Below, piece by piece: positions 1-64,000 of a DNA stretch of 64,000 nucleotides. The notes under the pieces were generated by a model. It worked only from the letters and a program-made list of their open reading frames with translations, was not told the origin of the DNA and ran no database searches. Numbering within the stretch: the stretch's first letter is position 1; each line of letters starts with the position of its first letter. A program made the position numbers and the translations under genes. The DNA is from Cytauxzoon felis (lineage: Eukaryota > Apicomplexa > Aconoidasida > Piroplasmida > Theileriidae), in contig JAIQCW010000192.1 of assembly GCA_020283715.1 (NCBI GenBank), positions 1 through 64,000 of the forward strand. Direction: 5' to 3'.

Positions 1-920
1 CCTTCAGTGACTTCTATTCCCCCTATCCATTCATATTGATCTTCTATTAATCCATGTTCATCTTCATCATCTTCGTCCTCCTCCTCCTCCTGACCTTCTT
101 CAACGGATTTGACTGCACCTATTTTCTTTCTAACATCAAGACCATTACGCAAAGAACGACTGTGTTTGGATAACATTGAATCTAATCTAAAGTTAATAAT
201 CTCTGGTTTATTCCAGCGTCTATTATCTTTGAAAGTTAGTGAAACAACAACTTCATCTGTAATTAATACATTAACTTCATCAGGAACTTTATGATTCCCA
301 CCTAGAAACCATATAGATCCTTTACCAGCACCTACTACTAATATATAATAACCATTTCTGGGAATAAATTTTATATTCCATTTGTTATCACCCTCTTTAT
401 TGCATTCAACACCAACAGCTTCATTACTCTTTCTATTATTAATATCAACTTTTATAAAATTTGGGAACTTTAAAACACCTTTATCATCAGGTTTACACCC
501 ATTTAATTTGTTGATTACAAATGTTAAAACATTCGTGGATGCTGAAATCCACCTATCATAGAGGTAAAGATAATGAATATTTTTGAATCTATTAAAAAAC
601 CAATGCCTTTTAAATTTCAATTCTATAATTATGGACTTATTGCTCCATTTCGGATAGAAGAGTTTGACAGCTCTAAGTCCACTGTTCCCGAAATTACTGT
701 AAATTATATCATTACCATCTGTTATATCAGTAAAATTGTAATCATGTTTAGGTAGGATTTCAACAACTTTAAAATTACCAAAATTCGTTGATTCAGTATT
801 GAATACGTCCGTATTAAATCTATTCTTAATATTTAGTGATATGTTTTTACCATTTACTATCCAACATGCAAAAAATTGATATAGCCATAATACTAAATAT
901 AAGAATGGGATAATGTACAT
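1..920 (-). CDS. Secreted FAINT-like (DUF529) protein, 3' end outside window
   Basis: An uninterrupted minus-strand frame of about 306 codons runs from an ATG at 920 off the left edge. The first 24 or so residues (MYIIPFLYLVLWLYQFFACW) are a hydrophobic signal peptide. Around residues 55-85 the text ITDGNDIIY followed by a leucine/aromatic strand resembles the FAINT-domain pattern seen in the two large proteins at 22878 and 27907, but it lacks their Trp-x-Cys core. The far part becomes strongly acidic (a run of Glu/Asp near 40-90). FAINT proteins in Theileria are typically secreted into the host cell; that role is inferred from the family. The assignment to FAINT is moderate, the secretion signal is clear. 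Confidence 0.7.
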   Translation of the reverse strand, partial: MYIIPFLYLVLWLYQFFACWIVNGKNISLNIKNRFNTDVFNTESTNFGNFKVVEILPKHDYNFTDITDGNDIIYSNFGNSGLRAVKLFYPKWSNKSIIIELKFKRHWFFNRFKNIHYLYLYDRWISASTNVLTFVINKLNGCKPDDKGVLKFPNFIKVDINNRKSNEAVGVECNKEGDNKWNIKFIPRNGYYILVVGAGKGSIWFLGGNHKVPDEVNVLITDEVVVSLTFKDNRRWNKPEIINFRLDSMLSKHSRSLRNGLDVRKKIGAVKSVEEGQEEEEDEDDEDEHGLIEDQYEWIGGIEVTE

Positions 921-1298
921 TCTTTTCCAATTCACCTAATAAGGCAATTGGTAACATATTATTGGATGCTGTTATCATTCAGGCGATAAATGCTACGATT
1001 TTACTACTTTCATACAACAAACATATACAATGGGGCAAAATATATACAAAATTACAAAATTAACAGAAAACACAAATTATACAGTTGAATTATAATAACA
1101 ATTAATTTGACCAAATAATGGAAATTCAATTATTCGAACAACCATTAAAAAACAACCATTATATCAACATTTTTAAAAATTTACATACTGGGGTAAATTA
1201 ACAACAATGGGGTAGGAACACGATACACATTGAGATGGTAATGTGCAATACTATGAAGAAATATAGTTAACGACATGTAGATTAGCAATAATTTTACA

Positions 1299-1690
1299 CC
1301 TGAGGTCGTCTTGCAGACAGCTCTTCTATTTAGTTGTCTCTCCGCTTCCCTGAGATCAGCTACGGGTAGTACACATGAGGTATGATTATCCGGTTTAAAC
1401 TTTTTCTGTTCCTCCGGGTAGACAATATACCGAGGATGTTCTCAGTGAATTCGAGGTGAAATAAATAGAAGAGCTGTATGCAGGACGACCTCAGGTGTAT
1501 CGGCGACTGAAAATAGAAAAGGCAATGCTTGGACCCCGAGTGGAACCTGGAAGCGATCTACGGGAGCTGGAAGGGGAAGTAAATATAGAAGCTGACGGCA
1601 GGACTGACCTCGAGTGGAGAGCTCCATGCAATGGAAAGACAGGGTGTAACAGCAAGTAGAGAAGTTAGTGATTGAACCACAAGTGTAGAG
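1299..1690. repeat. Mosaic repeat copy, intergenic
   Basis: A GC-richer mosaic begins with CACCTGAGGTCGTCTTGCAG and contains the module CTGAGATCAGCTACGGG, a CTGTTCCTCCGGGTAGAC module, GGAAGCGATCTACGGGAGCT and the CCATGCAATGG motif. It ends in ACCACAAGTG, a decayed form of the usual CCTCAGGTG end. Both orientations contain partly open frames. It fills most of the space between the FAINT-like gene and the gene at 2055; the remainder (921-1298 and 1691-2054) is plain AT-rich sequence without a supportable gene. Confidence 0.85.
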
Positions 1691-2054
1691 TATATGTAAG
1701 ACCTTATTCTATCTCTTGTTATGATGGGAGGTATTTTCTTGTTATCTACTATTAGATGGTTTAAAACGATGGTATTGATGTTTTTTAGTGTTATTTGTGA
1801 TTGAAATTTCTGGAAAGTGGTAGATCTGTTGAAATGTGTATGATATTGTTGTTATGTATTGAAATTGATTTTTTTAATTAAATATAATATACACATTTAT
1901 ATAATTTCTGTATAATTTACATTGTATACTAATTATTAATTATAATTTCATGTATAGATCTTATATATATGATTGTAGTTGCATATGTTAGACAGTATGA
2001 GATGGGGATATATTATGAAGATTTAATTGTTGTATAATAATAATTATAGTAATA

Positions 2055-3386
2055 ATGGTAGTTAAATTGATTGGATCATTATATTTATTATTATTTGTTT
2101 ATATATGTATTGATAATTTAGTATTATCTGTACCTGAATTATCATTTATATTATTTACTCATAAAAATGCTATATCAAATTATTATTCTAGAAGAGATAT
2201 GAATGAATTGACTAAGAATGTTGATAATTATATGAATCAATTGAATAAATCGATGATAATACATAGTAATAATGATAATAATAAGATAGAATCACATAAA
2301 TTATATGATAGATTTCATTTATCATATATGAGATTAATGATTGCATTTGATAAATTAACAAAAGATTATGAGATGATATTATGTACAGGATATGATAATA
2401 GTATTATAGAATCATTTAATTTATCATTATCAGAATTTGATATATTACGTAAAGAAACAATATCTATATATACATGTTCATATATAAAATTTATGGATAT
2501 GTTTAATAAAATGAAATCTAATAATGAAATAAATGATGATAATTATTTAAATATATTATATGGTGATTTAGTATTAAAATCACATGCATATATAATATCA
2601 ATGAAATCATTATATAATATTTTAACATTAAGATCAGAAGAATGTTATATTAGTAAAAATTTATATGATGAATTTTATAATATGTATATTGATGTATTAA
2701 TTAAATTACTTAATGATTCTGAATCAAATTTTCATGAATATCCATTTAGAATTAAAAATCAACAAGAATTTGATGAAGTTAAATTACGCTTTAATAAAAT
2801 TAATAATAATCATAAAAATGCTTTAATCGCTATTGATGAATTCTTCTCATCACTTTTATCTAAATATCGCAAGATGAATATACAAATCGATGATGAAAAA
2901 TTTAATAAATCACTCAAGATTATGAAGAAGATACATGTCTATTCTAGTAGTTTTAATATCAACTCTAGTTTATTTTCCATTATAATTATACTAGTCACTG
3001 TAATTACAATCTTAATTAATGAAGTTCCGAACGTAGTGAGGAAGGAGGAATTTTCTCCGAATGTAATGAGGAGAAAATTCCATGCACAACGAGGAAAATT
3101 CTTCGTAGGAAGAAAATTCTCCGACGAGGGAGGAGATGCTGCTGCTGAACGAAGTGAGGGAGGAAGCTCCGAATGTAATGAGGATGATGGATCTGAAGAA
3201 CGAAGTGAACTGAAGGGACTTTTCTATAATAAAGAATTAAAGTATATATATAAAACAACTAAATCTCCTTCTTCACTTCCTTCATCGCTACGCTCTTCAG
3301 ATCCTTCATCACTTCACTTCGTTCAGTTTACTTCCTCACTTCGTTCGTCGTCTTCCATCACCTATGGGGAAATGTGTCTATTATAA
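2055..3386 (+). CDS. Unrecognised protein with N- and C-terminal hydrophobic segments
   Basis: A 443-codon frame starts at an ATG. Residues 1-25 are hydrophobic (signal peptide or anchor). Residues 30-300 are helical, Asn/Asp/Lys-rich with no motif I recognise. A second hydrophobic stretch (SLFSIIIILVTVITILI, about residues 305-322) is a likely membrane segment. After it the frame enters a repeat of the second family (3020-3360) giving ERSEGG and SSLRSSD peptides. A short basic piece (FYNKELKYIYKTTK) between the inverted halves of that repeat may be the remains of the original cytoplasmic tail. The true C-terminus is therefore uncertain. It reads toward LSM1, whose ATG is 16 bases after the stop. 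Confidence 0.65.
   Translation: MVVKLIGSLYLLLFVYICIDNLVLSVPELSFILFTHKNAISNYYSRRDMNELTKNVDNYMNQLNKSMIIHSNNDNNKIESHKLYDRFHLSYMRLMIAFDKLTKDYEMILCTGYDNSIIESFNLSLSEFDILRKETISIYTCSYIKFMDMFNKMKSNNEINDDNYLNILYGDLVLKSHAYIISMKSLYNILTLRSEECYISKNLYDEFYNMYIDVLIKLLNDSESNFHEYPFRIKNQQEFDEVKLRFNKINNNHKNALIAIDEFFSSLLSKYRKMNIQIDDEKFNKSLKIMKKIHVYSSSFNINSSLFSIIIILVTVITILINEVPNVVRKEEFSPNVMRRKFHAQRGKFFVGRKFSDEGGDAAAERSEGGSSECNEDDGSEERSELKGLFYNKELKYIYKTTKSPSSLPSSLRSSDPSSLHFVQFTSSLRSSSSITYGEMCLL
3020..3360. repeat. Second repeat family (ERSEEG/SSLRSSD), in frame
   Basis: The left half repeats GAACGTAGTGAGGAAGG-like units, the right half the inverted form CTTCCTCACTTCGTTCG, separated by about 60 AT-rich bases. The halves could pair as a long hairpin in DNA or RNA. 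The whole stretch stays open in the frame of the gene at 2055. Related sequence occurs at 51040-51240 and 58250-58720, both also inside coding frames. Confidence 0.8.
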
Positions 3387-3402
3387 TTAATATAATGTAA
3401 AT

Positions 3403-4335
3403 ATGCTAAAGGGTCCTAAATCTGATGGAATTTCTAATATAGATTTAAAACCACATTGGATTTGTTCATTAGAAGATGAATTAGGATCTTTAGTATGGGT
3501 CACACTAAGAGATGATACATATTATGTAGGATTATTCAAAACTTTCGATCAATACGGTAATATCGTACTCACAGATGCCATCAAAAAAATCGTACTCTAT
3601 AAAAATAAATCATTCAGCGATATCTATTGCGGTACGTTCCATATCACAATACATATACAACTCCACTCGAGGTCTAATCCACTCCACCTGAGGTCTAATC
3701 ACAACTCTCTTCATCCTGCCGTCAGCTCTTCTAATTACCTATCTCTAAAGAGTATAGCTACTCCCAGAGATCGTGGCGGAGATGAAGGTAGTGATGAAGG
3801 TAGTGATGGATCATCCATCATGGGAATGATGGAAGATGGTTCTAAGGATGTGTTGCATGTAACCTCGAGTGGAATCCCGTAGCTGATCTCGGGGAAGCGA
3901 AGGGGGAAGTAATTGGAAGAAGCCTCCACGGCGAGTGGAAGGAGAGTTAGATTGGACCTCGACTGGAGAGCTGTCTGTAAGACGAAGAGGGTTGTGATTA
4001 GACTTCAGGTGGAGTCGATTGTACTTCGATTATAATATATGATGATTAATAAAATGATTATAGGTTATACGATAATAAGGGGTGAGAGTATATCATATTT
4101 TTGTTCGGTTGATGTGGTGATGTATTTACGTGTGTTTGATTATGAGGGTTATACTAGTGATGATTGGTTATCGCAATTGAAGAGTTCATCATCGAGGGGA
4201 CGTATAGATTCATCTACTAGGGATGTATCGATGGTATTGAAGTATATAGAATTAGAAGAGGCATTGAGATTATTAAAGGAGGAAAGGCAGGGTACTATCA
4301 TTAGGAGTATAGAAGACATATTAATGAATGAATAA
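3403..4335 (+). CDS. LSM1: U6 snRNA-associated Sm-like protein LSm1
   Basis: LSm1 is the subunit that defines the cytoplasmic LSm1-7 ring, which binds the 3' end of deadenylated mRNA and promotes decapping. Exon 1 (3403-3631) carries the Sm1 motif: LEDELGSLVWVTLRDDTYYVG then FDQYGNIVL. Exon 2 (4064-4335) supplies Sm2, starting YTIIRGESISYFCSVD. The join at codon G/GT gives DIYCGYTIIRGES, which lines up with the family pattern DIPRGxFVVRGEN. The product is 166 residues. The single intron, 3632-4063, is 432 bp because it holds a mosaic repeat; unprocessed, exon 1 would run into a repeat-coded tail. An independent clue that the intron is real is the conserved Sm2 motif resuming exactly after the AG. 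Confidence 0.92.
3663..4025. repeat. Mosaic repeat copy inside the LSM1 intron
   Basis: It opens with CCACTCGAGGTCTAATCC and a second CCACCTGAGGTCTAATC, then CTGCCGTCAGCTCTTCTAAT, CTCTAAAGAGTATAGCCACT and GAGATCGTGGCG, a near-palindromic CATCATGGGAATGATGG module (near 3818-3835), a decayed CGTAGCTGATCTCGGGGAAG module, and closes with GATTAGACTTCAGGTGG. The flanks to the intron's own GT and AG are AT-rich host sequence of about 30-40 bp. Confidence 0.85.
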
Positions 4336-4466
4336 ATAATAAATAAATTTTTTTTAAAACTTAATATAATTTTAATTTTAATTTAAATAATTTTTTTTAA
4401 AAATATATTGATCCCGATATTGTGCATATTAATTAAAATCATTTATTATTTATTTATTTATTATAT

Positions 4467-6428
4467 ATGGATTTTATATATAGAGGTGAGATTTATTTAA
4501 CTCATCAAGATTCATGTGATTATCATAAGGTAAATATTTAGAATTTAATATAAATAATTTATTATATAGGAACTTGAAATTCAATATAGAAAATTTAATG
4601 AATCAGGTATTATACCATGGAGATTAATACCAGTAGAACAAATATCACGTTCATATAGTAATATATCAACCTTAAGTCAAGTAGATACCTTAGTATGTAT
4701 AAATAAATTTTTAGAAAATATTTTTTTTAAATAGTCTGTAGATAAATCAATTTTAAATAAACAAAATGTAGTTACTAGGTATTTATTATTCATTATTATA
4801 ATTTTTTATTTTATTATTTATTCAGATCAAGCTCATTCATTAATAAAACTGAACCTGAATATAAATCAGATGTTAATGATGATATTGAACCTATAATTGA
4901 AGATAATAAAAAAATTATAAATAAAAAATCATATGAATCGCACGATAAAATCATCGAATTTGATGAAAATACATCAATTTATAAAATATTACATCCAAAT
5001 GATGATATTTTCATATCATTACCCGATTGGGTCAAATCCTTACATGATATCATCACACAAATCTGCTATATGCCAATCGCCGAAGATTTCATACAAACAA
5101 AAACTATAAATAATAATAATAATTGTAATAATCTTACCGAAGATACTACACCCGAGGTACAATCCAACTCTGTTCCTCCTGCAGAGAGCTCCTCCAATTC
5201 ACTCCCCGTAAACGGTAATGCCACTCCCGGAGATCGTGGCGAAGTTAATGAGGAGGAACAGGATTTTTCAACCCGGAAGAACGTAAATGTTCAACCCCTA
5301 AGAACAGGAAATCTACCCGGAGGAACAAAAGATGTTAACCCGGAAGAACAAACATCTCTCCCACCTGAGGTCCAATCCACCTCTTCTCCACTCGCCGTGG
5401 AGGCCTCTTCCAATTACCTCCCCGTAAACGGTAGTGCCACTCCCGGAGATCGTGGCGAAGGTGTAGAGAGTAGTACTGGACCTCAAGTGGAAACCTCAAG
5501 TGGACTACCCGTAGCTGATCTCTGGGAGCTGGAGGGGGAAGTAAATAAAGGAGGCCGCCACGGCGAGTGGAATAACTCAGGTGTAACATCAGGTGGAAAG
5601 GAGAGTACTACTGTAACATCAGGTGTAGTATCTAGTGGTAAAGTGGATTGGACAAAGAGTGGAGTTGATGTTAATATATCTAATGATTTAACATCTGGTA
5701 TATTTGTTGAGGAGAGATTAACGATTGAGGGTGTATTAAAGAAATTGATTAGTAATGATTATAAGACTAGTACTGAGGCATTTAGTGATTTGTATATGGT
5801 ATTTATTTATATATTTAGAACATCATCACCTGGTACATTAAATTGGATGAATGCTCAAGATGTATCATCAAAATTAAATGAATTAAGGATTAAGAAAAAT
5901 CTTAAAGATTCATCACCAAATTATAAATCTGATATTACAATTGATATTATTAATCGTCATAATAAATTATCTATGGATGATTTCCAACGTGAAGCTATTG
6001 GTGATGGTCAATTTAGTTCAATTGATAATTTACAACGTTCAATATGTAAGTTTTTATAATTTGATATTATTAAAGACAAAAATATTCATTTCAATTTATT
6101 ATACAGCCATTACTAATAATTTCATTACTGATGATGAACGATTAGAATTTTATGATAATGTTATTCTACTTACACATGAATGCCATCTTGAAGTTTGTTT
6201 CATTAACACACTCTCACTATATATCTATACATTATTATAGTTATTTACCATCTTTGAACATAGCGCAATCTGGAAAATTGTAGGTAATGGTGAAATCGAA
6301 TTAGATGATCGAGCAACCGAACCCAATGTTTTCAGGTTAGTTCATAACCATTTACCTCTACATCATCCAGATCCATGATCAAATGGGTCAAAGATCGAAG
6401 AAATAATTCACCACTCGAACGAACATAA
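4467..6428 (+). CDS. Bromodomain-like protein with in-frame repeat insertion
   Basis: The gene starts at an ATG at 4467 with small introns 4530-4569, 4693-4734, 4779-4825, 6046-6106, and two further ones near 6189-6240 and 6335-6370; all keep frame. A candidate bromodomain is split by an insertion. PDWVKSLHDIITQICYMP (near 5020-5075) resembles helix Z. After the repeat, LTIEGVLKKLISNDYKTSTE then FSDLYMVF and SPGT resemble helices A and B, where bromodomains have L.TI..KL....Y.....F..D..L.F.N....N. The conserved acetyl-lysine-binding Asn is not obvious. The C-terminal 130 residues are unrecognised. Bromodomains read acetylated histone tails; a chromatin role is inference. The repeat lies where the ZA loop would be. 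Confidence 0.6.
5148..5670. repeat. Mosaic repeat copy, in frame in the bromodomain-like gene
   Basis: It begins at ACACCCGAGGTACAATCC and encodes, in frame, PEVQSNS, NGNATPGDRGE, STRKNVNVQPLRTGN, PGGTKDVNPEEQ, then a second PEVQSTS and GSATPGDRGEG, and [14 protein letters not shown]. It ends with several ACATCAGGTG-like ends near 5585-5640. No stop occurs across about 520 bp. Two nested copies appear fused, since the PEVQ and TPGDRG modules each occur twice in the same order. Confidence 0.85.
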
Positions 6429-6445
6429 TGAATCGAATGAATTTA

Positions 6446-6805
6446 GAGAATAATTCCGCCTGAAGTTACATCATCACCTCGTCTTTCCACTCGCCGTGGA
6501 GGCCTCTTCTAATTACCTATCTCTAAAGAGTATAGCCACTCCCGGAGATCGTGGCGAAGATGAAGGTAGTCATATTGGACCTCAAGTGGAACCCGCAGCT
6601 GATCTCAGGGAAGCGGAGGGGGAGATAATTGGAAAAGGCTCCACGCCTAGTGGAAGAGAAGGTATAGTATACGGGACCTCAAGTGGAAAACCCGTAGCTG
6701 ATCTCAGGGAAGCGGAGGGGGAACTAAATAGAAGAGCTCCATGCAATGGAAAAGATGGACCTCGAGTGTAAGAGGTGAAGATATTGATTGAACTTCATGT
6801 ATACT
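6446..6805. repeat. Mosaic repeat copy, intergenic
   Basis: It lies between the bromodomain-like gene and choline/ethanolamine kinase. The start is decayed (CCGCCTGAAGTTACATCATC) and the end is GATTGAACTTCATGTATACT. Modules in between: CTCGCCGTGGAGGCCTCTTC, CTATCTCTAAAGAGTATAGC, GGAGATCGTGGCG, and two copies of GCTGATCTCAGGGAAGCGGA separated by TCCACGCCTAGTGG. The duplicated module suggests recombination within the element. Confidence 0.85.
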
Positions 6806-6856
6806 AGACAATATTAATTAATATTTTTTTTGTGTGTATTTGTACATGACATAATA

Positions 6857-9301
6857 TTATGAATTATCATTGACATTATAAATGACATTTAATCTTTTGA
6901 GTGCATATCCATGAAAATCGAAATCGATTGTGGATGATACAGTTTGTATAATGGCCCATAATCCCCAATATGCATGTGATGCAAGAAAGAATGGTTGAAT
7001 TTCATCATATAATTGATCAATTTGTTCTTGTATTTTTGATTCATCTTCACAATTATATAATAAATATGATTTTAAAAATAATAATATATCTTCTTTATTA
7101 GGTAATTTAGTCCAATCACAATCAAATCCTATCATTTTATATATCATTATTAATCATTATAACATACCAGCATACTCTATAAAATGATTAGCAATATCAA
7201 AAGCACGCTCCATAAAACATGAATACTCAAAATCAATAAATCTCACATTACCTATCAATCATATGAAAATTTAATGAATATATCAACACGACATAAAAAA
7301 TAATCCTTTTCCAATAAGCAATCTATCGTATGTCCTAATGTAGATTCAACACCTGAGGTCGTCCTGCCGTCAGCTTCTTTAATTACTTCCCCCTTCGCTT
7401 CCCTAGATCAGCTACGGGTGTAAAATCTAATCTCGGCGAGATAAGGATAAATTGACGGAATTCATGTTTGTTCAGATATCTCAATGAATATAAATTGGAA
7501 TGAAGTGAGGTTAAGTATATTAAATACAATCAACAAATTCCTTTTCAATGATGTATTGAGATCAGATATTCATACAATATTCATTGAGATATTTCCATGA
7601 GTTTCCCCAGAAATTCAGGATTTCCTTAAATTTTAGAGGTAAAAATGAAGATAGTGAAATTAGTGATTTTTACCTCAGGTGGAATACCTGGAAGCGATCT
7701 CTGGGAGCTGGAAGGGGAAGTAAATAGAGAAGCTGTCTGCAAGACGATGGAAGGTGGAACAGCGAGTGGAATACAAGGAGTAGAATTGGACCTAGACCTA
7801 ACGGTCGTCGATTGGACTTCGAGTGGAGTATATGATTAGATATATTACTATGAGATACAAACCGCTGGGTGTGATGAGGATATTTCCAGAGAGTAGATCT
7901 CCATGACAGAGTACAACGGGTGAATTCATTTTATTACAATCTTCTTCAATTTGTATTAATATCTATAATGGATATGATTAATGTATGGATTTTATTTTAA
8001 AATAAAGAATACCTTATTTAATGGTGATAGATCAAGTGATTTAAATTTTTTATTGACATCTTCACTATACAATTCACATCTAAAGGAGTTTTTATTTTAA
8101 ATAATTTTTATTTATATTCAAATTACAATTCATAATATCTCCATATAGTTGGCCATAAACTAGACTTTATAATACCTGTATCTGATATCCCATCCTAAAT
8201 ATATAAAATTAATACAACAATATATATAATAAATCATAAATTTACCCCAGAATGTATCAATCTATATAAATCATCCGTTAATGGTACATAATGCAATTTC
8301 TTCAAATTCTGTGATATCTTCACAAAATATTTCGATTTATACATCTCCTCAGATGATAATTCATGACCATCTATCCACTCCTCTATCTGACCATTCTATA
8401 TATATATAATAATAATATCACAATGTATTCAATTCCACCTGAGGTCCAATCCAACTCTCTTCGTCCTGCCGTCAGCTTCTCTATTTACTTCCCCCTCCGC
8501 TTCCCTGAGATCAGCTACGGGTTCCACTTGAGGTTACATCCAACACATCCTTAGCACCATCTTCCATCATTCCCATGATGGATGATCCATCACTACCTTC
8601 ACCACGATCTCTGGGAGTGGCTCTACCCTTCAGGGATAGGTAATTGGAAGAGGCTCCATGCAATGGGAAAGAGAGGTGGATTAGACCTCGAGTGGATGCA
8701 TGTTCCTCCGGGTAGAATTTCTGTTCTTAGGGGTTGAATATTTACGTTCTTCCGGGTTGACATTATATCGAGGATGATCTACGGGAATTCGAGGGGAAGT
8801 AAATAGAGAAGGCTCCACGCCTAGTGGGAGGACCTCGAGTGGAGAGCTGTCTGCAAGACGAAGAGAGGTTGGAAAAGATAGTGATTGTAACCTCATGTGT
8901 AGTATATTGTATGAAATGTATTATATGTATGATGTATGGTGTTAAACAAACATCAAAAGATGCGTAGACTACTTTGGATATTTTATATTTGGAGAGGTGT
9001 TTGCTGATGATTTGTTCTCTTGGTCGATTGATAATTTCTGAAGATTTAACACCTATTTAAATTGTTGATTAGATAAATGTATGAAAATACCGAATAATCT
9101 GACTAGAACTGATATATTATTTTTAATATTAGTTACTTTATACAAGCAATTAGTTATACCTCCTCTAATTTGTTGTAATGAAAGGCATTCATTTACATTA
9201 TCATTAGGTTCAAGTCCAAGTTTAGTGCTTGTTAAATTTACACAGTATTTAAAACACAGCTCTTTAATAGCTGATAAATCTTGACTTTGTTCAACTGACA
9301 T
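6857..9301 (-). CDS. Choline/ethanolamine kinase
   Basis: This enzyme phosphorylates choline or ethanolamine with ATP, the first step of the Kennedy pathway to PC/PE. Exon 1 (9301-9091) holds IRGGITNCLYKVTN and VLVRLFG, the family's N-terminal nucleotide loop. A 38-bp intron follows, then an exon ending ISKVVYASFD at 8952. After a 556-bp intron, NGQIEEWIDGHEL resumes. Later exons give VVLCHGDLLSGNIL (Brenner motif, catalytic Asp) and, after a 611-bp intron ending at 7252, NVRFIDFEYSC (metal-binding choline kinase motif), then HAYWGLWAIIQ near the end. Two introns carry mosaic repeats. Choline versus ethanolamine specificity cannot be told by eye. Short AT-rich introns near 7158-7185 and 7965-8260 were placed by frame. 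Confidence 0.9.
7340..7840. repeat. Two mosaic repeat pieces in a kinase intron
   Basis: Pieces at 7340-7432 and 7666-7840 lie inside the 611-bp intron (7252-7862). The first starts CACCTGAGGTCGTCCTGCCG and stops after GATCAGCTACGGG. The second starts TACCTCAGGTGGAATACCTG, has GGAAGCGATCTCTGGGAGCT and CTGTCTGCAAGACGATGG, and ends near GGACTTCGAGTGG. Between them are about 230 bases of AT-rich, non-repeat sequence with no ORF, so the element appears split by unrelated DNA. Confidence 0.8.
8428..8905. repeat. Mosaic repeat copy in a kinase intron
   Basis: It lies in the 556-bp intron 8396-8951. Order on the plus strand: CCACCTGAGGTCCAATCC, CGTCCTGCCGTCAGCTTCTC, a CCTGAGATCAGCTACGGG module, the near-palindromic CATCATTCCCATGATGG module (8565-8581), CACGATCTCTGGGAGTGGC, CATGCAATGGG, GGATTAGACCTCGAGTGG, the TTCCTCCGGGTAG / TTCTTAGGGGTTGAA module, and a second end GATTGTAACCTCATGTGTAG. 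Confidence 0.85.
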
Positions 9302-9465
9302 TATAGAAATTACATAAAAATAATCTTCAATTATATATATATTTGCGATGTATTTATAATTTACAATTATATATTATACTAATGATTTTATATTTTAAAG
9401 TGATTGTCTCTACACTATTAGTACTTGTGAATCAGTTAGTGTGGACGATGAATAATTCCAATGCA

Positions 9466-11193
9466 TTAATATATTGGATTTGTAACAGATACACTATCAC
9501 ATGTACTATTATTAATTGTAAAGTCTTTATTACCCTAATTAATAATAATGTGTCGTAAATATATCAACTTACATAATCTGATAATTGTGTCATATCTAAA
9601 TCATCATCCATCCCTTTACCTTTTAATTCTGTAGTATTATTCAACATCATCTTCATTGTATTCTAAAAATTTACTCTGTAAAATATATTTTTTTATACAC
9701 CAACCTGTAATAATTCGGTTGATAACAATTCTGTAGCTGATAATCTCAAACGTAAATCATGAAACATCATTGATTTATATATTGCATTCAATTCTTTAGA
9801 ATACATTGGCGGTAAATCAGGTATCTATACATTAAATTATATCCACAGTCAATATAAACCTACCAATTTCTCATTTATCAATTTGCACAACTCCTGCATA
9901 CCCCTTGCACCGTCAAAAGGTGTCTTAAATGTAGCCAATTCATACACCAAACAACCCAAAGCCCATATATCCGATGGCCAACTGTACTTTATACCCTGAA
10001 TTTCATATATACCAACCGCAAAGGATAGGCGATAGAGACGTTGTCCAATCACACGAGGTACAATACAACTCTCCTCACGTATTCGTCATACAGACAGCTC
10101 TCCACCTGAGGTTACATCCACCTTATCTTCCCACTAGGCGTGGAGCCTCTTTTAATTACCTATCTCTAAAGAGTAATGCCACTCCCGGAGATCGTGGCGG
10201 TGAAGAAGGTAGTGAGTACATGACCTCAGGTGGACTACCCGCAGCTGATCTCAGGGAAGCGAAGGGGGAAGTAAATAGAAGAGGCCACCACGGCTAGTGG
10301 AAGATAAGGATGTAACCCCAAGTAACAGACGTGGATTGGACCTCAGGTGGAAGTGGAATACAAGGTAGATCGTCCATCATGTGGAGTACCATTATGTCTG
10401 TTTGTATGATTTTACTTACATTGATTAGTTCTGGGCTGAAGTAGTAGGGTGTGCCGATGATTGTTCCGGTTTTATCGCTGGTTTGATTGAGTGATTTGCT
10501 AACACCGAAATCGCAGAGTCGTATATTCTTATCTGAGTCGATTAGTATATTTAATGATTTCAAATCTAATAGATGATATTAGCATATCATTTGTATTACC
10601 TCTATGTAATGTATGGCTTTTATGGAGGAATTTAAGGGCTAGGAGTATTTGTGTTACCCAAATTAATATTCTACTCTCTTTTATAGGTTTATTTATTGTC
10701 TTATGACGTGCTATAAATCGATGTAAATCACCACCTATAAATTTATGTTAGAGTTTCATATTTTCATTCCTGTATCAACATACCCTTGCAGTATTCAGTG
10801 ATGATACAGAGATGTTTACCTTCAATAAAGCTACCCAAATACTTCACGATAAATGGATGTCTAACCTTTGCTATAATCTATGAGTATATAATCAATTATA
10901 GATGTTAAATTTACATCAATTTCGTTCATGCATAAATTACGTTCAACATCAGAGAGTAGTGTAATGTCTATACGTTTGCGCGCGACACTATAATGATTAT
11001 ATACTATTAATACTATATCAAACTTACATATTACCAGCATCATTGCCCATGAGGGTTGTATTACCATATGCCCCTTTACCTAATGGACGGATCTCTTTAT
11101 AGCCTTTAATTATATCCAAACATGTTACAGCCTATAGTTGGCGTCTCGTATAAATTTCTACAATAAACAAACGTTATTACTTGTCCTTGTCAT
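9466..11193 (-). CDS. NIMA-related (NEK-like) protein kinase
   Basis: A Ser/Thr kinase split by about eight introns. Exons in order give LGKGAYGNTTL (glycine loop), VARKRIDIT (probable catalytic Lys), HPFIVKYLGSFIEGKHLCII (strands 4-5), GGDLHRFI, then LHRDLKSLNILID (catalytic loop, split by a short intron inside HRD), CDFGVSKSL, GTPYYFSPELI (activation segment), and SDIWALGCLVYELATFKTPF. GTPYYxSPE plus SDIWALGCxxYEL is the NEK signature. The start is a 7-codon exon at 11193 followed by a 40-bp intron. A 424-bp intron (9996-10419) separates PELIN from GIKYSWPSDIW and contains a mosaic repeat. The last exon is uncertain: reading through a GTAAGT gives a stop at 9564; splicing a 38-bp intron gives the end used here. 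Confidence 0.88.
10045..10375. repeat. Mosaic repeat copy in the NEK-like kinase intron
   Basis: Starts near CACACGAGGTACAATACAAC, contains CACCTGAGGTTACATCC, CCACTAGGCGTGGAGCC, CTCTAAAGAGTAATGCCACT, GGAGATCGTGGCGG, GCTGATCTCAGGGAAGCGAA, CCACCACGGCTAGTGG, and ends GGATTGGACCTCAGGTGGAA. It is one of the better preserved copies, with both canonical ends. Confidence 0.87.
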
Positions 11194-11470
11194 CGTATAA
11201 CGAATTATCAAGTATTAAATGAATTTTTATCCATTTAATACATTATATAAATGCCCATCTAATATTAACGATTCATTTGTGTCCAATCTCCCCTCAGACA
11301 CGTGCATCGTATAAATTGATTCTAGATGATCTAATACTCATCTAAATATTATAGAGACATCAATTTCATGTAGAAATTACATGAAACATCGTATTAGTTT
11401 CTCTCCTATGATCTTCAATATGTATCTATTAACTACAATAAATCAGATGTACAAAAGTCACATTATATAC

Positions 11471-12406
11471 TTAAAATAGTAATGGTATGTCTGACATATC
11501 ACCAAATTTATTCCTTATTGAGTTCTGTATCGCTAATTGGCGAGTACAGTAATCTGATTTCCCATTTCCATTCGAGATTATATTATCAATTGCGATCACC
11601 AACGAATTGAAAAATGACGGCGTAACTTTGGGTTTCGGAGGCCTTACAGGCATTGAAGGGACTTCAAAGTTACTAATTGTAGATAATGCAGATAAACTAC
11701 CAGTAGATCGTACAATAGTCTTTGGTATTGTAGGAAATGTATCCACAGACTTAATCACACCATCAACACGTTTAAATATGTAATCTACATGTATCATATC
11801 ACCACTACTCAATTCCACCACTCTATCACCTGAGGAGTTATGAAAATATTAGAACAAATGAAAGTAAGGAGATAAAATGATGTAGTTTCACTGAAATTCT
11901 GAAATCATTACTTCAGTGACGCCATCTTTGGATGCGGATCTTGAAAATTTCAAGAACTCACCTTCAACGTCTTCAGTCTTTTTCCTTATAATACACTTGT
12001 AATTGAGCTTCTCCTGTAAATCATCGCATTGTGACTGTAATACGAGTTCATGTACATGTGGATCGAAAGTATCAACGTTTGAGAATGTACTTCTATATGT
12101 AGAATTTATGTCATTTTCAATATAACTCCATGCTTCTGGATGTTTACTCAACTTGGAAATTGTATCATCTGTGCTTTTTTTATTGCTCCATAGTGCCAGA
12201 TTGTCTTGAAATGTGTGCTCTGCGAGTTCAGAGGGTACACTACTTACTAATTCATTTGGAATTAAATTGTCTACATCAAAAACTTCAGAATCTGTGATTA
12301 TTGATAACGATTGAGTGTAATTTATACTTTCATTTTCATCATTTTGGATTTGCTTAGGTTCTTTGACTTTACGTCTAAATTTTTTGATATATGAACATGA
12401 GACCAT
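11471..12406 (-). CDS. Unrecognised conserved-looking protein, two exons
   Basis: Exon 1 runs 12406-11892 (starts at an ATG, MVSCSYIKKFRRKVKEPK), exon 2 11822-11471. The intron 11823-11891 (69 bp) begins GTGAAAC and ends GATAG; only this acceptor keeps frame, joining EFQ to VVELSSGDMIHVDYIF. The product would be 288 residues. The N-terminus is basic, the middle acidic and Ser-rich, and the C-terminal part has a Pro-rich stretch (PSMPVRPPKPKVTPSFF). No signal peptide or membrane segment is seen. Two-exon structure and sustained codon bias support a real gene, but I recognise no family. Confidence 0.65.
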
Positions 12407-12659
12407 TTTATGAGTTAATGCTGACGATAAGCTTCTAACATTAATAAGTGAATGGTCTATATATTAAGCTAATGTGTGAAGTATTACATTAGACAGTCCA
12501 CAGATGTATCTCATGTAGGTGCAAGGAGGTGGGACGTCGTAATAGTTAAATATAATAGAATTAACTCTATTTTAAAGAAGAGTTATAAAATATCTTACAC
12601 TATCTATTTTAAAATACTACTTATAATCAATCAAATTTATCATAACTCGCATCTATTTT

Positions 12660-13225
12660 CCAGACAGCTTCCACATGAAGTCCAATCACTCCACCTGAGG
12701 TCCAATCCAACTCTCTTCGTCTTGCAGACAGCTCTTCTATTTAGTCCCCCTTCCAGCTCCCGTATATCGCTTCCAGGTATTCCACTTGAGGTTACAATCC
12801 ACCTCTCTTCGCCACTCGCCGTGGTGGCTTCTCTATTTACCTCCCCCTTCGCTTCCCTGAGATCAGCTACGGGTTCCACTCGAGGTCCAGTACTACACTT
12901 CATTCCATTCGCCGTTCCACCTGAGGTCGTCTTGCAGACAGCTTCTCTATTTACCTCCCCCTTCGCTTCCCTGAGATCAGCTACGGGTTCCACTCGAGGT
13001 CCAGTACTACACTTCATTCCATTCGCCGTTCCACCTGAGGTCGTCTTGCAGACAGCTTCTCTATTTACTTCCCCTCGACTCCCATGGATCGTCTCGGATT
13101 CATCACCACGATCTCCGGGAGTGGCTATACTCTTTAGAGATAGGTAATTAGAAGAGGCTCCACGCCTAGTGGCAACGTCAGGACCTAAGGTGGAATAAAA
13201 GTATAGTGATTGGACTTCAGGATTT
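12660..13225. repeat. Large mosaic repeat block, intergenic, with a tandem duplication
   Basis: This block fills the space between the gene ending at 12406 and the 3' end of PABP. It is open in both directions over much of its length (a plus-strand frame to 13147 and a minus-strand frame 13017-12640), which is typical of these modules and not evidence for a gene. It begins near CAGACAGCTTCCACATGAAG and ends GATTGGACTTCAGGATT. It is the last copy before a 22-kb element-free zone. Confidence 0.87.
12828..13055 (+). repeat. 114-bp exact-looking tandem duplication inside the repeat block
   Basis: The unit starting CTTCTCTATTTACCTCCCCC at 12828 recurs at 12942, and a partial third begins at 13056, a period of 114 bp. 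I see no difference between the two full copies. The unit contains the modules CTGAGATCAGCTACGGG, CCACTCGAGGTCCAGTAC and CCACCTGAGGTCGTCTTG. The apparent identity suggests a recent event. Confidence 0.85.
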
Positions 13226-13264
13226 GTAATATGTTATATATGTATAGATATAATTTTAATGAGA

Positions 13265-15007
13265 TTATGATGCTTGTTTGAGTACTTTGATGGCTTCATC
13301 GATTTTGGCCTTGAGTTGTACATCATCATCTAGGAGAGCGAGTAGTTCATTATTGTCGATTTCTAGCATCATTCCTGTAATTTTTCCTGCTAGATCAGGA
13401 TTATCTTTGGCGATAATAGAAAAGAGTCGTTCTCCAATCATTTGTTTTTGGAATGCAGCATCTTCATGAGTATTATTTTGATTATTGAGTTCTGTACGGT
13501 TTCTAGCTTGTGCAGTAAATTTAAAACCACTAGCAGGCATATTTTTTTGTAATTTTTTATTTTGTGTATTATTCTGATTATTAACATGATGTCTTTGTGG
13601 TATAACAGGTATAGGTGTGAATATTCTCATATTACGTCCAGGTGGTACATTAATATGTTGTGGTGGTGCTATATGATTTCTATATCCTACTTGTGGATTG
13701 TAATACATAGAATGTTGAACATCTGGATATATAGGTACCATATTTTGACGATCACCATGTGGTATATCAGTTCTAGATCTTTGTTGCATTCTAGATAAAC
13801 GTTGTTCTCTTTTTTCAGCTAATCCAACATATAATGGTTTACCTTTAATTAATTTCAAATGCATACCAGCAATAGCTTTTGTTGCTTCTTCTGGTTTAGA
13901 AAAACATACAAAACCAAAACCACGACTTGTACCATTAATATCTCTCATTACTTTTGCAGATGTAACTGTACCATATGTTTTAAATAAATTTTGTAATGCA
14001 TCATCATCAAATGTATCATCTAAATTTTTAATATATAAATTTACACCTACAAATTTATTACGTTGCTCTTGTATTGTACTATCATATTGTGCTCTAAGCA
14101 TTGCTCTTCTTCTTGCTTTATCTTGATGTGGACATACTAATAATGGTTCATCATATTCTACTAATTTTGTACCATTCAATTCTTCTACAGCTTCTCTTGC
14201 CATATCTGGCTCAGCAAAATTTACAAATGCCGATTTTCTACCTTTTGCATCTTCTTTTAACATCATACTTGTTATTTCACCATATTTTTCTAAAAATTGT
14301 TGTAATTCTGCATCTTCCCAATCACTTGGAAAATTTCTAATATAAAGATTAGTATATACTTCATTAATAGTTGATTCACGCTCATTCCTTCTTATAAATG
14401 GTGCAACTGATACCTTCTTACCACCAATCAACATACCATTCACTTTCTCTATAGCTTCCTTAGCAGATTCTTCTGTATCATAATGTACGAAACCATAACC
14501 TTTACTAGCACCTAATGAATCAATAGCAACTTTACATGATAATATCGGACCAAAATGACTAAATGTATCATAAAGTGCTTTTGTATCAATCGCCTTATCA
14601 AGATTCTTAACAAAAATATTACCTGTTCCAGATTTACGTAATGTAGGATCACGATTACTCCACATTATTCTAGTAGGATGCCCCTTAATATCAATATAAT
14701 TTAATGTTTCTAATGCAACCTCCGCATCTTGTGAACTATAATAGTTTACATATGCATAACCTAATGATTTCCTTGTCACAGAATCTCTACATACTCTAAT
14801 CGAGGCAACTGGACCTATAGTATTAAATACCTCATATAAAATAGCTTCCGTCACCTCAGGTAACAAATCACCTACATATAAACTTGCTGATACATACATC
14901 TGCTGATTATCTCGCATTATCGGAACCTGTCCAATCATAGAGGGAACTTGTCCCATCATTGATGCTACCTGACCATTCATTACAGGACTACCTTTTGGTA
15001 CTGACAT
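13265..15007 (-). CDS. PABP: Polyadenylate-binding protein (cytoplasmic type)
   Basis: Single-exon gene of 580 residues, starting at the ATG at 15007 (MSVPKGSPV; an upstream TTG at 15016 is not needed). Four RRM domains follow in order: RNP motifs LYVGDL and LGYAYVNY (RRM1, from about residue 35), NIFVKNL and KGYGFVHY (RRM2, about 120), NLYIRNF and KSAFVNFA (RRM3, about 215), NLYIKNL and RGFGFVCF (RRM4, about 320). A Pro/Asn/Arg-rich linker leads to a C-terminal MLLE domain recognised by KITGMMLEIDNNELLALL. The protein binds poly(A) tails and eIF4G, stabilising mRNA and promoting translation. The order and length match the family. Confidence 0.96.
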   Translation of the reverse strand: MSVPKGSPVMNGQVASMMGQVPSMIGQVPIMRDNQQMYVSASLYVGDLLPEVTEAILYEVFNTIGPVASIRVCRDSVTRKSLGYAYVNYYSSQDAEVALETLNYIDIKGHPTRIMWSNRDPTLRKSGTGNIFVKNLDKAIDTKALYDTFSHFGPILSCKVAIDSLGASKGYGFVHYDTEESAKEAIEKVNGMLIGGKKVSVAPFIRRNERESTINEVYTNLYIRNFPSDWEDAELQQFLEKYGEITSMMLKEDAKGRKSAFVNFAEPDMAREAVEELNGTKLVEYDEPLLVCPHQDKARRRAMLRAQYDSTIQEQRNKFVGVNLYIKNLDDTFDDDALQNLFKTYGTVTSAKVMRDINGTSRGFGFVCFSKPEEATKAIAGMHLKLIKGKPLYVGLAEKREQRLSRMQQRSRTDIPHGDRQNMVPIYPDVQHSMYYNPQVGYRNHIAPPQHINVPPGRNMRIFTPIPVIPQRHHVNNQNNTQNKKLQKNMPASGFKFTAQARNRTELNNQNNTHEDAAFQKQMIGERLFSIIAKDNPDLAGKITGMMLEIDNNELLALLDDDVQLKAKIDEAIKVLKQAS

Positions 15008-15726
15008 TGTTATCAATTTAAACTAATACTAAAATATAAATTAGATTCAATCTACAATATTCCTCACAAAACTACCGTTAATAATGAGATCCCTACTATT
15101 ATTATCAACAACACAACCAAATTCAATACAACAATTAATGAATTCTATCCTACTGCTAGAATCCTACTCAGTCCTTTTTTATTATTTTATATCGACAAGT
15201 TAAGGAGAATAACCATGTCCAGTTTAATAAATCTTTTAGTATTGGGAAGCGTGGGGATCAACATCTAAAGTTATCACAACTCTATTATTGGGCTACCATT
15301 AATGTGTGATTCCTTAATAACCTCGAGATCCTAATCTAATTATCTATGCCTTTAGATTATATTTCACTCATCTTAAGGCATACATTCATTCTTTCACTTG
15401 TATAATACATATATATCACACAAATAATATGAAAATTTATCAATAAGGATCATACATACCATCAAGTACCAGATACTACTCAAAATCATATAAAGACATC
15501 AACTACATATACAATTTCTATGTATTATTACTTCTTTCATCTTAATGCAATATTGCTATGCCTCTTATAATGACATTTTGGTTTAGTTTCCAACTTCAAT
15601 CGTAAATTCATTGAGGCGTTGATACGATCCACTTCAGCACCTTTTTAAACGGTTTCTAATGTTTGCCTAGAGTTATTTTTAAAGTGCATAGTTCTTAAAT
15701 GTTAGAGGGTCAATGTAATTGGAAAC
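15008..15726. promoter_or_regulatory. Divergent intergenic region between PABP and RRS1
   Basis: About 720 bp separates two divergently transcribed genes, so it probably holds both promoters. The sequence is AT-rich with several short homopolymer runs; I see no ORF, no mosaic repeat and no motif I can name. Confidence 0.4.
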
Positions 15727-16708
15727 ATGAAATCGGATAATTCTGAGTATTGTTTGAAGAATTTGATCGCAATAGATTCTAATCCTATTGAGCGTATAGA
15801 GGATGATGAAAGGTACTAAATTAACTACATTAACAAATGATTATAATTATAGGTTAAACGTCTTATCTAGAGACAATGTACAGCTATTGATTGAAAAGAT
15901 ATTCTCTCTCGCAAGGACAAATAATGACGATGGTGTATTTGCGAACTTGCCTAATACGGATTTAATTTCAATGCCTAGAGTATACCCTTTACCAAAGCCT
16001 AAAAAGAAAACCAGATGGGAGTTGTTTGCTGGTATGTTGTGGCTTTCATGTAATTTACATTTTCTTTAGAGGCTAAGGGTATCAAAAAGAGAAAGAGATC
16101 AAGAATGGTATTTGATAAAACAGTTAATGATTGGGTTCCACGTTGGGGGTATAAATCAATAAAGAAGAAAGTTACACCAATAATTGAAGGTATGTTATGG
16201 TTAATTATACATCAACTACGGGTTGACTACATTGACTTGTACCCTTTCATATTAAGAATATCTACTATCCAATTAAATGTACAACCTTTGCTTTAGGTGA
16301 CAATGTGGATGCTTTTGAACAAGAGTCTCGTAACAAGAGTTTAATGAAGACCAAACAGAAGTTAAGAGAGGTATTTATATTTATTTATAATTCTCATGAC
16401 ATTTAGTTGAGGAATATTAACGAGAGAAACAATACAGATCTTGAAAGGTATGTATCACTACTTAGACATGTCCTTTATACCGACACTCTCCTTTCATTTC
16501 CAATCTCTCCTATAAATTCCATATATAATTAGTGTAGAATCCTAATATATATAATTTATATAGGATGAAAGTGTCTACTAGGGGCTGTGGTAAGCATGGT
16601 AAGGTAGCCAAGGGTGTAAAGAAGAAGATCAGTACAAAAGTCAACGTTCAATCATTAGAATCTGAGAAGAAGTCATATTTAAGTAATATTAAGAAGATAA
16701 TTAATTAA
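15727..16708 (+). CDS. RRS1: Ribosome biogenesis regulatory protein RRS1
   Basis: RRS1 works with RPF2 to place the 5S RNP in the pre-60S particle in the nucleolus. Six exons (15727-15812, 15853-16031, 16070-16189, 16297-16370, 16407-16447, 16564-16708) sum to 214 codons plus stop with all phases compatible. Diagnostic stretches: RVYPLPKPKKKTRWELFA, then across an intron EAKGIKKRKRSRMVFD and DWVPRWGYKSIKKK, the RRS1 signature (PKPxxxTxWExFAxxKGIxxxKRxRxVxD...WVPRWGYK). The C-terminus is Lys-rich, as expected for a nucleolar protein. Five introns of 36-116 bp carry no mosaic repeat. Confidence 0.93.
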
Positions 16709-16808
16709 CAACTATTACTTGACACTAATGTAATTATATTGTTGTATACTATATACTATAGCCCACCATTGTATGTATCAGTTGTATTTAGAGTATGTAA
16801 ATGTCATA

Positions 16809-17548
16809 ATGTTCAGGTTATTAAGATTAATTAATCGCAATAGAATATTAAACACTAGTAGATTTTATAAATATGTAATTCCATCTTATAATGTTAGAAG
16901 GTTTACTACATTGGATGGTGAGCTTGGTAAAGAATCAGATAAAGAAGCAACCAAGGACAATATAGATGATCAAAATGTAGTAAATGAGGATTTAATTAAT
17001 GATCAAGAGGATAAAACGATAGATTATGTTCAAGTTATTGATGAATTGAATCAGGTAAATTTATATTTATATAATGAATTATAATTATTTATTAGAAAGT
17101 TGATGTATTGGAGAAGAAATTAAAAGAGGTTGAGTTGAAATATAAATTATCATTAGAAAACAATGATCATTTATGTAAGATTTATAAAAAGGAAATAGAA
17201 AATGTAAAGCAATATGCCATAACAGATTTTGCAAAGAATATGTTAGATGTTGCTGATACATTTGAATTAGCATTTAAGCATATGAACTTGGAGAATAATG
17301 ATGAACCTATTAATGAATTTGTAAATGGTATAAAATTAACAGAAAATATGTTACATAATACATTTGATAAATTTGGTATAAAAAAATATGATAGTTTAAT
17401 GGAACAATTTAATCCTGAAATTCATGAAGCTATGTTTGAGGTTGATGATCCAGAGAATAAAAATAAAGTTGTACAAGTTATACTTAATGGATATAAAATT
17501 AATAATCGTATACTTAGACCTGCTAAAGTTGGTGTTTCTAGAAAGTGA
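16809..17548 (+). CDS. GRPE: Mitochondrial GrpE-type nucleotide exchange factor
   Basis: GrpE releases ADP from mitochondrial Hsp70 during protein import and folding. The likely start is the ATG at 16809 (MFRLLRLINRNRILNTSRF), an arginine-rich presequence. One 41-bp intron (17055-17095) follows DELNQ; exon 2 resumes KVDVLEKKLKEVELKYK, the long helix. Later come FAKNMLDVADTFELAF, GIKLTENMLHNTFDKFGIKK, and FNPEIHEAMFEV with the terminal VLNGYKINNRILRPAKVGVS, which is the classic GrpE beta-domain ending. 232 residues. Confidence 0.94.
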
Positions 17549-17639
17549 AGGAGGAATTTTAAACATCAATGAATGAAGATGGAGGAAAGTATAAAAGATT
17601 AGTTTTCAATGACACTTCAGTTGCGATACTTTAGTGATG

Positions 17640-17815
17640 ACACTTCATTCAACACTTTCGCTGTAAAAACTTCAGTCGCGATACTTCATTCAAACTTCCG
17701 CTGTAAAAACTTTAGTCATGATACTTTATTCAAACTTCCGCTGTAAAAACTTTAGTCATGGCACTTCATTCAAACTTCCGCTGTAAAAACTTCAGTTGCG
17801 ATACTTCATCAAGTC
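17640..17815. repeat. 40-bp tandem repeat array
   Basis: The word CTGTAAAAAC recurs at 17661, 17701, 17741 and 17781, a 40-bp period, with intervening variants of TTTAGTCATGATACTTTATT. About four copies with substitutions. The array lies between the convergent ends of GRPE and the gene at 17809-18576 and its last unit touches that gene's stop codon. Confidence 0.9.
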
Positions 17816-18576
17816 AACATATCGAATTTCTTTGGTAAATCTCTAGTAGTAGGTAATCCATCATTATATTCTTCACAATAATCTCTTCCTGTTATAATTG
17901 TACGGCGTTGTTTACTAAATAATCTTGGATCTACTCCACGTTTAGTTTGATCTAAATCATCATATGCGATATCAGTAATAAATGTTATTTTTGAACCTGG
18001 ATAAGCTTTATTAATTAAAAATCTTAGATAATTTTTTATGCCATATTTATGTTTATATGGTCCAGTATATACAAATGAAAAATGTTGTAATTTAGCTCCA
18101 ATTAATTTCAATACACCACAATTATTATTATTAAAAATCTTATATACATGTTTTATTTTATTAAATTCTTCTTCATCAATATCTATACCACCGCATATAG
18201 ATTCTATTGGTGTATAAACATCTTCATAATCACCTAAACCTTCTTCTACATTGTATGGTAATACATCTTTACCAGGTATAGCATAACTAATACATATTAT
18301 TATAACAATACAATTAATTAAAACATACACATTTTGTGCTAAACGATTAGCATATTCATATGGTAATTGAATATTAGCTCTTACTGGACCTCTTTCATAA
18401 GCTTGATCAACTTTTCTACGACGTCCACGATTAGGTCCATCATCATTAATTGGATAACCCCAAATCATATCACACCTAAAATTAATTTTAAGACCTTTAG
18501 ACATAATAATCTTAAATGACATTACAATATCATAATTTAATAATAATATAGATATTATCATAAATGTAATGTACAT
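17809..18576 (-). CDS. Unrecognised protein with N-terminal signal-like segment
   Basis: A 255-codon frame starts with MYITFMIISILLLNYDIVMS, a probable signal peptide or anchor, then a basic stretch (NRGRRRKVDQAYERGPVR). A second hydrophobic segment (VYVLINCIVIIICISYAI) near residue 85 could be a membrane helix. The C-terminal half (residues 110-250) is globular-looking with YTGPYKHKYGIKNYLRFLI. A signal peptide followed by a basic region is compatible with apicoplast targeting, but the second hydrophobic segment argues for a membrane protein. I recognise no family; a C-terminal organellar ribosomal-type domain is only a thought. Confidence 0.6.
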   Translation of the reverse strand: MYITFMIISILLLNYDIVMSFKIIMSKGLKINFRCDMIWGYPINDDGPNRGRRRKVDQAYERGPVRANIQLPYEYANRLAQNVYVLINCIVIIICISYAIPGKDVLPYNVEEGLGDYEDVYTPIESICGGIDIDEEEFNKIKHVYKIFNNNNCGVLKLIGAKLQHFSFVYTGPYKHKYGIKNYLRFLINKAYPGSKITFITDIAYDDLDQTKRGVDPRLFSKQRRTIITGRDYCEEYNDGLPTTRDLPKKFDMLT

Positions 18577-18863
18577 TATTTAATGTGTAGTAATTATCCC
18601 ATCATTATAAGGAATGTGTAAACACTAAACTCATAAGAATCTTACATGGGGTATAGAATATAAATAAAATTATAAAAAAATTTATAAACATATTATTATT
18701 GCACTATTTTCCCATTTAATTCACTTTAAATTAAGTGTTTAAAAATTAATTATTATTTCATCATTCATATAAATTTAATTTAATAGTCAATATTAAAATG
18801 TTATTAAATTACAGTCTAAACAAATAATATTATCGTTTGTAATTGCAAAATTAATCGGCAAAA

Positions 18864-19241
18864 ATGAAATTAGTACGATTTTTAATGAAGTTAGCTAATG
18901 AATCTGTTACTGTAGAGTTGAAAAATGGCACTGTTATGACAGGTACTGTTATTGGTATCGATATCTCTATGAATACTCATTTAAAGAACGTAAAAATTGT
19001 TAATAAAGTTTCCGACTCAAATAATGGCCCAAATGTTGTATTATTAGATCATCTTACCGTTAGGGGTAATAGTATTAGATACTTTATTCTATCGGATAGT
19101 ATACCTCTTGATACATTACTCATCGACGATACACCTAAACAGAAGCCAAGTAAGCTCAAATTCAGTTCTATTCGTGGTAGAGGTAGGGGCAGAGGTGGGC
19201 CTATTAGAGGACGTGGTAGAGGTGCTCCAATGAGAAGATGA
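18864..19241 (+). CDS. SNRPD1: Small nuclear ribonucleoprotein Sm D1
   Basis: Intronless, 125 residues. [20 protein letters not shown] then [20 protein letters not shown] is the SmD1 Sm1 motif; [20 protein letters not shown] is Sm2. The tail is an RG-rich run ([10 protein letters not shown]...RGRGRGAP) as in other SmD1 proteins, a target for arginine methylation. SmD1 is a core ring subunit of the U1, U2, U4 and U5 snRNPs. Start and length match the family. Confidence 0.97.
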
Positions 19242-19467
19242 TACAATTAATATCTAATATGTCAGTACATTCAACTTTAATATGGGCTTTATACCTTTAT
19301 AATATACGTTATTAATTGTTTAGTTGTTAATCATGTATTTTCGTCAGCCTTACTTTGGCAGGTGTCAGCTCTCTATATGTCGATGTGTTATATTTTGTTT
19401 AACGTAGAATCTCACTTGAATTTCATTTAATTAACTTTTTTAATTATTTATAAATCTTGTTGTAGTC

Positions 19468-20778
19468 ATGTTAACTAATAGAATAATTTTTTGGTCAAAA
19501 TTAAATCGCATACTACCTCGTTGTAAAATTGAAGGTCGATATTATTCTAGTTCGGATTCATTTATGCAGACGGTGATTAATCAAGTAAAGAAGGATTTAG
19601 AAAAGGATGTAAATTTGAAAGAAGCGATTCAGCAATTGGAAGATGAGGCAAAAATATCACAGAGAATAATAAAGATTAGAGATTATATTAAGAAATCTAA
19701 GGAATTTAGCACTAATTGTTTGAATAAACTATCAGAGAACAAGGATAAGTCTAGATTATTGAATTTATGTATGAAAACTGGTATGTTGAAATATAGATTA
19801 ATAATAATTACAACTATATATAGCGAGAAATGTTGCTATTGGTATTGATAGAGTCTCTAATATATTATATGATGAACAGAGACCTAGGAAATTGGTCCAA
19901 GAGAAGTGGAAGTACAAGATAAATACGATGAGGTATTTGAATAATTGTTATAAAAATTTTATATACTAGTACAAGTGACAATAAAGATATTGAATCAGTA
20001 GTATCTAATACTTATGATAATGCATTAATATTAGCTGAAGAATCAGCTTGGGATAAATTTGGATCAAGGCTTAGAGATATGCCATTTTTAAATAAATTTT
20101 TTGGTATGTCTTATAAAATTTAACTGAATATTAATTTTAGGAAGTGGTGTTTTTACTCAAATATTTGGTGAATCGACATTATCAAATGCTATTAGTGAAA
20201 TGAAGAATAGAGATTCATCATTTAATATACCTGAACTTGTAGAATTGGTAGAATATGTTGTAGCACCTCATATTGTAGAATGTTATTTAAATGGTGATTC
20301 TGAATCATTAAAGATTGTTAGTATTAAATTAAAAATAAAATAAAATTATTTATAGCATTGTGGTGAATGTGCATTTAATATATTAGAAGAATCCATTAAA
20401 GAACGAAATTTACAAAAACTTAAATTGGATCCTACAATATTAATATTAAAAGATGTTGAATTAAAAGGTAAAAATTTTAATATATTAATTAAATTAAAAT
20501 CATTTAGGTGGTATGTGTATGGAAAATGATTATCCTTGGTTCATATTTAATTTTACTACTCAACAAATAAATTGTATACGTGATTATAAGAATAAAATTA
20601 TCGCAGGTGAAGAGGATGATATACGTGAAGTTACTTATTCTATTGCTGTATCTAAACGTCCTATAATCGCAGAAGTTGATAAATTACAATATCCATATAT
20701 TGTAAGTTTAAAATTCAATATTAAATAGCTTCATAGGTTAATGAAATTGCTATTATTAGTAATCAGCCTTGCTGGTAG
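19468..20778 (+). CDS. TIM44: Mitochondrial import motor subunit TIM44
   Basis: TIM44 anchors mitochondrial Hsp70 to the TIM23 channel. Seven exons (19468-19780, 19824-19932, 19970-20103, 20141-20316, 20356-20467, 20508-20701, 20737-20778) sum to 359 codons plus stop. The N-terminus is a presequence (MLTNRIIFWSKLNRILPRCK). Mid-protein ESAWDKFGSRLRDMPFLNKF matches the family's WD..K...P...F region; the C-terminal Tim44 domain includes HIVECYLNGDSESLKI, LDPTILILKDVELKGG and ends IVNEIAIISNQPCW. The final exon is only 14 codons, found because splicing the 35-bp intron restores this conserved ending. Introns are 35-43 bp and free of repeats. Confidence 0.93.
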
Positions 20779-20993
20779 AATGATAATAAACAGTACGACT
20801 ATCATCACATTGTTCTTTATAATAAAAGATGATGTTACTTTTTTTTAAAATTTATTCAACTTGTAATACAAATAGATAATTTATATAATATTCAATAAAT
20901 TCTACTTATTATTTATATTTAATCATATGATTTCCCCATTGATGTAATGAAGATCTATATAGAGTGATCATGTTGTTGTTCCCATGTATTTTA

Positions 20994-21135
20994 CAATATT
21001 CATGTAGCTTTAAATGTGTAATTTATACATTCATGTAGCTTTAGATGTGTAATTTATACATTCATGTAGCTTTAAATGTGTAATTTATACATTCATGTAG
21101 TTTTAAATGTGTAATTTATACATTCATGTAGCTAG
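20994..21135. repeat. 31-bp tandem repeat array upstream of a kinase gene
   Basis: CATGTAG recurs at 21001, 21032, 21063, 21094 and 21125, exactly every 31 bp, with the unit body CTTTAAATGTGTAATTTATA. Single substitutions distinguish copies. It ends about 40 bp before the kinase ATG at 21177, so it sits in the presumed promoter or 5' leader. Confidence 0.92.
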
Positions 21136-21176
21136 AGTATGGCTCTAGCTTGTCTTGGACGTTTATCAATGTTACA

Positions 21177-22374
21177 ATGTCCAGAAATAATCGTATCATA
21201 TTATCAATACTTGGCGTTACATCTGCCATAGGAATCGCAACTGTGTTGGTTTATATATTTTCATGCCAAAGAAATACAAATGATGGACTATTTGATAGAT
21301 TAGATGTTACTTTACCGGAACCGAATGATAGATACCAAAATGTGTATAAAATAGATGAATTAATAGGTGTTGGAAGTTTTAGTTTTGTTAATAAAGGTAT
21401 TAACATTGAAACTAAAGAAGATGTAGCTATAAAACAGGTCTTAATGGTATGTTTCTATATAATAAATAATCATTTCATTCATTTAGGACTCCTCATTTTG
21501 TGATAGTGAATTAAAAATAATGCTGATGTTAAAGCATCCGAATATTGTTGAATTGAAAGATTACTATTATAGTGAAGATAAATCTAATGGTAACAATCTT
21601 AAATTCATTAATTATGTAATGGAATATGTACCGAGCACATTGTATCAATCTATGAAAACATATAGACTTAATAATGAAATAATGCCCATGAAGATTATTA
21701 CAATTTATATGTTCCAGATATGTAGAGCTATTGGATATATGCATTTGTCTGGTCTTATACATCGTGATTTAAAATTGGAAAATTTATTATTAGATTTTAA
21801 TACAAATACTTTGAAACTATGTGATTTTGGTACCAGTGAACCTGTTGTAAATGGTCGAATTTTTAATGATTATGTAGGTTCAAGAAGATATAAAGCTCCA
21901 GAAACATTAATAGGACCTAATGAACGTACTACAGGAATTGATGTATGGTCTATTGGTTGTATTATGTATGAATTGTTAACTGGTTGTATATTATTTGATG
22001 GAGATAACAATATTGATCAATTCATAAAAATTATACGTATTATGGGTACACCAAATCAAGATATTATGAAGATTTTAGGTCGGAATAATATCAAATTACA
22101 ATTTCCTATTATAAAACCTGTGAATTTTCATGGATTATTTCCAAATGATACACCAAAATCTGCGATTGATCTAATTTTAAAATTTCTCGAATATGATCCA
22201 AAGAAACGCTTACACCCTATAGACGCTCTTAGGCACGAATTTTTTAATGATCTTATAGATGATGGCAATAAATATACGGAACATATGCCAAAATCTCTTT
22301 TCAAGCTCACCAAACTCGAATTAGACTACATTCCGGCGGACTTTAAAATGAGATTACAGAAAAATACTGATTAA
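21177..22374 (+). CDS. Membrane-anchored GSK3-like CMGC kinase
   Basis: Two exons (21177-21446, 21487-22374; 40-bp intron) give 385 residues. Residues 7-30 (IILSILGVTSAIGIATVLVYI) form a single membrane helix; the kinase domain follows. Motifs: IGVGSFSFVNKG (glycine loop), VAIKQVL (catalytic Lys), ELKIMLMLKHPNIVELKDYY (GSK3-like helix C and strand 4), HRDLKLENLLLD, CDFGTSEP, then VGSRRYKAPETLIG and DVWSIGCIMYELLTGCILF. The loop YVGSRRYKAPE replaces the GSK3 pattern YICSRFYRAPE, and HRDLKLEN replaces HRDIKPQN, so it is a divergent member. FDGDNNIDQFIKIIRIMGTP and EYDPKKRLHPIDALRHEFF are standard CMGC C-lobe motifs. Membrane anchoring of such a kinase is unusual. Confidence 0.88.
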
Positions 22375-22877
22375 TATTTTATTATTCTCACAATTCTATA
22401 AAAAAACATCTCAGATTGGTAGTTGCTATTCTATCGAATGCATTACAATCACGTTCATAGGCATGAGAGCGATAAATTACGTCATTAGATTAAAGAAGGT
22501 TAATTATTTATTATTGTAACATATTATACTAGATGTTTTTTCAAATATTATCAAGGTTAATTGGGTAAAGACCCCAAATCCGCATTGTAATGCGGGACAT
22601 GTTTATAAATTACAGACAATATTTAATATTACTAGTTTTATTTAACGAGTTAGTTATAATATATGATAACCCTAACAAGATAAAACATGTACTCAAAAGC
22701 AGATGATGATATATGGGATGATGGAGGTGATTGTAGCCTCAAGCATGCTCAACGTTTGTGATGCAAAATAACCCCACTATGTTTTTATGATTCATGTAAA
22801 CCATTACGCAAACTTCTGCCTTATTACCACGTTTGTGGCAGGGGATCATGTAATCTTTATTAATAACCTTTAGCAAA
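22375..22877. other. Intergenic region, no gene seen
   Basis: About 500 bp of AT-rich sequence between the kinase and the first large FAINT gene. It contains GGGTAAAGACCCCAAATCCG near 22563 and CATGTTTATAAATTACAG; no ORF, mosaic repeat or recognisable RNA. The promoter of the FAINT gene presumably lies here. Confidence 0.4.
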
Positions 22878-25800
22878 ATGATATATCCCTTGATTTTTCT
22901 TGTTCTTACTAGTTTTTATACAGCCGTCGCTCGCGACGAAACTGTACGAGATGTTACAGTGGACATTAAAACCGATCAAACTGATGAATTTTTAATCGTT
23001 GTTGATAGCATTAGGAAAAAACAAGGAACGGTATCTGTTGTTGTACGCCATTGTCACCCTAGGGCGGTGACAAGAATTATAAAGGTTGTAGATGATAATA
23101 AGGTATTATGGACTATTACCCAACATAAATGTGAACGAGTTACTACTATGATTAAAAATGGTGAAATTGTGATTGTTAGATTGGCTGTCAATGTTTCCCA
23201 AAGTACGTATGAATTCTATAATTTCGAAAGGAACGAATCTGGGGAACTTGTCCCTATTGATGAGAATAGACTTGATACTCGATGGAAGTTCCACTTAGGT
23301 GAAGCTTCTGGTGCTCATGCTCGTGGTGATATTGTTCTTAACATTGGTGTTCCTTTGCATAGTGGTTGTGTTATGTCTTTATCAAAGGCTGGTTCCTTAA
23401 CAACGTATAAATTTGTTCCCAAGACTTCTGACAATTATATCACCAAAGTTTATGATAACTTTACTCTTGTATGGGATGGTACAGAAGATGATGCTAAGTG
23501 TATAGAGGTTTACTGCAATACTATGCGTAGAACTAACAAATCTCATCTTGTCAAAATTGTATTCAAGGATGAAGATGGCAAAAAAACACCAGACCTCTGT
23601 TATGCCAACATAGAAAATAAGTGGTTGGTTGTCACATCCCAAGAATATGACGCAATATTTGACAAGTATCGTAGTACAACTTACTTAGATGAAGATACCA
23701 ACATATTGGTAGATGTATCTAGCAATAGTTGTTCATCTGAGCTTACCTTGACTACAAGTAAGACAGGATTGGCTACTGTATATACGTATGTTCCGATGTA
23801 TGATAGATACAATATCACTGCTGTTAAGGATGGCTATAACACGATATGGGATAGCCTCATTGATAATCGCAAATGTCTAGAAGTTACTACTTATGTTTCA
23901 GAGGACGCTTATAGAACTCTCTTGGTTATGTTGACTCTTTCAAAAAAGAAGAAATCAGAAACTGTTTATTATGCTTATGATCAGAACAAGAGGAAATGGT
24001 ACCCTGTTAAAACTAAGAGAACTTTCGATAGATTATTGAATAAATGTACGAATACCGGTACAGTAGATGATTTATCAGACGTTAATATTGGTAATAGAAG
24101 ATGTAGTAATACAGTTGTGATATCTTCATCTAAAGGTCAAGTATTGACTACATATATCTTTGTTCCTAAGGAGGATGGCACTTTTGTTAGTAGAGTTTAT
24201 GATAATTTCACTGGAATATGGGATGGTGTAGATGATGATGCTAAATGTCTAGAGGTTGTATGCCATGTTATTAATAAAACTAACAAATCTCGCCTTGTTA
24301 AGTTAACAAACTACGGTGAACATGGTGTCACACCAACTAAATATTACTCCAACAAAGATGGTAAATGGACTTCTATTGACGTTGATGAATATGACGCAAC
24401 CCTCCATATATTACGTAGTACAACTTACTTAGACCAAGAGACCAACATATACGTAGATCTATCCAATAAGGCTTGTTCATCTGAAGTTACCTTGACTACA
24501 AGTACCTCTGGATTGATGACTCTATGTACATATGTTCCCATGTATAAATACAGGATTACCTCTGTTAAGGATAATTTCTTCACGGTATGGGATAGCAGCA
24601 TTGATGATCGTAAATGTCTCGATGTCAATGTCTATGTTTCAATCAGTAGTGACGTTCCTCTCTTGGTTAAATTGACTCTTACAAAAAAGAAGGTTACGGA
24701 ACATGTTTACTATTCTTATGATATAAAGGGGAGGAAATGGGTGAATGTTAAATTCGTGAATCATTTCAATAAACTATTGGAGAGATGTAAAAGTACTGGT
24801 TCAATTATAAATGTTGCCGAGGTAGATATTAGTAATAGAAAATGTAGTAATACAGTTCTAGTATCTTCATCTAAATCACAAACATTGACCACGTATAAAT
24901 TTGTTCCCAAAGATGACGATGATTTTATTACTAAAGTTTACGATGGTTTTAATGTTTTGTGGGATAGTTTTTATGGCTATGAGAAGTGTCTAGAGGTTGT
25001 ATGCCATTTTGTTAAAAAAACTAACAAATGTCATCTTTTTAAAATGGTATTCGAAGGTGATCATGGTCTTACACCAACTAAATATTATACCCGCAAAGAG
25101 AATAAATGGACTTTAGTTGATGTTGATGAATATGATGAAGCTTACGAAAAGTATCAAACTTCCGTATTATTAGACCGTGATGTTAGCATATCTGTGGATG
25201 TAGAAACCAAGACGTGCTCCGAGGAGGTTACCTTAACTACAAGTATCGCTGGATTGATGACTGTATATAAATATGTTCCAATGTATGATAGATGCAAGAT
25301 CACTGCTGTTAGGGCTGGCTCTAATACTATATGGGATACCTCTGTTGCTGGTCATAAATGTCTAGAAGTTACTGCTTATGTTTCTGAGGAAAGTAATGTT
25401 ACTCTCTTGGTTAAGTTAACTCTTTCAAAAAAGAAGGCGAGAGATTATCTTTATTATGCTTATGATCAGAATGAGAAGAAATGGTTCTCTGTTAAATACG
25501 TGAAGCATTTCGACCTTTTATTGGAGAGATGTAAAAGTACCGGTTCAACTGAAGATGTTGCTGAAGTTGATGTTGGTAATAAACTTTGTACTAGTACACT
25601 TTTGTTATCAGTAATTAAATCACAAGTATTGACCACATATTTATTTGTTCCCAAAGATGATGGTGATTCCATTACTAGAGTTTATGATAATTTCACTGGA
25701 ATATGGGATAGTTCTGAAGACAACAACAAGTGTCTAGAGGTTCTCTGTCATGCTGTTAATCAAACTAACAAAACTCATCTCGTCAAGTTAACATTCAAAG

Positions 25801-26717
25801 ATAAAGATGGTAAACAAGTACCGAATAAATATTTTGTACACAAAGATGGTAAATGGACTTCTGTTAACCTTGTAGAATATGATACAACCTTTGAAAAATA
25901 TAATAGCACTAAATTCTTAGACCAAGATACCAATGTATCTGTGGATGTAGAAACCAAGACATGCTCTGATGGGGTTACTTTAGTTACAAGCAGGGTAGGA
26001 TTGATGACTGTATATAAATATGTTCCTATCAATGATAAACACAATATCACTGCTGTTAAGGATAATTATAATACGGTATGGGATAACTCCGTAGATGACC
26101 GCAAATGTCTCGATGTTACTTCTTATGTTTCAACTGATAACCTAAAAACATTGTTAATTGAGTTATCTCTTGATAGGGATGGTAAAACAGAAAGTGTTTA
26201 TTATGCTTATGAACTCAAATCTAGAAAATGGGTTGTCACCAAAAAGAAAGAATTTGATGCTTCAGTTAAAAAACTTAAAGCAGGCAAATACGGTTTGAAT
26301 GACTACGTATTAGATTTGTCCTCCACTGATCCTACTAGTGCATGCGAAACTTCTAGTTATTATGATTCCAATGTATTATATCATGAGCGCAAACCTAAAA
26401 AAGAATACAGAATAGCTGGTGTTGATTTTCATGGTGAGGAATTATGGAATGGAGGAGCTAAAGATTCATGTTCATTTGCTGTCAGTTATGTAGATTTGAC
26501 ATGTAATATTACATGTCTCATACGTTTAACTGTCACTTCGAAGAGATCTAGTAATGTACTATATTTCATGAGATTAGATGGTGTCTGGACTAGTGTAGAC
26601 ACTAAGAAATTCCATGAGTCGTACAATGCTGTTAAGAACGGTAAATTTAAACATACATCTGACGAAAAAGAAAGTGATGATGATGAAGAAGAAAAAGGAG
26701 ATGTTGCTGGTAATTAA
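22878..26717 (+). CDS. Secreted multi-FAINT (DUF529) protein, 1279 residues
   Basis: Single exon starting MIYPLIFLVLTSFYTAVA, a clear signal peptide. The rest is about ten FAINT units, each with a strand ending in V.D.....WD followed by a Cys (for example VYDNFTLVWDGTEDDAKC and VKDGYNTIWDSLIDNRKC). The central eight alternate between two types: A (TTYKFVPK...VYDNF..WDG...KCLEVVCH...TNKS) and B (TVYKYVPMYD...VKD....WDS..DRKCLEV). The A-B pair repeats four times with a spacing of about 744 bp. The C-terminus is acidic (SDDDEEEKG). FAINT proteins are known from Theileria as secreted, often host-cell-directed factors; a specific role is not inferable. No membrane anchor is seen after the signal peptide. 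Confidence 0.93.
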   Translation: MIYPLIFLVLTSFYTAVARDETVRDVTVDIKTDQTDEFLIVVDSIRKKQGTVSVVVRHCHPRAVTRIIKVVDDNKVLWTITQHKCERVTTMIKNGEIVIVRLAVNVSQSTYEFYNFERNESGELVPIDENRLDTRWKFHLGEASGAHARGDIVLNIGVPLHSGCVMSLSKAGSLTTYKFVPKTSDNYITKVYDNFTLVWDGTEDDAKCIEVYCNTMRRTNKSHLVKIVFKDEDGKKTPDLCYANIENKWLVVTSQEYDAIFDKYRSTTYLDEDTNILVDVSSNSCSSELTLTTSKTGLATVYTYVPMYDRYNITAVKDGYNTIWDSLIDNRKCLEVTTYVSEDAYRTLLVMLTLSKKKKSETVYYAYDQNKRKWYPVKTKRTFDRLLNKCTNTGTVDDLSDVNIGNRRCSNTVVISSSKGQVLTTYIFVPKEDGTFVSRVYDNFTGIWDGVDDDAKCLEVVCHVINKTNKSRLVKLTNYGEHGVTPTKYYSNKDGKWTSIDVDEYDATLHILRSTTYLDQETNIYVDLSNKACSSEVTLTTSTSGLMTLCTYVPMYKYRITSVKDNFFTVWDSSIDDRKCLDVNVYVSISSDVPLLVKLTLTKKKVTEHVYYSYDIKGRKWVNVKFVNHFNKLLERCKSTGSIINVAEVDISNRKCSNTVLVSSSKSQTLTTYKFVPKDDDDFITKVYDGFNVLWDSFYGYEKCLEVVCHFVKKTNKCHLFKMVFEGDHGLTPTKYYTRKENKWTLVDVDEYDEAYEKYQTSVLLDRDVSISVDVETKTCSEEVTLTTSIAGLMTVYKYVPMYDRCKITAVRAGSNTIWDTSVAGHKCLEVTAYVSEESNVTLLVKLTLSKKKARDYLYYAYDQNEKKWFSVKYVKHFDLLLERCKSTGSTEDVAEVDVGNKLCTSTLLLSVIKSQVLTTYLFVPKDDGDSITRVYDNFTGIWDSSEDNNKCLEVLCHAVNQTNKTHLVKLTFKDKDGKQVPNKYFVHKDGKWTSVNLVEYDTTFEKYNSTKFLDQDTNVSVDVETKTCSDGVTLVTSRVGLMTVYKYVPINDKHNITAVKDNYNTVWDNSVDDRKCLDVTSYVSTDNLKTLLIELSLDRDGKTESVYYAYELKSRKWVVTKKKEFDASVKKLKAGKYGLNDYVLDLSSTDPTSACETSSYYDSNVLYHERKPKKEYRIAGVDFHGEELWNGGAKDSCSFAVSYVDLTCNITCLIRLTVTSKRSSNVLYFMRLDGVWTSVDTKKFHESYNAVKNGKFKHTSDEKESDDDEEEKGDVAGN
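23280..26260 (+). repeat. Four tandem A-B FAINT dimers (about 248-residue unit)
   Basis: WDG/WDS motifs of type A fall near 23470, 24217, 24957 and 25699, and type B motifs lie about half a period after each. Nucleotide similarity between units is visible (for example GTTTATGATAATTTCACTGG near 24200 and 25680) but substitutions are numerous, so the array is old or under diversifying change. Confidence 0.85.
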
Positions 26718-27906
26718 TGTTAACTTGGTGGATTTTGCCATTTAGCTATATAATTTAATAAAGTAAAATATTTTGTATTATGCAAATTATAGGGGTTATT
26801 AACTTTCTTTTATTTCCATTGTTATTTTTATATTAATGAGTATATAAATTATTAAGTTTTGTTTTTTCTAAATATTAATATATATCAATTGGAGTATTGT
26901 TTAATTGTACATGCGTTGATAAATTTCGCATTTTAAATGGCAGAGAAATCAACAGGGATTAATCATTTTTGTTTATAATTTTATCTTTTAAATATTATTA
27001 ATTTACATATTGTCATATTGACAATATTCTTAATGTAATTATAATTGTTATATTACATGATATATTTATCTTCAGATTAGTAGTTTGTCATGAAGTTATG
27101 TTCCTTGTCGAATTATTATATGAATTGTATAAGATAATGACATTTAAACATTAATGATTTGAAGAATCAATTACAGTTCCAGTCTCCAGAGAGTGTAATC
27201 TGATAGCAATCTATCACAAGTAAAATATATCATCAGCTTAAGAATACAGATTGCAATAGGAGACGTAATTAGCACATAATATTGTAATGTTACTTTAACC
27301 TAAAAGGTTATATAATTTTCCTTCACATAAATAAACCATCAGCCAGATTTGGAATGTACGCGGAGAACGACATCTACTATAGCATGGGTCGTGCTACGCA
27401 TTAAATTCATCTACATGCAACACACGAATAGAAAAAAACTCAAATTATTGGAGGTAAGGGACGATTGACTATATTTCTGTTAATTATTTGTGAGAATAAT
27501 AGTATCATTACACGAAAAGAGATACTACGCGACAATGAAAATATGGTGTAGAGTCTACAGATAATAGACAATAATCATGGAACATAATTGTTAATTTACA
27601 TAATTAAAGGTATAGTTATGTTGAGCAATGCGGCCATAGGTGGAAAAAAATGAATAAAACCATTCGCGATACAATAAATCAGTAAGAACCATAGTAACTA
27701 ACAAAGACCATAAACAACGTTGACAAGATTCTTATAAAGAACAAATTTTGTAATAATAAATTTCACTGGATATATATCAAAGAAATCTAAAATGGGTAAG
27801 TAGCTTTCAAGAGTATGCAATTTACCCCCACCACTGAGTTGGTGACATCATTAACACTCCGCAAGCTTTGTTGCATTCCATTCTCGGATTCACATCACTG
27901 ATATGC
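26718..27906. other. Intergenic region between two FAINT genes, no gene seen
   Basis: Nearly 1.2 kb, AT-rich, with no ORF of interest and no mosaic repeat. It must hold the terminator of the upstream FAINT gene and the promoter of the downstream one. I see no RNA gene in it. Confidence 0.4.
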
Positions 27907-30900
27907 ATGAAAATCCTTGTAATATTGTTCGTTATTACAAACCACTATTTTTGTGTAATTGGTGTTTCTGGATCCGAAAATGATGCGAGCGACTCCAATA
28001 ACACAAAAAGCAGTGCTCATAATAATAAGGTAGGACCTGTAGTTCATCAGACATCTCAGCATGGACCTCAAGGTGGGAAATATAAGACGGGTGACCCTAG
28101 GCCTAACAATCTACCTCCGGGCGTTATTGATGTATGTTATGGTGTACAAAATGATGAGTTCGTTGTAACCCACGGTAGAGATAATGGACTTCCATCACAT
28201 ACATTCTCAACCCGTGTTGAGTCTGTTATTACTAGAGTGGTGGATGGTGATAACGTTCTTTGGGAGGCTTATGGTAAGAGAACGTGCAAGTATGTACGTG
28301 TTAGTTATAAAGGCTGTAAGTGCGTTCTTTACTTACTCTCCGCGAAGCCTGGTAAAGTTCGTTCTGGCATGACTAAGAAGTATTCTTATTATGTCAAAAA
28401 TGGAGGTGATTGGCGTATTGTTAATAAATCTGAGTATAAGAAAAAGAAAAAGTTATTGATTAGGGGTATAAAAACTGGTGTTATAGACGTTAGCAGAGAC
28501 CCAAATTCAAATAATGTTGAGGTTTCTTCTTGTATTGTTGGTAATACATCATTTTTAAGATATACTGCTTCATTCAATTGCTTTCTAGTTCAAGTTAATG
28601 ATGGCAATGATTTAATATGGAAGGGTTCCGTGGGTTCACAAGAATGTCACATTGTTGATATATGTAAGAGGAATGGTGAACCAAAACTTATATCTTTAAC
28701 AATTTACGGATCAGATGGCCATAAGTTGCTTAAATATTACGATAAAGTTGGCGGAATATGGGCTGAAATTTCTAAGGAGCCATATGATTTGAAAATTAAA
28801 TCTATAAGGCTGGAAGAATTACCTGAACTCGCGATTGTGAGATCAATTAAGCCTAAAGTTGATACTGATAAGTCTAGTACTTCTAAAGATGGAGAAAGTA
28901 GTTTAACATCTCCTCCTGATGGTCAGAAGTCGAAGGATCTTCAGAGTATCTTGTGTGATAATTCTTGTACCGTTGATTTTTCCGTCCTTGAAACTACAGG
29001 AATGATTATCGTTACCGATTCTTTTGATGAAAAACACTCCATTACTACTCGTGTCTACAGGCCTAAGAAAGGTTGTAGAATTACTTCCGTAACGGATGGT
29101 GCTGGCCAGTTTTGGGAAGTTGATGAACATTTCACTTGTAAGGCAGTTACCATTAATACTAGGGGTATTCATTCAATTCTTTCCTTTAGTTACAAAAAGG
29201 TCGGTCGTTCTTCGCCTCCTCCAAAAACAATATATTATGAGAAGTTGAACAGTCCATGGACAGAGTTTGATGTTTCTGAATATAATGCCAAGGTTAAATC
29301 CATGTACGAATCCACAATATTATATGATTTGGATGTTAATACACAGAAGAGTGATGAATTTGATGTTAAATTATCCGGGAATAAAACTACATCTGTTTTA
29401 ACCTATACATTTACACCCAAACCAAAGACTACATTTAACTCCATCAATGATTCAACTTTAAATATATTTAGCGTTAGCACTGGTGACGAATGTCTATCTG
29501 CTGTTTTGTTGAAAAAGGGTAACGTCAGTTTGTTAACAGTCACTGTTAAATTATCAACCTCTAAATCTCCAACGGATTTATATTTCGAGAAAAAGGGAGG
29601 TAAATGGATTAATATCAATGATTCTTCTTCATATAATGCCAAGGTTAAATCCATGGGTGAATCTACACTGTCAGTTATTTTGGACATTGACAAATATTCA
29701 AGTGATGAATTTGATGTTAAATTATCCGAGGATAAAGCTACATCTGTTTTAACCTATACATTTACACCCAAACCAAAGACTACATTTAACCCCATCAATG
29801 CTTCATCTTTAAATATATTGAGCTTGAGTACTGGTGACGAATGTCTATCTGCTGTTTTGTTGAAAAAGGGTAACGTCAGTTTGTTAACAGTCACTGTTAA
29901 ATTATCAACCTCTAAATCTGCAACGGATTTATATTTCGAGAAAAAGGCAGGTAAATGGATTGGTATTAATGATTCTTCTGAATATAATGCCAAGGTTAAA
30001 TCCATGCGCGAGTCTAAAGTGCCTTCACATCTGGATATAAGTTGCAATCAAGTTCATGATTTCGTTGTCACTCGCAATGAGGATAAGAAGAAGGGTATAC
30101 TTATAGTTACTTATAAATCCACCGCTTTGACATATATTACTAAAGTCAAAGATGGGAATAATATCCTTTGGTCCGCTGATAAAGGAGATAGTTGTGCTAG
30201 TGTTGTTGTAAGTTATAGATCTGGTTATAAAAGGACATTTGTAAAGGTAGTCGGCAAAAAGAATGATTCGGAAGACGTAAAATATTTTGAGAAAATAGAT
30301 AAAGTTTGGTTTGGAATTACAAAGGGTTCCTACAACTGTAAATTGAATAGTATTAGGGATGGTAAAGCGTTAATTAATCTTAATATTGAAACGAAAAGTC
30401 GTACCGGTGATTTTAATTTAATTGCAAATTACGATAAAAAGACGGATATGACTAACTACAAATATCAACCTAATGATAAAGGTAGTAAAATTGTTAAAGT
30501 TTATGATGGTGCTGCACTTATATTTGAATGTGATATATCGACTGAAGAAATTATAAGGGTTTTGCTCACCACTAAGCGTGGTGAAGATATGCTTCTTCAT
30601 GTTCTTTATAAGACAGAGATGAATACAAAACCTTTGTGTAAATATTATATTCGTTTTAAATCTAAATGGATTATAATTAATGTGGATGAATATAATAGTG
30701 ATCTAGACAAGCTGAAAAATCACAAGCCGATTTCTCCACCAGATACTTGTGAGGGTGATGCGATTACAACTGGTACTGTTGATACTTCCCGTGCTAAGAA
30801 CGTTGGAAGATTTTCCATCAGTGATAAGAAAGGAGCAGAATATAGCGCTCACGTTTATGCACCTTTGAAGGGTTTTAAAATTACTAGTATTGTTGACAAC

Positions 30901-31740
30901 GAAGATTCCATTTCCCTTTTGGGCAAAAGCTCGAACAGAGATACTGCCCTCGTACATCATAAAGCTGGTACTGTTTTGCTTGTTGATGTATTTAAATCCG
31001 GTGATGAGAATTCTCATTTATACTTCGGTAAATTCAAGGGTAAATGGTATATACTTAGTCATCATCAGTATGTAAATAGGATTGAGGAATTGAAATATTC
31101 TCCAGTTATTATGAATATTAACATGATTCATGAAACTGATAAATATAATACATCTATTGATAAGCAGGATAATGGTGTATTATCTGTTTACTTCAATCCA
31201 TATGAAGAGAACAGAATTGCTATAGTTAAAGATGATGATAGACTTATATGGGAAAATGGTAAAGATGATGAGCGTTGCATTTATGCTGTTTTCCACGGTT
31301 GGGAGAATAGGGCTGTGATGATTATATTTTTAATGGGCATAAACAATGGTTTCTATTATAAAAAAGATGGTAATGATTGGAGAAGGATTACAAAGGAGGC
31401 TTATAAGGATGAGTATTATGTTCTTTCCATGGGTAGACCTGTTATTTTGGATATTAGTAATGTTAATCCTGTTGATGATATTAGTGTTGATATTGTCGAA
31501 GGTAAAGGTAATAAAATCACTCGTAAATATGGAGCTGATGGCAAAGCTAATATTGCAAAAATTGTTGATGGTGAGGAATTAGTATGGGAAAAGACTAAAG
31601 AAGTCGATAGATGTACTCTCTGTATTTATCAGCTTGTAGGTTTAAGGCCTGTCAGTTTAAAAATTGAAATCAAGGGTAGGAGAGAAAGATTTACATTCCA
31701 CTACAAGAAAGGTGTAAAATGGAAGCGTGTTGTTGAGTGA
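27907..31740 (+). CDS. Second secreted multi-FAINT (DUF529) protein, 1277 residues
   Basis: The first in-frame ATG is at 27907 (MKILVILFVITNHYFCVIGVSG, signal peptide); an upstream TTG at 27868 is not a convincing start. A low-complexity stretch (residues 20-75, Asn/Ser/His/Gly-rich) leads to about ten FAINT units: e.g. VVDGDNVLWEAYGKRTCKYV, VNDGNDLIWKGSVGSQEC, VKDGNNILWSADKGDSC, VKDDDRLIWENGKDDERC, VDGEELVWEKTKEVDRC. Two units near 29345-30000 are almost identical to each other and have lost the Trp (NIFSVSTGDEC, NILSLSTGDEC). A Ser/Thr/Asp-rich spacer lies near residue 330. Same strand and same architecture as its neighbour at 22878, consistent with tandem duplication and divergence of a FAINT gene. 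Confidence 0.92.
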   Translation: MKILVILFVITNHYFCVIGVSGSENDASDSNNTKSSAHNNKVGPVVHQTSQHGPQGGKYKTGDPRPNNLPPGVIDVCYGVQNDEFVVTHGRDNGLPSHTFSTRVESVITRVVDGDNVLWEAYGKRTCKYVRVSYKGCKCVLYLLSAKPGKVRSGMTKKYSYYVKNGGDWRIVNKSEYKKKKKLLIRGIKTGVIDVSRDPNSNNVEVSSCIVGNTSFLRYTASFNCFLVQVNDGNDLIWKGSVGSQECHIVDICKRNGEPKLISLTIYGSDGHKLLKYYDKVGGIWAEISKEPYDLKIKSIRLEELPELAIVRSIKPKVDTDKSSTSKDGESSLTSPPDGQKSKDLQSILCDNSCTVDFSVLETTGMIIVTDSFDEKHSITTRVYRPKKGCRITSVTDGAGQFWEVDEHFTCKAVTINTRGIHSILSFSYKKVGRSSPPPKTIYYEKLNSPWTEFDVSEYNAKVKSMYESTILYDLDVNTQKSDEFDVKLSGNKTTSVLTYTFTPKPKTTFNSINDSTLNIFSVSTGDECLSAVLLKKGNVSLLTVTVKLSTSKSPTDLYFEKKGGKWININDSSSYNAKVKSMGESTLSVILDIDKYSSDEFDVKLSEDKATSVLTYTFTPKPKTTFNPINASSLNILSLSTGDECLSAVLLKKGNVSLLTVTVKLSTSKSATDLYFEKKAGKWIGINDSSEYNAKVKSMRESKVPSHLDISCNQVHDFVVTRNEDKKKGILIVTYKSTALTYITKVKDGNNILWSADKGDSCASVVVSYRSGYKRTFVKVVGKKNDSEDVKYFEKIDKVWFGITKGSYNCKLNSIRDGKALINLNIETKSRTGDFNLIANYDKKTDMTNYKYQPNDKGSKIVKVYDGAALIFECDISTEEIIRVLLTTKRGEDMLLHVLYKTEMNTKPLCKYYIRFKSKWIIINVDEYNSDLDKLKNHKPISPPDTCEGDAITTGTVDTSRAKNVGRFSISDKKGAEYSAHVYAPLKGFKITSIVDNEDSISLLGKSSNRDTALVHHKAGTVLLVDVFKSGDENSHLYFGKFKGKWYILSHHQYVNRIEELKYSPVIMNINMIHETDKYNTSIDKQDNGVLSVYFNPYEENRIAIVKDDDRLIWENGKDDERCIYAVFHGWENRAVMIIFLMGINNGFYYKKDGNDWRRITKEAYKDEYYVLSMGRPVILDISNVNPVDDISVDIVEGKGNKITRKYGADGKANIAKIVDGEELVWEKTKEVDRCTLCIYQLVGLRPVSLKIEIKGRRERFTFHYKKGVKWKRVVE
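29345..30010 (+). repeat. Recent 351-bp internal duplication in the second FAINT gene
   Basis: ACCTATACATTTACACCCAA occurs at 29401 and again 351 bp later at 29752; the surrounding domain copies differ at only scattered positions. Both copies encode DECLSAVLLKKGNVSLLTVT. The 117-codon period keeps frame. Confidence 0.9.
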
Positions 31741-32185
31741 TTTTTGATTAATGACAAATAGTCAAATTTTTTGTTTGTTAAATGTTAGTTTGTATCATTC
31801 TGTAACTTGAGAGGGATATGTTAATATTATCATCACCCTCTGCTTTAATAATTATAAATCGCAATGTGCATATTGGATATATATAATTCGTATAACCAAA
31901 AATTGTTTTTATATTATATGGTTTGTCATTTTAATAAATGTTTACTCTATTTGTATTCTGTTAAACTTAATTCTATATTATAATGTTATAGTTGTAAATA
32001 ATATATATGTTAGTTTATTATTATATTTAAAGATTTCATATTTATGTTTGTACATTTACGTGTTAGATAGAGTGGAATATTATGATTTATAATAGTAGAT
32101 ACTCATACTCCATTCGTTTGAGTCAGTGTATTATTGGTAGATCTATAGAAAGTATAGATGAGTTTAAAGTGTATAGGTAGCATAC
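31741..32185. other. Intergenic region between convergent genes, no gene seen
   Basis: About 445 bp of AT-rich sequence between the ends of the second FAINT gene (+) and TIM17 (-). Nothing beyond presumed terminators. Confidence 0.4.
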
Positions 32186-32706
32186 TTACCGTAATTGACG
32201 TTCATATTCCATTTGTCTCTGAAATTGTTGTCTAGGTGTAGGTGTCATTTTTTTATTGACAGTCATTGATACCATTTCTATAATACCTAATAAAGAAAAA
32301 TAAATGAACGAGTGAATTATTATAATATCAATATACTTAATAATAAACCACCTATAAATGCATTTCTTGAAGCATGTTTTAAACCACCTCTGAGTGCCAA
32401 TAAACCACCTGTAGCAAAACCACTAGCGATAGCATTCCAATGATCTTCTTTTTTTCGTATAGCTTGAAATGTACAATCAAATGATGAAAATGTACCACCC
32501 CAAACAGCAAAATTGCCACCTAACACCGGTGATTTTGATGTAGCTGTATATAATGCATTTTGAAACATGACACCTCTAGGAGAATTACGTGCTCCTTTAA
32601 TAAAATGCCAAAAAAATCCTCCTATACTACCCATTCCAAATGCTCCACCCATGTCCTCAATAATACGATCAGGACATGGTTCACGCGATACATCACGACC
32701 TTCCAT
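32186..32706 (-). CDS. TIM17: Mitochondrial inner-membrane translocase subunit TIM17
   Basis: TIM17 is the channel-forming partner of TIM23 in presequence import. Exon 1 (32706-32337) encodes MEGRDVSREPCPDRIIEDMG, AFGMGSIGGFFWHFIKGARN, and the GGxFAVWGGTFSSFDCTFQAIR / KEDHWNAIASGFATGGLLALRGG segments, the typical Tim17/22/23 four-helix pattern with conserved Cys residues. A 50-bp intron (32287-32336) precedes exon 2, which ends in a charged tail (PTPRQQFQRQMEYERQLR). 156 residues. It is divergent from MMS19 with 168 bp between the starts, probably a shared promoter region. Confidence 0.95.
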
Positions 32707-32874
32707 TATAACAAGATATATTAGCGATAAAATAAATAACTACATTGTATTACAATTAAAAAATATAATCGAAATATAAATTAATCTAACAGTAGTGTAG
32801 TCTTGTAGGGATTATATATACGACAACGATATTTAATTTATATAGGGGATACAACTACTATCCTCATTCAAATT

Positions 32875-35800
32875 ATGGACAACTATATAAAATCATATCT
32901 AGAAAACAATGATTCTCATAAAATAACGGAATATCGCAATAATATCCTATTGTCTGTTGTCAGTCAAGGTAGCTCACAATTCGTCAAAATTACACACGAT
33001 ATATATAACAAAGTAATACTTCTAAATTTATTCACCTTTATATTATATATAGGCTGATGATTTGTTGAAAAAAAGAGATGTAATACAATTATTATATGAA
33101 ATTATTTCAAGAACTAATGATATCTTCGACTCTAACGATGTGCTAATATTGTTATCGCAATCACTATCTGTAACCATTTGTAATCAATGCAGTATCTTTT
33201 CAATTAAGTCTTTATTAGAACGCCATGTCAAATTACATTCGCCTGAGGCTATTAATATCAACAATGTCCAATTAGTTTACGGAATACTGTTGAAACAAAA
33301 TATATCATCTCAAAGTCAAGAATTTAGACTAAATTTCCTATGGATTACCAATTATATCATAGAATTGTATGAGATGCTAAGTATCACCCATGATGAACTA
33401 TTTGCAACTCAACTATGTGATGTTATATCCGGTGAAAAGGACCCTCGTAATCTACTTGTAATGTTCATGTTGATACCAAAAATATCACGTAAAATAGCCA
33501 AATCAGAACAAGATTATGAAAATATTGCCAAATTATTTTTAGTTTATTATCCAATCAATTTTAATCGGCCAAAAAATGATAAAATAGGAATTACATGTAC
33601 TCAATTGAAGTACAGATTATTGCATTGTTTCAAATCTGATAAAAGGCTTGGAAAATATGTTATAGAAACTTTTATTGATTCCTTGTATTCCGACTTTAAT
33701 AATTATGATGATAATTTATCAATGTTAGAAGATGCATTATATTTCATTACTGAATGCTCATTAGTTTATGACCATGAATGTTTCACAGCACATTTTAAAT
33801 CACTTGTAGATGTTGTAACAGCAGAGTTATTAATACCATTAAATGAGAATGGAGATGTTGAAAGGCACTTGGAGTATGAGGAACCGTATACTATTTCTTC
33901 AGATGGTGAGAGTTTAACGACGTCTACAGTCATCATGACATATTATAACGAGTGGTCTGTTGATAGAAAGTTGAAGGTTTATGGGAATATTATAAGGATG
34001 TTTGTAAATTCTACAAATGTTTCAAATAATGAAACAGTTGCTATTTTTCTTGATGTATTAAGAAACTGTCTGTTTGTTCAGGATGAAATGGGAAGTAATG
34101 ATATTAATGGTAACGCTGGTTATATATTGGATGTAATGTCAGAATATGAACATTTCAATACTCTCATTTTGAAGCATGTGATAATTCCATCAATTTTAAA
34201 ATTTAAGGAACTGTTTAAATCGTATGAAATTAACAATACAACACAATCCACATTTAATGAATCATTATCGAATACTCTTAAGATTATAATTAATATTTTT
34301 GCAAAATTGATTTCAAATATGAAATTTACAAGAATCAAACCGGAATTATCCAGTATAATTATTGATGTATCACTATATATTCTTAATTTTGATAATGTAA
34401 ATGGTTTAAAATTATTAATTCTTGGGTGTATATCATCTAAAACAATACCCTTGATTGAACAAGTAATCAAAAAATGTTTTGATATTATTATGGAGAAAGA
34501 CGTCCATAAAAATGATATAATATTATATTTGCGTGTTATTGTAGATGTTTATAGATTCCATGAATCTCCTGTAGTTAATTCATTCGTGGATAATATTTGT
34601 AGCAGACTTTTGGAATCTATTGATAATAAGGAATCATTAAATGAGCTCATGGTAATAAATAATGTTGATATATCTAGAGACGTAATTGAAATGTTGAACC
34701 TGAAATTGCTTAAATCTACTAATTGTACTAGGGTTTACTCTAATTTGTATTTGAAATGTATGTCTGTAATTGTTAATTTTGGGCCGTCTGTTGAGGATGT
34801 TGTTTTGTTGATTGTAAAGTCCTTGAACAAATTTATTTTATGTAACACTGATGGAAATTTGTCCAAGTTAGTTGAAGAATCCTGTAAAATGTATTTACCA
34901 GAGCTAATTAAAATGTATAATGATGTATGGATGGGTATAAGAGATGGTAGTATTGTCTTCAATAGAGTATTATCACAGTTAATTGTGGATATATCTACAC
35001 ACTTTAACTATGGATTAAATATTAGCGATTCCATATTGTACCTACCACTTTTATCATTTAATTTGGATTCTGATTTCATCAAATTTGCCAATTCATTGAT
35101 GTGTAGAAACATATTTGACCATGTAAATTTATTAAAGATGGAATGTGCTGGGATACACCTTTGTAAAAGAGTATCTAACTTGCTCTGTAATATCGATATC
35201 CATGATATTTTAAAGATGTTCGATAAATTACACGACTATTACAGGCCATTTATAACACTGGGATGGCTTCAGTTTTTGACTCGTAGATCCACGACTCGAA
35301 CTATTGGAATGGTCAGATCGTCATCCATCGGCAATAATGATGTCTCTATTCCATTAGTATCTACCGATTGTCTTGCTGTCAGATCCTTTATCTATCTCCC
35401 CGTAAACGGTATAGCCACTCCCAGAGATCGTGGCGAAGTATCCAAGACGATCTATGGGAGTCGAGGTGATATAAATAGAGAGGCCACCACGGCGAGTGGA
35501 ACGACCTCAGGTGGAGCTGCGAGTGGAAGAACCTCAGGTAGAGTTGTATGTGATAGTAATGTACTGAAGAACGGAATGAGTGCCTTTGTAGGATTCGCTT
35601 CATCCCTCATCAACAATCTCCTTGTTCCTGTTGGAAATGTTTTACAATTTATAAATTGTATATATCCCTATGATTACAAATCGGTGGTGAATTCAATAAC
35701 GATTTTGGATTTGGATAAAGAATTTGGTAGTGTAGTAGGTTTGGATTATAATGATCTGTTCTTCACTTATAGACCTGATCCTCTTGAATCTTCTAGTCCA

Positions 35801-36517
35801 TTAATTATAAATCATCTTTTATACATGCGCAAGGCGACTAGAGTAAATTATACTGTGGACATGAAATTCACCAAAACTCTTTTAGATTCTCTATACAATA
35901 ATATCTATGTCGAGAAAACCTGTAAATCTGTATTATATTCTTTTAATTTAGAGGCAGATTTAATGCTTCTATTGCCTTTATTATCACTAAGCGATGTTGA
36001 AATGATGAAGTTTACAAACTGTATAACTTGTTTATTGGACTCATTCATGGCTATGGACGTAATTCACTCTCATTCAATAGATGTTTACGAAAAGTGGTGT
36101 AGAGATCAGTATATAATATCTTTGCAGACGCTGATACTACGTGTATTATATAATGTGACTAAGGATGATGATAGAATCTACCCCTTCGACTTCAAGCTGG
36201 ATATTCTTGTAGGAGTAGACGAAGGAGGCAGTAATGTAGATATACTGGAAGGTAGATATAAAGCCATAACTGAGAAAATGATTCAAATATCGCAATCGCA
36301 TCCGGTACCATTTTCTAGAATAATGGGTATTTTAGTGATTAATTACATTATGCAGGGACAATATCTTACTGCTGAAGATCGAAATAATGTAAGTTGTTAA
36401 AGTTAACGCATGACTTTCTAGGTTATAAAATGTACGAGTAAATGTCTTGGTGACTGTAATAGACGCGTTCGTACAATGACACTTTTATGTAGACAAAAAT
36501 GGATTAATAACTGTTAA
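32875..36517 (+). CDS. MMS19: MMS19-type cytosolic iron-sulfur assembly/DNA repair protein
   Basis: MMS19 is the HEAT-repeat adaptor that hands Fe-S clusters to DNA helicases and polymerases. Three exons: 32875-33012, 33053-36388 and 36422-36517 (1189 residues). Near residue 180 DPRNLLVMFMLIPKI then YYPINFNRPKNDKIGITCTQ matches the MMS19 N-terminal motif DPRNLL..F......FP..F.PP..D..GIT...L. The last exon, which becomes coding only after splicing a 33-bp intron, gives CLGDCNRRVRTMTLLCRQKW, resembling the conserved C-terminus (L.D..R.VR..A...R..W). An in-frame mosaic repeat inserts about 55 residues near 35376-35545 between helical segments. No stop or frameshift is introduced. Confidence 0.87.
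35376..35545 (+). repeat. Mosaic repeat copy, in frame in MMS19
   Basis: Encodes [35 protein letters not shown], then ASGTTSGGAASGRTSGRV. DNA modules: CTCCCCGTAAACGGTATAGC, GAGATCGTGGCGAAG, GACGATCTATGGGAGTCGAG, CCACCACGGCGAGTGG, CGACCTCAGGTGGA. It lacks the usual GAGGTCCAATCC start and is one of the shortest copies. Confidence 0.85.
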
Positions 36518-36655
36518 TTTGTATAAATTTATTTTAATATAGAAGAGCGCATCAGTTCTGTGTTATCATCCCATGATTCCGCATTATTCTATGTACGACG
36601 GCCTGGGTAGAGGAGAATGTGTTAGTGCTTATCAATTCACCCGAATTAATTTATA

Positions 36656-38392
36656 ATGTTGAGGCATCCATCAGCGTCTTCAAGTCTTTTAAAATGTAAA
36701 ACGTTGTTTACTTCTGATTCCGGTAAGGTATTTATTGAGCTTATACATCAATCATCAGACGTGGAGAATGTCAACGCTAATTTCGAACCGATATGGAAGA
36801 ATCATCCATATGTGTCATATATAAAGAGGTTTAATGAATTATTAGGCTTGTCTAGTGATAAACTATTGTCCATGACTAGTACATTTAAGCCTATAGAGTT
36901 ACACATACAGAGTCTATCGGAGTTACTTTACAACCAGAGATGTCATTATAAAAATCCATACAAATTTAAAAGATCCAATCCTACCTCTAGTGAATATATC
37001 AAATCGTTTGGATTAAATTTGGCTTTGGAATTAGAAAGTCTGTTCGATGAATCTAACACATCATTTCGTGATGACGAAATTCCATCTAATTTGTATACAA
37101 TTCTACCTGCAAGAGCTATAGAATGTAATTACGCTCTATATTCTAGGTTTAATAATCTCGTTGACAAATCCTTCAAATTATTATCGGCATACTGGATGGT
37201 TTGTAATTATCTATCTCTAGTAGACATTTGTGTACAGAAGTTTGGATATGGAAATGATGATCAGCGTATTAAACAATCGTCTCCAAATACAATCGCTAAG
37301 TGGAATTTTGGCAAAGACATTGGTGTAAAATCTGTGCCCTATCTTCTATTGAGTAAATATAACTTTCTCTGCGAATTTATGCGTAGCAAAGGACCCTTTA
37401 TACAGTTAAATAAAGATACTGTCCAAACGAATAGGATAATATCAACAAGGAGCCTAGATACTATTAGGAAGAATCTTGACAAATACGGTGGGTTGACGAT
37501 GTTGTACCAATGTTATTAATATATCTCCTGTCTTCATATAACAATTTATATATCAACAGGCGTTGCGGTGGTAAGGAATGTATTTAATAAGGATCAGATA
37601 CGTTATATTCGTGGGTTGATGTTAATGTCATCTTCCATGGTGAGTGATTTGATTTCATAGAGATATATTCAAGGCTAGAGACACGGCGTTTAAGATGTTG
37701 GAGCATGATCCTAATGTCACAACACTCAAATATACAAGAGGTAATTTCAACATTCTACTATAAGTCACATACAGGTCGCATAAATTGCTTACTTAATGGG
37801 ACAAAATTTAGTGATTCATTAGCACCCCTACAGTCATTTTGGCTACCAATCATATATTACAATATGAATGAAGACAGGAGGTATATTAATAACATTGGTA
37901 CAACATCATTAAACCTCTAGAATTTACTTATCGAATCTGCAGTTTGTAATTTCTGGTACGTCTCGTAAAAGTATTGTTAATGAATTAGATTCGGTCTGCT
38001 ACAATGAGCCATGGCATCGCAACAATAAGAATTTCGGTTTAGTCGTTGTAGTTCCTCTGGATGATATCAACTCACACAATGGAAGGCTACAATTCATCCC
38101 CGGTTCTCATAAACTACAATCGAACAACACCATGAATCCCAAGGGTTAGTTGAATTAAGGAAGTTTTCCATACTCATACATCTCACTTTCCTTCTTTAGG
38201 ACCAGTTGGCGTAGACCTAAAGGCTGGAGATGTATTGATATACAACGGCAGTATATTACACAGAAATACATGTACGTCTGATTTTAACGTTGTTATAATA
38301 CAACTGTAGTTAACGATAGTATAAAGTGTCAATCGATGATAACATTTGCTTACGACTACACAGATACTCCACCGCCAGGCCAAGGTTCATAG
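36656..38392 (+). CDS. PhyH-like dioxygenase-fold protein with N-terminal extension
   Basis: Exons were joined by frame: 36656 to about 37476, then short exons near 37560, 37674, 37775, 37921 and 38199, the last ending at 38392. The first 280 residues are unrecognised. The C-terminal part begins NLDKYGVAVVRNVFNKDQI (PhyH start), then WHRNNKNFGLVVVVPLDDIN, NGRLQFIPGSHKL, LKAGDVLIYNGSILHRNT, and after a 40-bp intron ITFAYDYTDTPPPG. PhyH enzymes use a HxD...H iron triad and 2-oxoglutarate. Here the first pair reads H-R-N (Asp replaced by Asn); the distal His is present. It may be inactive, use another ligand, or the exon model may be off. Moderate confidence in family, low in activity. Confidence 0.75.
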
Positions 38393-38500
38393 TTCGACAT
38401 CGGTTGTATATAAATTTCTATATTCAGGCTTAATAAAATGTACACTCGATAGATTATACGGTAACCTAATCGTACAAGTCAATAGTTTGCTCCGTTATGA

Positions 38501-39726
38501 ATGATGAATCGCAAATTGATAATTTATTCAAGTGATGGAAGGAGGTGTGTGGAGATGTGTAACGATATTTTTAATTTTAAAAAATGTTAATAATATATAT
38601 TTATTTATTTATTCACTTTTCAAATTGTAGAAATGATTTAAGACGTATAGGAGCTTATAAATTTAAATTCAGTGACGATTTCTCCAATATCGCCAACATA
38701 GAGTACGTTGTTGTCTAAAAGACACTGTCGTATTTTATAGAGTAAATGGCAAAAATGGAGGTGAAAAAGACATAGATGTGGTAATTGCAAAGACGCCTAG
38801 TCATATAAATGAAGTGGAACAAAAGGGTGGAGCAGAAAAGAAGGATGATGTGTCACTGTTAAGTTTATCAAAGGACAGCATACAATCGATCGGATATACA
38901 TCTGATACGTATCCAAATCCCATATTGAATCCTCAGTTGTGTATTCATACATTAGAGTAGGAATATTTATATCTCATTAATGGAAATTTTATATAGCAAT
39001 ACTGGCAAGAGTTTAATATGTGATCCAGATGGTATACTAACAGATGCTCAACAGAATAGTATAAACAAGATGCTATTGTCTTCCAGCGTAAGGGTATGTA
39101 AACCAATGGTATATAGAGCATTCACGGTAACCTCAGATATTTGTCGGACTAGCTTATAGTATATTTACACATTCAAATAAGGACAAGGAACTTGATGAAT
39201 TCCTAAGTGAATTATTGCGGTATGTTGACGAATGATTAAACTTGACGCTACAGTCAATGGGGAGGTACAAAGTATAAAGGACTGGACGACTGTCTATTAC
39301 TCTTTTACTTGAAGGTTTGTTTAGTCTACATGTTCAAAATTTATGGGAATTTATAATGATATAGGACGGAGACGTGCTGAAGATGAAATCTGGTGGTGAG
39401 TTGAAATATGAAATAGATGAAGACATTAATAGGCGATGAATCAATTTACAGAGTAATTTGAACGTCAGGAAAATAAATTCATTACGTTACTCAGGGAAAG
39501 ATTGAGGAGCTGGGTAATTTGATTGGAACAGGTCATAAGAATATATACGAGGACCTGAAATTAATAATAAGTAAATTCAATAAGGTCAACGGTTATAGAA
39601 TTAAAGGTAAACGAAAATGAAATTATAGATATTATATTAAAATTTTGTTATACAGGCGGAGCAACAATGGGACTTGTATCATGTGCTGTTGTCATTCTTG
39701 TCTGGTGGGTGTACAAATTCCTATAA
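38501..39726 (+). CDS. TPM-domain membrane protein
   Basis: Reconstructed from about eight small exons; the 5' end (38501 or nearby) is uncertain because the first intron's donor (GTGTGTGG) is weak. Recognisable: YPNPILNPQLCIHTLDN, then SLICDPDGILTDAQQNSINK (TPM-domain start, compare DP..LS......I...L), IFVGLAYSIF, KELDEFLSELLRRWGG, LDDCLLLFYLKDGDVL, and a C-terminal membrane helix (GLVSCAVVILVWWVYKFL). TPM proteins (Psb32/TLP18.3/MOLO-1 family) are membrane-associated and often lie in secretory or organellar compartments. Introns are 34-97 bp. Function here is unknown. Confidence 0.72.
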
Positions 39727-39884
39727 TAAAACGCATAATATCATCACCATCTATTTTTTAAAGCTATATATATATATACTATAATGTTATAAGCAGACAA
39801 TAATTATATTGGTTGCTGTGTTTTAGTGATACTGTGAGGTGTCCCTGTCCTGCTACTGTTTTAACTCGGATTTTAAGGCGTAAA

Positions 39885-41784
39885 ATGTTAAGCAGGAAAA
39901 TTTTTGGCTTTTTTGCCAACAAGTCTCCATTTAATGGTTTTAAGTCTTTCTCCAGTGCCGCTAACCATGGTCCTACCAAGGAAATGAACATGTGCACAGC
40001 CATCAACAGCGCACTTGACATTTCGATGCAGGAAGATCCAACGTTTGTGGATTTCTATGTATTCAATTCATAAAACTATATAGGACTTGCGTGTTTGGTG
40101 AAGATGTTGCGTTTGGTGGTGTTTTTAGGTGTTCGGTTGGTCTGTTGGAGAAATACGGAGAGCATAGAGTCTTCAATACACCTATATCAGAACAGGTACG
40201 ATGAATAATTATGTAATGAAACATTATTAGGGTATTGCTGGATTCGCAATAGGTATGGCAGCCCTCGGCGCCAACGCAATCGCCGAGATACAGTTCGCCG
40301 ACTACATCTTCCCCGCATTTGATCAAGTTAGTTTTGAATTTATATTATTGCGATGATTTATACAACACACATCTTCGTAATTTCTGTATTCATCTTCCGC
40401 CTGGTTCTAATCCAACTCTCTTCATCCTGCAGACAGCTCTCCACCTGAGGTCTATCTTTTCCATTGCATGGAGCTCTTCTATTTACTTCCCCTTCCAGCT
40501 CCCGTAGATCGCTTCCAGGTCCGCTTGAGGTTACATCCTCACCACCTTCTTCACTGCCACGATCTCCGGGAGTGGCTTCACCCTTCAGGGATAGGTAATT
40601 AGAGAAGCTGTCTGCAAGACAAGGAAAGAACCTCAAGTGCAGTAGACAGAATTATAGTTGTTTCACTCTTACGAATGTTTCATCTTTAAACTTTAGATTG
40701 TGAATGAGGCGGCTAAATTTAGGTATCGTTCTGGTGGTAGTTGGGATGTTGGTAAATTAACGATTCGTTCGACTTGGGGTGCTGTTGGTCATGGTGGTTT
40801 ATACCATTCCCAAGCTCCTGAATCACAATTTGCCCATGCGGCTGGATTGAAGGTTTGTATATTTTCCACAATTCTATAATCTTCAGATTGTTATACCAAG
40901 AGGTGCTTATCAAGCAAAAGGATTATTACTTAAATCTATTAGAGATCCTAATCCAGTCCTATTTTTTGAACCCAAGGCCTTGTATAGATCTCAAGTAGGC
41001 CAAGTACCAATTGGAGATTATGAACTAGAACTTTCAAAAGCAGAAATCGTTAAGGAAGGAAAAGATGTAAGTTGAAACTATACAGTAGTATCTATCCACC
41101 CTTATTTCAATTAATTCACCTGAAGTCCAATCCAACTATCCTTGCCATTGCATGGAACCTCTTCTATTTACTTCCCCTTCCAGCTCCCATAGATCGCTTC
41201 CAGGTATTCCACTTGGAGTCTCCACTTGAGGTTACATCACTACACCGCCACGATCTCTGGGAGTGGCTCTACTCTTTAGAGGGAATGAATTAGGAGAGCT
41301 GACGGCAGGATGAAGAGTGTTGGATTGAACCTCGAGTGGAGTAGATTTCACTTGTTTTTTTCTTATGATATAATAATTATTGTAGGTTACGATAGTTGGT
41401 TATGGTAATTCGGTGGAGATAATGTTGAAGGCTGCTGCTAGTGTTGAGAAGAGTCATGGTATAAGTGTTGAGGTTATAGATTTGCAGACTGTATTGCCAT
41501 GGGATGTTGAGACTGTAGAAAAGTCTGTACTTAAGACAGGTAGATTAATTGTAACTCATGAAGCAGCGGTGAGTATAATATGAAAATGAATAATTAATTT
41601 ATAGAAAACATTGGGTATGGGTGCAGAAATTGCTGCTACAATAGGTGAACGTTGCTTTTTTAAATTAGAAGCACCTATAAAACGTCTATGTGGATATGAT
41701 ACACCATTTCCATTGGTTTATGAAAAATTTTATTTACCAAATGAACATAAAATAGCTGATGCCATTATAGACATTTGTGAATAA
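39885..41784 (+). CDS. BCKDHB: 2-oxoisovalerate (branched-chain) dehydrogenase E1 beta subunit
   Basis: E1-beta pairs with E1-alpha to decarboxylate branched-chain 2-oxo acids; in apicomplexans this mitochondrial complex also acts on pyruvate. Seven exons (39885-40042, 40084-40195, 40231-40326, 40697-40852, 40887-41066, 41386-41568, 41605-41784) give 354 residues. The start is an ATG with a presequence ([13 protein letters not shown]). Motifs: [100 protein letters not shown] and [19 protein letters not shown]. The family is clear. Two introns (40327-40696, 370 bp; 41067-41385, 319 bp) each hold a mosaic repeat; the other four are 34-41 bp. Confidence 0.95.
40389..40640. repeat. Mosaic repeat copy in BCKDHB intron 3
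   Basis: Starts CCGCCTGGTTCTAATCCAAC (decayed), then CTGCAGACAGCTCTCCACC, CATTGCATGGAGC, CCCGTAGATCGCTTCCAGGT, CGATCTCCGGGAGTGGC, and ends GAACCTCAAGTGCAG. A minus-strand frame of 92 codons through it is a by-product of the modules. Confidence 0.85.
41115..41350. repeat. Mosaic repeat copy in BCKDHB intron 5
   Basis: CACCTGAAGTCCAATCCAAC at the left end, CATTGCATGGAACC, TCCCATAGATCGCTTCCAGG, CACGATCTCTGGGAGTGGC, GCTGACGGCAGGATGAAG, and right end GGATTGAACCTCGAGTGG. Confidence 0.86.
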
Positions 41785-41865
41785 ATATTACAATATTTTA
41801 TATTTGATTAAATCACTATATAAACAAATCATATGATGAAGCCATTATAAATTTGATAATGTGTG

Positions 41866-44800
41866 TTACAATAATTTATATTTTATAGATTCTTCATGTA
41901 ACAAGTTTAATAATTCATCCAGTGTATATACAATTTGATCATTTGTATCTAATGGTCTTAATGATACACTACGTGTCTCCTTTTCACGATCACCTACAAT
42001 TGCCATATAATTCCATCGTTGTCCTTGACCAATCTTAATTTTTTTATTTATTGTATTCATACTATCATCAATACCAACATTATAACCTGTAATAATCATG
42101 TTATATAAAATAATATTCTCATACCCTTATCATTAAGTAATTTATATAATTCATTAGCATAATCTAAATGTTTATTCGATATAGGTATCAACAAAATCTG
42201 TGTAGGAGATAACCAAAATGGTAATTTCCCTTTTGTCTGTTCCAATACAATAGCTATAAAACGCTCAATCGAACCCAATATCGCACGATGAATTATCACC
42301 GGTCTAGAATAACCATTACGTAATTTACTACCAGATGATTGATTATCCGATACAACCAATTCATCTATAATAATAATATATTACATGTAATATACATCCT
42401 TTTACACTCGCCTCCACCTGAGGTTACCACCTTGTCTTCCACTCGCCGTGGAGGCTCTTCCATTTACCCATCTCTAAAGAGTAGAGCCACTCCCAGAGAT
42501 CGTGGCAAGGTTAGTTATTGGACCTCAAGTGGATTACCTGTAGCTGATCTACGGGAAGCGGAGGGGGAAGTAAATAGAGAAGCTGTCTGCAAGACGACCT
42601 CAGGTGGAGGCGAGTGGAACGATGGTAGGATTGGACCTCAGGTAGAGTAGACAAGATGAATATTTCATTTTGGTGTACGTACCATTGAATGACTTGTCGC
42701 GATATTCGAGGTTGAATCTAATGGGTAGATTGAAGTCTAATTGAATAGTGCCACATTGATGTTCGCGGTTTAAACAATCAAATAACAATATGTCAATCTT
42801 TGGACCATAAAATGCACCATCACCCTCGTTCAATGACCTGAATATCATAATTAATGAAAATTAAAAGTAAATAGTCTAATGATGAAAATAATCAACCGAA
42901 AGCCATTTTGCAGACAACCCTTACTAGGGGTCTAATCCACCTTCCCTTCCACCTCTTTTCCTCTTGCAGACAGCTCCTCTTACTTCCCCCTCCGCTTCCC
43001 TGAGATCAGCTACGGGTTAGAATTATTATTTACGAGTTACTTATTGGATTGGTACATTTATTTCTGCCAGTATTCTTTCGTTTCGGCCATGATTTGGTTA
43101 AAACACATTTACAACTTTCGCAACAAAACCACTGTCGCATGACATTGGAAATACTACATCTATGTATATCTTTCAAACAATTTTTATAAGCATTGCTACC
43201 ACACCGGCATATACATCTCATGTATGGGTTTCTACACCTATTGATAGTTACATTTCCTCGTATAATTACATCTTCACCTGAATTAAGTGTCACTTTCGGT
43301 TCACAATCACATTTTGCTGTCTTCAATACCTTCGTATACTCCTCAACGAGTTTAATGAGGCCATAACCTGGAAGCGATCTACGGGAGCTGGAAGGGGAAG
43401 TAAATAGAAGAGGCCGTCTGCAAGACGAAAAGAGGTGGAAGTGGAAGATGAGGATTTAGCCTCAGGTGATGTATCTTCATTCTTGGTTGTGATAGTAACA
43501 TACCATTCATGTCCGAATTTATCGAGTGCATCTTTGAGTGCGGATTCTGCGCAATTCCAGAGTTCATCATCACCGAGTGCTTTGGGTGGTTTGGTTGAGA
43601 GTTTGAATGTGTATTTGAAGTTGAAAAGTGAGTAGACGTTTGAAACGAATTTGAGTAGACTTAAAACTTCATCTTGAATTTGATCTTGAGTACAGAATAT
43701 ATGTGCATCATCTTGTTGGAATCTCCTTACTCTACAGATGAATATAAATTTTTGAATTTGTTGTACCTAGTAAGACCACTTAGACTCCCAGTAAGTTCAT
43801 TACGATGTAAGACACCAAAATCAGCCAATCGTAGAGGTAAATTACGATAAGATAGATTCATATGCTTAAACATTAAACAATGACCTGGACAATTCATAGG
43901 TTTCATCCCCCATTCTGAATTATCATTCACAAATGTATACATGTTATCCTGTAGAATATATATATAAGAAGAAAATACACAATAAACAAGATAACCACGT
44001 TTTCTTTCCACTCGCAGTTCCATATGAGGTCCTATCCACCTCTCCTCATCCTGCCGTCAGCTCTTCTATTTACTTCCCCTTCCAGCTCCCGTAGATCGCT
44101 TTCAGGTAGTCCACTTGAGGTTACATCCAACAGATACTTAGCACCATCTTCCATCATTCCCATGATGGATGATCCATCACTACCTTCACCTTCATCACGA
44201 TCTCTGGGAGTGGCTCTACCCTTCAGGGATAGGTAATTAGAAGAAGGCTTCACGCCGAGTGGAAGGAGAGTTGAATTGGAATCAGGTGGAACTCCGAGTG
44301 GATATATTAGATTATGATTATGTGTATTATGTTATAATTGCTTACTTTATAATTTTCATAGTGTCCTGAGCATTTCCATAAATCACAGGAGTAGATATTG
44401 GGTGTAATGACTTCTTGGTATCCTTTATTACGATAATTTTCCTATGATTTATTATTATTGTTTGATTTGATTATAAATATAGATATACTCTTAGAAAATC
44501 TATGAGTCGATTATAAATTTTAGCGCCATTAGGTAACCAGAAGCATGAACCTGAATGAGGTATAAAATATTTAATTAGATATTGATATACCAGGTGAATT
44601 AGATGTATCAAAATAAAATAAATTTAAATTTGTACCAATAATACGATGATCACGTTCTTTAGCTTCTAATAAAAGTCTATTATATTCTTTTAACATATCT
44701 TTTTCAGGAAATGATATCCCATATACACGTTGTAATATATCTATAAGTATAAAATAAATAAATTAAATAAATAAACCTCCATTAGAATTAGATAACCAAT

Positions 44801-46422
44801 AAGATGATGACATTTTTGTTATATCAAATGAATTACCTTTAACATATGATATAAATGGTATATGAGGACCTTTACATATATCAATAAAATCACCACAACG
44901 ATAAACTTGTGTCATTGTACCATCAATAACTTTATTTTTAATTAATTCAATTTTAAATGGATTATATTTCATTAATTCTAATGCTTCATCTTTTGTACAT
45001 ATTAATCTTTCAAATGATTTATTACAAGATACTAATTTATCAATACATTTTAATAATATATCTTTATCATCTGGTCTAAATACCTAATTTTATATTAATA
45101 AATAATTATAATAATACATATTATACTTACATTATTACCCAAATAACAATCATAATAAAATCCATTTGTAATTGCTGGTCCAATTGTTAAATAAGCACCA
45201 TAACATGTCTCAATAGCATAACCTAAATATTTTTACTTTAAAAAAAATAATAAAATTTATAATCTACTCACCCAATATATGAGATGATGAATGCCAATAA
45301 ACATGTTTACCCAATTCACTATTAAAATCCAAAAATTTTAAATCACATGAATCCTCCAATGGACGAGTCAAATCCCATAATTCCCAACCATCATTACATC
45401 CATCGACATCCTCATCATCTACACCATACAATAAATCCATACCTCTATTTATCTCATACTTCACCTAATTAATTTTATAAATACAAAACATATATAACAA
45501 AAAATCCTAAGAAGCTCATCCACCTGAGGTCGTCCTGCCGTCAGCTTCTCTATTTATCTCCCCCTTCGCTTCCCTGAGATCAGCTTCGGGTTCCACATGA
45601 GGTCTCCACTTGAGGTCCATCACTACCTTCTCATCGCCACGATCTCTGGGAGTGGCTATACTCTTTAGAGATAGGTAATTAGAAGAGGCCACCACGGCGA
45701 GTGGAAAAGAAGTGGATTGGACCTCGGGTGGAGGCGAGAGGAACAGAGGTGGATTGGACCTCAGGTGGATTGATATCTTTAGATAACACTTGTATAATTA
45801 GTTTGTTTGTTTGACGAACTTGTGCTACGATAACTTTTTTTGAGAATTTCTTGTCTAGATTGGCGATGATATCGAGTGGTTTTGATTTAAAGGATTCTCC
45901 TTGGATATTTATAATTTCATCATTGAAATGGACTTTAATATTGATAGGACTTTTTTCCATGGCTATAGAAAGATTATTAAATGAGTAGGATATTAGTAAT
46001 ACCATCGAGTTTATCTTGTTGTATTTTGTATAGCCTCTCATAGATAGCTAAACGTTCCTTTATGAAGGACGGATTATCTTGTAGTTTAAATAATGATGGA
46101 TCTTTTACGATTTTACTGCTAGACATTGTATTAATACTATATTTTGATTGATTATTTTTCAAGTTTAATGTTAAAGTGCCATAATTTCCTATAAAAAGAC
46201 ACGGTGGCGACTTATGTGCTATAAATATAAATGGAATGGAATTAATATGTAAGAATTTTACAAACCTAGAAATCTTGCACACGTTAAACGTTTAAATGGA
46301 GATCTTAATAATAACAGTTTGGAATAAATGATAGAACTGACAAAATTATAATTTAAATATGGGATTTTGCCACTATAACGCAATAATACTATATTTAATA
46401 ATAAATAAAATGTATTATACAT
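41866..46422 (-). CDS. THRS: Threonyl-tRNA synthetase, possibly dual targeted
   Basis: Charges tRNA-Thr. About twelve exons on the minus strand. Order: basic leader; TGS domain ([10 protein letters not shown]... then [18 protein letters not shown]); [12 protein letters not shown] (editing-domain start); [27 protein letters not shown] (motif 1 region); [17 protein letters not shown] (Zn Cys); [20 protein letters not shown] and [12 protein letters not shown] (motif 2); [26 protein letters not shown] (motif 3); anticodon-binding [16 protein letters not shown]. Four introns (42365-42682, 42838-43503, 43949-44345, 45465-45819) carry mosaic repeats. Two plausible starts exist: 46422, giving a basic/hydrophobic leader across a 47-bp intron, or 46126 ([11 protein letters not shown]). 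ThrRS is known to serve both cytosol and apicoplast in related parasites, which would fit two starts. Confidence 0.92.
42412..42655. repeat. Mosaic repeat copy in a ThrRS intron
   Basis: CCACCTGAGGTTACCACCTT, CCACTCGCCGTGGAGGC, CATCTCTAAAGAGTAGAGCC, GAGATCGTGGCAAGG, GCTGATCTACGGGAAGCGGA, CTGTCTGCAAGACGACC, ending GGATTGGACCTCAGGTAGAG. Both ends are nearly canonical. Confidence 0.87.
42905..43465. repeat. Pair of mosaic repeat pieces flanking a cargo segment in a ThrRS intron
   Basis: Pieces at 42905-43018 (ACTAGGGGTCTAATCCACC to GATCAGCTACGGGTTAG) and 43365-43465 (CCTGGAAGCGATCTACGGGA to TTTAGCCTCAGGTGATG) bracket about 345 bases that show no repeat modules. The 666-bp intron 42838-43503 is the longest in the window. 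The bracketed DNA holds the Cys-rich frame listed separately. Confidence 0.8.
43029..43368 (-). other. Cysteine-rich open frame nested in a ThrRS intron, between repeat pieces
   Basis: A minus-strand frame without stop enters from the repeat side and reads [20 protein letters not shown], then 13 Cys in under 100 residues (including YMRCICRCG and FCCESCKC) and ends in a stop near 43030. There is no ATG near its start, so it looks like a captured terminal exon rather than a complete gene. The sequence is less AT-rich than other intron DNA and does not resemble the repeat modules. I do not recognise the family. It could be a nested gene whose first exon was missed, a pseudogene fragment, or an alternative ThrRS exon. 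Confidence 0.45.
44010..44310. repeat. Mosaic repeat copy in a ThrRS intron
   Basis: Left CATATGAGGTCCTATCCACC, then CATCCTGCCGTCAGCTCTTC, CCCGTAGATCGCTTTCAGGT, near-palindrome CATCATTCCCATGATGG (44152-44168), CACGATCTCTGGGAGTGGC, CTTCACGCCGAGTGG, right end TTGGAATCAGGTGGAAC. Confidence 0.86.
45515..45775. repeat. Mosaic repeat copy in a ThrRS intron
   Basis: CCACCTGAGGTCGTCCTGCC, CTGAGATCAGCTTCGGG, CACGATCTCTGGGAGTGGC, CTCTTTAGAGATAGGTAATT, CCACCACGGCGAGTGG, then two successive right ends, GATTGGACCTCGGGTGGAGG and GATTGGACCTCAGGTGGATT. The doubled end suggests stepwise growth. Confidence 0.86.
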
Positions 46423-46479
46423 AACACAAATCTGAAATATTATTAAGGATTTCTAGGTTAACAGTGCCCAATACTTAAT

Positions 46480-49082
46480 TTAATGGGTAGGTCCTTCTAT
46501 AATTACATAATCATTATTTTCTATATCTAATATATAATCATCTGATTTTTTGACGATTTTATCCATTCCTGATGTTAATATTAAATAATTTGTATCATTA
46601 AAGACCTAAGTATATGTAATGTGATATATAATATCCCTTACCTTTTTAATGAATAATTGATCATTAATATAAGCTTCAATTATATATTTTGAACAACATA
46701 TACAATATTCACAAGATTCTCCATATAATTTTGATATTTTATAATCTATAATTATAAATTGAATAATGATATTGAAATGTACCAGATAAAGATAATCTAA
46801 TAGATTGTGGAGTATCACCTATACATGATTTTGAATCGTGTGGTGCTGAAAATCCTTTTGGATGTTGTAATAATGAGATTATAAGTTCAACAGTCATTGA
46901 TGCACACATTGATATAATTCCTGGTTTAACAATTGTACATGTTTCATTTACAGGTCTAAATATCCATAATATTCTAATTATTATATTTGAAATTACCTTC
47001 CAGTAATTGTATTTGTTAAAAGTTCATCACAACAAAAATAACAACTACATTTAAATTCACCATAAGAATGACGTATAATATTACAACTATCATATGATAA
47101 TCCTGATGATATAATCAATGGTACATTATTATCACCTTTATAATTTCTATAAATTATTACATAATCAATTTCAATTCTAACCTAACAGCACCAATCAAAC
47201 TAGGTAACCATCGAGATTCTTTAGAATCTGTAGATAATATAATAACATCACATCTATCCATTATATATTCAATCTTATCAATACCATCTTCCAATTCCTT
47301 ATCATTATATAAATGACCTATAATAATTTATATAATCATTAAATCAAATTACCCGGCATCGGTACCTTAAAACATATAGACTCTATATTCACATCAGGAC
47401 GAATTAATTTAATCGTATCATTTGCAGCATCCACCTTAAACTATAAAATAATTAAAATGAAAATTATTCACATCCTCCACTTGAGGTCTTTCCACTCGCC
47501 GTTCCACCTGAGGTCGTCCTGCCGTCAGCTCTTCTATTTACCTATCTCTAAAGAGTAGAGCCACTCCCGGAGATCGTGGCGGTAGAGAAGGTAGTGAGAA
47601 TGTAAACTCAAGTGGATTACCCGTAGCTGATCTCAGGGAAGCGGAGGGACAACTAAATAGAAGAGCTGACGGCAGGACGACCTCAGGTGGAACGGCGAGT
47701 GGAAAGACCTCAAGTGGAGGAGCTGACATCGGAAAAGATATATATGATTGTATTTATAAGTACCTTGTTTTTTTGTGTATGTATAAAGAGTGATTGTTTG
47801 GATGTGTTTGTAACAATGCTATGATCGACGAGTATGAAATTGCTATGATATGAAGGTGGAGTATAAATGGTACTTACCGAATTCCCCAATCTATCATTTG
47901 TCTTATGATATAGCATCCTAAAGATCCAATACCGATAATGCATACTTTAAGCTGTGTGATTTTATCGATATTTAATTGTGGTACAATCCTCCAAGTCATG
48001 AGTTGTAAATGCAACTCTTCTGACATTCTTGAGATTGAATCAGGATCTATAAATTCGGATAATGATTGAAAACTTTCAAATTTTGGAAAGTTAAATGACT
48101 GTGAAGATTTAAAACCGAATGATAAGCGGCAATTTCTAAATGAATTTTCATCTGGGATTTTAATTTTTTCTCTTCTGTATATCCTATTGCTAATAAGTAG
48201 AATATTCAATTCATTGGAGAATAATTTTAATTTCCAGAAGAATATAAATAATAAATTACACCAACGTCTATCTAAATTTGTATTAAATTCGATAGAATTT
48301 GTAATTATTATAAACAGATTATCCAAATTTATAACTTCTGTATCTAAAAATAGTAGACCATTACATGTACTCAGTCTTAACAAGTCAGTTAATAACAACT
48401 CTTTGTTCTTGATGTATACAGTAAATACACATGGAGAAGTATTGTACAAAAACTGTTGTAATAAAACTTTCTCTTGAATTTCAATGTCTGTACATGTCAA
48501 TTTGTATTGAATTTCTGGATAAATTGATGGATTAGCTATGCTGTAATGACATGAATAATTCTTAATGTCAATATAGACAAAGAAAATGAATTTTTGAGTA
48601 TTAAGTAATACATTAGTACTTAATAGAACATTCATATCCTCCAACGGTATATTGAACATCCTATAAGAATTTTTAAAGTCTTTGTGGCCTATAAAATCAC
48701 TAATCATCAATCTCTTATCCAAATTCCTAAAATCTTGTAAGGTGTCTGAAATATACAACAACCCTTGAACAAATTTACATTTACAATCATCATTTCCATA
48801 AATTTCTATATTCTTAGAATTTATCAAGTCATCTTCCGCTAAATTTCGGTCATTTGTAGACTCTGATGCACGTTTACAGTGTGTAAATCTACACACTTTA
48901 TCTCCAAATGAATGTCTATCAAGCCATAAAGTCCCATTCAATAAATATAACGCATTGATATCAACTCCACTAACATTCAATTTATATTCAAGCAATTTAC
49001 GACTATACAACTCCAAAAAGAAGGACTTGTCCACATTATAAATCTGCGGTATGAAGCGAATTACATCATCCGCAACTACCAT
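46480..49082 (-). CDS. ATG7: ATG7, E1-like activating enzyme for ATG8 conjugation
   Basis: ATG7 activates ATG8 (and ATG12) with ATP. In apicomplexans the ATG8 system mainly maintains the apicoplast. The long first exon (from the ATG at 49082) covers a divergent N-terminal domain and ends in the E1 entry: LMTWRIVPQLNIDKI, LKVCIIGIGSLGCYIIRQMI (GxGxxG nucleotide loop). A short exon gives NFILVDHSIVTNTSKQSLF (cf. FVDNxxxxxSNPxRQ.L). Later exons: DVNIESICFKVPMPG, DVIILSTDSKESRWLPSLI, FKCSCYFCCDEL (Zn Cys) and NETCTIVKPGIISMCASMTV, where the Cys of TCT matches the catalytic Cys of QQCTVSRPG. The C-terminus has a further ESCEYCICC cluster. Intron 47441-47763 (323 bp) holds a repeat; six others are 35-42 bp. 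Confidence 0.9.
47478..47735. repeat. Mosaic repeat copy in an ATG7 intron
   Basis: Nearly a perfect inverted structure: left CCACTTGAGGTCTTTCCACT, CGCCGTTCCACCTGAGGTCG, TCCTGCCGTCAGCTCTTCT; right AGAGCTGACGGCAGGACGAC, CTCAGGTGGAACGGCGAGTG, GAAAGACCTCAAGTGG. The two sides are reverse complements over roughly 70 bp, with the CTCTAAAGAGTAGAGCC and GCTGATCTCAGGGAAGCGGA modules between them. Confidence 0.88.
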
Positions 49083-49269
49083 TGCGATATAACTAGATAC
49101 AACTCACAAAGTGAGTAAATGATGATAGAAATAAAGGGAAATACTACATATTTAATGAAAAATGAAATATAAATACTATACAAGATCAATATATACACTA
49201 CAAAATGGTAGGCATAAACTCCACATTCATAGAGATTCCACAAATACTCATTGATCTAACAGAGATTTT

Positions 49270-49520
49270 CTCCACTTGAGGTCCAATATTACATTCTACT
49301 ATACGTCTCTTTCCCATTGCATGGAGCTCTTCTATTTATCTCCCCTCGGATTCCCGTAGATCATCCTCGGTATGTCAACCCCTAAGAACAGGAATTCTAC
49401 CTGTAAGAATAGACCTCAAGTGGACTACCTGGAAGCGATCTACGGGAGCTGGAAGGGGAAGTAAATAAAGAAGCTGTCTGCAAGACGAAGAGAGTTGGAT
49501 TGGACCTCGGGTGGATCTCT
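49270..49520. repeat. Mosaic repeat copy, intergenic
   Basis: Lies between the ATG7 start and the gene ending at 49589. CCACTTGAGGTCCAATATTA, CATTGCATGGAGC, a GATCATCCTCGGTATGTC / CCCCTAAGAACAGGAATTCT module, GGAAGCGATCTACGGGAGCT, CTGTCTGCAAGACGAAG, and right end GGATTGGACCTCGGGTGGAT. The rest of 49083-49588 is AT-rich with nothing else seen. Confidence 0.86.
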
Positions 49521-49588
49521 TACTATCTTCTAGTTACGTTGTAACTTTGGTTTAGTTTAAAATATGGATAAGTTGTTAGATATTAGTG

Positions 49589-52500
49589 TCATTGGGTATG
49601 TTTTAGGTGATTGAATTTATGAATAAATTCAGCTTCGGTTATTGAAAATATTTCTTTCATGAATGAATCAAGTTTATATTCATTTGTAAAATGCGATCCG
49701 ATTGTAATATTATTATTGATTAAATGTTTAAATGAATTTATATTATCATCATTAGAGAGTTGGATGATAGAATCATAGTATTGCGATTTAGTATCTTGTT
49801 GATCATGGATATATTTTATTATATTTAAATATAATTTTTTATTCCAATGACAATATTTTAATGTGTTATAAATATCTAATTCTAAACCCAATAGAGCGCC
49901 ATATTTCAGCAACTGTATTGACACTAGTACTATATTTGACATTATTGCATCACTCTTTAATCCATTTCTAACATCATTTATTGCGTTCAAGATCTTATCC
50001 TTTAAATCTATACCTGTTTCGTATATATCCATTAGCATTCTGTACAACTGCCAATTCTTTACACGGAGTTCTTTGAATTCTCCCACCAATATTTCTATGG
50101 TTGAAAATGAGACGAGTTTACCGGATGGGCGGAGATTGTTATCTGAGGGTGAAGGTAGTAATGATTGGACCTCAAGTGGAGTACCCGTAGCTGATCTCAG
50201 GGAAGCGGAGGGGGAGGTAATTAAAGGAGCCACCACGGCAGTGGGAACAGACATTGCAACTTCAGGTGAACTCTGTTGATCATTATCTGTATGATTGAGG
50301 TTGTTATCCACAATATTATCATCGTTATTGTTTGAATGTACTGGATGAGGTGGAGAATGAGGTGAGGAACGAGGCTCATCTAGAGAGTGATTAACATGAT
50401 TTAAATGGATATCACTCGACCCGGAGGAACGAGAATAATTTTGAGATGAATTAAAATAGTCCTTATCTGAGGAATGTGAATCATCTTTTTCAGTAGTAAT
50501 AACATCAAACCCGGAAGAACGAGGTTCATCTAGAGGGTGATTAACATGATTCAAATGGATATCATCCAACTCGGAGGAATGAATATGATTGTCTTTAGAG
50601 TTATTAACATCATCCAAATTTATATCATTCAACCCGGAAGAACGTAAATCATTTTGAGATGAATTAAAAGAGTCATCCAGCGAGCGAAAATCAGCCTTTT
50701 CGGGAGTAATAACGGCACTCTTGAAACAATCATCCTCTCCCTTTAAACTATCATCCTCACTCTGTTCATCCTCTGGATATTGGACTTTTAGTCTATCATC
50801 CCCCGGATATTCGACCTTGATATCTATATCAACTTCAGGTGATGCCTCAACCTTTATAACTTCATCATCCATCTTGAAGCATACATCTTTATTCAGTTGG
50901 TCATTCTCATCCTTAAGAATTCCATCCTCCACTGGATATTCAATCTTGACATCTAAATCATTCTCATCCTTCAAACCATCATTCGCTTCATCATCTCCAT
51001 CCTCAATCCGTTTAAAAACAACACCCCCTTCTCCAACGTCGTCGGTACTTCCTCCCATGTTGTCGGAACATCCCTCCTCACCACATTCATTTGCAACAGC
51101 ACCTCTTCCTGCGTCGTCGGACAATCCATCCTCGTTACACTCGGATCTTCGTCCTTCCTCACTTCGTTCGTCGGATCTTCCTTCATCGCTACGCTCTTCA
51201 GATCCTCGTTCCTCGGAACTTCCACCGCATGGAAGTATTGTATTAAAAGTGAGTTTAAAGAGTGTAATAACATCGTTAAAATCATAATGTGTGACCCTAT
51301 TAGATTTTCTGAATGTCAAAAGAGAATTCCAATCCAAATTCCGAAGTTTAATACATTCATTAGTTAAATCCCAAGTATTAAAATCATTTAATACCCTTCT
51401 ACACTTCTTTTCAAATTCTAGACTGACTTCAACATCATTTTCAAGTGGTCCTAAAATATGTGTTAAATTTACATATTCTGTTAATGGTTTAGAAGATTGT
51501 AATAATAAAAGACATTCAGTAGTACAATTTACATTAGATTCTGTATGTAGGAATGAATATACCTTCTTTAAATGCCTTTTGAAACGACGATACATATGAT
51601 ATACCTGATCAACTACTCTATATATAGGTATTACTAAATCTATAGTCTGATATTCATTATATAACTCTTCTATATCTTCTGGTGTACATTTAGGTTGAGA
51701 TTTTTCAACTTTTTCTTCATCCTCTTCATCTTCATCATCATTATTATTATTAAGCTTGAACTTTTTTGATAATTGAATAGTATCTGATGTAATTATATTA
51801 TTAATAGATGAAAAGTTCGGTAAATTTATTTTATTTACCCATTCTATAGCATTTTTATACTTTATATATAATTGTTTATATAATGTATGATTTAATAATT
51901 CAGATGGTGTATTTTTTAATAGATCACCAACTAAATTATAATTTACATGTTTATTAGAATATCTTGATGCATCATTTATCCATGATATATTTATTATATA
52001 TGATTTTAATTTATATAAATTTGGTATCTTTATTATACATCTATCATATTCTTCTATTAATGTCATGCAATCTATCATATTAGATTGTACTATAGATTCA
52101 TTTAATAAATTTACTAATGTTGATACATTTGAAAATGCATTCTGTAATTGTACAAATTCACGTACTATAAAACAATATTCATAACCCTCTTTTAATAATA
52201 ATTCTATCATATCTATCTCTATCATTTTCATATTTTCATTACATTCTTCATCATCATATAAAAATGATAACTCACTCTTTATCTTCTTTGAATATAATTC
52301 ACATCTATCTATCTCCCTCAATAAATCATCCGCTATTTCAACCTTTATCTTATTATTCGTTATATACATATACTCATCATATAATACCTTAGCTTCATCC
52401 AATAATAAACGATTCGAATCCGTCAATATTAAACAATTATTCACACGATCTATCCAATCATCCAATTCCATCAATAATGATGATAATAACATCGATGTCT

Positions 52501-53262
52501 CACGTAGCCTACACTCATCTATCATACCATTCTCCACCAATTCACATAACTTCATCGGATCATACATATAATAAATATCCATATTCTTTCTCTTCTTCAT
52601 TCTACACGATACCATCTAATAATTTAAAATAAATTATATTATATCATATTCAAATCATACCACACAAAGTTCAATTCACTACATCCGAGGTTAGTCCTGC
52701 CGTCAGCTTTCCACCTGAGGTCCAATACAACTTTCGTTGTCTTGCAGACAGCTCTTTTAATTACCTATCTCTAAAGAGTATAGCCACTCCCGGAGATCGT
52801 GGCGGAAGTAATGATTGGACCTCAGGTTGAGACCTCAAGTGGAGGTGGACTACCCGAAGCTGATCTACGGGAAGCGGAGGGGGAAGTAGATAGAAGAGCT
52901 GACGGCAGGACTTCAGGTGGAGCGGCTAGTGGATTTAAGAGGTGGATTGGACTCTGAGTGGAGAAGTGGATGGAGGATAAACTTACATCTTGTGATTCGA
53001 TATTGTTGATGATTGATTCATTAGAAAGATGATTGAATGGTGTTTTAAATTGATTGTATAATTCACAAGAGTAAAGATCATCATCTGTTTCTCTTTTTTC
53101 ATTATTAGGGTTATATATTTGATAATATTTAGATTTCGATTTATACTTTTCATTCCTTCGGAGTATAGGGGTTACAAGTGCTTGACGAGATAAAACATCA
53201 ACCTTTACACCGGTACTTGTGGTAATGGATGATAATTTAGGTACCACAGAATGTGAATCCAT
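49589..53262 (-). CDS. Large acidic, helical protein, family not recognised
   Basis: Exon 1 (53262-52987, MDSHSVVPKLSS) ends NIESQD; a 371-bp repeat-bearing intron (52616-52986) leads to exon 2 (52615-49589) starting MVSCRMKKRKNMDIYYMYDP. Spliced length is about 1,100 residues. Residues up to about 540 are helical with a DDEDEEDEEK acidic patch. Then an in-frame stretch of the second repeat family (SEERSDEGRSDERSEEG, 51040-51240), a long Asp/Asn/Ser-rich region with internal repeats (HLNHVNHSLDEPRSS recurring), a short mosaic insertion near 50110-50270 ([18 protein letters not shown]), and a helical C-terminal 200 residues. No signal peptide, no named domain. Probably intracellular, possibly nuclear, but that is a guess. 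Confidence 0.7.
50100..50275. repeat. Mosaic repeat copy, in frame in the large acidic protein
   Basis: On the coding (minus) strand it reads TTCACCTGAAGTTGCAATG ... GGTACTCCACTTGAGGTCC, coding SPEVAMSVPTAVVAPLITSP then [16 protein letters not shown]. This is the opposite module orientation to the copies in the bromodomain-like gene, MMS19 and VPS36, yet it too stays open. Confidence 0.82.
51040..51240. repeat. Second repeat family, in frame in the large acidic protein
   Basis: Plus-strand CTTCCTCACTTCGTTCGTCG and CTTCATCGCTACGCTCTTCA units; the coding strand gives EERSDEGRSDERSEEG. Unlike the copies at 3020 and 58250 only one orientation is present. Confidence 0.8.
52680..52975. repeat. Mosaic repeat copy in an intron of the large acidic protein gene
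   Basis: CACTACATCCGAGGTTAGTC, CTGCCGTCAGCTTTCCACCT, GAGGTCCAATACAAC, CTCTAAAGAGTATAGCCACT, CGGAGATCGTGGCGG, GCTGATCTACGGGAAGCGGA, GCTGACGGCAGGACTTCAGG, and right end GGATTGGACTCTGAGTGG. Confidence 0.86.
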
Positions 53263-53499
53263 TATAAAAATGGAAGATTCAAGATAAAATAATCAATTAA
53301 CATACAAATATAAATTTATACCATATTTAAAATTAAATATATATACCATAAATACCAAGTAAGTGAAACTACACAACAACAAGTAGAAGGCAATTTGAAA
53401 AATATTATTTATTATAATTATATAATGTCTTGTACCAAATAGATGAATAATTAAAAGTTATAGACACAAAACTTTTGAAGAAACTACTACTATTGAACT

Positions 53500-53820
53500 T
53501 TTGTCCACCTTAAGTTACCTCTACCAAAGGTCCAACGATCTCTGATCCCCTAGGCGTGGAGGCTATCCACCTGAGGTTGGTATTGCAGACAGCTCTTTTA
53601 ATTACTTCCCCTTCCAGCTCCCGTAGATCGCTTCCAGGTTCCACTTGAGGTTACGTCCAACACATCCTTAGAACCATCTTCCATCATTCCCATGATGGAT
53701 GATCCATCACTACCCTCACCACGATCTCCGGGAGTGGCTATACTCTTTAGAGATAGGTAATTAAAAGAGCTGACGGCAGGACGAGGAGATGCAGGATGGA
53801 CTTCGGGTATAGTGAATAGA
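53500..53820. repeat. Mosaic repeat copy, intergenic
   Basis: Sits between the start of the large acidic gene and the 3' end of the EGF-like gene. CCACCTTAAGTTACCTC, CCTAGGCGTGGAGGC, GCTCCCGTAGATCGCTTCCA, the near-palindrome CATCATTCCCATGATGG (53686-53702), CACGATCTCCGGGAGTGGC, CTCTTTAGAGATAGGTAATT, GCTGACGGCAGGACGAG. The remainder of 53263-53499 is AT-rich. Confidence 0.85.
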
Positions 53821-53845
53821 GTGTAATGTACGAATGTGTATACTT

Positions 53846-54916
53846 TTACAATTCAGTTCTTCTTTCGGCACCTTCGGTGAGTGGTCTTGAATTGGCTTTG
53901 ACGAAGACATCATTTCTATTTACGCTTCCGTCTAGTAGGAGTGATTCACCACTTGGAAATACGAGTTTAATGTGTCCGAATTTACAATCTTTGGTTGTAT
54001 TTGTTACGGTATAGAGTTTTGTTAATTTGGATTTATCTTCATCAACCAATGAAAATGCGACGATATTACTTGAAGTGACTTCAAATGCAACATAGAATGA
54101 TGGATTTAATACAATTCTTTTCTTAACAAAGATTGAATCACCGCTATTAATATGATAAAAGACGCTTTTGCCATCGGTATTGAATGTAAAGGAGATGCAT
54201 TCACCAGCTTCAACTCTGGTACCATCTGTAAGACCAAACCCAGTGAAACTGATAATTTTACCTGGAACAACAGCAATATCTTCAACACATTTATTAGTTT
54301 CTAGATCTTTATAGTATCCTTTTGGACATACACAAGCATAACTATCAGGTCCTTTAGGTACACATACGGATGGTTCTGGGCATTTGACTTGTCCTTGTTT
54401 TCTACCACATGGATCGATTTCACAAATAACACCATCACCATGATATCCTTCTTTACATACACATCTCTTTAACTTATTTGTACCCTCAGATTTGCATTTA
54501 GCAAATGCATTATTACAATCCGAATCCTTTTCACATTGTTTATAACACTTTTCATATGGATCACCAAAAAATCCCGCTCCACATGTGCATACACGATTGT
54601 TCTCCGATACTGTATGACATGTCGCATTTAAAACACATGGCCTTAATTTTTTAATCTTCTCTGGATCCAAGCATACAGATTTTTGAATATCACAGTTTTG
54701 TAATAATGGGTTAAGTAAACCAAATGTTGTATTGGAATTCGGACAATAATAACCTATACCCTCTTCAAGTAATGTACATACACCCTTAGTTGGTGGATTC
54801 GACCATGGACATGATACTTTTGTAGGTCCAACATGAACTGGTATAGCTTTATAATAAAATGCAGATACATTCAATAATGTAAATATAGAAATATATAAAT
54901 ATAATGTAATAGTCAT
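53846..54916 (-). CDS. Secreted Cys-rich protein with EGF-like domains
   Basis: Single exon of 356 residues from the ATG at 54916 (MTITLYLYISIFTLLNVSAF, signal peptide). A Cys-rich region covers residues 30-210: CHTVSENNRVCTCGAGFFGD, CDSDCNNAFAKC-like spacing, RCVCKEGYHGDGVICEIDPC and YACVCPKGYYKDLETNKC have the C.C..G..GD pattern of EGF-like modules (at least three). The C-terminal 150 residues are beta-rich with no further Cys cluster. No GPI-type hydrophobic tail or membrane helix is seen, so it is probably soluble or held by partners. EGF-like surface proteins in piroplasms and other apicomplexans act in adhesion; function here is inferred only. Confidence 0.87.
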   Translation of the reverse strand: MTITLYLYISIFTLLNVSAFYYKAIPVHVGPTKVSCPWSNPPTKGVCTLLEEGIGYYCPNSNTTFGLLNPLLQNCDIQKSVCLDPEKIKKLRPCVLNATCHTVSENNRVCTCGAGFFGDPYEKCYKQCEKDSDCNNAFAKCKSEGTNKLKRCVCKEGYHGDGVICEIDPCGRKQGQVKCPEPSVCVPKGPDSYACVCPKGYYKDLETNKCVEDIAVVPGKIISFTGFGLTDGTRVEAGECISFTFNTDGKSVFYHINSGDSIFVKKRIVLNPSFYVAFEVTSSNIVAFSLVDEDKSKLTKLYTVTNTTKDCKFGHIKLVFPSGESLLLDGSVNRNDVFVKANSRPLTEGAERRTEL

Positions 54917-55364
54917 TCTTATCAAATTATTAATTATTATTGGACAAATTCATCTACACATACACACATGTTATTAATGTGTATAACACCCCTAAATTAT
55001 TATACCACTCATATAATGCTAGTAGTATATAAATTTCTACCAATCCACCAACATAAATTTATTTACATAAAATTTATAATCACATAGTCAACCCACAATC
55101 ACTAGTGGGTCCATAAATATTATCACCGTAATTCTGATATATTATAGATTATAAATAAATATGAAATTATCAAAGGAAATATATTTAATATCTCAAAAAT
55201 TCATACACCTCTAAAATGTGTAACAGTTTAAGCCACAATTTATAAGTGTCTACTCCAGCAATTATAGTGGTGTAATATATAAGTACCAATAAATTACATA
55301 AATCATCATATATCCATTAGTTTATATATTATAATTATCACAAATCTATACTCAAAGTCCAATC
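54917..55364. other. Upstream region of the EGF-like gene, no gene seen
   Basis: About 450 AT-rich bases with short direct repeats of CACTAGTGGGTCC/TATAAGTGTCTACTCC type. Probably the promoter of the EGF-like gene. Confidence 0.35.
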
Positions 55365-55885
55365 TATATCTTTTCCACCTGAGGTCTTTCCACTCGCCGT
55401 TCCACCTGAGGTTACAATCCTACTCTCTTTTCCACTAGCCGTGGAGGCCTTCTCTATTTATTTCCCCTTCCAGCTCCCATAGATCGCTTCCAGGTTCCAC
55501 TTCCACTTGAGGTTACATCTATTATAGTTGAGATCTTGTTCCTCCGGGTTGAATTTTCCTGTTCTTCCGGGTTTACATCGTTAGTTCCACTAGGCATGGA
55601 GCCTCTTCTATTTACTTCCCCCTCCGCTTCCCTGAGATCAGCTTCGGGTAGTCCACTTGAGGTTACATCCGACACATCCTTAGCACCATCTTCCATCATT
55701 CCCATGATGGATGATCCATCTCTACCTTCATCACTACCTTCACGCCACGATCTCTGGGAGTGGCTCTACTCTTTAGAGATAGGTAATTGGAAGAGCTCTC
55801 TGCAAGAGAAGGAGAGGTGGATTGGATCTCAGGTGGTGGACGAAGAGATGTGATTGTAACCTCGGGTGGAATATCGAGTGTAGAA
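55365..55885. repeat. Large mosaic repeat copy, intergenic
   Basis: Starts TTCCACCTGAGGTCTTTCCA with CTCGCCGTTCCACCTGAGGT, includes CCCATAGATCGCTTCCAGGT, the TTCCTCCGGGTTGAATTTTC / TTCTTCCGGGTTTACATCG module, CCCTGAGATCAGCTTCGGGT, near-palindrome CATCATTCCCATGATGG (55693-55709), CACGATCTCTGGGAGTGGC, and ends GATTGTAACCTCGGGTGGAA. It contains nearly every module class. Confidence 0.87.
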
Positions 55886-55893
55886 GGTGTGGA

Positions 55894-58800
55894 TTAGTTC
55901 CATCTTTTGATATTTTTGATTCTGGTTTTATTTTTTCGATTGGATCCTCCGAATGATTTTTTACGTTTGATTTCTCTATTTAATTCTATTGGTGATTTAG
56001 TATTGCTATTGCTATTGTATTGAAAATTTCGATTATAATTAGGATTATTATAAGTATTGATTAAGAATTGATATAGATCATTATTATTATAATTGGGTAA
56101 TTGTTTTTTAAAATTAATAAATGAATTTAAAAATTTATTATTAAAAGTAAAAATATTATTATTATTATAAATATAAATAAATGTATTAATATTATTTAAT
56201 TCATTAATAAAATCAAAATCATGTGTAACTAATATATAACCACCTTTATAAATATCATTTAATAAATTTTTTAATACATTTTTCATATATAAATCTAAAT
56301 GATTTGTAGGTTCATCTAATAATATATAATGTGATTTTTTTAAAAATAATAATGATAATAATAATCTTGATCTTTCACCATATGATAATTCTGATACTAA
56401 TATATTCATAAAATCTGTTAAATGAAAACATGCCATATAATTATTTATCATTTTATCATCCATATCATTATTATCATCCATTATAATATCATATATCAAA
56501 TTATATATAGTACCATTATAATTCAATAAATCATTACAATTCTGTGAATAATAATTCACTTTCAATCCCTTAGATGATTTCACACCACCACCCAATATAT
56601 AAGGATATTCCAATGATACATTATCATCATCACCTGAGGTTATATTCCTGCCGTCAGCTTCTCTATTTATTTTCCCCTTCGCTTCCCTGAGATCAGCTAC
56701 GGGTATTCCACTTGAGGTTACATCCTCACTACCTTCACGTTCTTCCGGGTTGACATATTTTGTTCCTCCGGGTAGATTTCCTGTTCTTAGGGGTTGAACA
56801 TCTACGTTCTTCCGGGTTGACATCCTTTGTTCCTCCGGGTTAATTACACCTGAAGTCCAATCATCACCTCCTCTTTCCACTGCCGTGGTGCCTTCTCCAC
56901 TTGAGGTTACATTCCTGCCGTCAGCTTCTTTATTTATCTCCCCTTCCAGCTCCCGTAGATCGCCTCCAGGTTCCACTCGAGGTCTTGTAGTAACTACACT
57001 TTCCATTCCACTAGGCGTGGTGCCTTCTCTATTTACCTCACCTCGACTCCCATAGATCGTCTCGGATATTTCGCCACGATCTCCGGGAGTGGCATTACTC
57101 TTTAGAGATAGGTAATTGAAAGAGCTGACGGCAGGATGGACCTCAGGTGGAGAGGCTCCACGCCTAGTGGAAGAAGAGTCGTATTGGATATCGAGTGGAG
57201 AGGATTGTGCATCGTGTATATATTTATTTATGGTAGATTGGTATAATAATTTGAGTAGAGTGCTTTTACCGATACCGTTATTACCTAATAGTATGATTCT
57301 TTCATTGAAGTAGATATTGAGATTGAGATTATTGAAGATATTATAGACGATGAGATTATTGATATTGAAGATTATACCTTGTGGATGATATAATGTAGAT
57401 GATTTAAGATTAATATTATTAGCTAATCGATTCATATTATTAATATTATTAAATAATAGATTATCATATTCATGTGTATATTTATTAATAGGATTACCTA
57501 ATAATTTATTTAATTGTAGATTATAATTATTTAATAGATTATTTTTTTGTTCAATAATAATTTTTTTTAGATTTAAGTGTACATTTATTATATTTTAATA
57601 AATTATTTAAATCATTATTTAATATATTAATATTTTTTTTAATTTATTAATTTTTGTATTATTAATTAATTTTTGTATAGAAATATTTTTTAAAAAATTA
57701 TTAAAATTACCATTAAATAATTGTATATTACCATTACCTATTAATTGTAATATATTATTACATAAATTATTTAATATATTTATATCATGACTAATTAATA
57801 ATATAGTTAAATTATTTGATGACATTAAATATTTTAATATATTTATAAAAAAATTTTTTGTATCTATATCTAAATTATTTGTTGGTTCATCTAATAATAA
57901 TAAATTTGGTGAATGTAATAATAATAATAATAAATATATACGCATTTTATAACCATCACTTAATGTATTAATTTTTTTATTTAATTTATCTTCTATTGAA
58001 AATAATATTATTAATCTTTTTATTAATAATTTTATATCATTATATTTTTTATTTATTATTTTATTTTCATTATTATATAATTTTAATATATCTTTATATA
58101 TCTTTTTATCATATTTATTTAATATATATATATTATCTTCTATATATCTCATTACATTATTACACATTATATAATATTCAAATGTATTATTTATCAATTC
58201 ATTCACCGTATAATCACCAGGCATATCATTCATATAATCCTGCCTCATGTATCCTATTCCGATGGGTGAAGGAGGACCTGAAGAGCGTAGCGATGAAGGA
58301 AGTATGTCCGACGTAGGAGGACGATCTCCCGAACGTAGTGAGGAAGATAGTTCCGACGAAGGAGGAACGTCCGACGAACGAAGTGAGGGAAGTTCCGAAC
58401 GAAGTGAGGAAAAAGGAAATTTTTCCGAACGAAGTGAGGGAAGAAAATTCTTCGATGAACGAGGAAAATTCTCCGAAGGAGGGAGTTCCAACGAGCGTAG
58501 CGAGGAAGGAAGTTCAGAGTGAAATGAGGAGGGAAGATGAGAGAAGGATTGAAGATCTTTCGAGGTTGATGAAAGTCTAGAGGATGTATCGATATTGTGG
58601 CCACTTCCTGAAGATACCGAGTATCGTCCATCTCCTAAAGATAATTCACTTCCTCCTTCCTCACTTCGTTCACTCCTTCCTCCTACGTCGGACAAACTTC
58701 GTTCGTACAAACTTCGCTCTTCGATAAAATCATGGATATTTGGGCCGATATAATCATACATTGACATATATTTATATAATTTCCTATATAAACTAGAATT

Positions 58801-59829
58801 AGATATAAAAGAATTATCAATATCCTTAACATTATAACTCAAATCAATAGAATAAGATATTAAAGGATTAGATAATGTTGTACCAGATAAATGATTATAT
58901 ATTACATCCAATAATGTAGTCTTACCAGCACCATTATTACCAATCATACCAACACATTCACCAACATTTAATTTAAATGATACATTATCAAATAATATAC
59001 GATCACCCAATGATATATCAACAGATCTAACATCTAATAATACACCACTAGTAATCTGACTAGATGATGGAAATATATTAGTTATACCCGGAAAAGATCT
59101 ACGAAAACTCTCAATTGAATCATCCAATGAATTATCCATATCCATAGAAGATATAATATCAGCACCTTCTATACTCGATGTTCCACTCGAGGTTACAACC
59201 TTGTTTTCGTCTTGCAGACGGCTTCCTTTATTTACCTCCCCCTTCGCTTCCCTGAGATCAGCTGCGGATAGTCCACTTGAGGTCCAGTACTTATCACCAC
59301 CTTCCATTCCACTCGCCGTGGCGGCCTCTCTATTTACCTCACCTCGACTCCCATTGATCGTCTCGGATTCTTCGCCACGATCTCCGGGAGTGGCATTACT
59401 CTTTAGAGATAGGTAATTAGAAGAGCTCTCTGCAAGAGAAGGAGAGGTGGATTGGACCTCAGGTGGAGAATAGCTATCTACGAGAGGAAGATTATGTATT
59501 CCGGTTGGTGATGTTTCGTCTTGCAGACAGCTTCTTCTATTTAGTTCTCCCTTCGCTTCCCGTAGATCAGCTACGGGTAGTAAGGTTGAGGAAACATCTC
59601 GATTCTTTGATGAAATTGTGATTACTTTTGAGTAATTGCGATATTTAGTCCAGGCATAACGTCGATGTCTAGTGTCATTTAAGTTATTGATCCAAGTAAC
59701 AGCGTAATTAATCGACGTTCGTGTCCAAGCGGTACTCTTAATATTATACAATCCATTCTTCGTGAATAATGGATTCTTAACAGCAAAAATTAAAGACAAA
59801 TTTATTATAATGAGTTTAAAAATTGTCAT
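55894..59829 (-). CDS. ABC-F ATPase with signal peptide, repeat-riddled, frameshifted
   Basis: Two frames (59829-57619 and 57435-55894) are two halves of one ABC-F protein with twin ATPase domains. NBD1: Walker A IGNNGAGKTTLLD, LSDGYKMRIYL (signature), LLLLDEPTNNLDI (Walker B), LLISHDINIL (switch His). NBD2: LLGNNGIGKSTLLK, LSYGERSRLLL, YILLDEPTNHLDL, ILVTHDFDFI. No membrane helices beyond the N-terminus, as in ABC-F translation factors. The start MTIFKLIIINLSLIFAVKNP is a signal peptide, suggesting apicoplast targeting. Between the halves two A-runs (57633-57640 and 57561-57568) shift frame by +1 and back; between them the third frame is open. Three in-frame repeat blocks lie at 59180-59585, 58250-58720 and 56625-57200. 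Confidence 0.88.
56625..57200. repeat. Mosaic repeat copy, in frame in NBD2 of the ABC-F gene
   Basis: Coding strand yields [96 protein letters not shown]. It falls after Walker A and the first strand of NBD2, in the region before the Q-loop; about 190 residues. The host sequence resumes with LEYPYILGGGVKSSKGLKV. Confidence 0.85.
58250..58720. repeat. Second repeat family, in frame in NBD1 of the ABC-F gene
   Basis: Coding strand starts SDVGGRSERSEEGG and continues into SSLRSLELPPS, SSLRSSDVPPSS and SSLRSSGPP. The ERSEEG and SSLRSS parts are inverted relative to each other, as at 3020-3360. Host sequence resumes with IGIGYMRQDYMNDM, near the Q-loop. Confidence 0.85.
59180..59585. repeat. Mosaic repeat copy, in frame near the N-terminus of the ABC-F gene
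   Basis: Coding strand: [80 protein letters not shown]. Lies between the targeting leader and the first ABC domain, where extra length would be tolerated. Confidence 0.86.
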
Positions 59830-60188
59830 TAGACTACATTTTCAGCCGAAGGTTAAAAAAATGATGAGATTACATAACAATGAGTATTTAGACACTAGAA
59901 ATTATAATTTTACAGTACAATAGATGAAATTAACCGATAATAAATGAAGAAGAAATGTTTATATATTATAAATACTAATTTAGACAGTAAAAATCACTAA
60001 TAATTTCTGAATGACAAATTTTGAACCATCAGAAGGTGATATATTCTAATAATGTCATTTAAATAATACATCTCATAAAATATAATATACATCATAAATT
60101 TGAAGACTTGATAGCAACATTATAAAGGAAGGACCTGATGCATCAGTCACCACACATATAATCAGTTGTATTAAGACTCGATCCTACA
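59830..60188. promoter_or_regulatory. Divergent intergenic region, probable shared promoter
   Basis: About 360 bp of AT-rich sequence between the ABC-F gene (-) and the gene at 60189 (+). No motif I can name. Confidence 0.4.
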
Positions 60189-61335
60189 ATGCGTTTTTTC
60201 CATTGTATATCGAGTGGATTTACTCGTTATATTTTTGGTAGTAGATTACAATCATCTACTTTATCAGAGTCATTCTATAAGTTTGGGGTAAGTTTAATAC
60301 TTATATTTCATTATAATACTAACAGAAGGAAAATTTTGGTTACAACTATCGCAATTTCAGTACAAATTTTAAAGATAATGAATTGTTAAACGATTGGCGT
60401 AATTATCGTGAAGTGTCATCAAAATTACTTTCTAGTAGTGTTAAACTTAAATATTCTTACGATCCTGAAAAATTTATTAAATATCCCAAATCATACGATC
60501 AGAAATTAAAAGAGGATGCTAAATTTACCAAATGTCTGAGTCTTAGCCCACTTTTCACACATTATGCTAATCCATTGTCTATGCTTACATTCGCTACCAA
60601 ATATCTACTAAGCTTCAGATTCCTCTTCATATATATGGCCAGAACCACATTCCAAGTTTGTTTACACTAAAGAATATCACAGTTAATATATTGTCTACTA
60701 CACTCGAGGTCCAATCACTACTTTCACCTCCTCCACTCGCCGTTGTCTTGCAGACAGCTTCTCTATTTACTTCCCCTCGGATTCCCGTATATCATCCTCG
60801 GTATAATGTCTACCCAGAAGAACGTAAATGTTCAACCCCTAAGAACAGGAATTCTACCCGGAGGAACAGACCTCACCTGATGTTATAATCAATGTTCCAC
60901 TAGCCTGAAGGCTTCTCCACCTGAGGTCGTCTTGCAGACAGCTCTTCTAATTACCTATCTCTAAAGAGTATAGCCACTCCCGGAGATCGTGGCAGAAGGT
61001 AGTGTTGTAACCTCAGGTGGAACCCGTAGCTGATCTCAGGGAAGCGGAGGGGAAGTAAATAGAAGAGCCACCACGGCTAGTGGAATGAAGAGTAGGAATG
61101 TAACCTCGAGTGGATTTTGATGATTGAAATATAAATTTATATTATATAGGCGGTTCGTCCTTTATTAGCATTTTGTTTATTTGGTGAGATAATGAAATTG
61201 GTATTGGCGAATATAAGTGGTGCATTACCGGCATATTTATTTTCATTTGTTCTTGCATTTGAAGTATTATATTTTTTTTTACAGTGTTTTATATCATATA
61301 CATTTTTGATGATGTTTTTTACAGTAATGTTTTAA
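60189..61335 (+). CDS. Small membrane protein, probably mitochondrial, family not recognised
   Basis: Three exons: 60189 to about 60289, about 60328-60655, and 61150-61335. The first 30 residues (MRFFHCISSGFTRYIFGSRL) resemble a mitochondrial presequence. The middle is polar and Lys-rich (YPKSYDQKLKEDAKFTKC). The last exon, reached across a 494-bp repeat-bearing intron (60656-61149), encodes AVRPLLAFCLFGEIMKLVLA and a strongly hydrophobic run (YLFSFVLAFEVLYFFLQCFI), one or two membrane helices. The join at CAA|GCG keeps frame and puts the stop at 61335. An inner-membrane complex subunit is possible; I cannot name it. Confidence 0.65.
60700..61120. repeat. Mosaic repeat copy in the intron of the small membrane protein gene
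   Basis: CACTCGAGGTCCAATCACTA, CCACTCGCCGTTGTCTTGCA, GACAGCTTCTCTATTTACTT, ATCATCCTCGGTATAATGTC, AACCCCTAAGAACAGG, CTCTAAAGAGTATAGCCACT, CGGAGATCGTGGCAGAAG, GCTGATCTCAGGGAAGCGGA, CCACCACGGCTAGTGG, right end TGTAACCTCGAGTGGA. Two copies seem fused: the right-end/left-end pair CTCACCTGATG / CCACCTGAGG occurs near 60870-60920. Confidence 0.86.
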
Positions 61336-61366
61336 TTATGATTATATTATAATAAATTAAAATAAT

Positions 61367-62861
61367 ATGTTAAAGAGATTAGTAGAAGAGGATGTATTGA
61401 TATTATCATCAATGCGTATATGTATAGGATTACGTATAATAGAATGTGAGAATGGTATATTAACAACATGTCGTATAAAATATAAAATAATTGGTGATGA
61501 ATTAAAATATATTTATATTAATAATATAACAGATATAAAATTAATAAAAAATTTTTAAAGAATATTTATATATAAAATGTGGTAATAATATATTTAATAT
61601 AATTACAGATAATTTAAATATATTTTATAATGAATTATTACGTTTAATTAAATTAAATAATGAATTTATAATTTTAACTAAATCTGATAATATAGGTGGA
61701 TTATCTAGAATATTATCATCATATAAAGATCGTAAAATTGAATCTGAATCATTACATACTATAGCATTACATGATCTTGATGTACTTAAAAATAAATGCC
61801 AACAATTACTCAATCTTATTAAAAAAGTTAAAAAAAATAATACAAATAATGGTAATATTACATCATTATTCAAACAATTAGGTATCAATAATGTATTCCA
61901 ATCTATCGATAATCAAACAAATCTTATGTCTACCAAAAGTACTCTACCTGAGGTCCAATCCAACTCTGATCCACCTGAGGTCCAATCCAACTCTGATCCA
62001 CCTGAGGTCCAATCCAACTCTGATCCACCTGAGGTCCAATCCACCTCGTCTTCCACTAGGCGTGGAGCCTCTTCTAATTTGTTATCCCTAAAGGGTAGAG
62101 CCACTCCCGGAGATCGTGGCGAAGGTAATTTGGAAGAACAGGAAATGTTAACCCCTAAGAACGAAGATGATAAACCCGGAAGAACAGAGATTGTCAACCC
62201 GGAGGAACAGAAAATGTCTACCCCTAAGAACGAAAATGTTCAACCCGGAGGAACAGAGAATGTTAACCCGGAAGAACAGGAAGTTAGTGATTTAACCTCA
62301 AGTGGAAGTGGAATACCTGGAAGCGATCCACGGGAGCTGGAAGGGGAAGTAAATAAGGAAGCTGTCTGCAAGACGACCTCAAGTGGAACTGCGAGTGGAC
62401 TTCAGGTGGAGACAGGTTCATGTGTACTTGATATACATCCAAATGACGGTACATTGATTGAGGTATTGGATAGATTATTGGATGTGAATGAGATTGTATT
62501 ATTAATGGATTTATATTGTTGTGTTAATAAATTGGTTTTGTGTGATTTATATAGTCCAAATGATTTATATAATTCAGTAATGAAATTGACATCTATGGGT
62601 AATTATAAATTGATTAGTATTAAAGGTATGCAATTAATTACTAAAAGTAAAAGTAATGAATCAGATTATTATAAAGATGTTATTGATATTATTAATCAAC
62701 ATGGTCCAATCACAACATTTGAATTCTCTAAAATTAAAGATATCTCAATCACATTAGCCGAAGTCAAAATCCATATCGCCGAAACTCTAGGACTCATCGT
62801 ACGTGATGAATCAATCGAACAAGTACTATATTATAAAAATAATCTACTCAAAAGTAACTAA
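61367..62861 (+). CDS. VPS36: ESCRT-II subunit VPS36, with in-frame repeat and a probable 1-nt frameshift
   Basis: VPS36 links ubiquitinated cargo and ESCRT-I/III in endosomal sorting. The first frame (MLKRLVEEDVLILSSMRICI ... ILTTCRIKYKI) resembles a GLUE domain. It stops after KLIKNF at an A6T5 run (61546-61556), but one base out of frame the text continues KEYLYIKCGNNIFNIITDN, so a one-base homopolymer error is likely. A helical segment follows (HDLDVLKNKCQQLLNLIKK), then an in-frame mosaic repeat (61945-62420), then the winged-helix region: EIVLLMDLYCCVNKLVLCDL, KLISIKGMQLITKS, GPITTFEFSKIKDISITLAE, HIAETLGLIVRDESIEQVLY. The family ends ...R(D)DSVEG..FY.N, close to this. A downstream alternative exon after GTAACT is possible but enters repeat. 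Confidence 0.82.
61945..62420 (+). repeat. Mosaic repeat copy, in frame in VPS36, with a 27-bp tandem array
   Basis: Left end CTACCTGAGGTCCAATCC. The 27-bp unit CCTGAGGTCCAATCCAACTC... begins at 61947, 61974, 62001 and 62028 (peptide PEVQSNSDP). Then SSTRRGASSNLLSLKG, ATPGDRGEG, alternating NPEEQ and STPKNE modules, [22 protein letters not shown], right end GGACTTCAGGTGGAG. GAG|GTC at the left and CAG|GTG at the right are both in phase 0. Confidence 0.88.
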
Positions 62862-62914
62862 TTTTATACCAAATTATATTACATTATACTCAGTAATCCT
62901 TCGTGATATCAACT

Positions 62915-63215
62915 CTGAAGTACAATCCAACCCTTATCCACCCGAGGTTACAACCACCTTGCATTCTCTTGCAGAGAGCTCTTCCAATTCACTCCCCGTA
63001 AACGGTAATGCCACTCCCAGAGATCGTGGCGGAGGTTGAAGTCAGTGATTGGACCTCAAGTGGAAGTGAATTACCCGTAGCTGATCTCAGGGAAGCGGAG
63101 GGGGAGATAAATAAAGAGAGCTGTCTGCAAGACCGACCTCAGGTGGAGAGATGTCAAGACAAGAAAAGGACCTCAGGTGACAGTGTAAGAGAGGTAGATG
63201 AAACTTCAAGTGGAG
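62915..63215. repeat. Mosaic repeat copy, intergenic
   Basis: CTCTGAAGTACAATCCAACC, CCACCCGAGGTTACAACC, CTCTTGCAGAGAGCTCTTCC, CTCCCCGTAAACGGTAATGC, GAGATCGTGGCGG, GCTGATCTCAGGGAAGCGGA, CTGTCTGCAAGACCGACC, CTCAGGTGGAGAGATG, and a final ACTTCAAGTGGAG. Lies between VPS36 and the convergent small gene at 63226. Confidence 0.86.
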
Positions 63216-63225
63216 ATTAAAGAAA

Positions 63226-63601
63226 TTAGTGCTTCTTAATGTTGTTGAGGTGGTTATGGATTTGATCGATTTGATGCTTCTTTCTTCTAATAACTACTTC
63301 ATTTTCTTGAATAGCGTTCTCGAGTTCGGCATCGTAGCTTTCCTAAAGGTGTTATAATTGATGATAATTTCGGCATACATTTAGCACATTTCTTATATAT
63401 TTATTGGAATCTTCTATAAATTTATAATATTAATGTAAGTGATAGAGATAAAATACCAAGTTTATCTACAGCTCTTTCTAACTCTGATAGTATATCATTG
63501 CATGTCTGGATATTATCTGGTAATGTCAAATTCCAATTCATTGACAGTTGCGATTCTATATTGTGACATCTCTTGTTATTTAAATAAACCTCTACCATCA
63601 T
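63226..63601 (-). CDS. Small coiled-coil protein, family not recognised
   Basis: Three exons on the minus strand: 63601-63457, 63413-63379 and 63342-63226, introns 43 and 36 bp, all in phase, giving 98 residues. The protein has a short N-terminal part with several polar residues and a Cys pair, then a helical, charged segment with heptad-like spacing (ELERAVDKLEDSNKYIRNVL then AELENAIQENEVVIRRKKHQ). Such a size and shape fits a subunit of a larger coiled-coil assembly (prefoldin-like, mediator-like or kinetochore-like), but none is supported by a clear motif. An extra upstream exon is possible. Confidence 0.55.
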
Positions 63602-63735
63602 CTAAGAGTATTGATGATTACTTACACTTCTACAGTAATAACTCTCATATAACCCACAACAAGCCCAGGCAAATCTAAACACCTAGCCCAATCTCAAATA
63701 CCTTAATAGCCTCAATTTATATATATATTTAAAAA

Positions 63736-64000
63736 ATGTCACATTTATATCAAAGTATATCAAATAATAAAGTTTATTGGGATAAAAAGACTTGTAATAG
63801 TTTGGAGCAATGGAATAGTAAAATCGCAAACTCCTCTACTGTATATGTAGGCAATTTAGCCTTTACAACATCAGAGGAAAGAATTCACGAGGTATATTTG
63901 ATATAATTCGTCATTAATTTCCATATTTTACTATACAAAATAATAATGTTTATCCATAGGTACTTCAAGGCGCTGGTGAAATTGATAGGATAGTATTAGG
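63736..64000 (+). CDS. NCBP2: Nuclear cap-binding protein subunit 2 (CBP20), 5' part
   Basis: CBP20 is the RRM subunit that binds the m7G cap of nascent transcripts with CBP80. The ATG at 63736 starts MSHLYQSISNKVYWDKKTC; the Tyr residues at the N-terminus are where cap-stacking Tyr residues lie. The RRM begins STVYVGNLAFTTSEERIHE (RNP2 YVGNL), then after a 69-bp intron (about 63891-63959) VLQGAGEIDRIVLG. The pattern ...[33 protein letters not shown] is typical of CBP20. The gene runs off the right edge before RNP1. Confidence 0.88.

What the first reader, a model, noticed from the sequence alone, without database searches (positions are those of the whole stretch)
1299..63215. A dispersed modular mosaic element, probably undescribed, occupies introns, exons and intergenic DNA
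Over 20 copies share a vocabulary of short modules (GAGGTCCAATCC ends; CTCTAAAGAGTATAGCCACT + GAGATCGTGGCG; GCTGATCTCAGGGAAGCGGA; GGAAGCGATCTACGGGAGCT; CTGTCTGCAAGACGA or GCTGACGGCAGGACG; CCACGGCGAGTGG; AACCCGGAGGAACA / CCCCTAAGAACAGG). Module order and orientation vary, as if copies grow and rearrange by recombination between modules. They are GC-richer than host DNA and have no transposase or reverse transcriptase ORF. I know of no named piroplasm repeat with this behaviour.
Basis: partly seen in the sequence, partly recalled or inferred. Interest (0 to 1): 0.95.

Follow-up and report, generated by a model that had tools for sequence, protein, structure and literature searches.

The report
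Hairpin mosaic repeats inside parasite genes
The genome of the cat parasite Cytauxzoon felis is sown with what look like a few thousand copies of a small hairpin-forming mosaic DNA element that sits outside genes, inside introns and, read in one frame, inside the protein-coding parts of ordinary genes, something known mainly from bacteria.

Summary
The repeat is real. The genome is Cytauxzoon felis: published cf76 primers match exactly. The window holds 27 element clusters. The core 21-mer GCCACTCCCRGAGATCGTGGC occurs 2,071 times genome-wide, 0 in the reversed control; I extrapolate to about 3,600 elements and 11% of the genome. In all 116 clusters of the 264-kb sample that have both modules, a left module (L) precedes a right one (RA/RB) in the same orientation. 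Both carry an almost invariant 11-nt loop (GATCTNNGGGA or its complement); the R stem and a hairpin beside the L core covary. Six exchangeable mini-palindromes fill the slots independently; linkage fades within about 20 bp. No target-site duplication was detected, though ends are fuzzy. Four transposase/integrase families are absent; the only RVT_1 protein is telomerase. Of 120 L modules with an R, 28 (22 ORFs) lie in long ORFs, all in one sense frame, R in phase. They interrupt Vps36 and ABCF; the vaccine antigen cf76, cloned from cDNA, carries one. It works like bacterial REPINs plus Rickettsia palindromic elements but belongs to neither. The spreading enzyme is unknown.

The parts
1295..1687 (.). 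palindromic R'-R type element
3662..4013 (+). L-R element, not open in frame
5147..5627 (+). two L units with R modules, in frame inside ORF 5070-6059
6455..6770 (+). L-RA-RA element, not open in frame
7348..7827 (.). type II element: inverted R modules flanking a ~250 bp AT-rich insert
8434..8901 (-). element, not open in frame
10101..10351 (+). L-RA element, not open in frame
12670..13194 (-). multi-R element with tandem modules, open in the +0 frame over 591 nt (coding status ambiguous)
35388..35542 (+). element in frame inside the MMS19 ORF 33062-36400; only its L module is recognised by the models, so it is not among the 28 counted
40440..40641 (-). L-RB element, not open in frame
41115..41340 (-). 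L-RB element, not open in frame
42413..42646 (+). L-RA element, open in frame but not in a long ORF
42979..43017 (-). single R module
43368..43410 (+). single R module
44007..44302 (-). L-R element, not open in frame
45519..45769 (-). L-RA element, not open in frame
47476..47718 (+). strongest foldback copy examined: 82-nt inverted arms, 93% complementary, folding z = -18.8
49429..49515 (+). R module with right arm
50183..50270 (+). R module with right arm
52680..52921 (+). L-RA element, folding z = -6.1
53504..53763 (-). L-RB element, not open in frame
55374..55870 (-). multi-module element just downstream of ORF 55894-57435, not open in frame
56629..57199 (-). element in frame inside the second ABC domain of the ABCF gene (ORF 55894-57435)
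59182..59578 (-). element in frame in the N-terminal part of the ABCF gene (ORF 57619-59829)
60916..61114 (+). L-RA element, not open in frame
61943..62410 (+). element in frame inside the Vps36 (EAP30) ORF 61548-62861, with 27-bp and 23-bp tandem units
62937..63214 (+). L-RA element, not open in frame

Best explanation
It is a non-autonomous, hairpin-based mobile repeat of the C. felis nuclear genome. The conserved unit is an inverted pair of modules, L and R, each with a near-invariant 11-nt loop (GATCTNNGGGA in R, its complement in L) inside a short stem, enclosed in arms built from exchangeable mini-palindromes. Shown: the architecture, covariation of the R stem and of a second hairpin beside the L core, loop invariance in coding and noncoding copies, inverted pairing, independent slot words, loss of linkage within about 20 bp, no detected target-site duplication, and frame-locked copies in long ORFs. 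Inferred: (1) the hairpins form when the DNA is single-stranded; (2) an unidentified trans-acting protein recognises the loops, so only copies with intact loops spread or persist; (3) new copies arise without target-site duplication, by ssDNA-type transposition or replication template switching; (4) short-tract conversion or template switching between copies swaps the slot words; (5) selection removes exonic insertions unless they are sense, in one frame and a multiple of three, so the survivors add mosaic, probably disordered peptides to host proteins.
For: Copy number: 136 L and 190 R modules in 264 kb, 0 in the reversed control; 2,071 exact cores genome-wide, 1,016 and 1,055 on the two strands. 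Inverted pairs: of 161 neighbouring loops within 400 bp, 136 are inverted in the L-R sense; 295 of 326 loops have such a neighbour, 94% intact against 81% of 31 singlets, p = 0.004. Hairpins: 72 double-change cells against 22 in shuffles, slid partners pair in 27-48% of cells against 97%; R stem ends complementary in 149 of 169; folding z < -3 in 70 of 101 elements against 0 of 60 flanking controls. Loop constraint: arms with 4 of 20 mismatches have 0.14 loop mismatches where an equal rate predicts 1.8 (19 of 47 anchors in that bin had no loop-like partner and were set aside). Mosaic: a recognised word in 118 of 120 left and 114 of 120 right slots, matches 21 of 112 against 24.5 +/- 4.2 shuffled; linkage 0.18 at 1-3 bp to 0.006 beyond 20 bp. 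Exons: 28 of 120 in ORFs of 600 nt or more in the +0 frame, 0 in +1/+2, 1 antisense; L-R phase 0 in 28 of 28 against 41/26/25 in the rest; 22 distinct ORFs. Translation: cf76 primers lying inside the element were used on cDNA, and the 2,172-bp ORF equals its genomic span.
Against: Movement was never seen: no DNA-level empty site was found, and the one informative paralogue pair carries an element in the same intron in both copies. No candidate enzyme was found, but only five families were tried. The stem that encloses the L loop (GCCAC/GTGGC) hardly varies, so covariation does not test it; an unguided consensus fold of the L module was weak (-1.0 kcal/mol) and did not contain it; two of the five covariation measures did not exceed shuffles clearly (189 and 43 of 500). 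Near-invariant loops in otherwise diverged copies are also what a host-maintained site would show. Sharp termini are lacking, so the target-site test is weak.
Confidence: 0.6

Rival explanations
1. Host-maintained regulatory or architectural site: each copy is a hairpin or binding site for a parasite DNA- or RNA-binding protein (for example an ApiAP2 factor; name recalled, not tested) and is kept by selection, not by selfish spread.
For: Loops stay intact where arms have diverged; the core is as invariant in noncoding copies; very high density in a compact genome.
Against: Copies inside ORFs of housekeeping genes, two or three within one ORF, and near-random orientation of the remaining copies between coding stretches of one strand (26 sense, 20 antisense) look like insertion rather than placement; the MMS19 and ABCF relatives seen lack the peptides.
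Confidence: 0.25
2. Conventional MITE or foldback transposon left by an extinct DNA transposon, later scrambled by gene conversion.
For: Inverted-repeat architecture, short size (median 271 bp over 121 copies), no protein of its own recognised.
Against: No target-site duplication detected (lengths of 5 or more in 8 of 121 against 4.3 expected; weak test because ends are fuzzy), arm words do not match within a copy, no rve or DDE_3 hit in the genome.
Confidence: 0.15
3. Spread mainly by recombination: ectopic gene conversion or template switching between palindromes seeds and homogenises copies without any transposition enzyme.
For: Independent slot words, linkage lost within about 20 bp, no enzyme found in the families tried, no duplication of target sites detected.
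Against: Does not by itself explain thousands of dispersed sites or why the 11-nt loop, not the arms, is invariant.
Confidence: 0.35
4. The in-frame copies are really introns that are spliced out, or the mosaic is an assembly artefact of 454 reads.
For: Some copies do lie in introns; the published C. felis assembly is 454-based, and cf76 starts at nearly the same contig position there (6540) as here (6543).
Against: Frame and L-R phase are locked only in long ORFs (28 of 28); cf76 was amplified from cDNA with primers inside the element and its ORF is as long as its genomic span; linkage loss at 10-20 bp is far below read length (inference).
Confidence: 0.04

Closest known systems
REPINs (REP doublets forming hairpins) of bacteria, PMC3116915 (passages)
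   Same: Two invariant short motifs as inverted repeats around a variable spacer, hairpin with compensatory changes, doublets better conserved than singlets, high copy number
   Different: Nuclear genome of a eukaryote, many copies inside genes, not extragenic; no Y1 (RAYT-type) transposase found; arms are a mosaic of exchangeable words; sequence relation to any REP not tested
Rickettsia palindromic elements (RPE), PMC2229807 and PMC2635572 (passages)
   Same: Palindromic elements found between genes and also in frame inside conserved protein genes, adding a peptide insert
   Different: RPEs are 105-146 bp and bacterial; here median 271 bp, modular, thousands of copies by extrapolation, also in introns
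Bacterial interspersed mosaic elements (BIMEs), PMC2817692 (start of abstract in the search listing only)
   Same: Palindromic units in composite repetitive structures
   Different: Bacterial; linked to REP-associated tyrosine transposases by that paper's title
PARCELs, PMC2996958 (outline and abstract)
   Same: Palindromic DNA that also encodes a peptide, thought to shuffle within genomes, some in eukaryotic microbes
   Different: 25-residue tandem arrays in ORFs without assigned function, not single dispersed inserts in housekeeping genes and noncoding DNA
Mitochondrial GC clusters and repetitive hairpin-forming elements, PMC4478555 (listing), PMC2800124 (passages)
   Same: Hairpin-forming repeats, also found inside some genes, spread by unknown means
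   Different: Organellar, shorter; no frame-locked set of exonic copies in the passages read
MITEs and foldback elements (general knowledge)
   Same: Short, non-autonomous, inverted repeats
   Different: No target-site duplication detected, no fixed ends, no transposase found in the families tried

Membership tests
REPIN | Motif occurs as inverted doublets far more than singly | tested here: met
   295 of 326 loops have a neighbour within 400 bp; 136 of 161 neighbour pairs inverted
REPIN | Doublets better conserved than singlets | tested here: met
   94% against 81% intact loops, p = 0.004, only 31 singlets
REPIN | Hairpin with compensatory changes | tested here: met
   the stem around the L loop itself is nearly invariant and so untested
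REPIN | Extragenic location | tested here: not met
   28 of 120 L modules with an R lie in long ORFs, others in introns
REPIN | Associated RAYT (Y1) transposase | tested here: not met
   PF01797 finds nothing in the genome, searched exon by exon; controls ring in 5 of 14
Rickettsia palindromic element | In-frame inserts in conserved protein genes as well as copies elsewhere | tested here: met
Rickettsia palindromic element | Size of about 105-146 bp | tested here: not met
   5th-95th percentile 157-506 bp, median 271, over 121 copies with both ends called
Rickettsia palindromic element | Sequence homology to an RPE family | not tested
   no RPE sequence was fetched
MITE | Target-site duplication | tested here: inconclusive
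   not detected at 121 elements (5 or more letters: 8 against 4.3 expected), but true ends are uncertain
MITE | Fixed terminal inverted repeats | tested here: not met
   arm words differ left and right within copies; flank composition shows no sharp edge
MITE | Related transposase in the genome | tested here: inconclusive
   rve, DDE_3, Y1_Tnp, Phage_integrase not found; other transposase families not searched
SINE/LINE | Non-telomerase reverse transcriptase in the genome | tested here: not met
   the RVT_1 hits lie in one telomerase protein; no tRNA gene in the window
PARCEL | Tandem 25-residue amphipathic repeat domain | not tested
   no PARCEL model was run; the inserts read look like single mosaic inserts, not 25-residue arrays
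Introner | Element supplies the intron's splice borders | tested here: inconclusive
   in the one paralogue pair examined both introns have GTAAGT and AG outside the element; no RNA data

The most novel reading that the evidence does not exclude
A eukaryotic counterpart of REPINs: a nuclear, hairpin-doublet replicator moved by an as yet unknown enzyme of a piroplasm. Its exonic copies (about 500 by rough extrapolation from 25 of 168 clusters) act as a genome-wide, recombining stock of translated peptide cassettes in one reading frame, inserted into housekeeping proteins and a vaccine antigen alike, so that selfish DNA is a standing source of new protein sequence in this parasite.
Probability: 0.4. 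Interest if true: 0.92.

Novelty: new variant of a known kind. Interest (0 to 1): 0.82.

Why it matters
Passages of a survey of 64 apicomplexan genomes report no transposable elements in C. felis (PMC9141347), yet by extrapolation roughly a tenth of this genome belongs to one structured repeat family. In-frame palindromic DNA inside conserved genes is known from Rickettsia; here it appears at larger scale in a eukaryotic nucleus, with translation supported by published cDNA cloning of cf76. It makes two open questions testable: how enzyme-less hairpin repeats spread, and how often selfish DNA becomes protein sequence. It may also affect gene prediction, proteomics and antigen choice in C. felis, because cf76 carries such an insert and antibodies to shared element peptides could cross-react between unrelated proteins (the last point is inference).

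Tried and rejected
Conventional transposon with target-site duplications: direct-repeat lengths at 121 elements resemble shuffled pairs (5 or more letters in 8 against 4.3), with the limit that ends are fuzzy. Matching arms within a copy, as a fresh hairpin insertion would show: left and right slot words match no more than by chance, although single copies such as 47476-47718 are near-perfect. DNA-level empty sites from self-alignment: only one locus pair was informative, and both members carry an element, in opposite orientation with different R modules. Known RNA family: no Rfam match at gathering threshold in the window; four sub-threshold matches to miRNA families in L025/L028 were dropped as far below their gathering scores. 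Close protein relatives of the exonic inserts: the Vps36 ORF from its second start found nothing at E <= 0.1. Spread to other taxa: the 18-mer core gave 1 viral and 8 prokaryote contigs, below the roughly 15 that I calculate by chance for the prokaryote set. Protein-level purifying selection inside the insert: synonymous 29 against nonsynonymous 64 in coding L modules and 47 against 160 in noncoding ones is suggestive, not decisive; coding copies do prefer GGA over AGA (25 of 28 against 37 of 75, p = 2e-4). An unguided consensus fold of the L modules was weak. The sample of 264 kb was not random: C9 and C8 were chosen because they were long and listed many hits, so genome-wide figures were rescaled by exact core counts (96 in the sample, 2,071 in the genome). 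On rechecking I corrected the claim that L always precedes R without exception, the claim that the L loop's own stem covaries, and the target-site verdict (now inconclusive, which raised the MITE rival from 0.12 to 0.15); the exonic extrapolation fell from about 600 to about 500.


Full report
WHAT THE GENOME IS. The window is C113:1-64000 of an 8.62-Mb, 181-contig assembly. The cf76 primers published for Cytauxzoon felis match exactly: the outer forward primer once in the genome and not in the reversed control, and the ORF start, the fragment-2 forward primer and the fragment-1 reverse primer in the same 3-kb locus. The fragment-2 reverse primer was not found there; by its published distance it lies beyond the end of that locus. 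The ORF starts at position 6543 of its contig; the published position is 6540. The MMS19 proteins of T. equi and T. orientalis are only 25-30% identical to the window's over the whole alignment. Taxon: Theileriidae.

THE REPEAT IS REAL AND VERY ABUNDANT. All listed modules recur. Profile models built from 92 L, 118 RA and 45 RB seeds find 136 L, 134 RA and 56 RB non-overlapping modules in 264 kb and none in reversed sequence, grouped in 168 clusters: 27 in the window, 99 in 140 kb of C9, 42 in 60 kb of C8. In all 116 clusters that hold both modules an L is followed by an R of the same orientation; 18 are R'-R palindromes and 34 hold only L or only R modules. The core 21-mer with one degenerate base has 1,016 + 1,055 exact copies in the genome and 0 in the reversed control. 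The sample is denser than the genome (96 exact cores in 264 kb). Rescaling gives about 3,600 elements, and the 16.9% of sample bases covered becomes about 11% of the genome (extrapolation mine).

ANATOMY. Reading in the L-to-R direction: outer boundary words TCCACCTGAGGT (and variants), a slot filled by one of six mini-palindromes, TCTTCTAATTACCTAT, a hairpin CTCTAAAGAG, the core GCCACTCCCRGAGATCGTGGC, a variable spacer (sometimes tandem 23-mers), ACCTCAAGTGGA, then RA (GCTGATCTCAGGGAAGCGGAGGGGGAAGTAAATAGA) or RB (AGCGATCTACGGGAGCTGGAAGGGGAAGTAAATAGA), a right slot from the same six words inverted, and the inverted boundary words. L and R are partial inverse complements, so the whole can fold back. 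The copy at 47476-47718 has 82-nt arms, 93% complementary, z = -18.8. Over 101 elements the median folding z is -4.2, with 70 below -3, against 0 of 60 flanking controls. Elements above 450 bp or without both ends called were left out of that count; the 13 coding ones fold less strongly (median -3.2).

THE CONSERVED UNIT IS AN INVERTED PAIR OF LOOPS. In 133 distinct L modules the small hairpin beside the core exists mainly with CTC/GAG, CCG/CGG and CCC/GGG stems: 72 cells with changes on both sides against 22 +/- 3 shuffled, 97% of cells paired against 27-48% when the partner is slid by one to three columns. Against this: the number of pairs with double changes (3) and of further pair types (10) did not clearly exceed shuffles (189 and 43 of 500), shuffles ignore relatedness, the stem around the L loop (GCCAC/GTGGC) hardly varies and so is untested, and an unguided consensus fold was weak and lacked it. 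The R module is a stem around the loop GATCTNNGGGA. Of 192 anchors, 169 have a loop with at most 4 of 9 mismatches, and 149 of these have complementary 3-nt ends: GCT/AGC 95, AGC/GCT 31, GAT/ATC 15, AAC/GTT 5, GAC/GTC 2 and one not printed. RA and RB are two lineages, so the first two forms partly reflect descent. Measured from anchors that do not include it, the L core varies at 0.036 per site against 0.095 for the anchor, most of it at one G/A position. R loops stay intact while the adjoining arm diverges (anchors without a loop-like partner were set aside, few at low divergence but 61 of 77 at 6 mismatches, where many are likely chance hits). Of 161 neighbouring loops within 400 bp, 136 are inverted in the L-R sense; 295 of 326 loops have a neighbour, and the 31 singlets are less often intact (81% against 94%, p = 0.004).

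THE REST IS A MOSAIC. A recognised word fills 118 of 120 left slots and 114 of 120 right slots, and left and right choices are independent (21 matches of 112; shuffles 24.5 +/- 4.2). In the 132 ungapped L modules normalised mutual information above shuffles is 0.18 at 1-3 bp, 0.16 at 4-7 bp (partly the stem pairs), 0.08 at 8-12 bp, 0.015 at 13-20 bp and 0.006 beyond. Copies related by simple descent would keep long-range linkage, so either exchange works on tracts of about ten bases, or sites are near a constrained equilibrium; the block-wise replacement of whole words favours exchange (inference). No target-site duplication was detected at 121 elements, but their ends fade out, so the test is weak. 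A second subfamily, R'-insert-R, carries a conserved AT-rich insert of about 250 bp (10 copies aligned; 40 scored of 401 candidates in the genome).

COPIES IN LONG ORFS ARE FRAME-LOCKED. Of 120 L modules with a same-strand R within 450 bp, 44 are open through the element in the frame that reads L as NYLSLKSxATPGDRG, and 28 of these lie in ORFs of at least 600 nt: 22 distinct ORFs, 25 of 168 clusters. No copy is open in the other two sense frames, and one long ORF reads an element antisense. R is in phase with L in 28 of 28; in the other 92 the phases are 41/26/25. Part of the sense bias is a stop-codon filter: outside long ORFs 16 are open in the sense frame and 7 antisense; the excess over that filter is p = 0.016, treating copies as independent. 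In 15 further loci, two of which lie in C8, 6 of 21 elements are in long ORFs, all in the same frame, one of them with R out of phase by a simple search. Between coding stretches of one strand, 16 elements are in-frame sense copies in long ORFs; of the remaining 46, 26 are sense and 20 antisense. Coding copies prefer GGA at the glycine of TPGDRG (25 of 28 against 37 of 75) and more often carry at least one 23-mer unit (14 of 28 against 11 of 76).

WHICH GENES. In the window the in-frame copies lie in ORF 5070-6059 (no Pfam family), MMS19 (L module only, not among the 28), two ORFs that look like halves of an ABCF ATPase, and Vps36/EAP30. In the ABCF gene one insert follows the Walker A region of the second ABC domain; the T. 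equi protein has a different stretch there, so the site looks like a tolerant loop. In Vps36 the insert of about 155 residues lies upstream of the winged-helix part that matches human Vps36. In cf76 the insert spans the border of the published N-terminal and central fragments; primers for both lie inside it and were used on cDNA, and the 2,172-bp ORF equals its genomic span 6540-8711, so this copy is in mature mRNA. [quoted passage not shown]

INTRONIC COPIES AND THE EMPTY-SITE QUESTION. Two paralogous genes on C9 (84% and 74% identical in two blocks) share what reads as an intron with GTAAGT and AG borders; each holds an element, but in opposite orientations and with different R modules, while what reads as their next intron (about 50 bp) has none. 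This suggests either inversion and exchange in place or independent gain at a favoured site. No pair with an occupied and an empty site was found in the sample. At protein level T. equi and T. orientalis MMS19 lack the peptide, but alignment there is weak.

MECHANISM. I favour a REPIN-like unit: two inverted loops recognised by a protein, copied without duplicating the target, with later exchange of words among copies. The structure and the patterns are shown; the protein, the copying step and its timing are not. No Y1 transposase, DDE_3, rve or tyrosine recombinase was found in searches that read exon by exon, and the only RVT_1 protein has a telomerase RNA-binding domain. The main alternatives are a host-maintained binding site and spread by recombination alone.

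LITERATURE SEEN. PMC3748084: passages and sections 7 and 17. PMC9141347, PMC6310948, PMC10058880, PMC2635572, PMC2229807, PMC3116915, PMC2800124: passages. PMC2996958: outline and abstract. PMC4478555 and PMC2817692: search listing. None of the passages on C. felis that I saw mentions a dispersed repeat; my searches were (open-access papers only), so prior description elsewhere is not excluded.

CAVEATS. The assembly is probably the 454-based one (positions agree within 3 bases for cf76). ORF status is mechanical, without RNA evidence except cf76. Sample contigs were not random. Copies within one ORF or one recent duplication are not independent. Module and word names are mine.

Noticed in passing
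window 22878-26717 and 27868-31740: Two long single-exon ORFs with internal tandem duplications (69-89% identical DNA blocks) and no element inside; the first has a FAINT domain, the second was not scanned.
   Followed up: partly
L026:894-1363 (C8:30894-31363) and other places in the genome: A conserved AT-rich insert of about 250 bp flanked by inverted R modules forms a second subfamily (40 scored of 401 candidates); its origin is unknown and no Rfam family reached its gathering score in the window copy.
   Followed up: partly
window 61943-62410; L011:8765-9200: Tandem 23-bp units (AACCCGGAGGAACA / CCCCTAAGAACAGG) are read in successive frames without stops in coding copies and are more frequent there (14 of 28 against 11 of 76 with at least one unit).
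   Followed up: partly
C9:62174-63810 and C9:124615-126233: Paralogous genes whose shared intron carries the element in opposite orientation with different right modules.
   Followed up: yes
L029 (C56:73693-74436 region): Telomerase reverse transcriptase gene, the only protein with an RVT_1 match in the assembly.
   Followed up: yes
window 61950-62042: Four boundary words at exact 27-bp spacing, read as PPEVQSNSD units at the start of the Vps36 insert, suggesting slippage growth of arms.
   Followed up: no
whole genome G000: An 18S primer site was not found with up to 2 mismatches and the SSU rRNA family search gave no answer in three tries; ribosomal genes may be missing from this assembly.
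   Followed up: no
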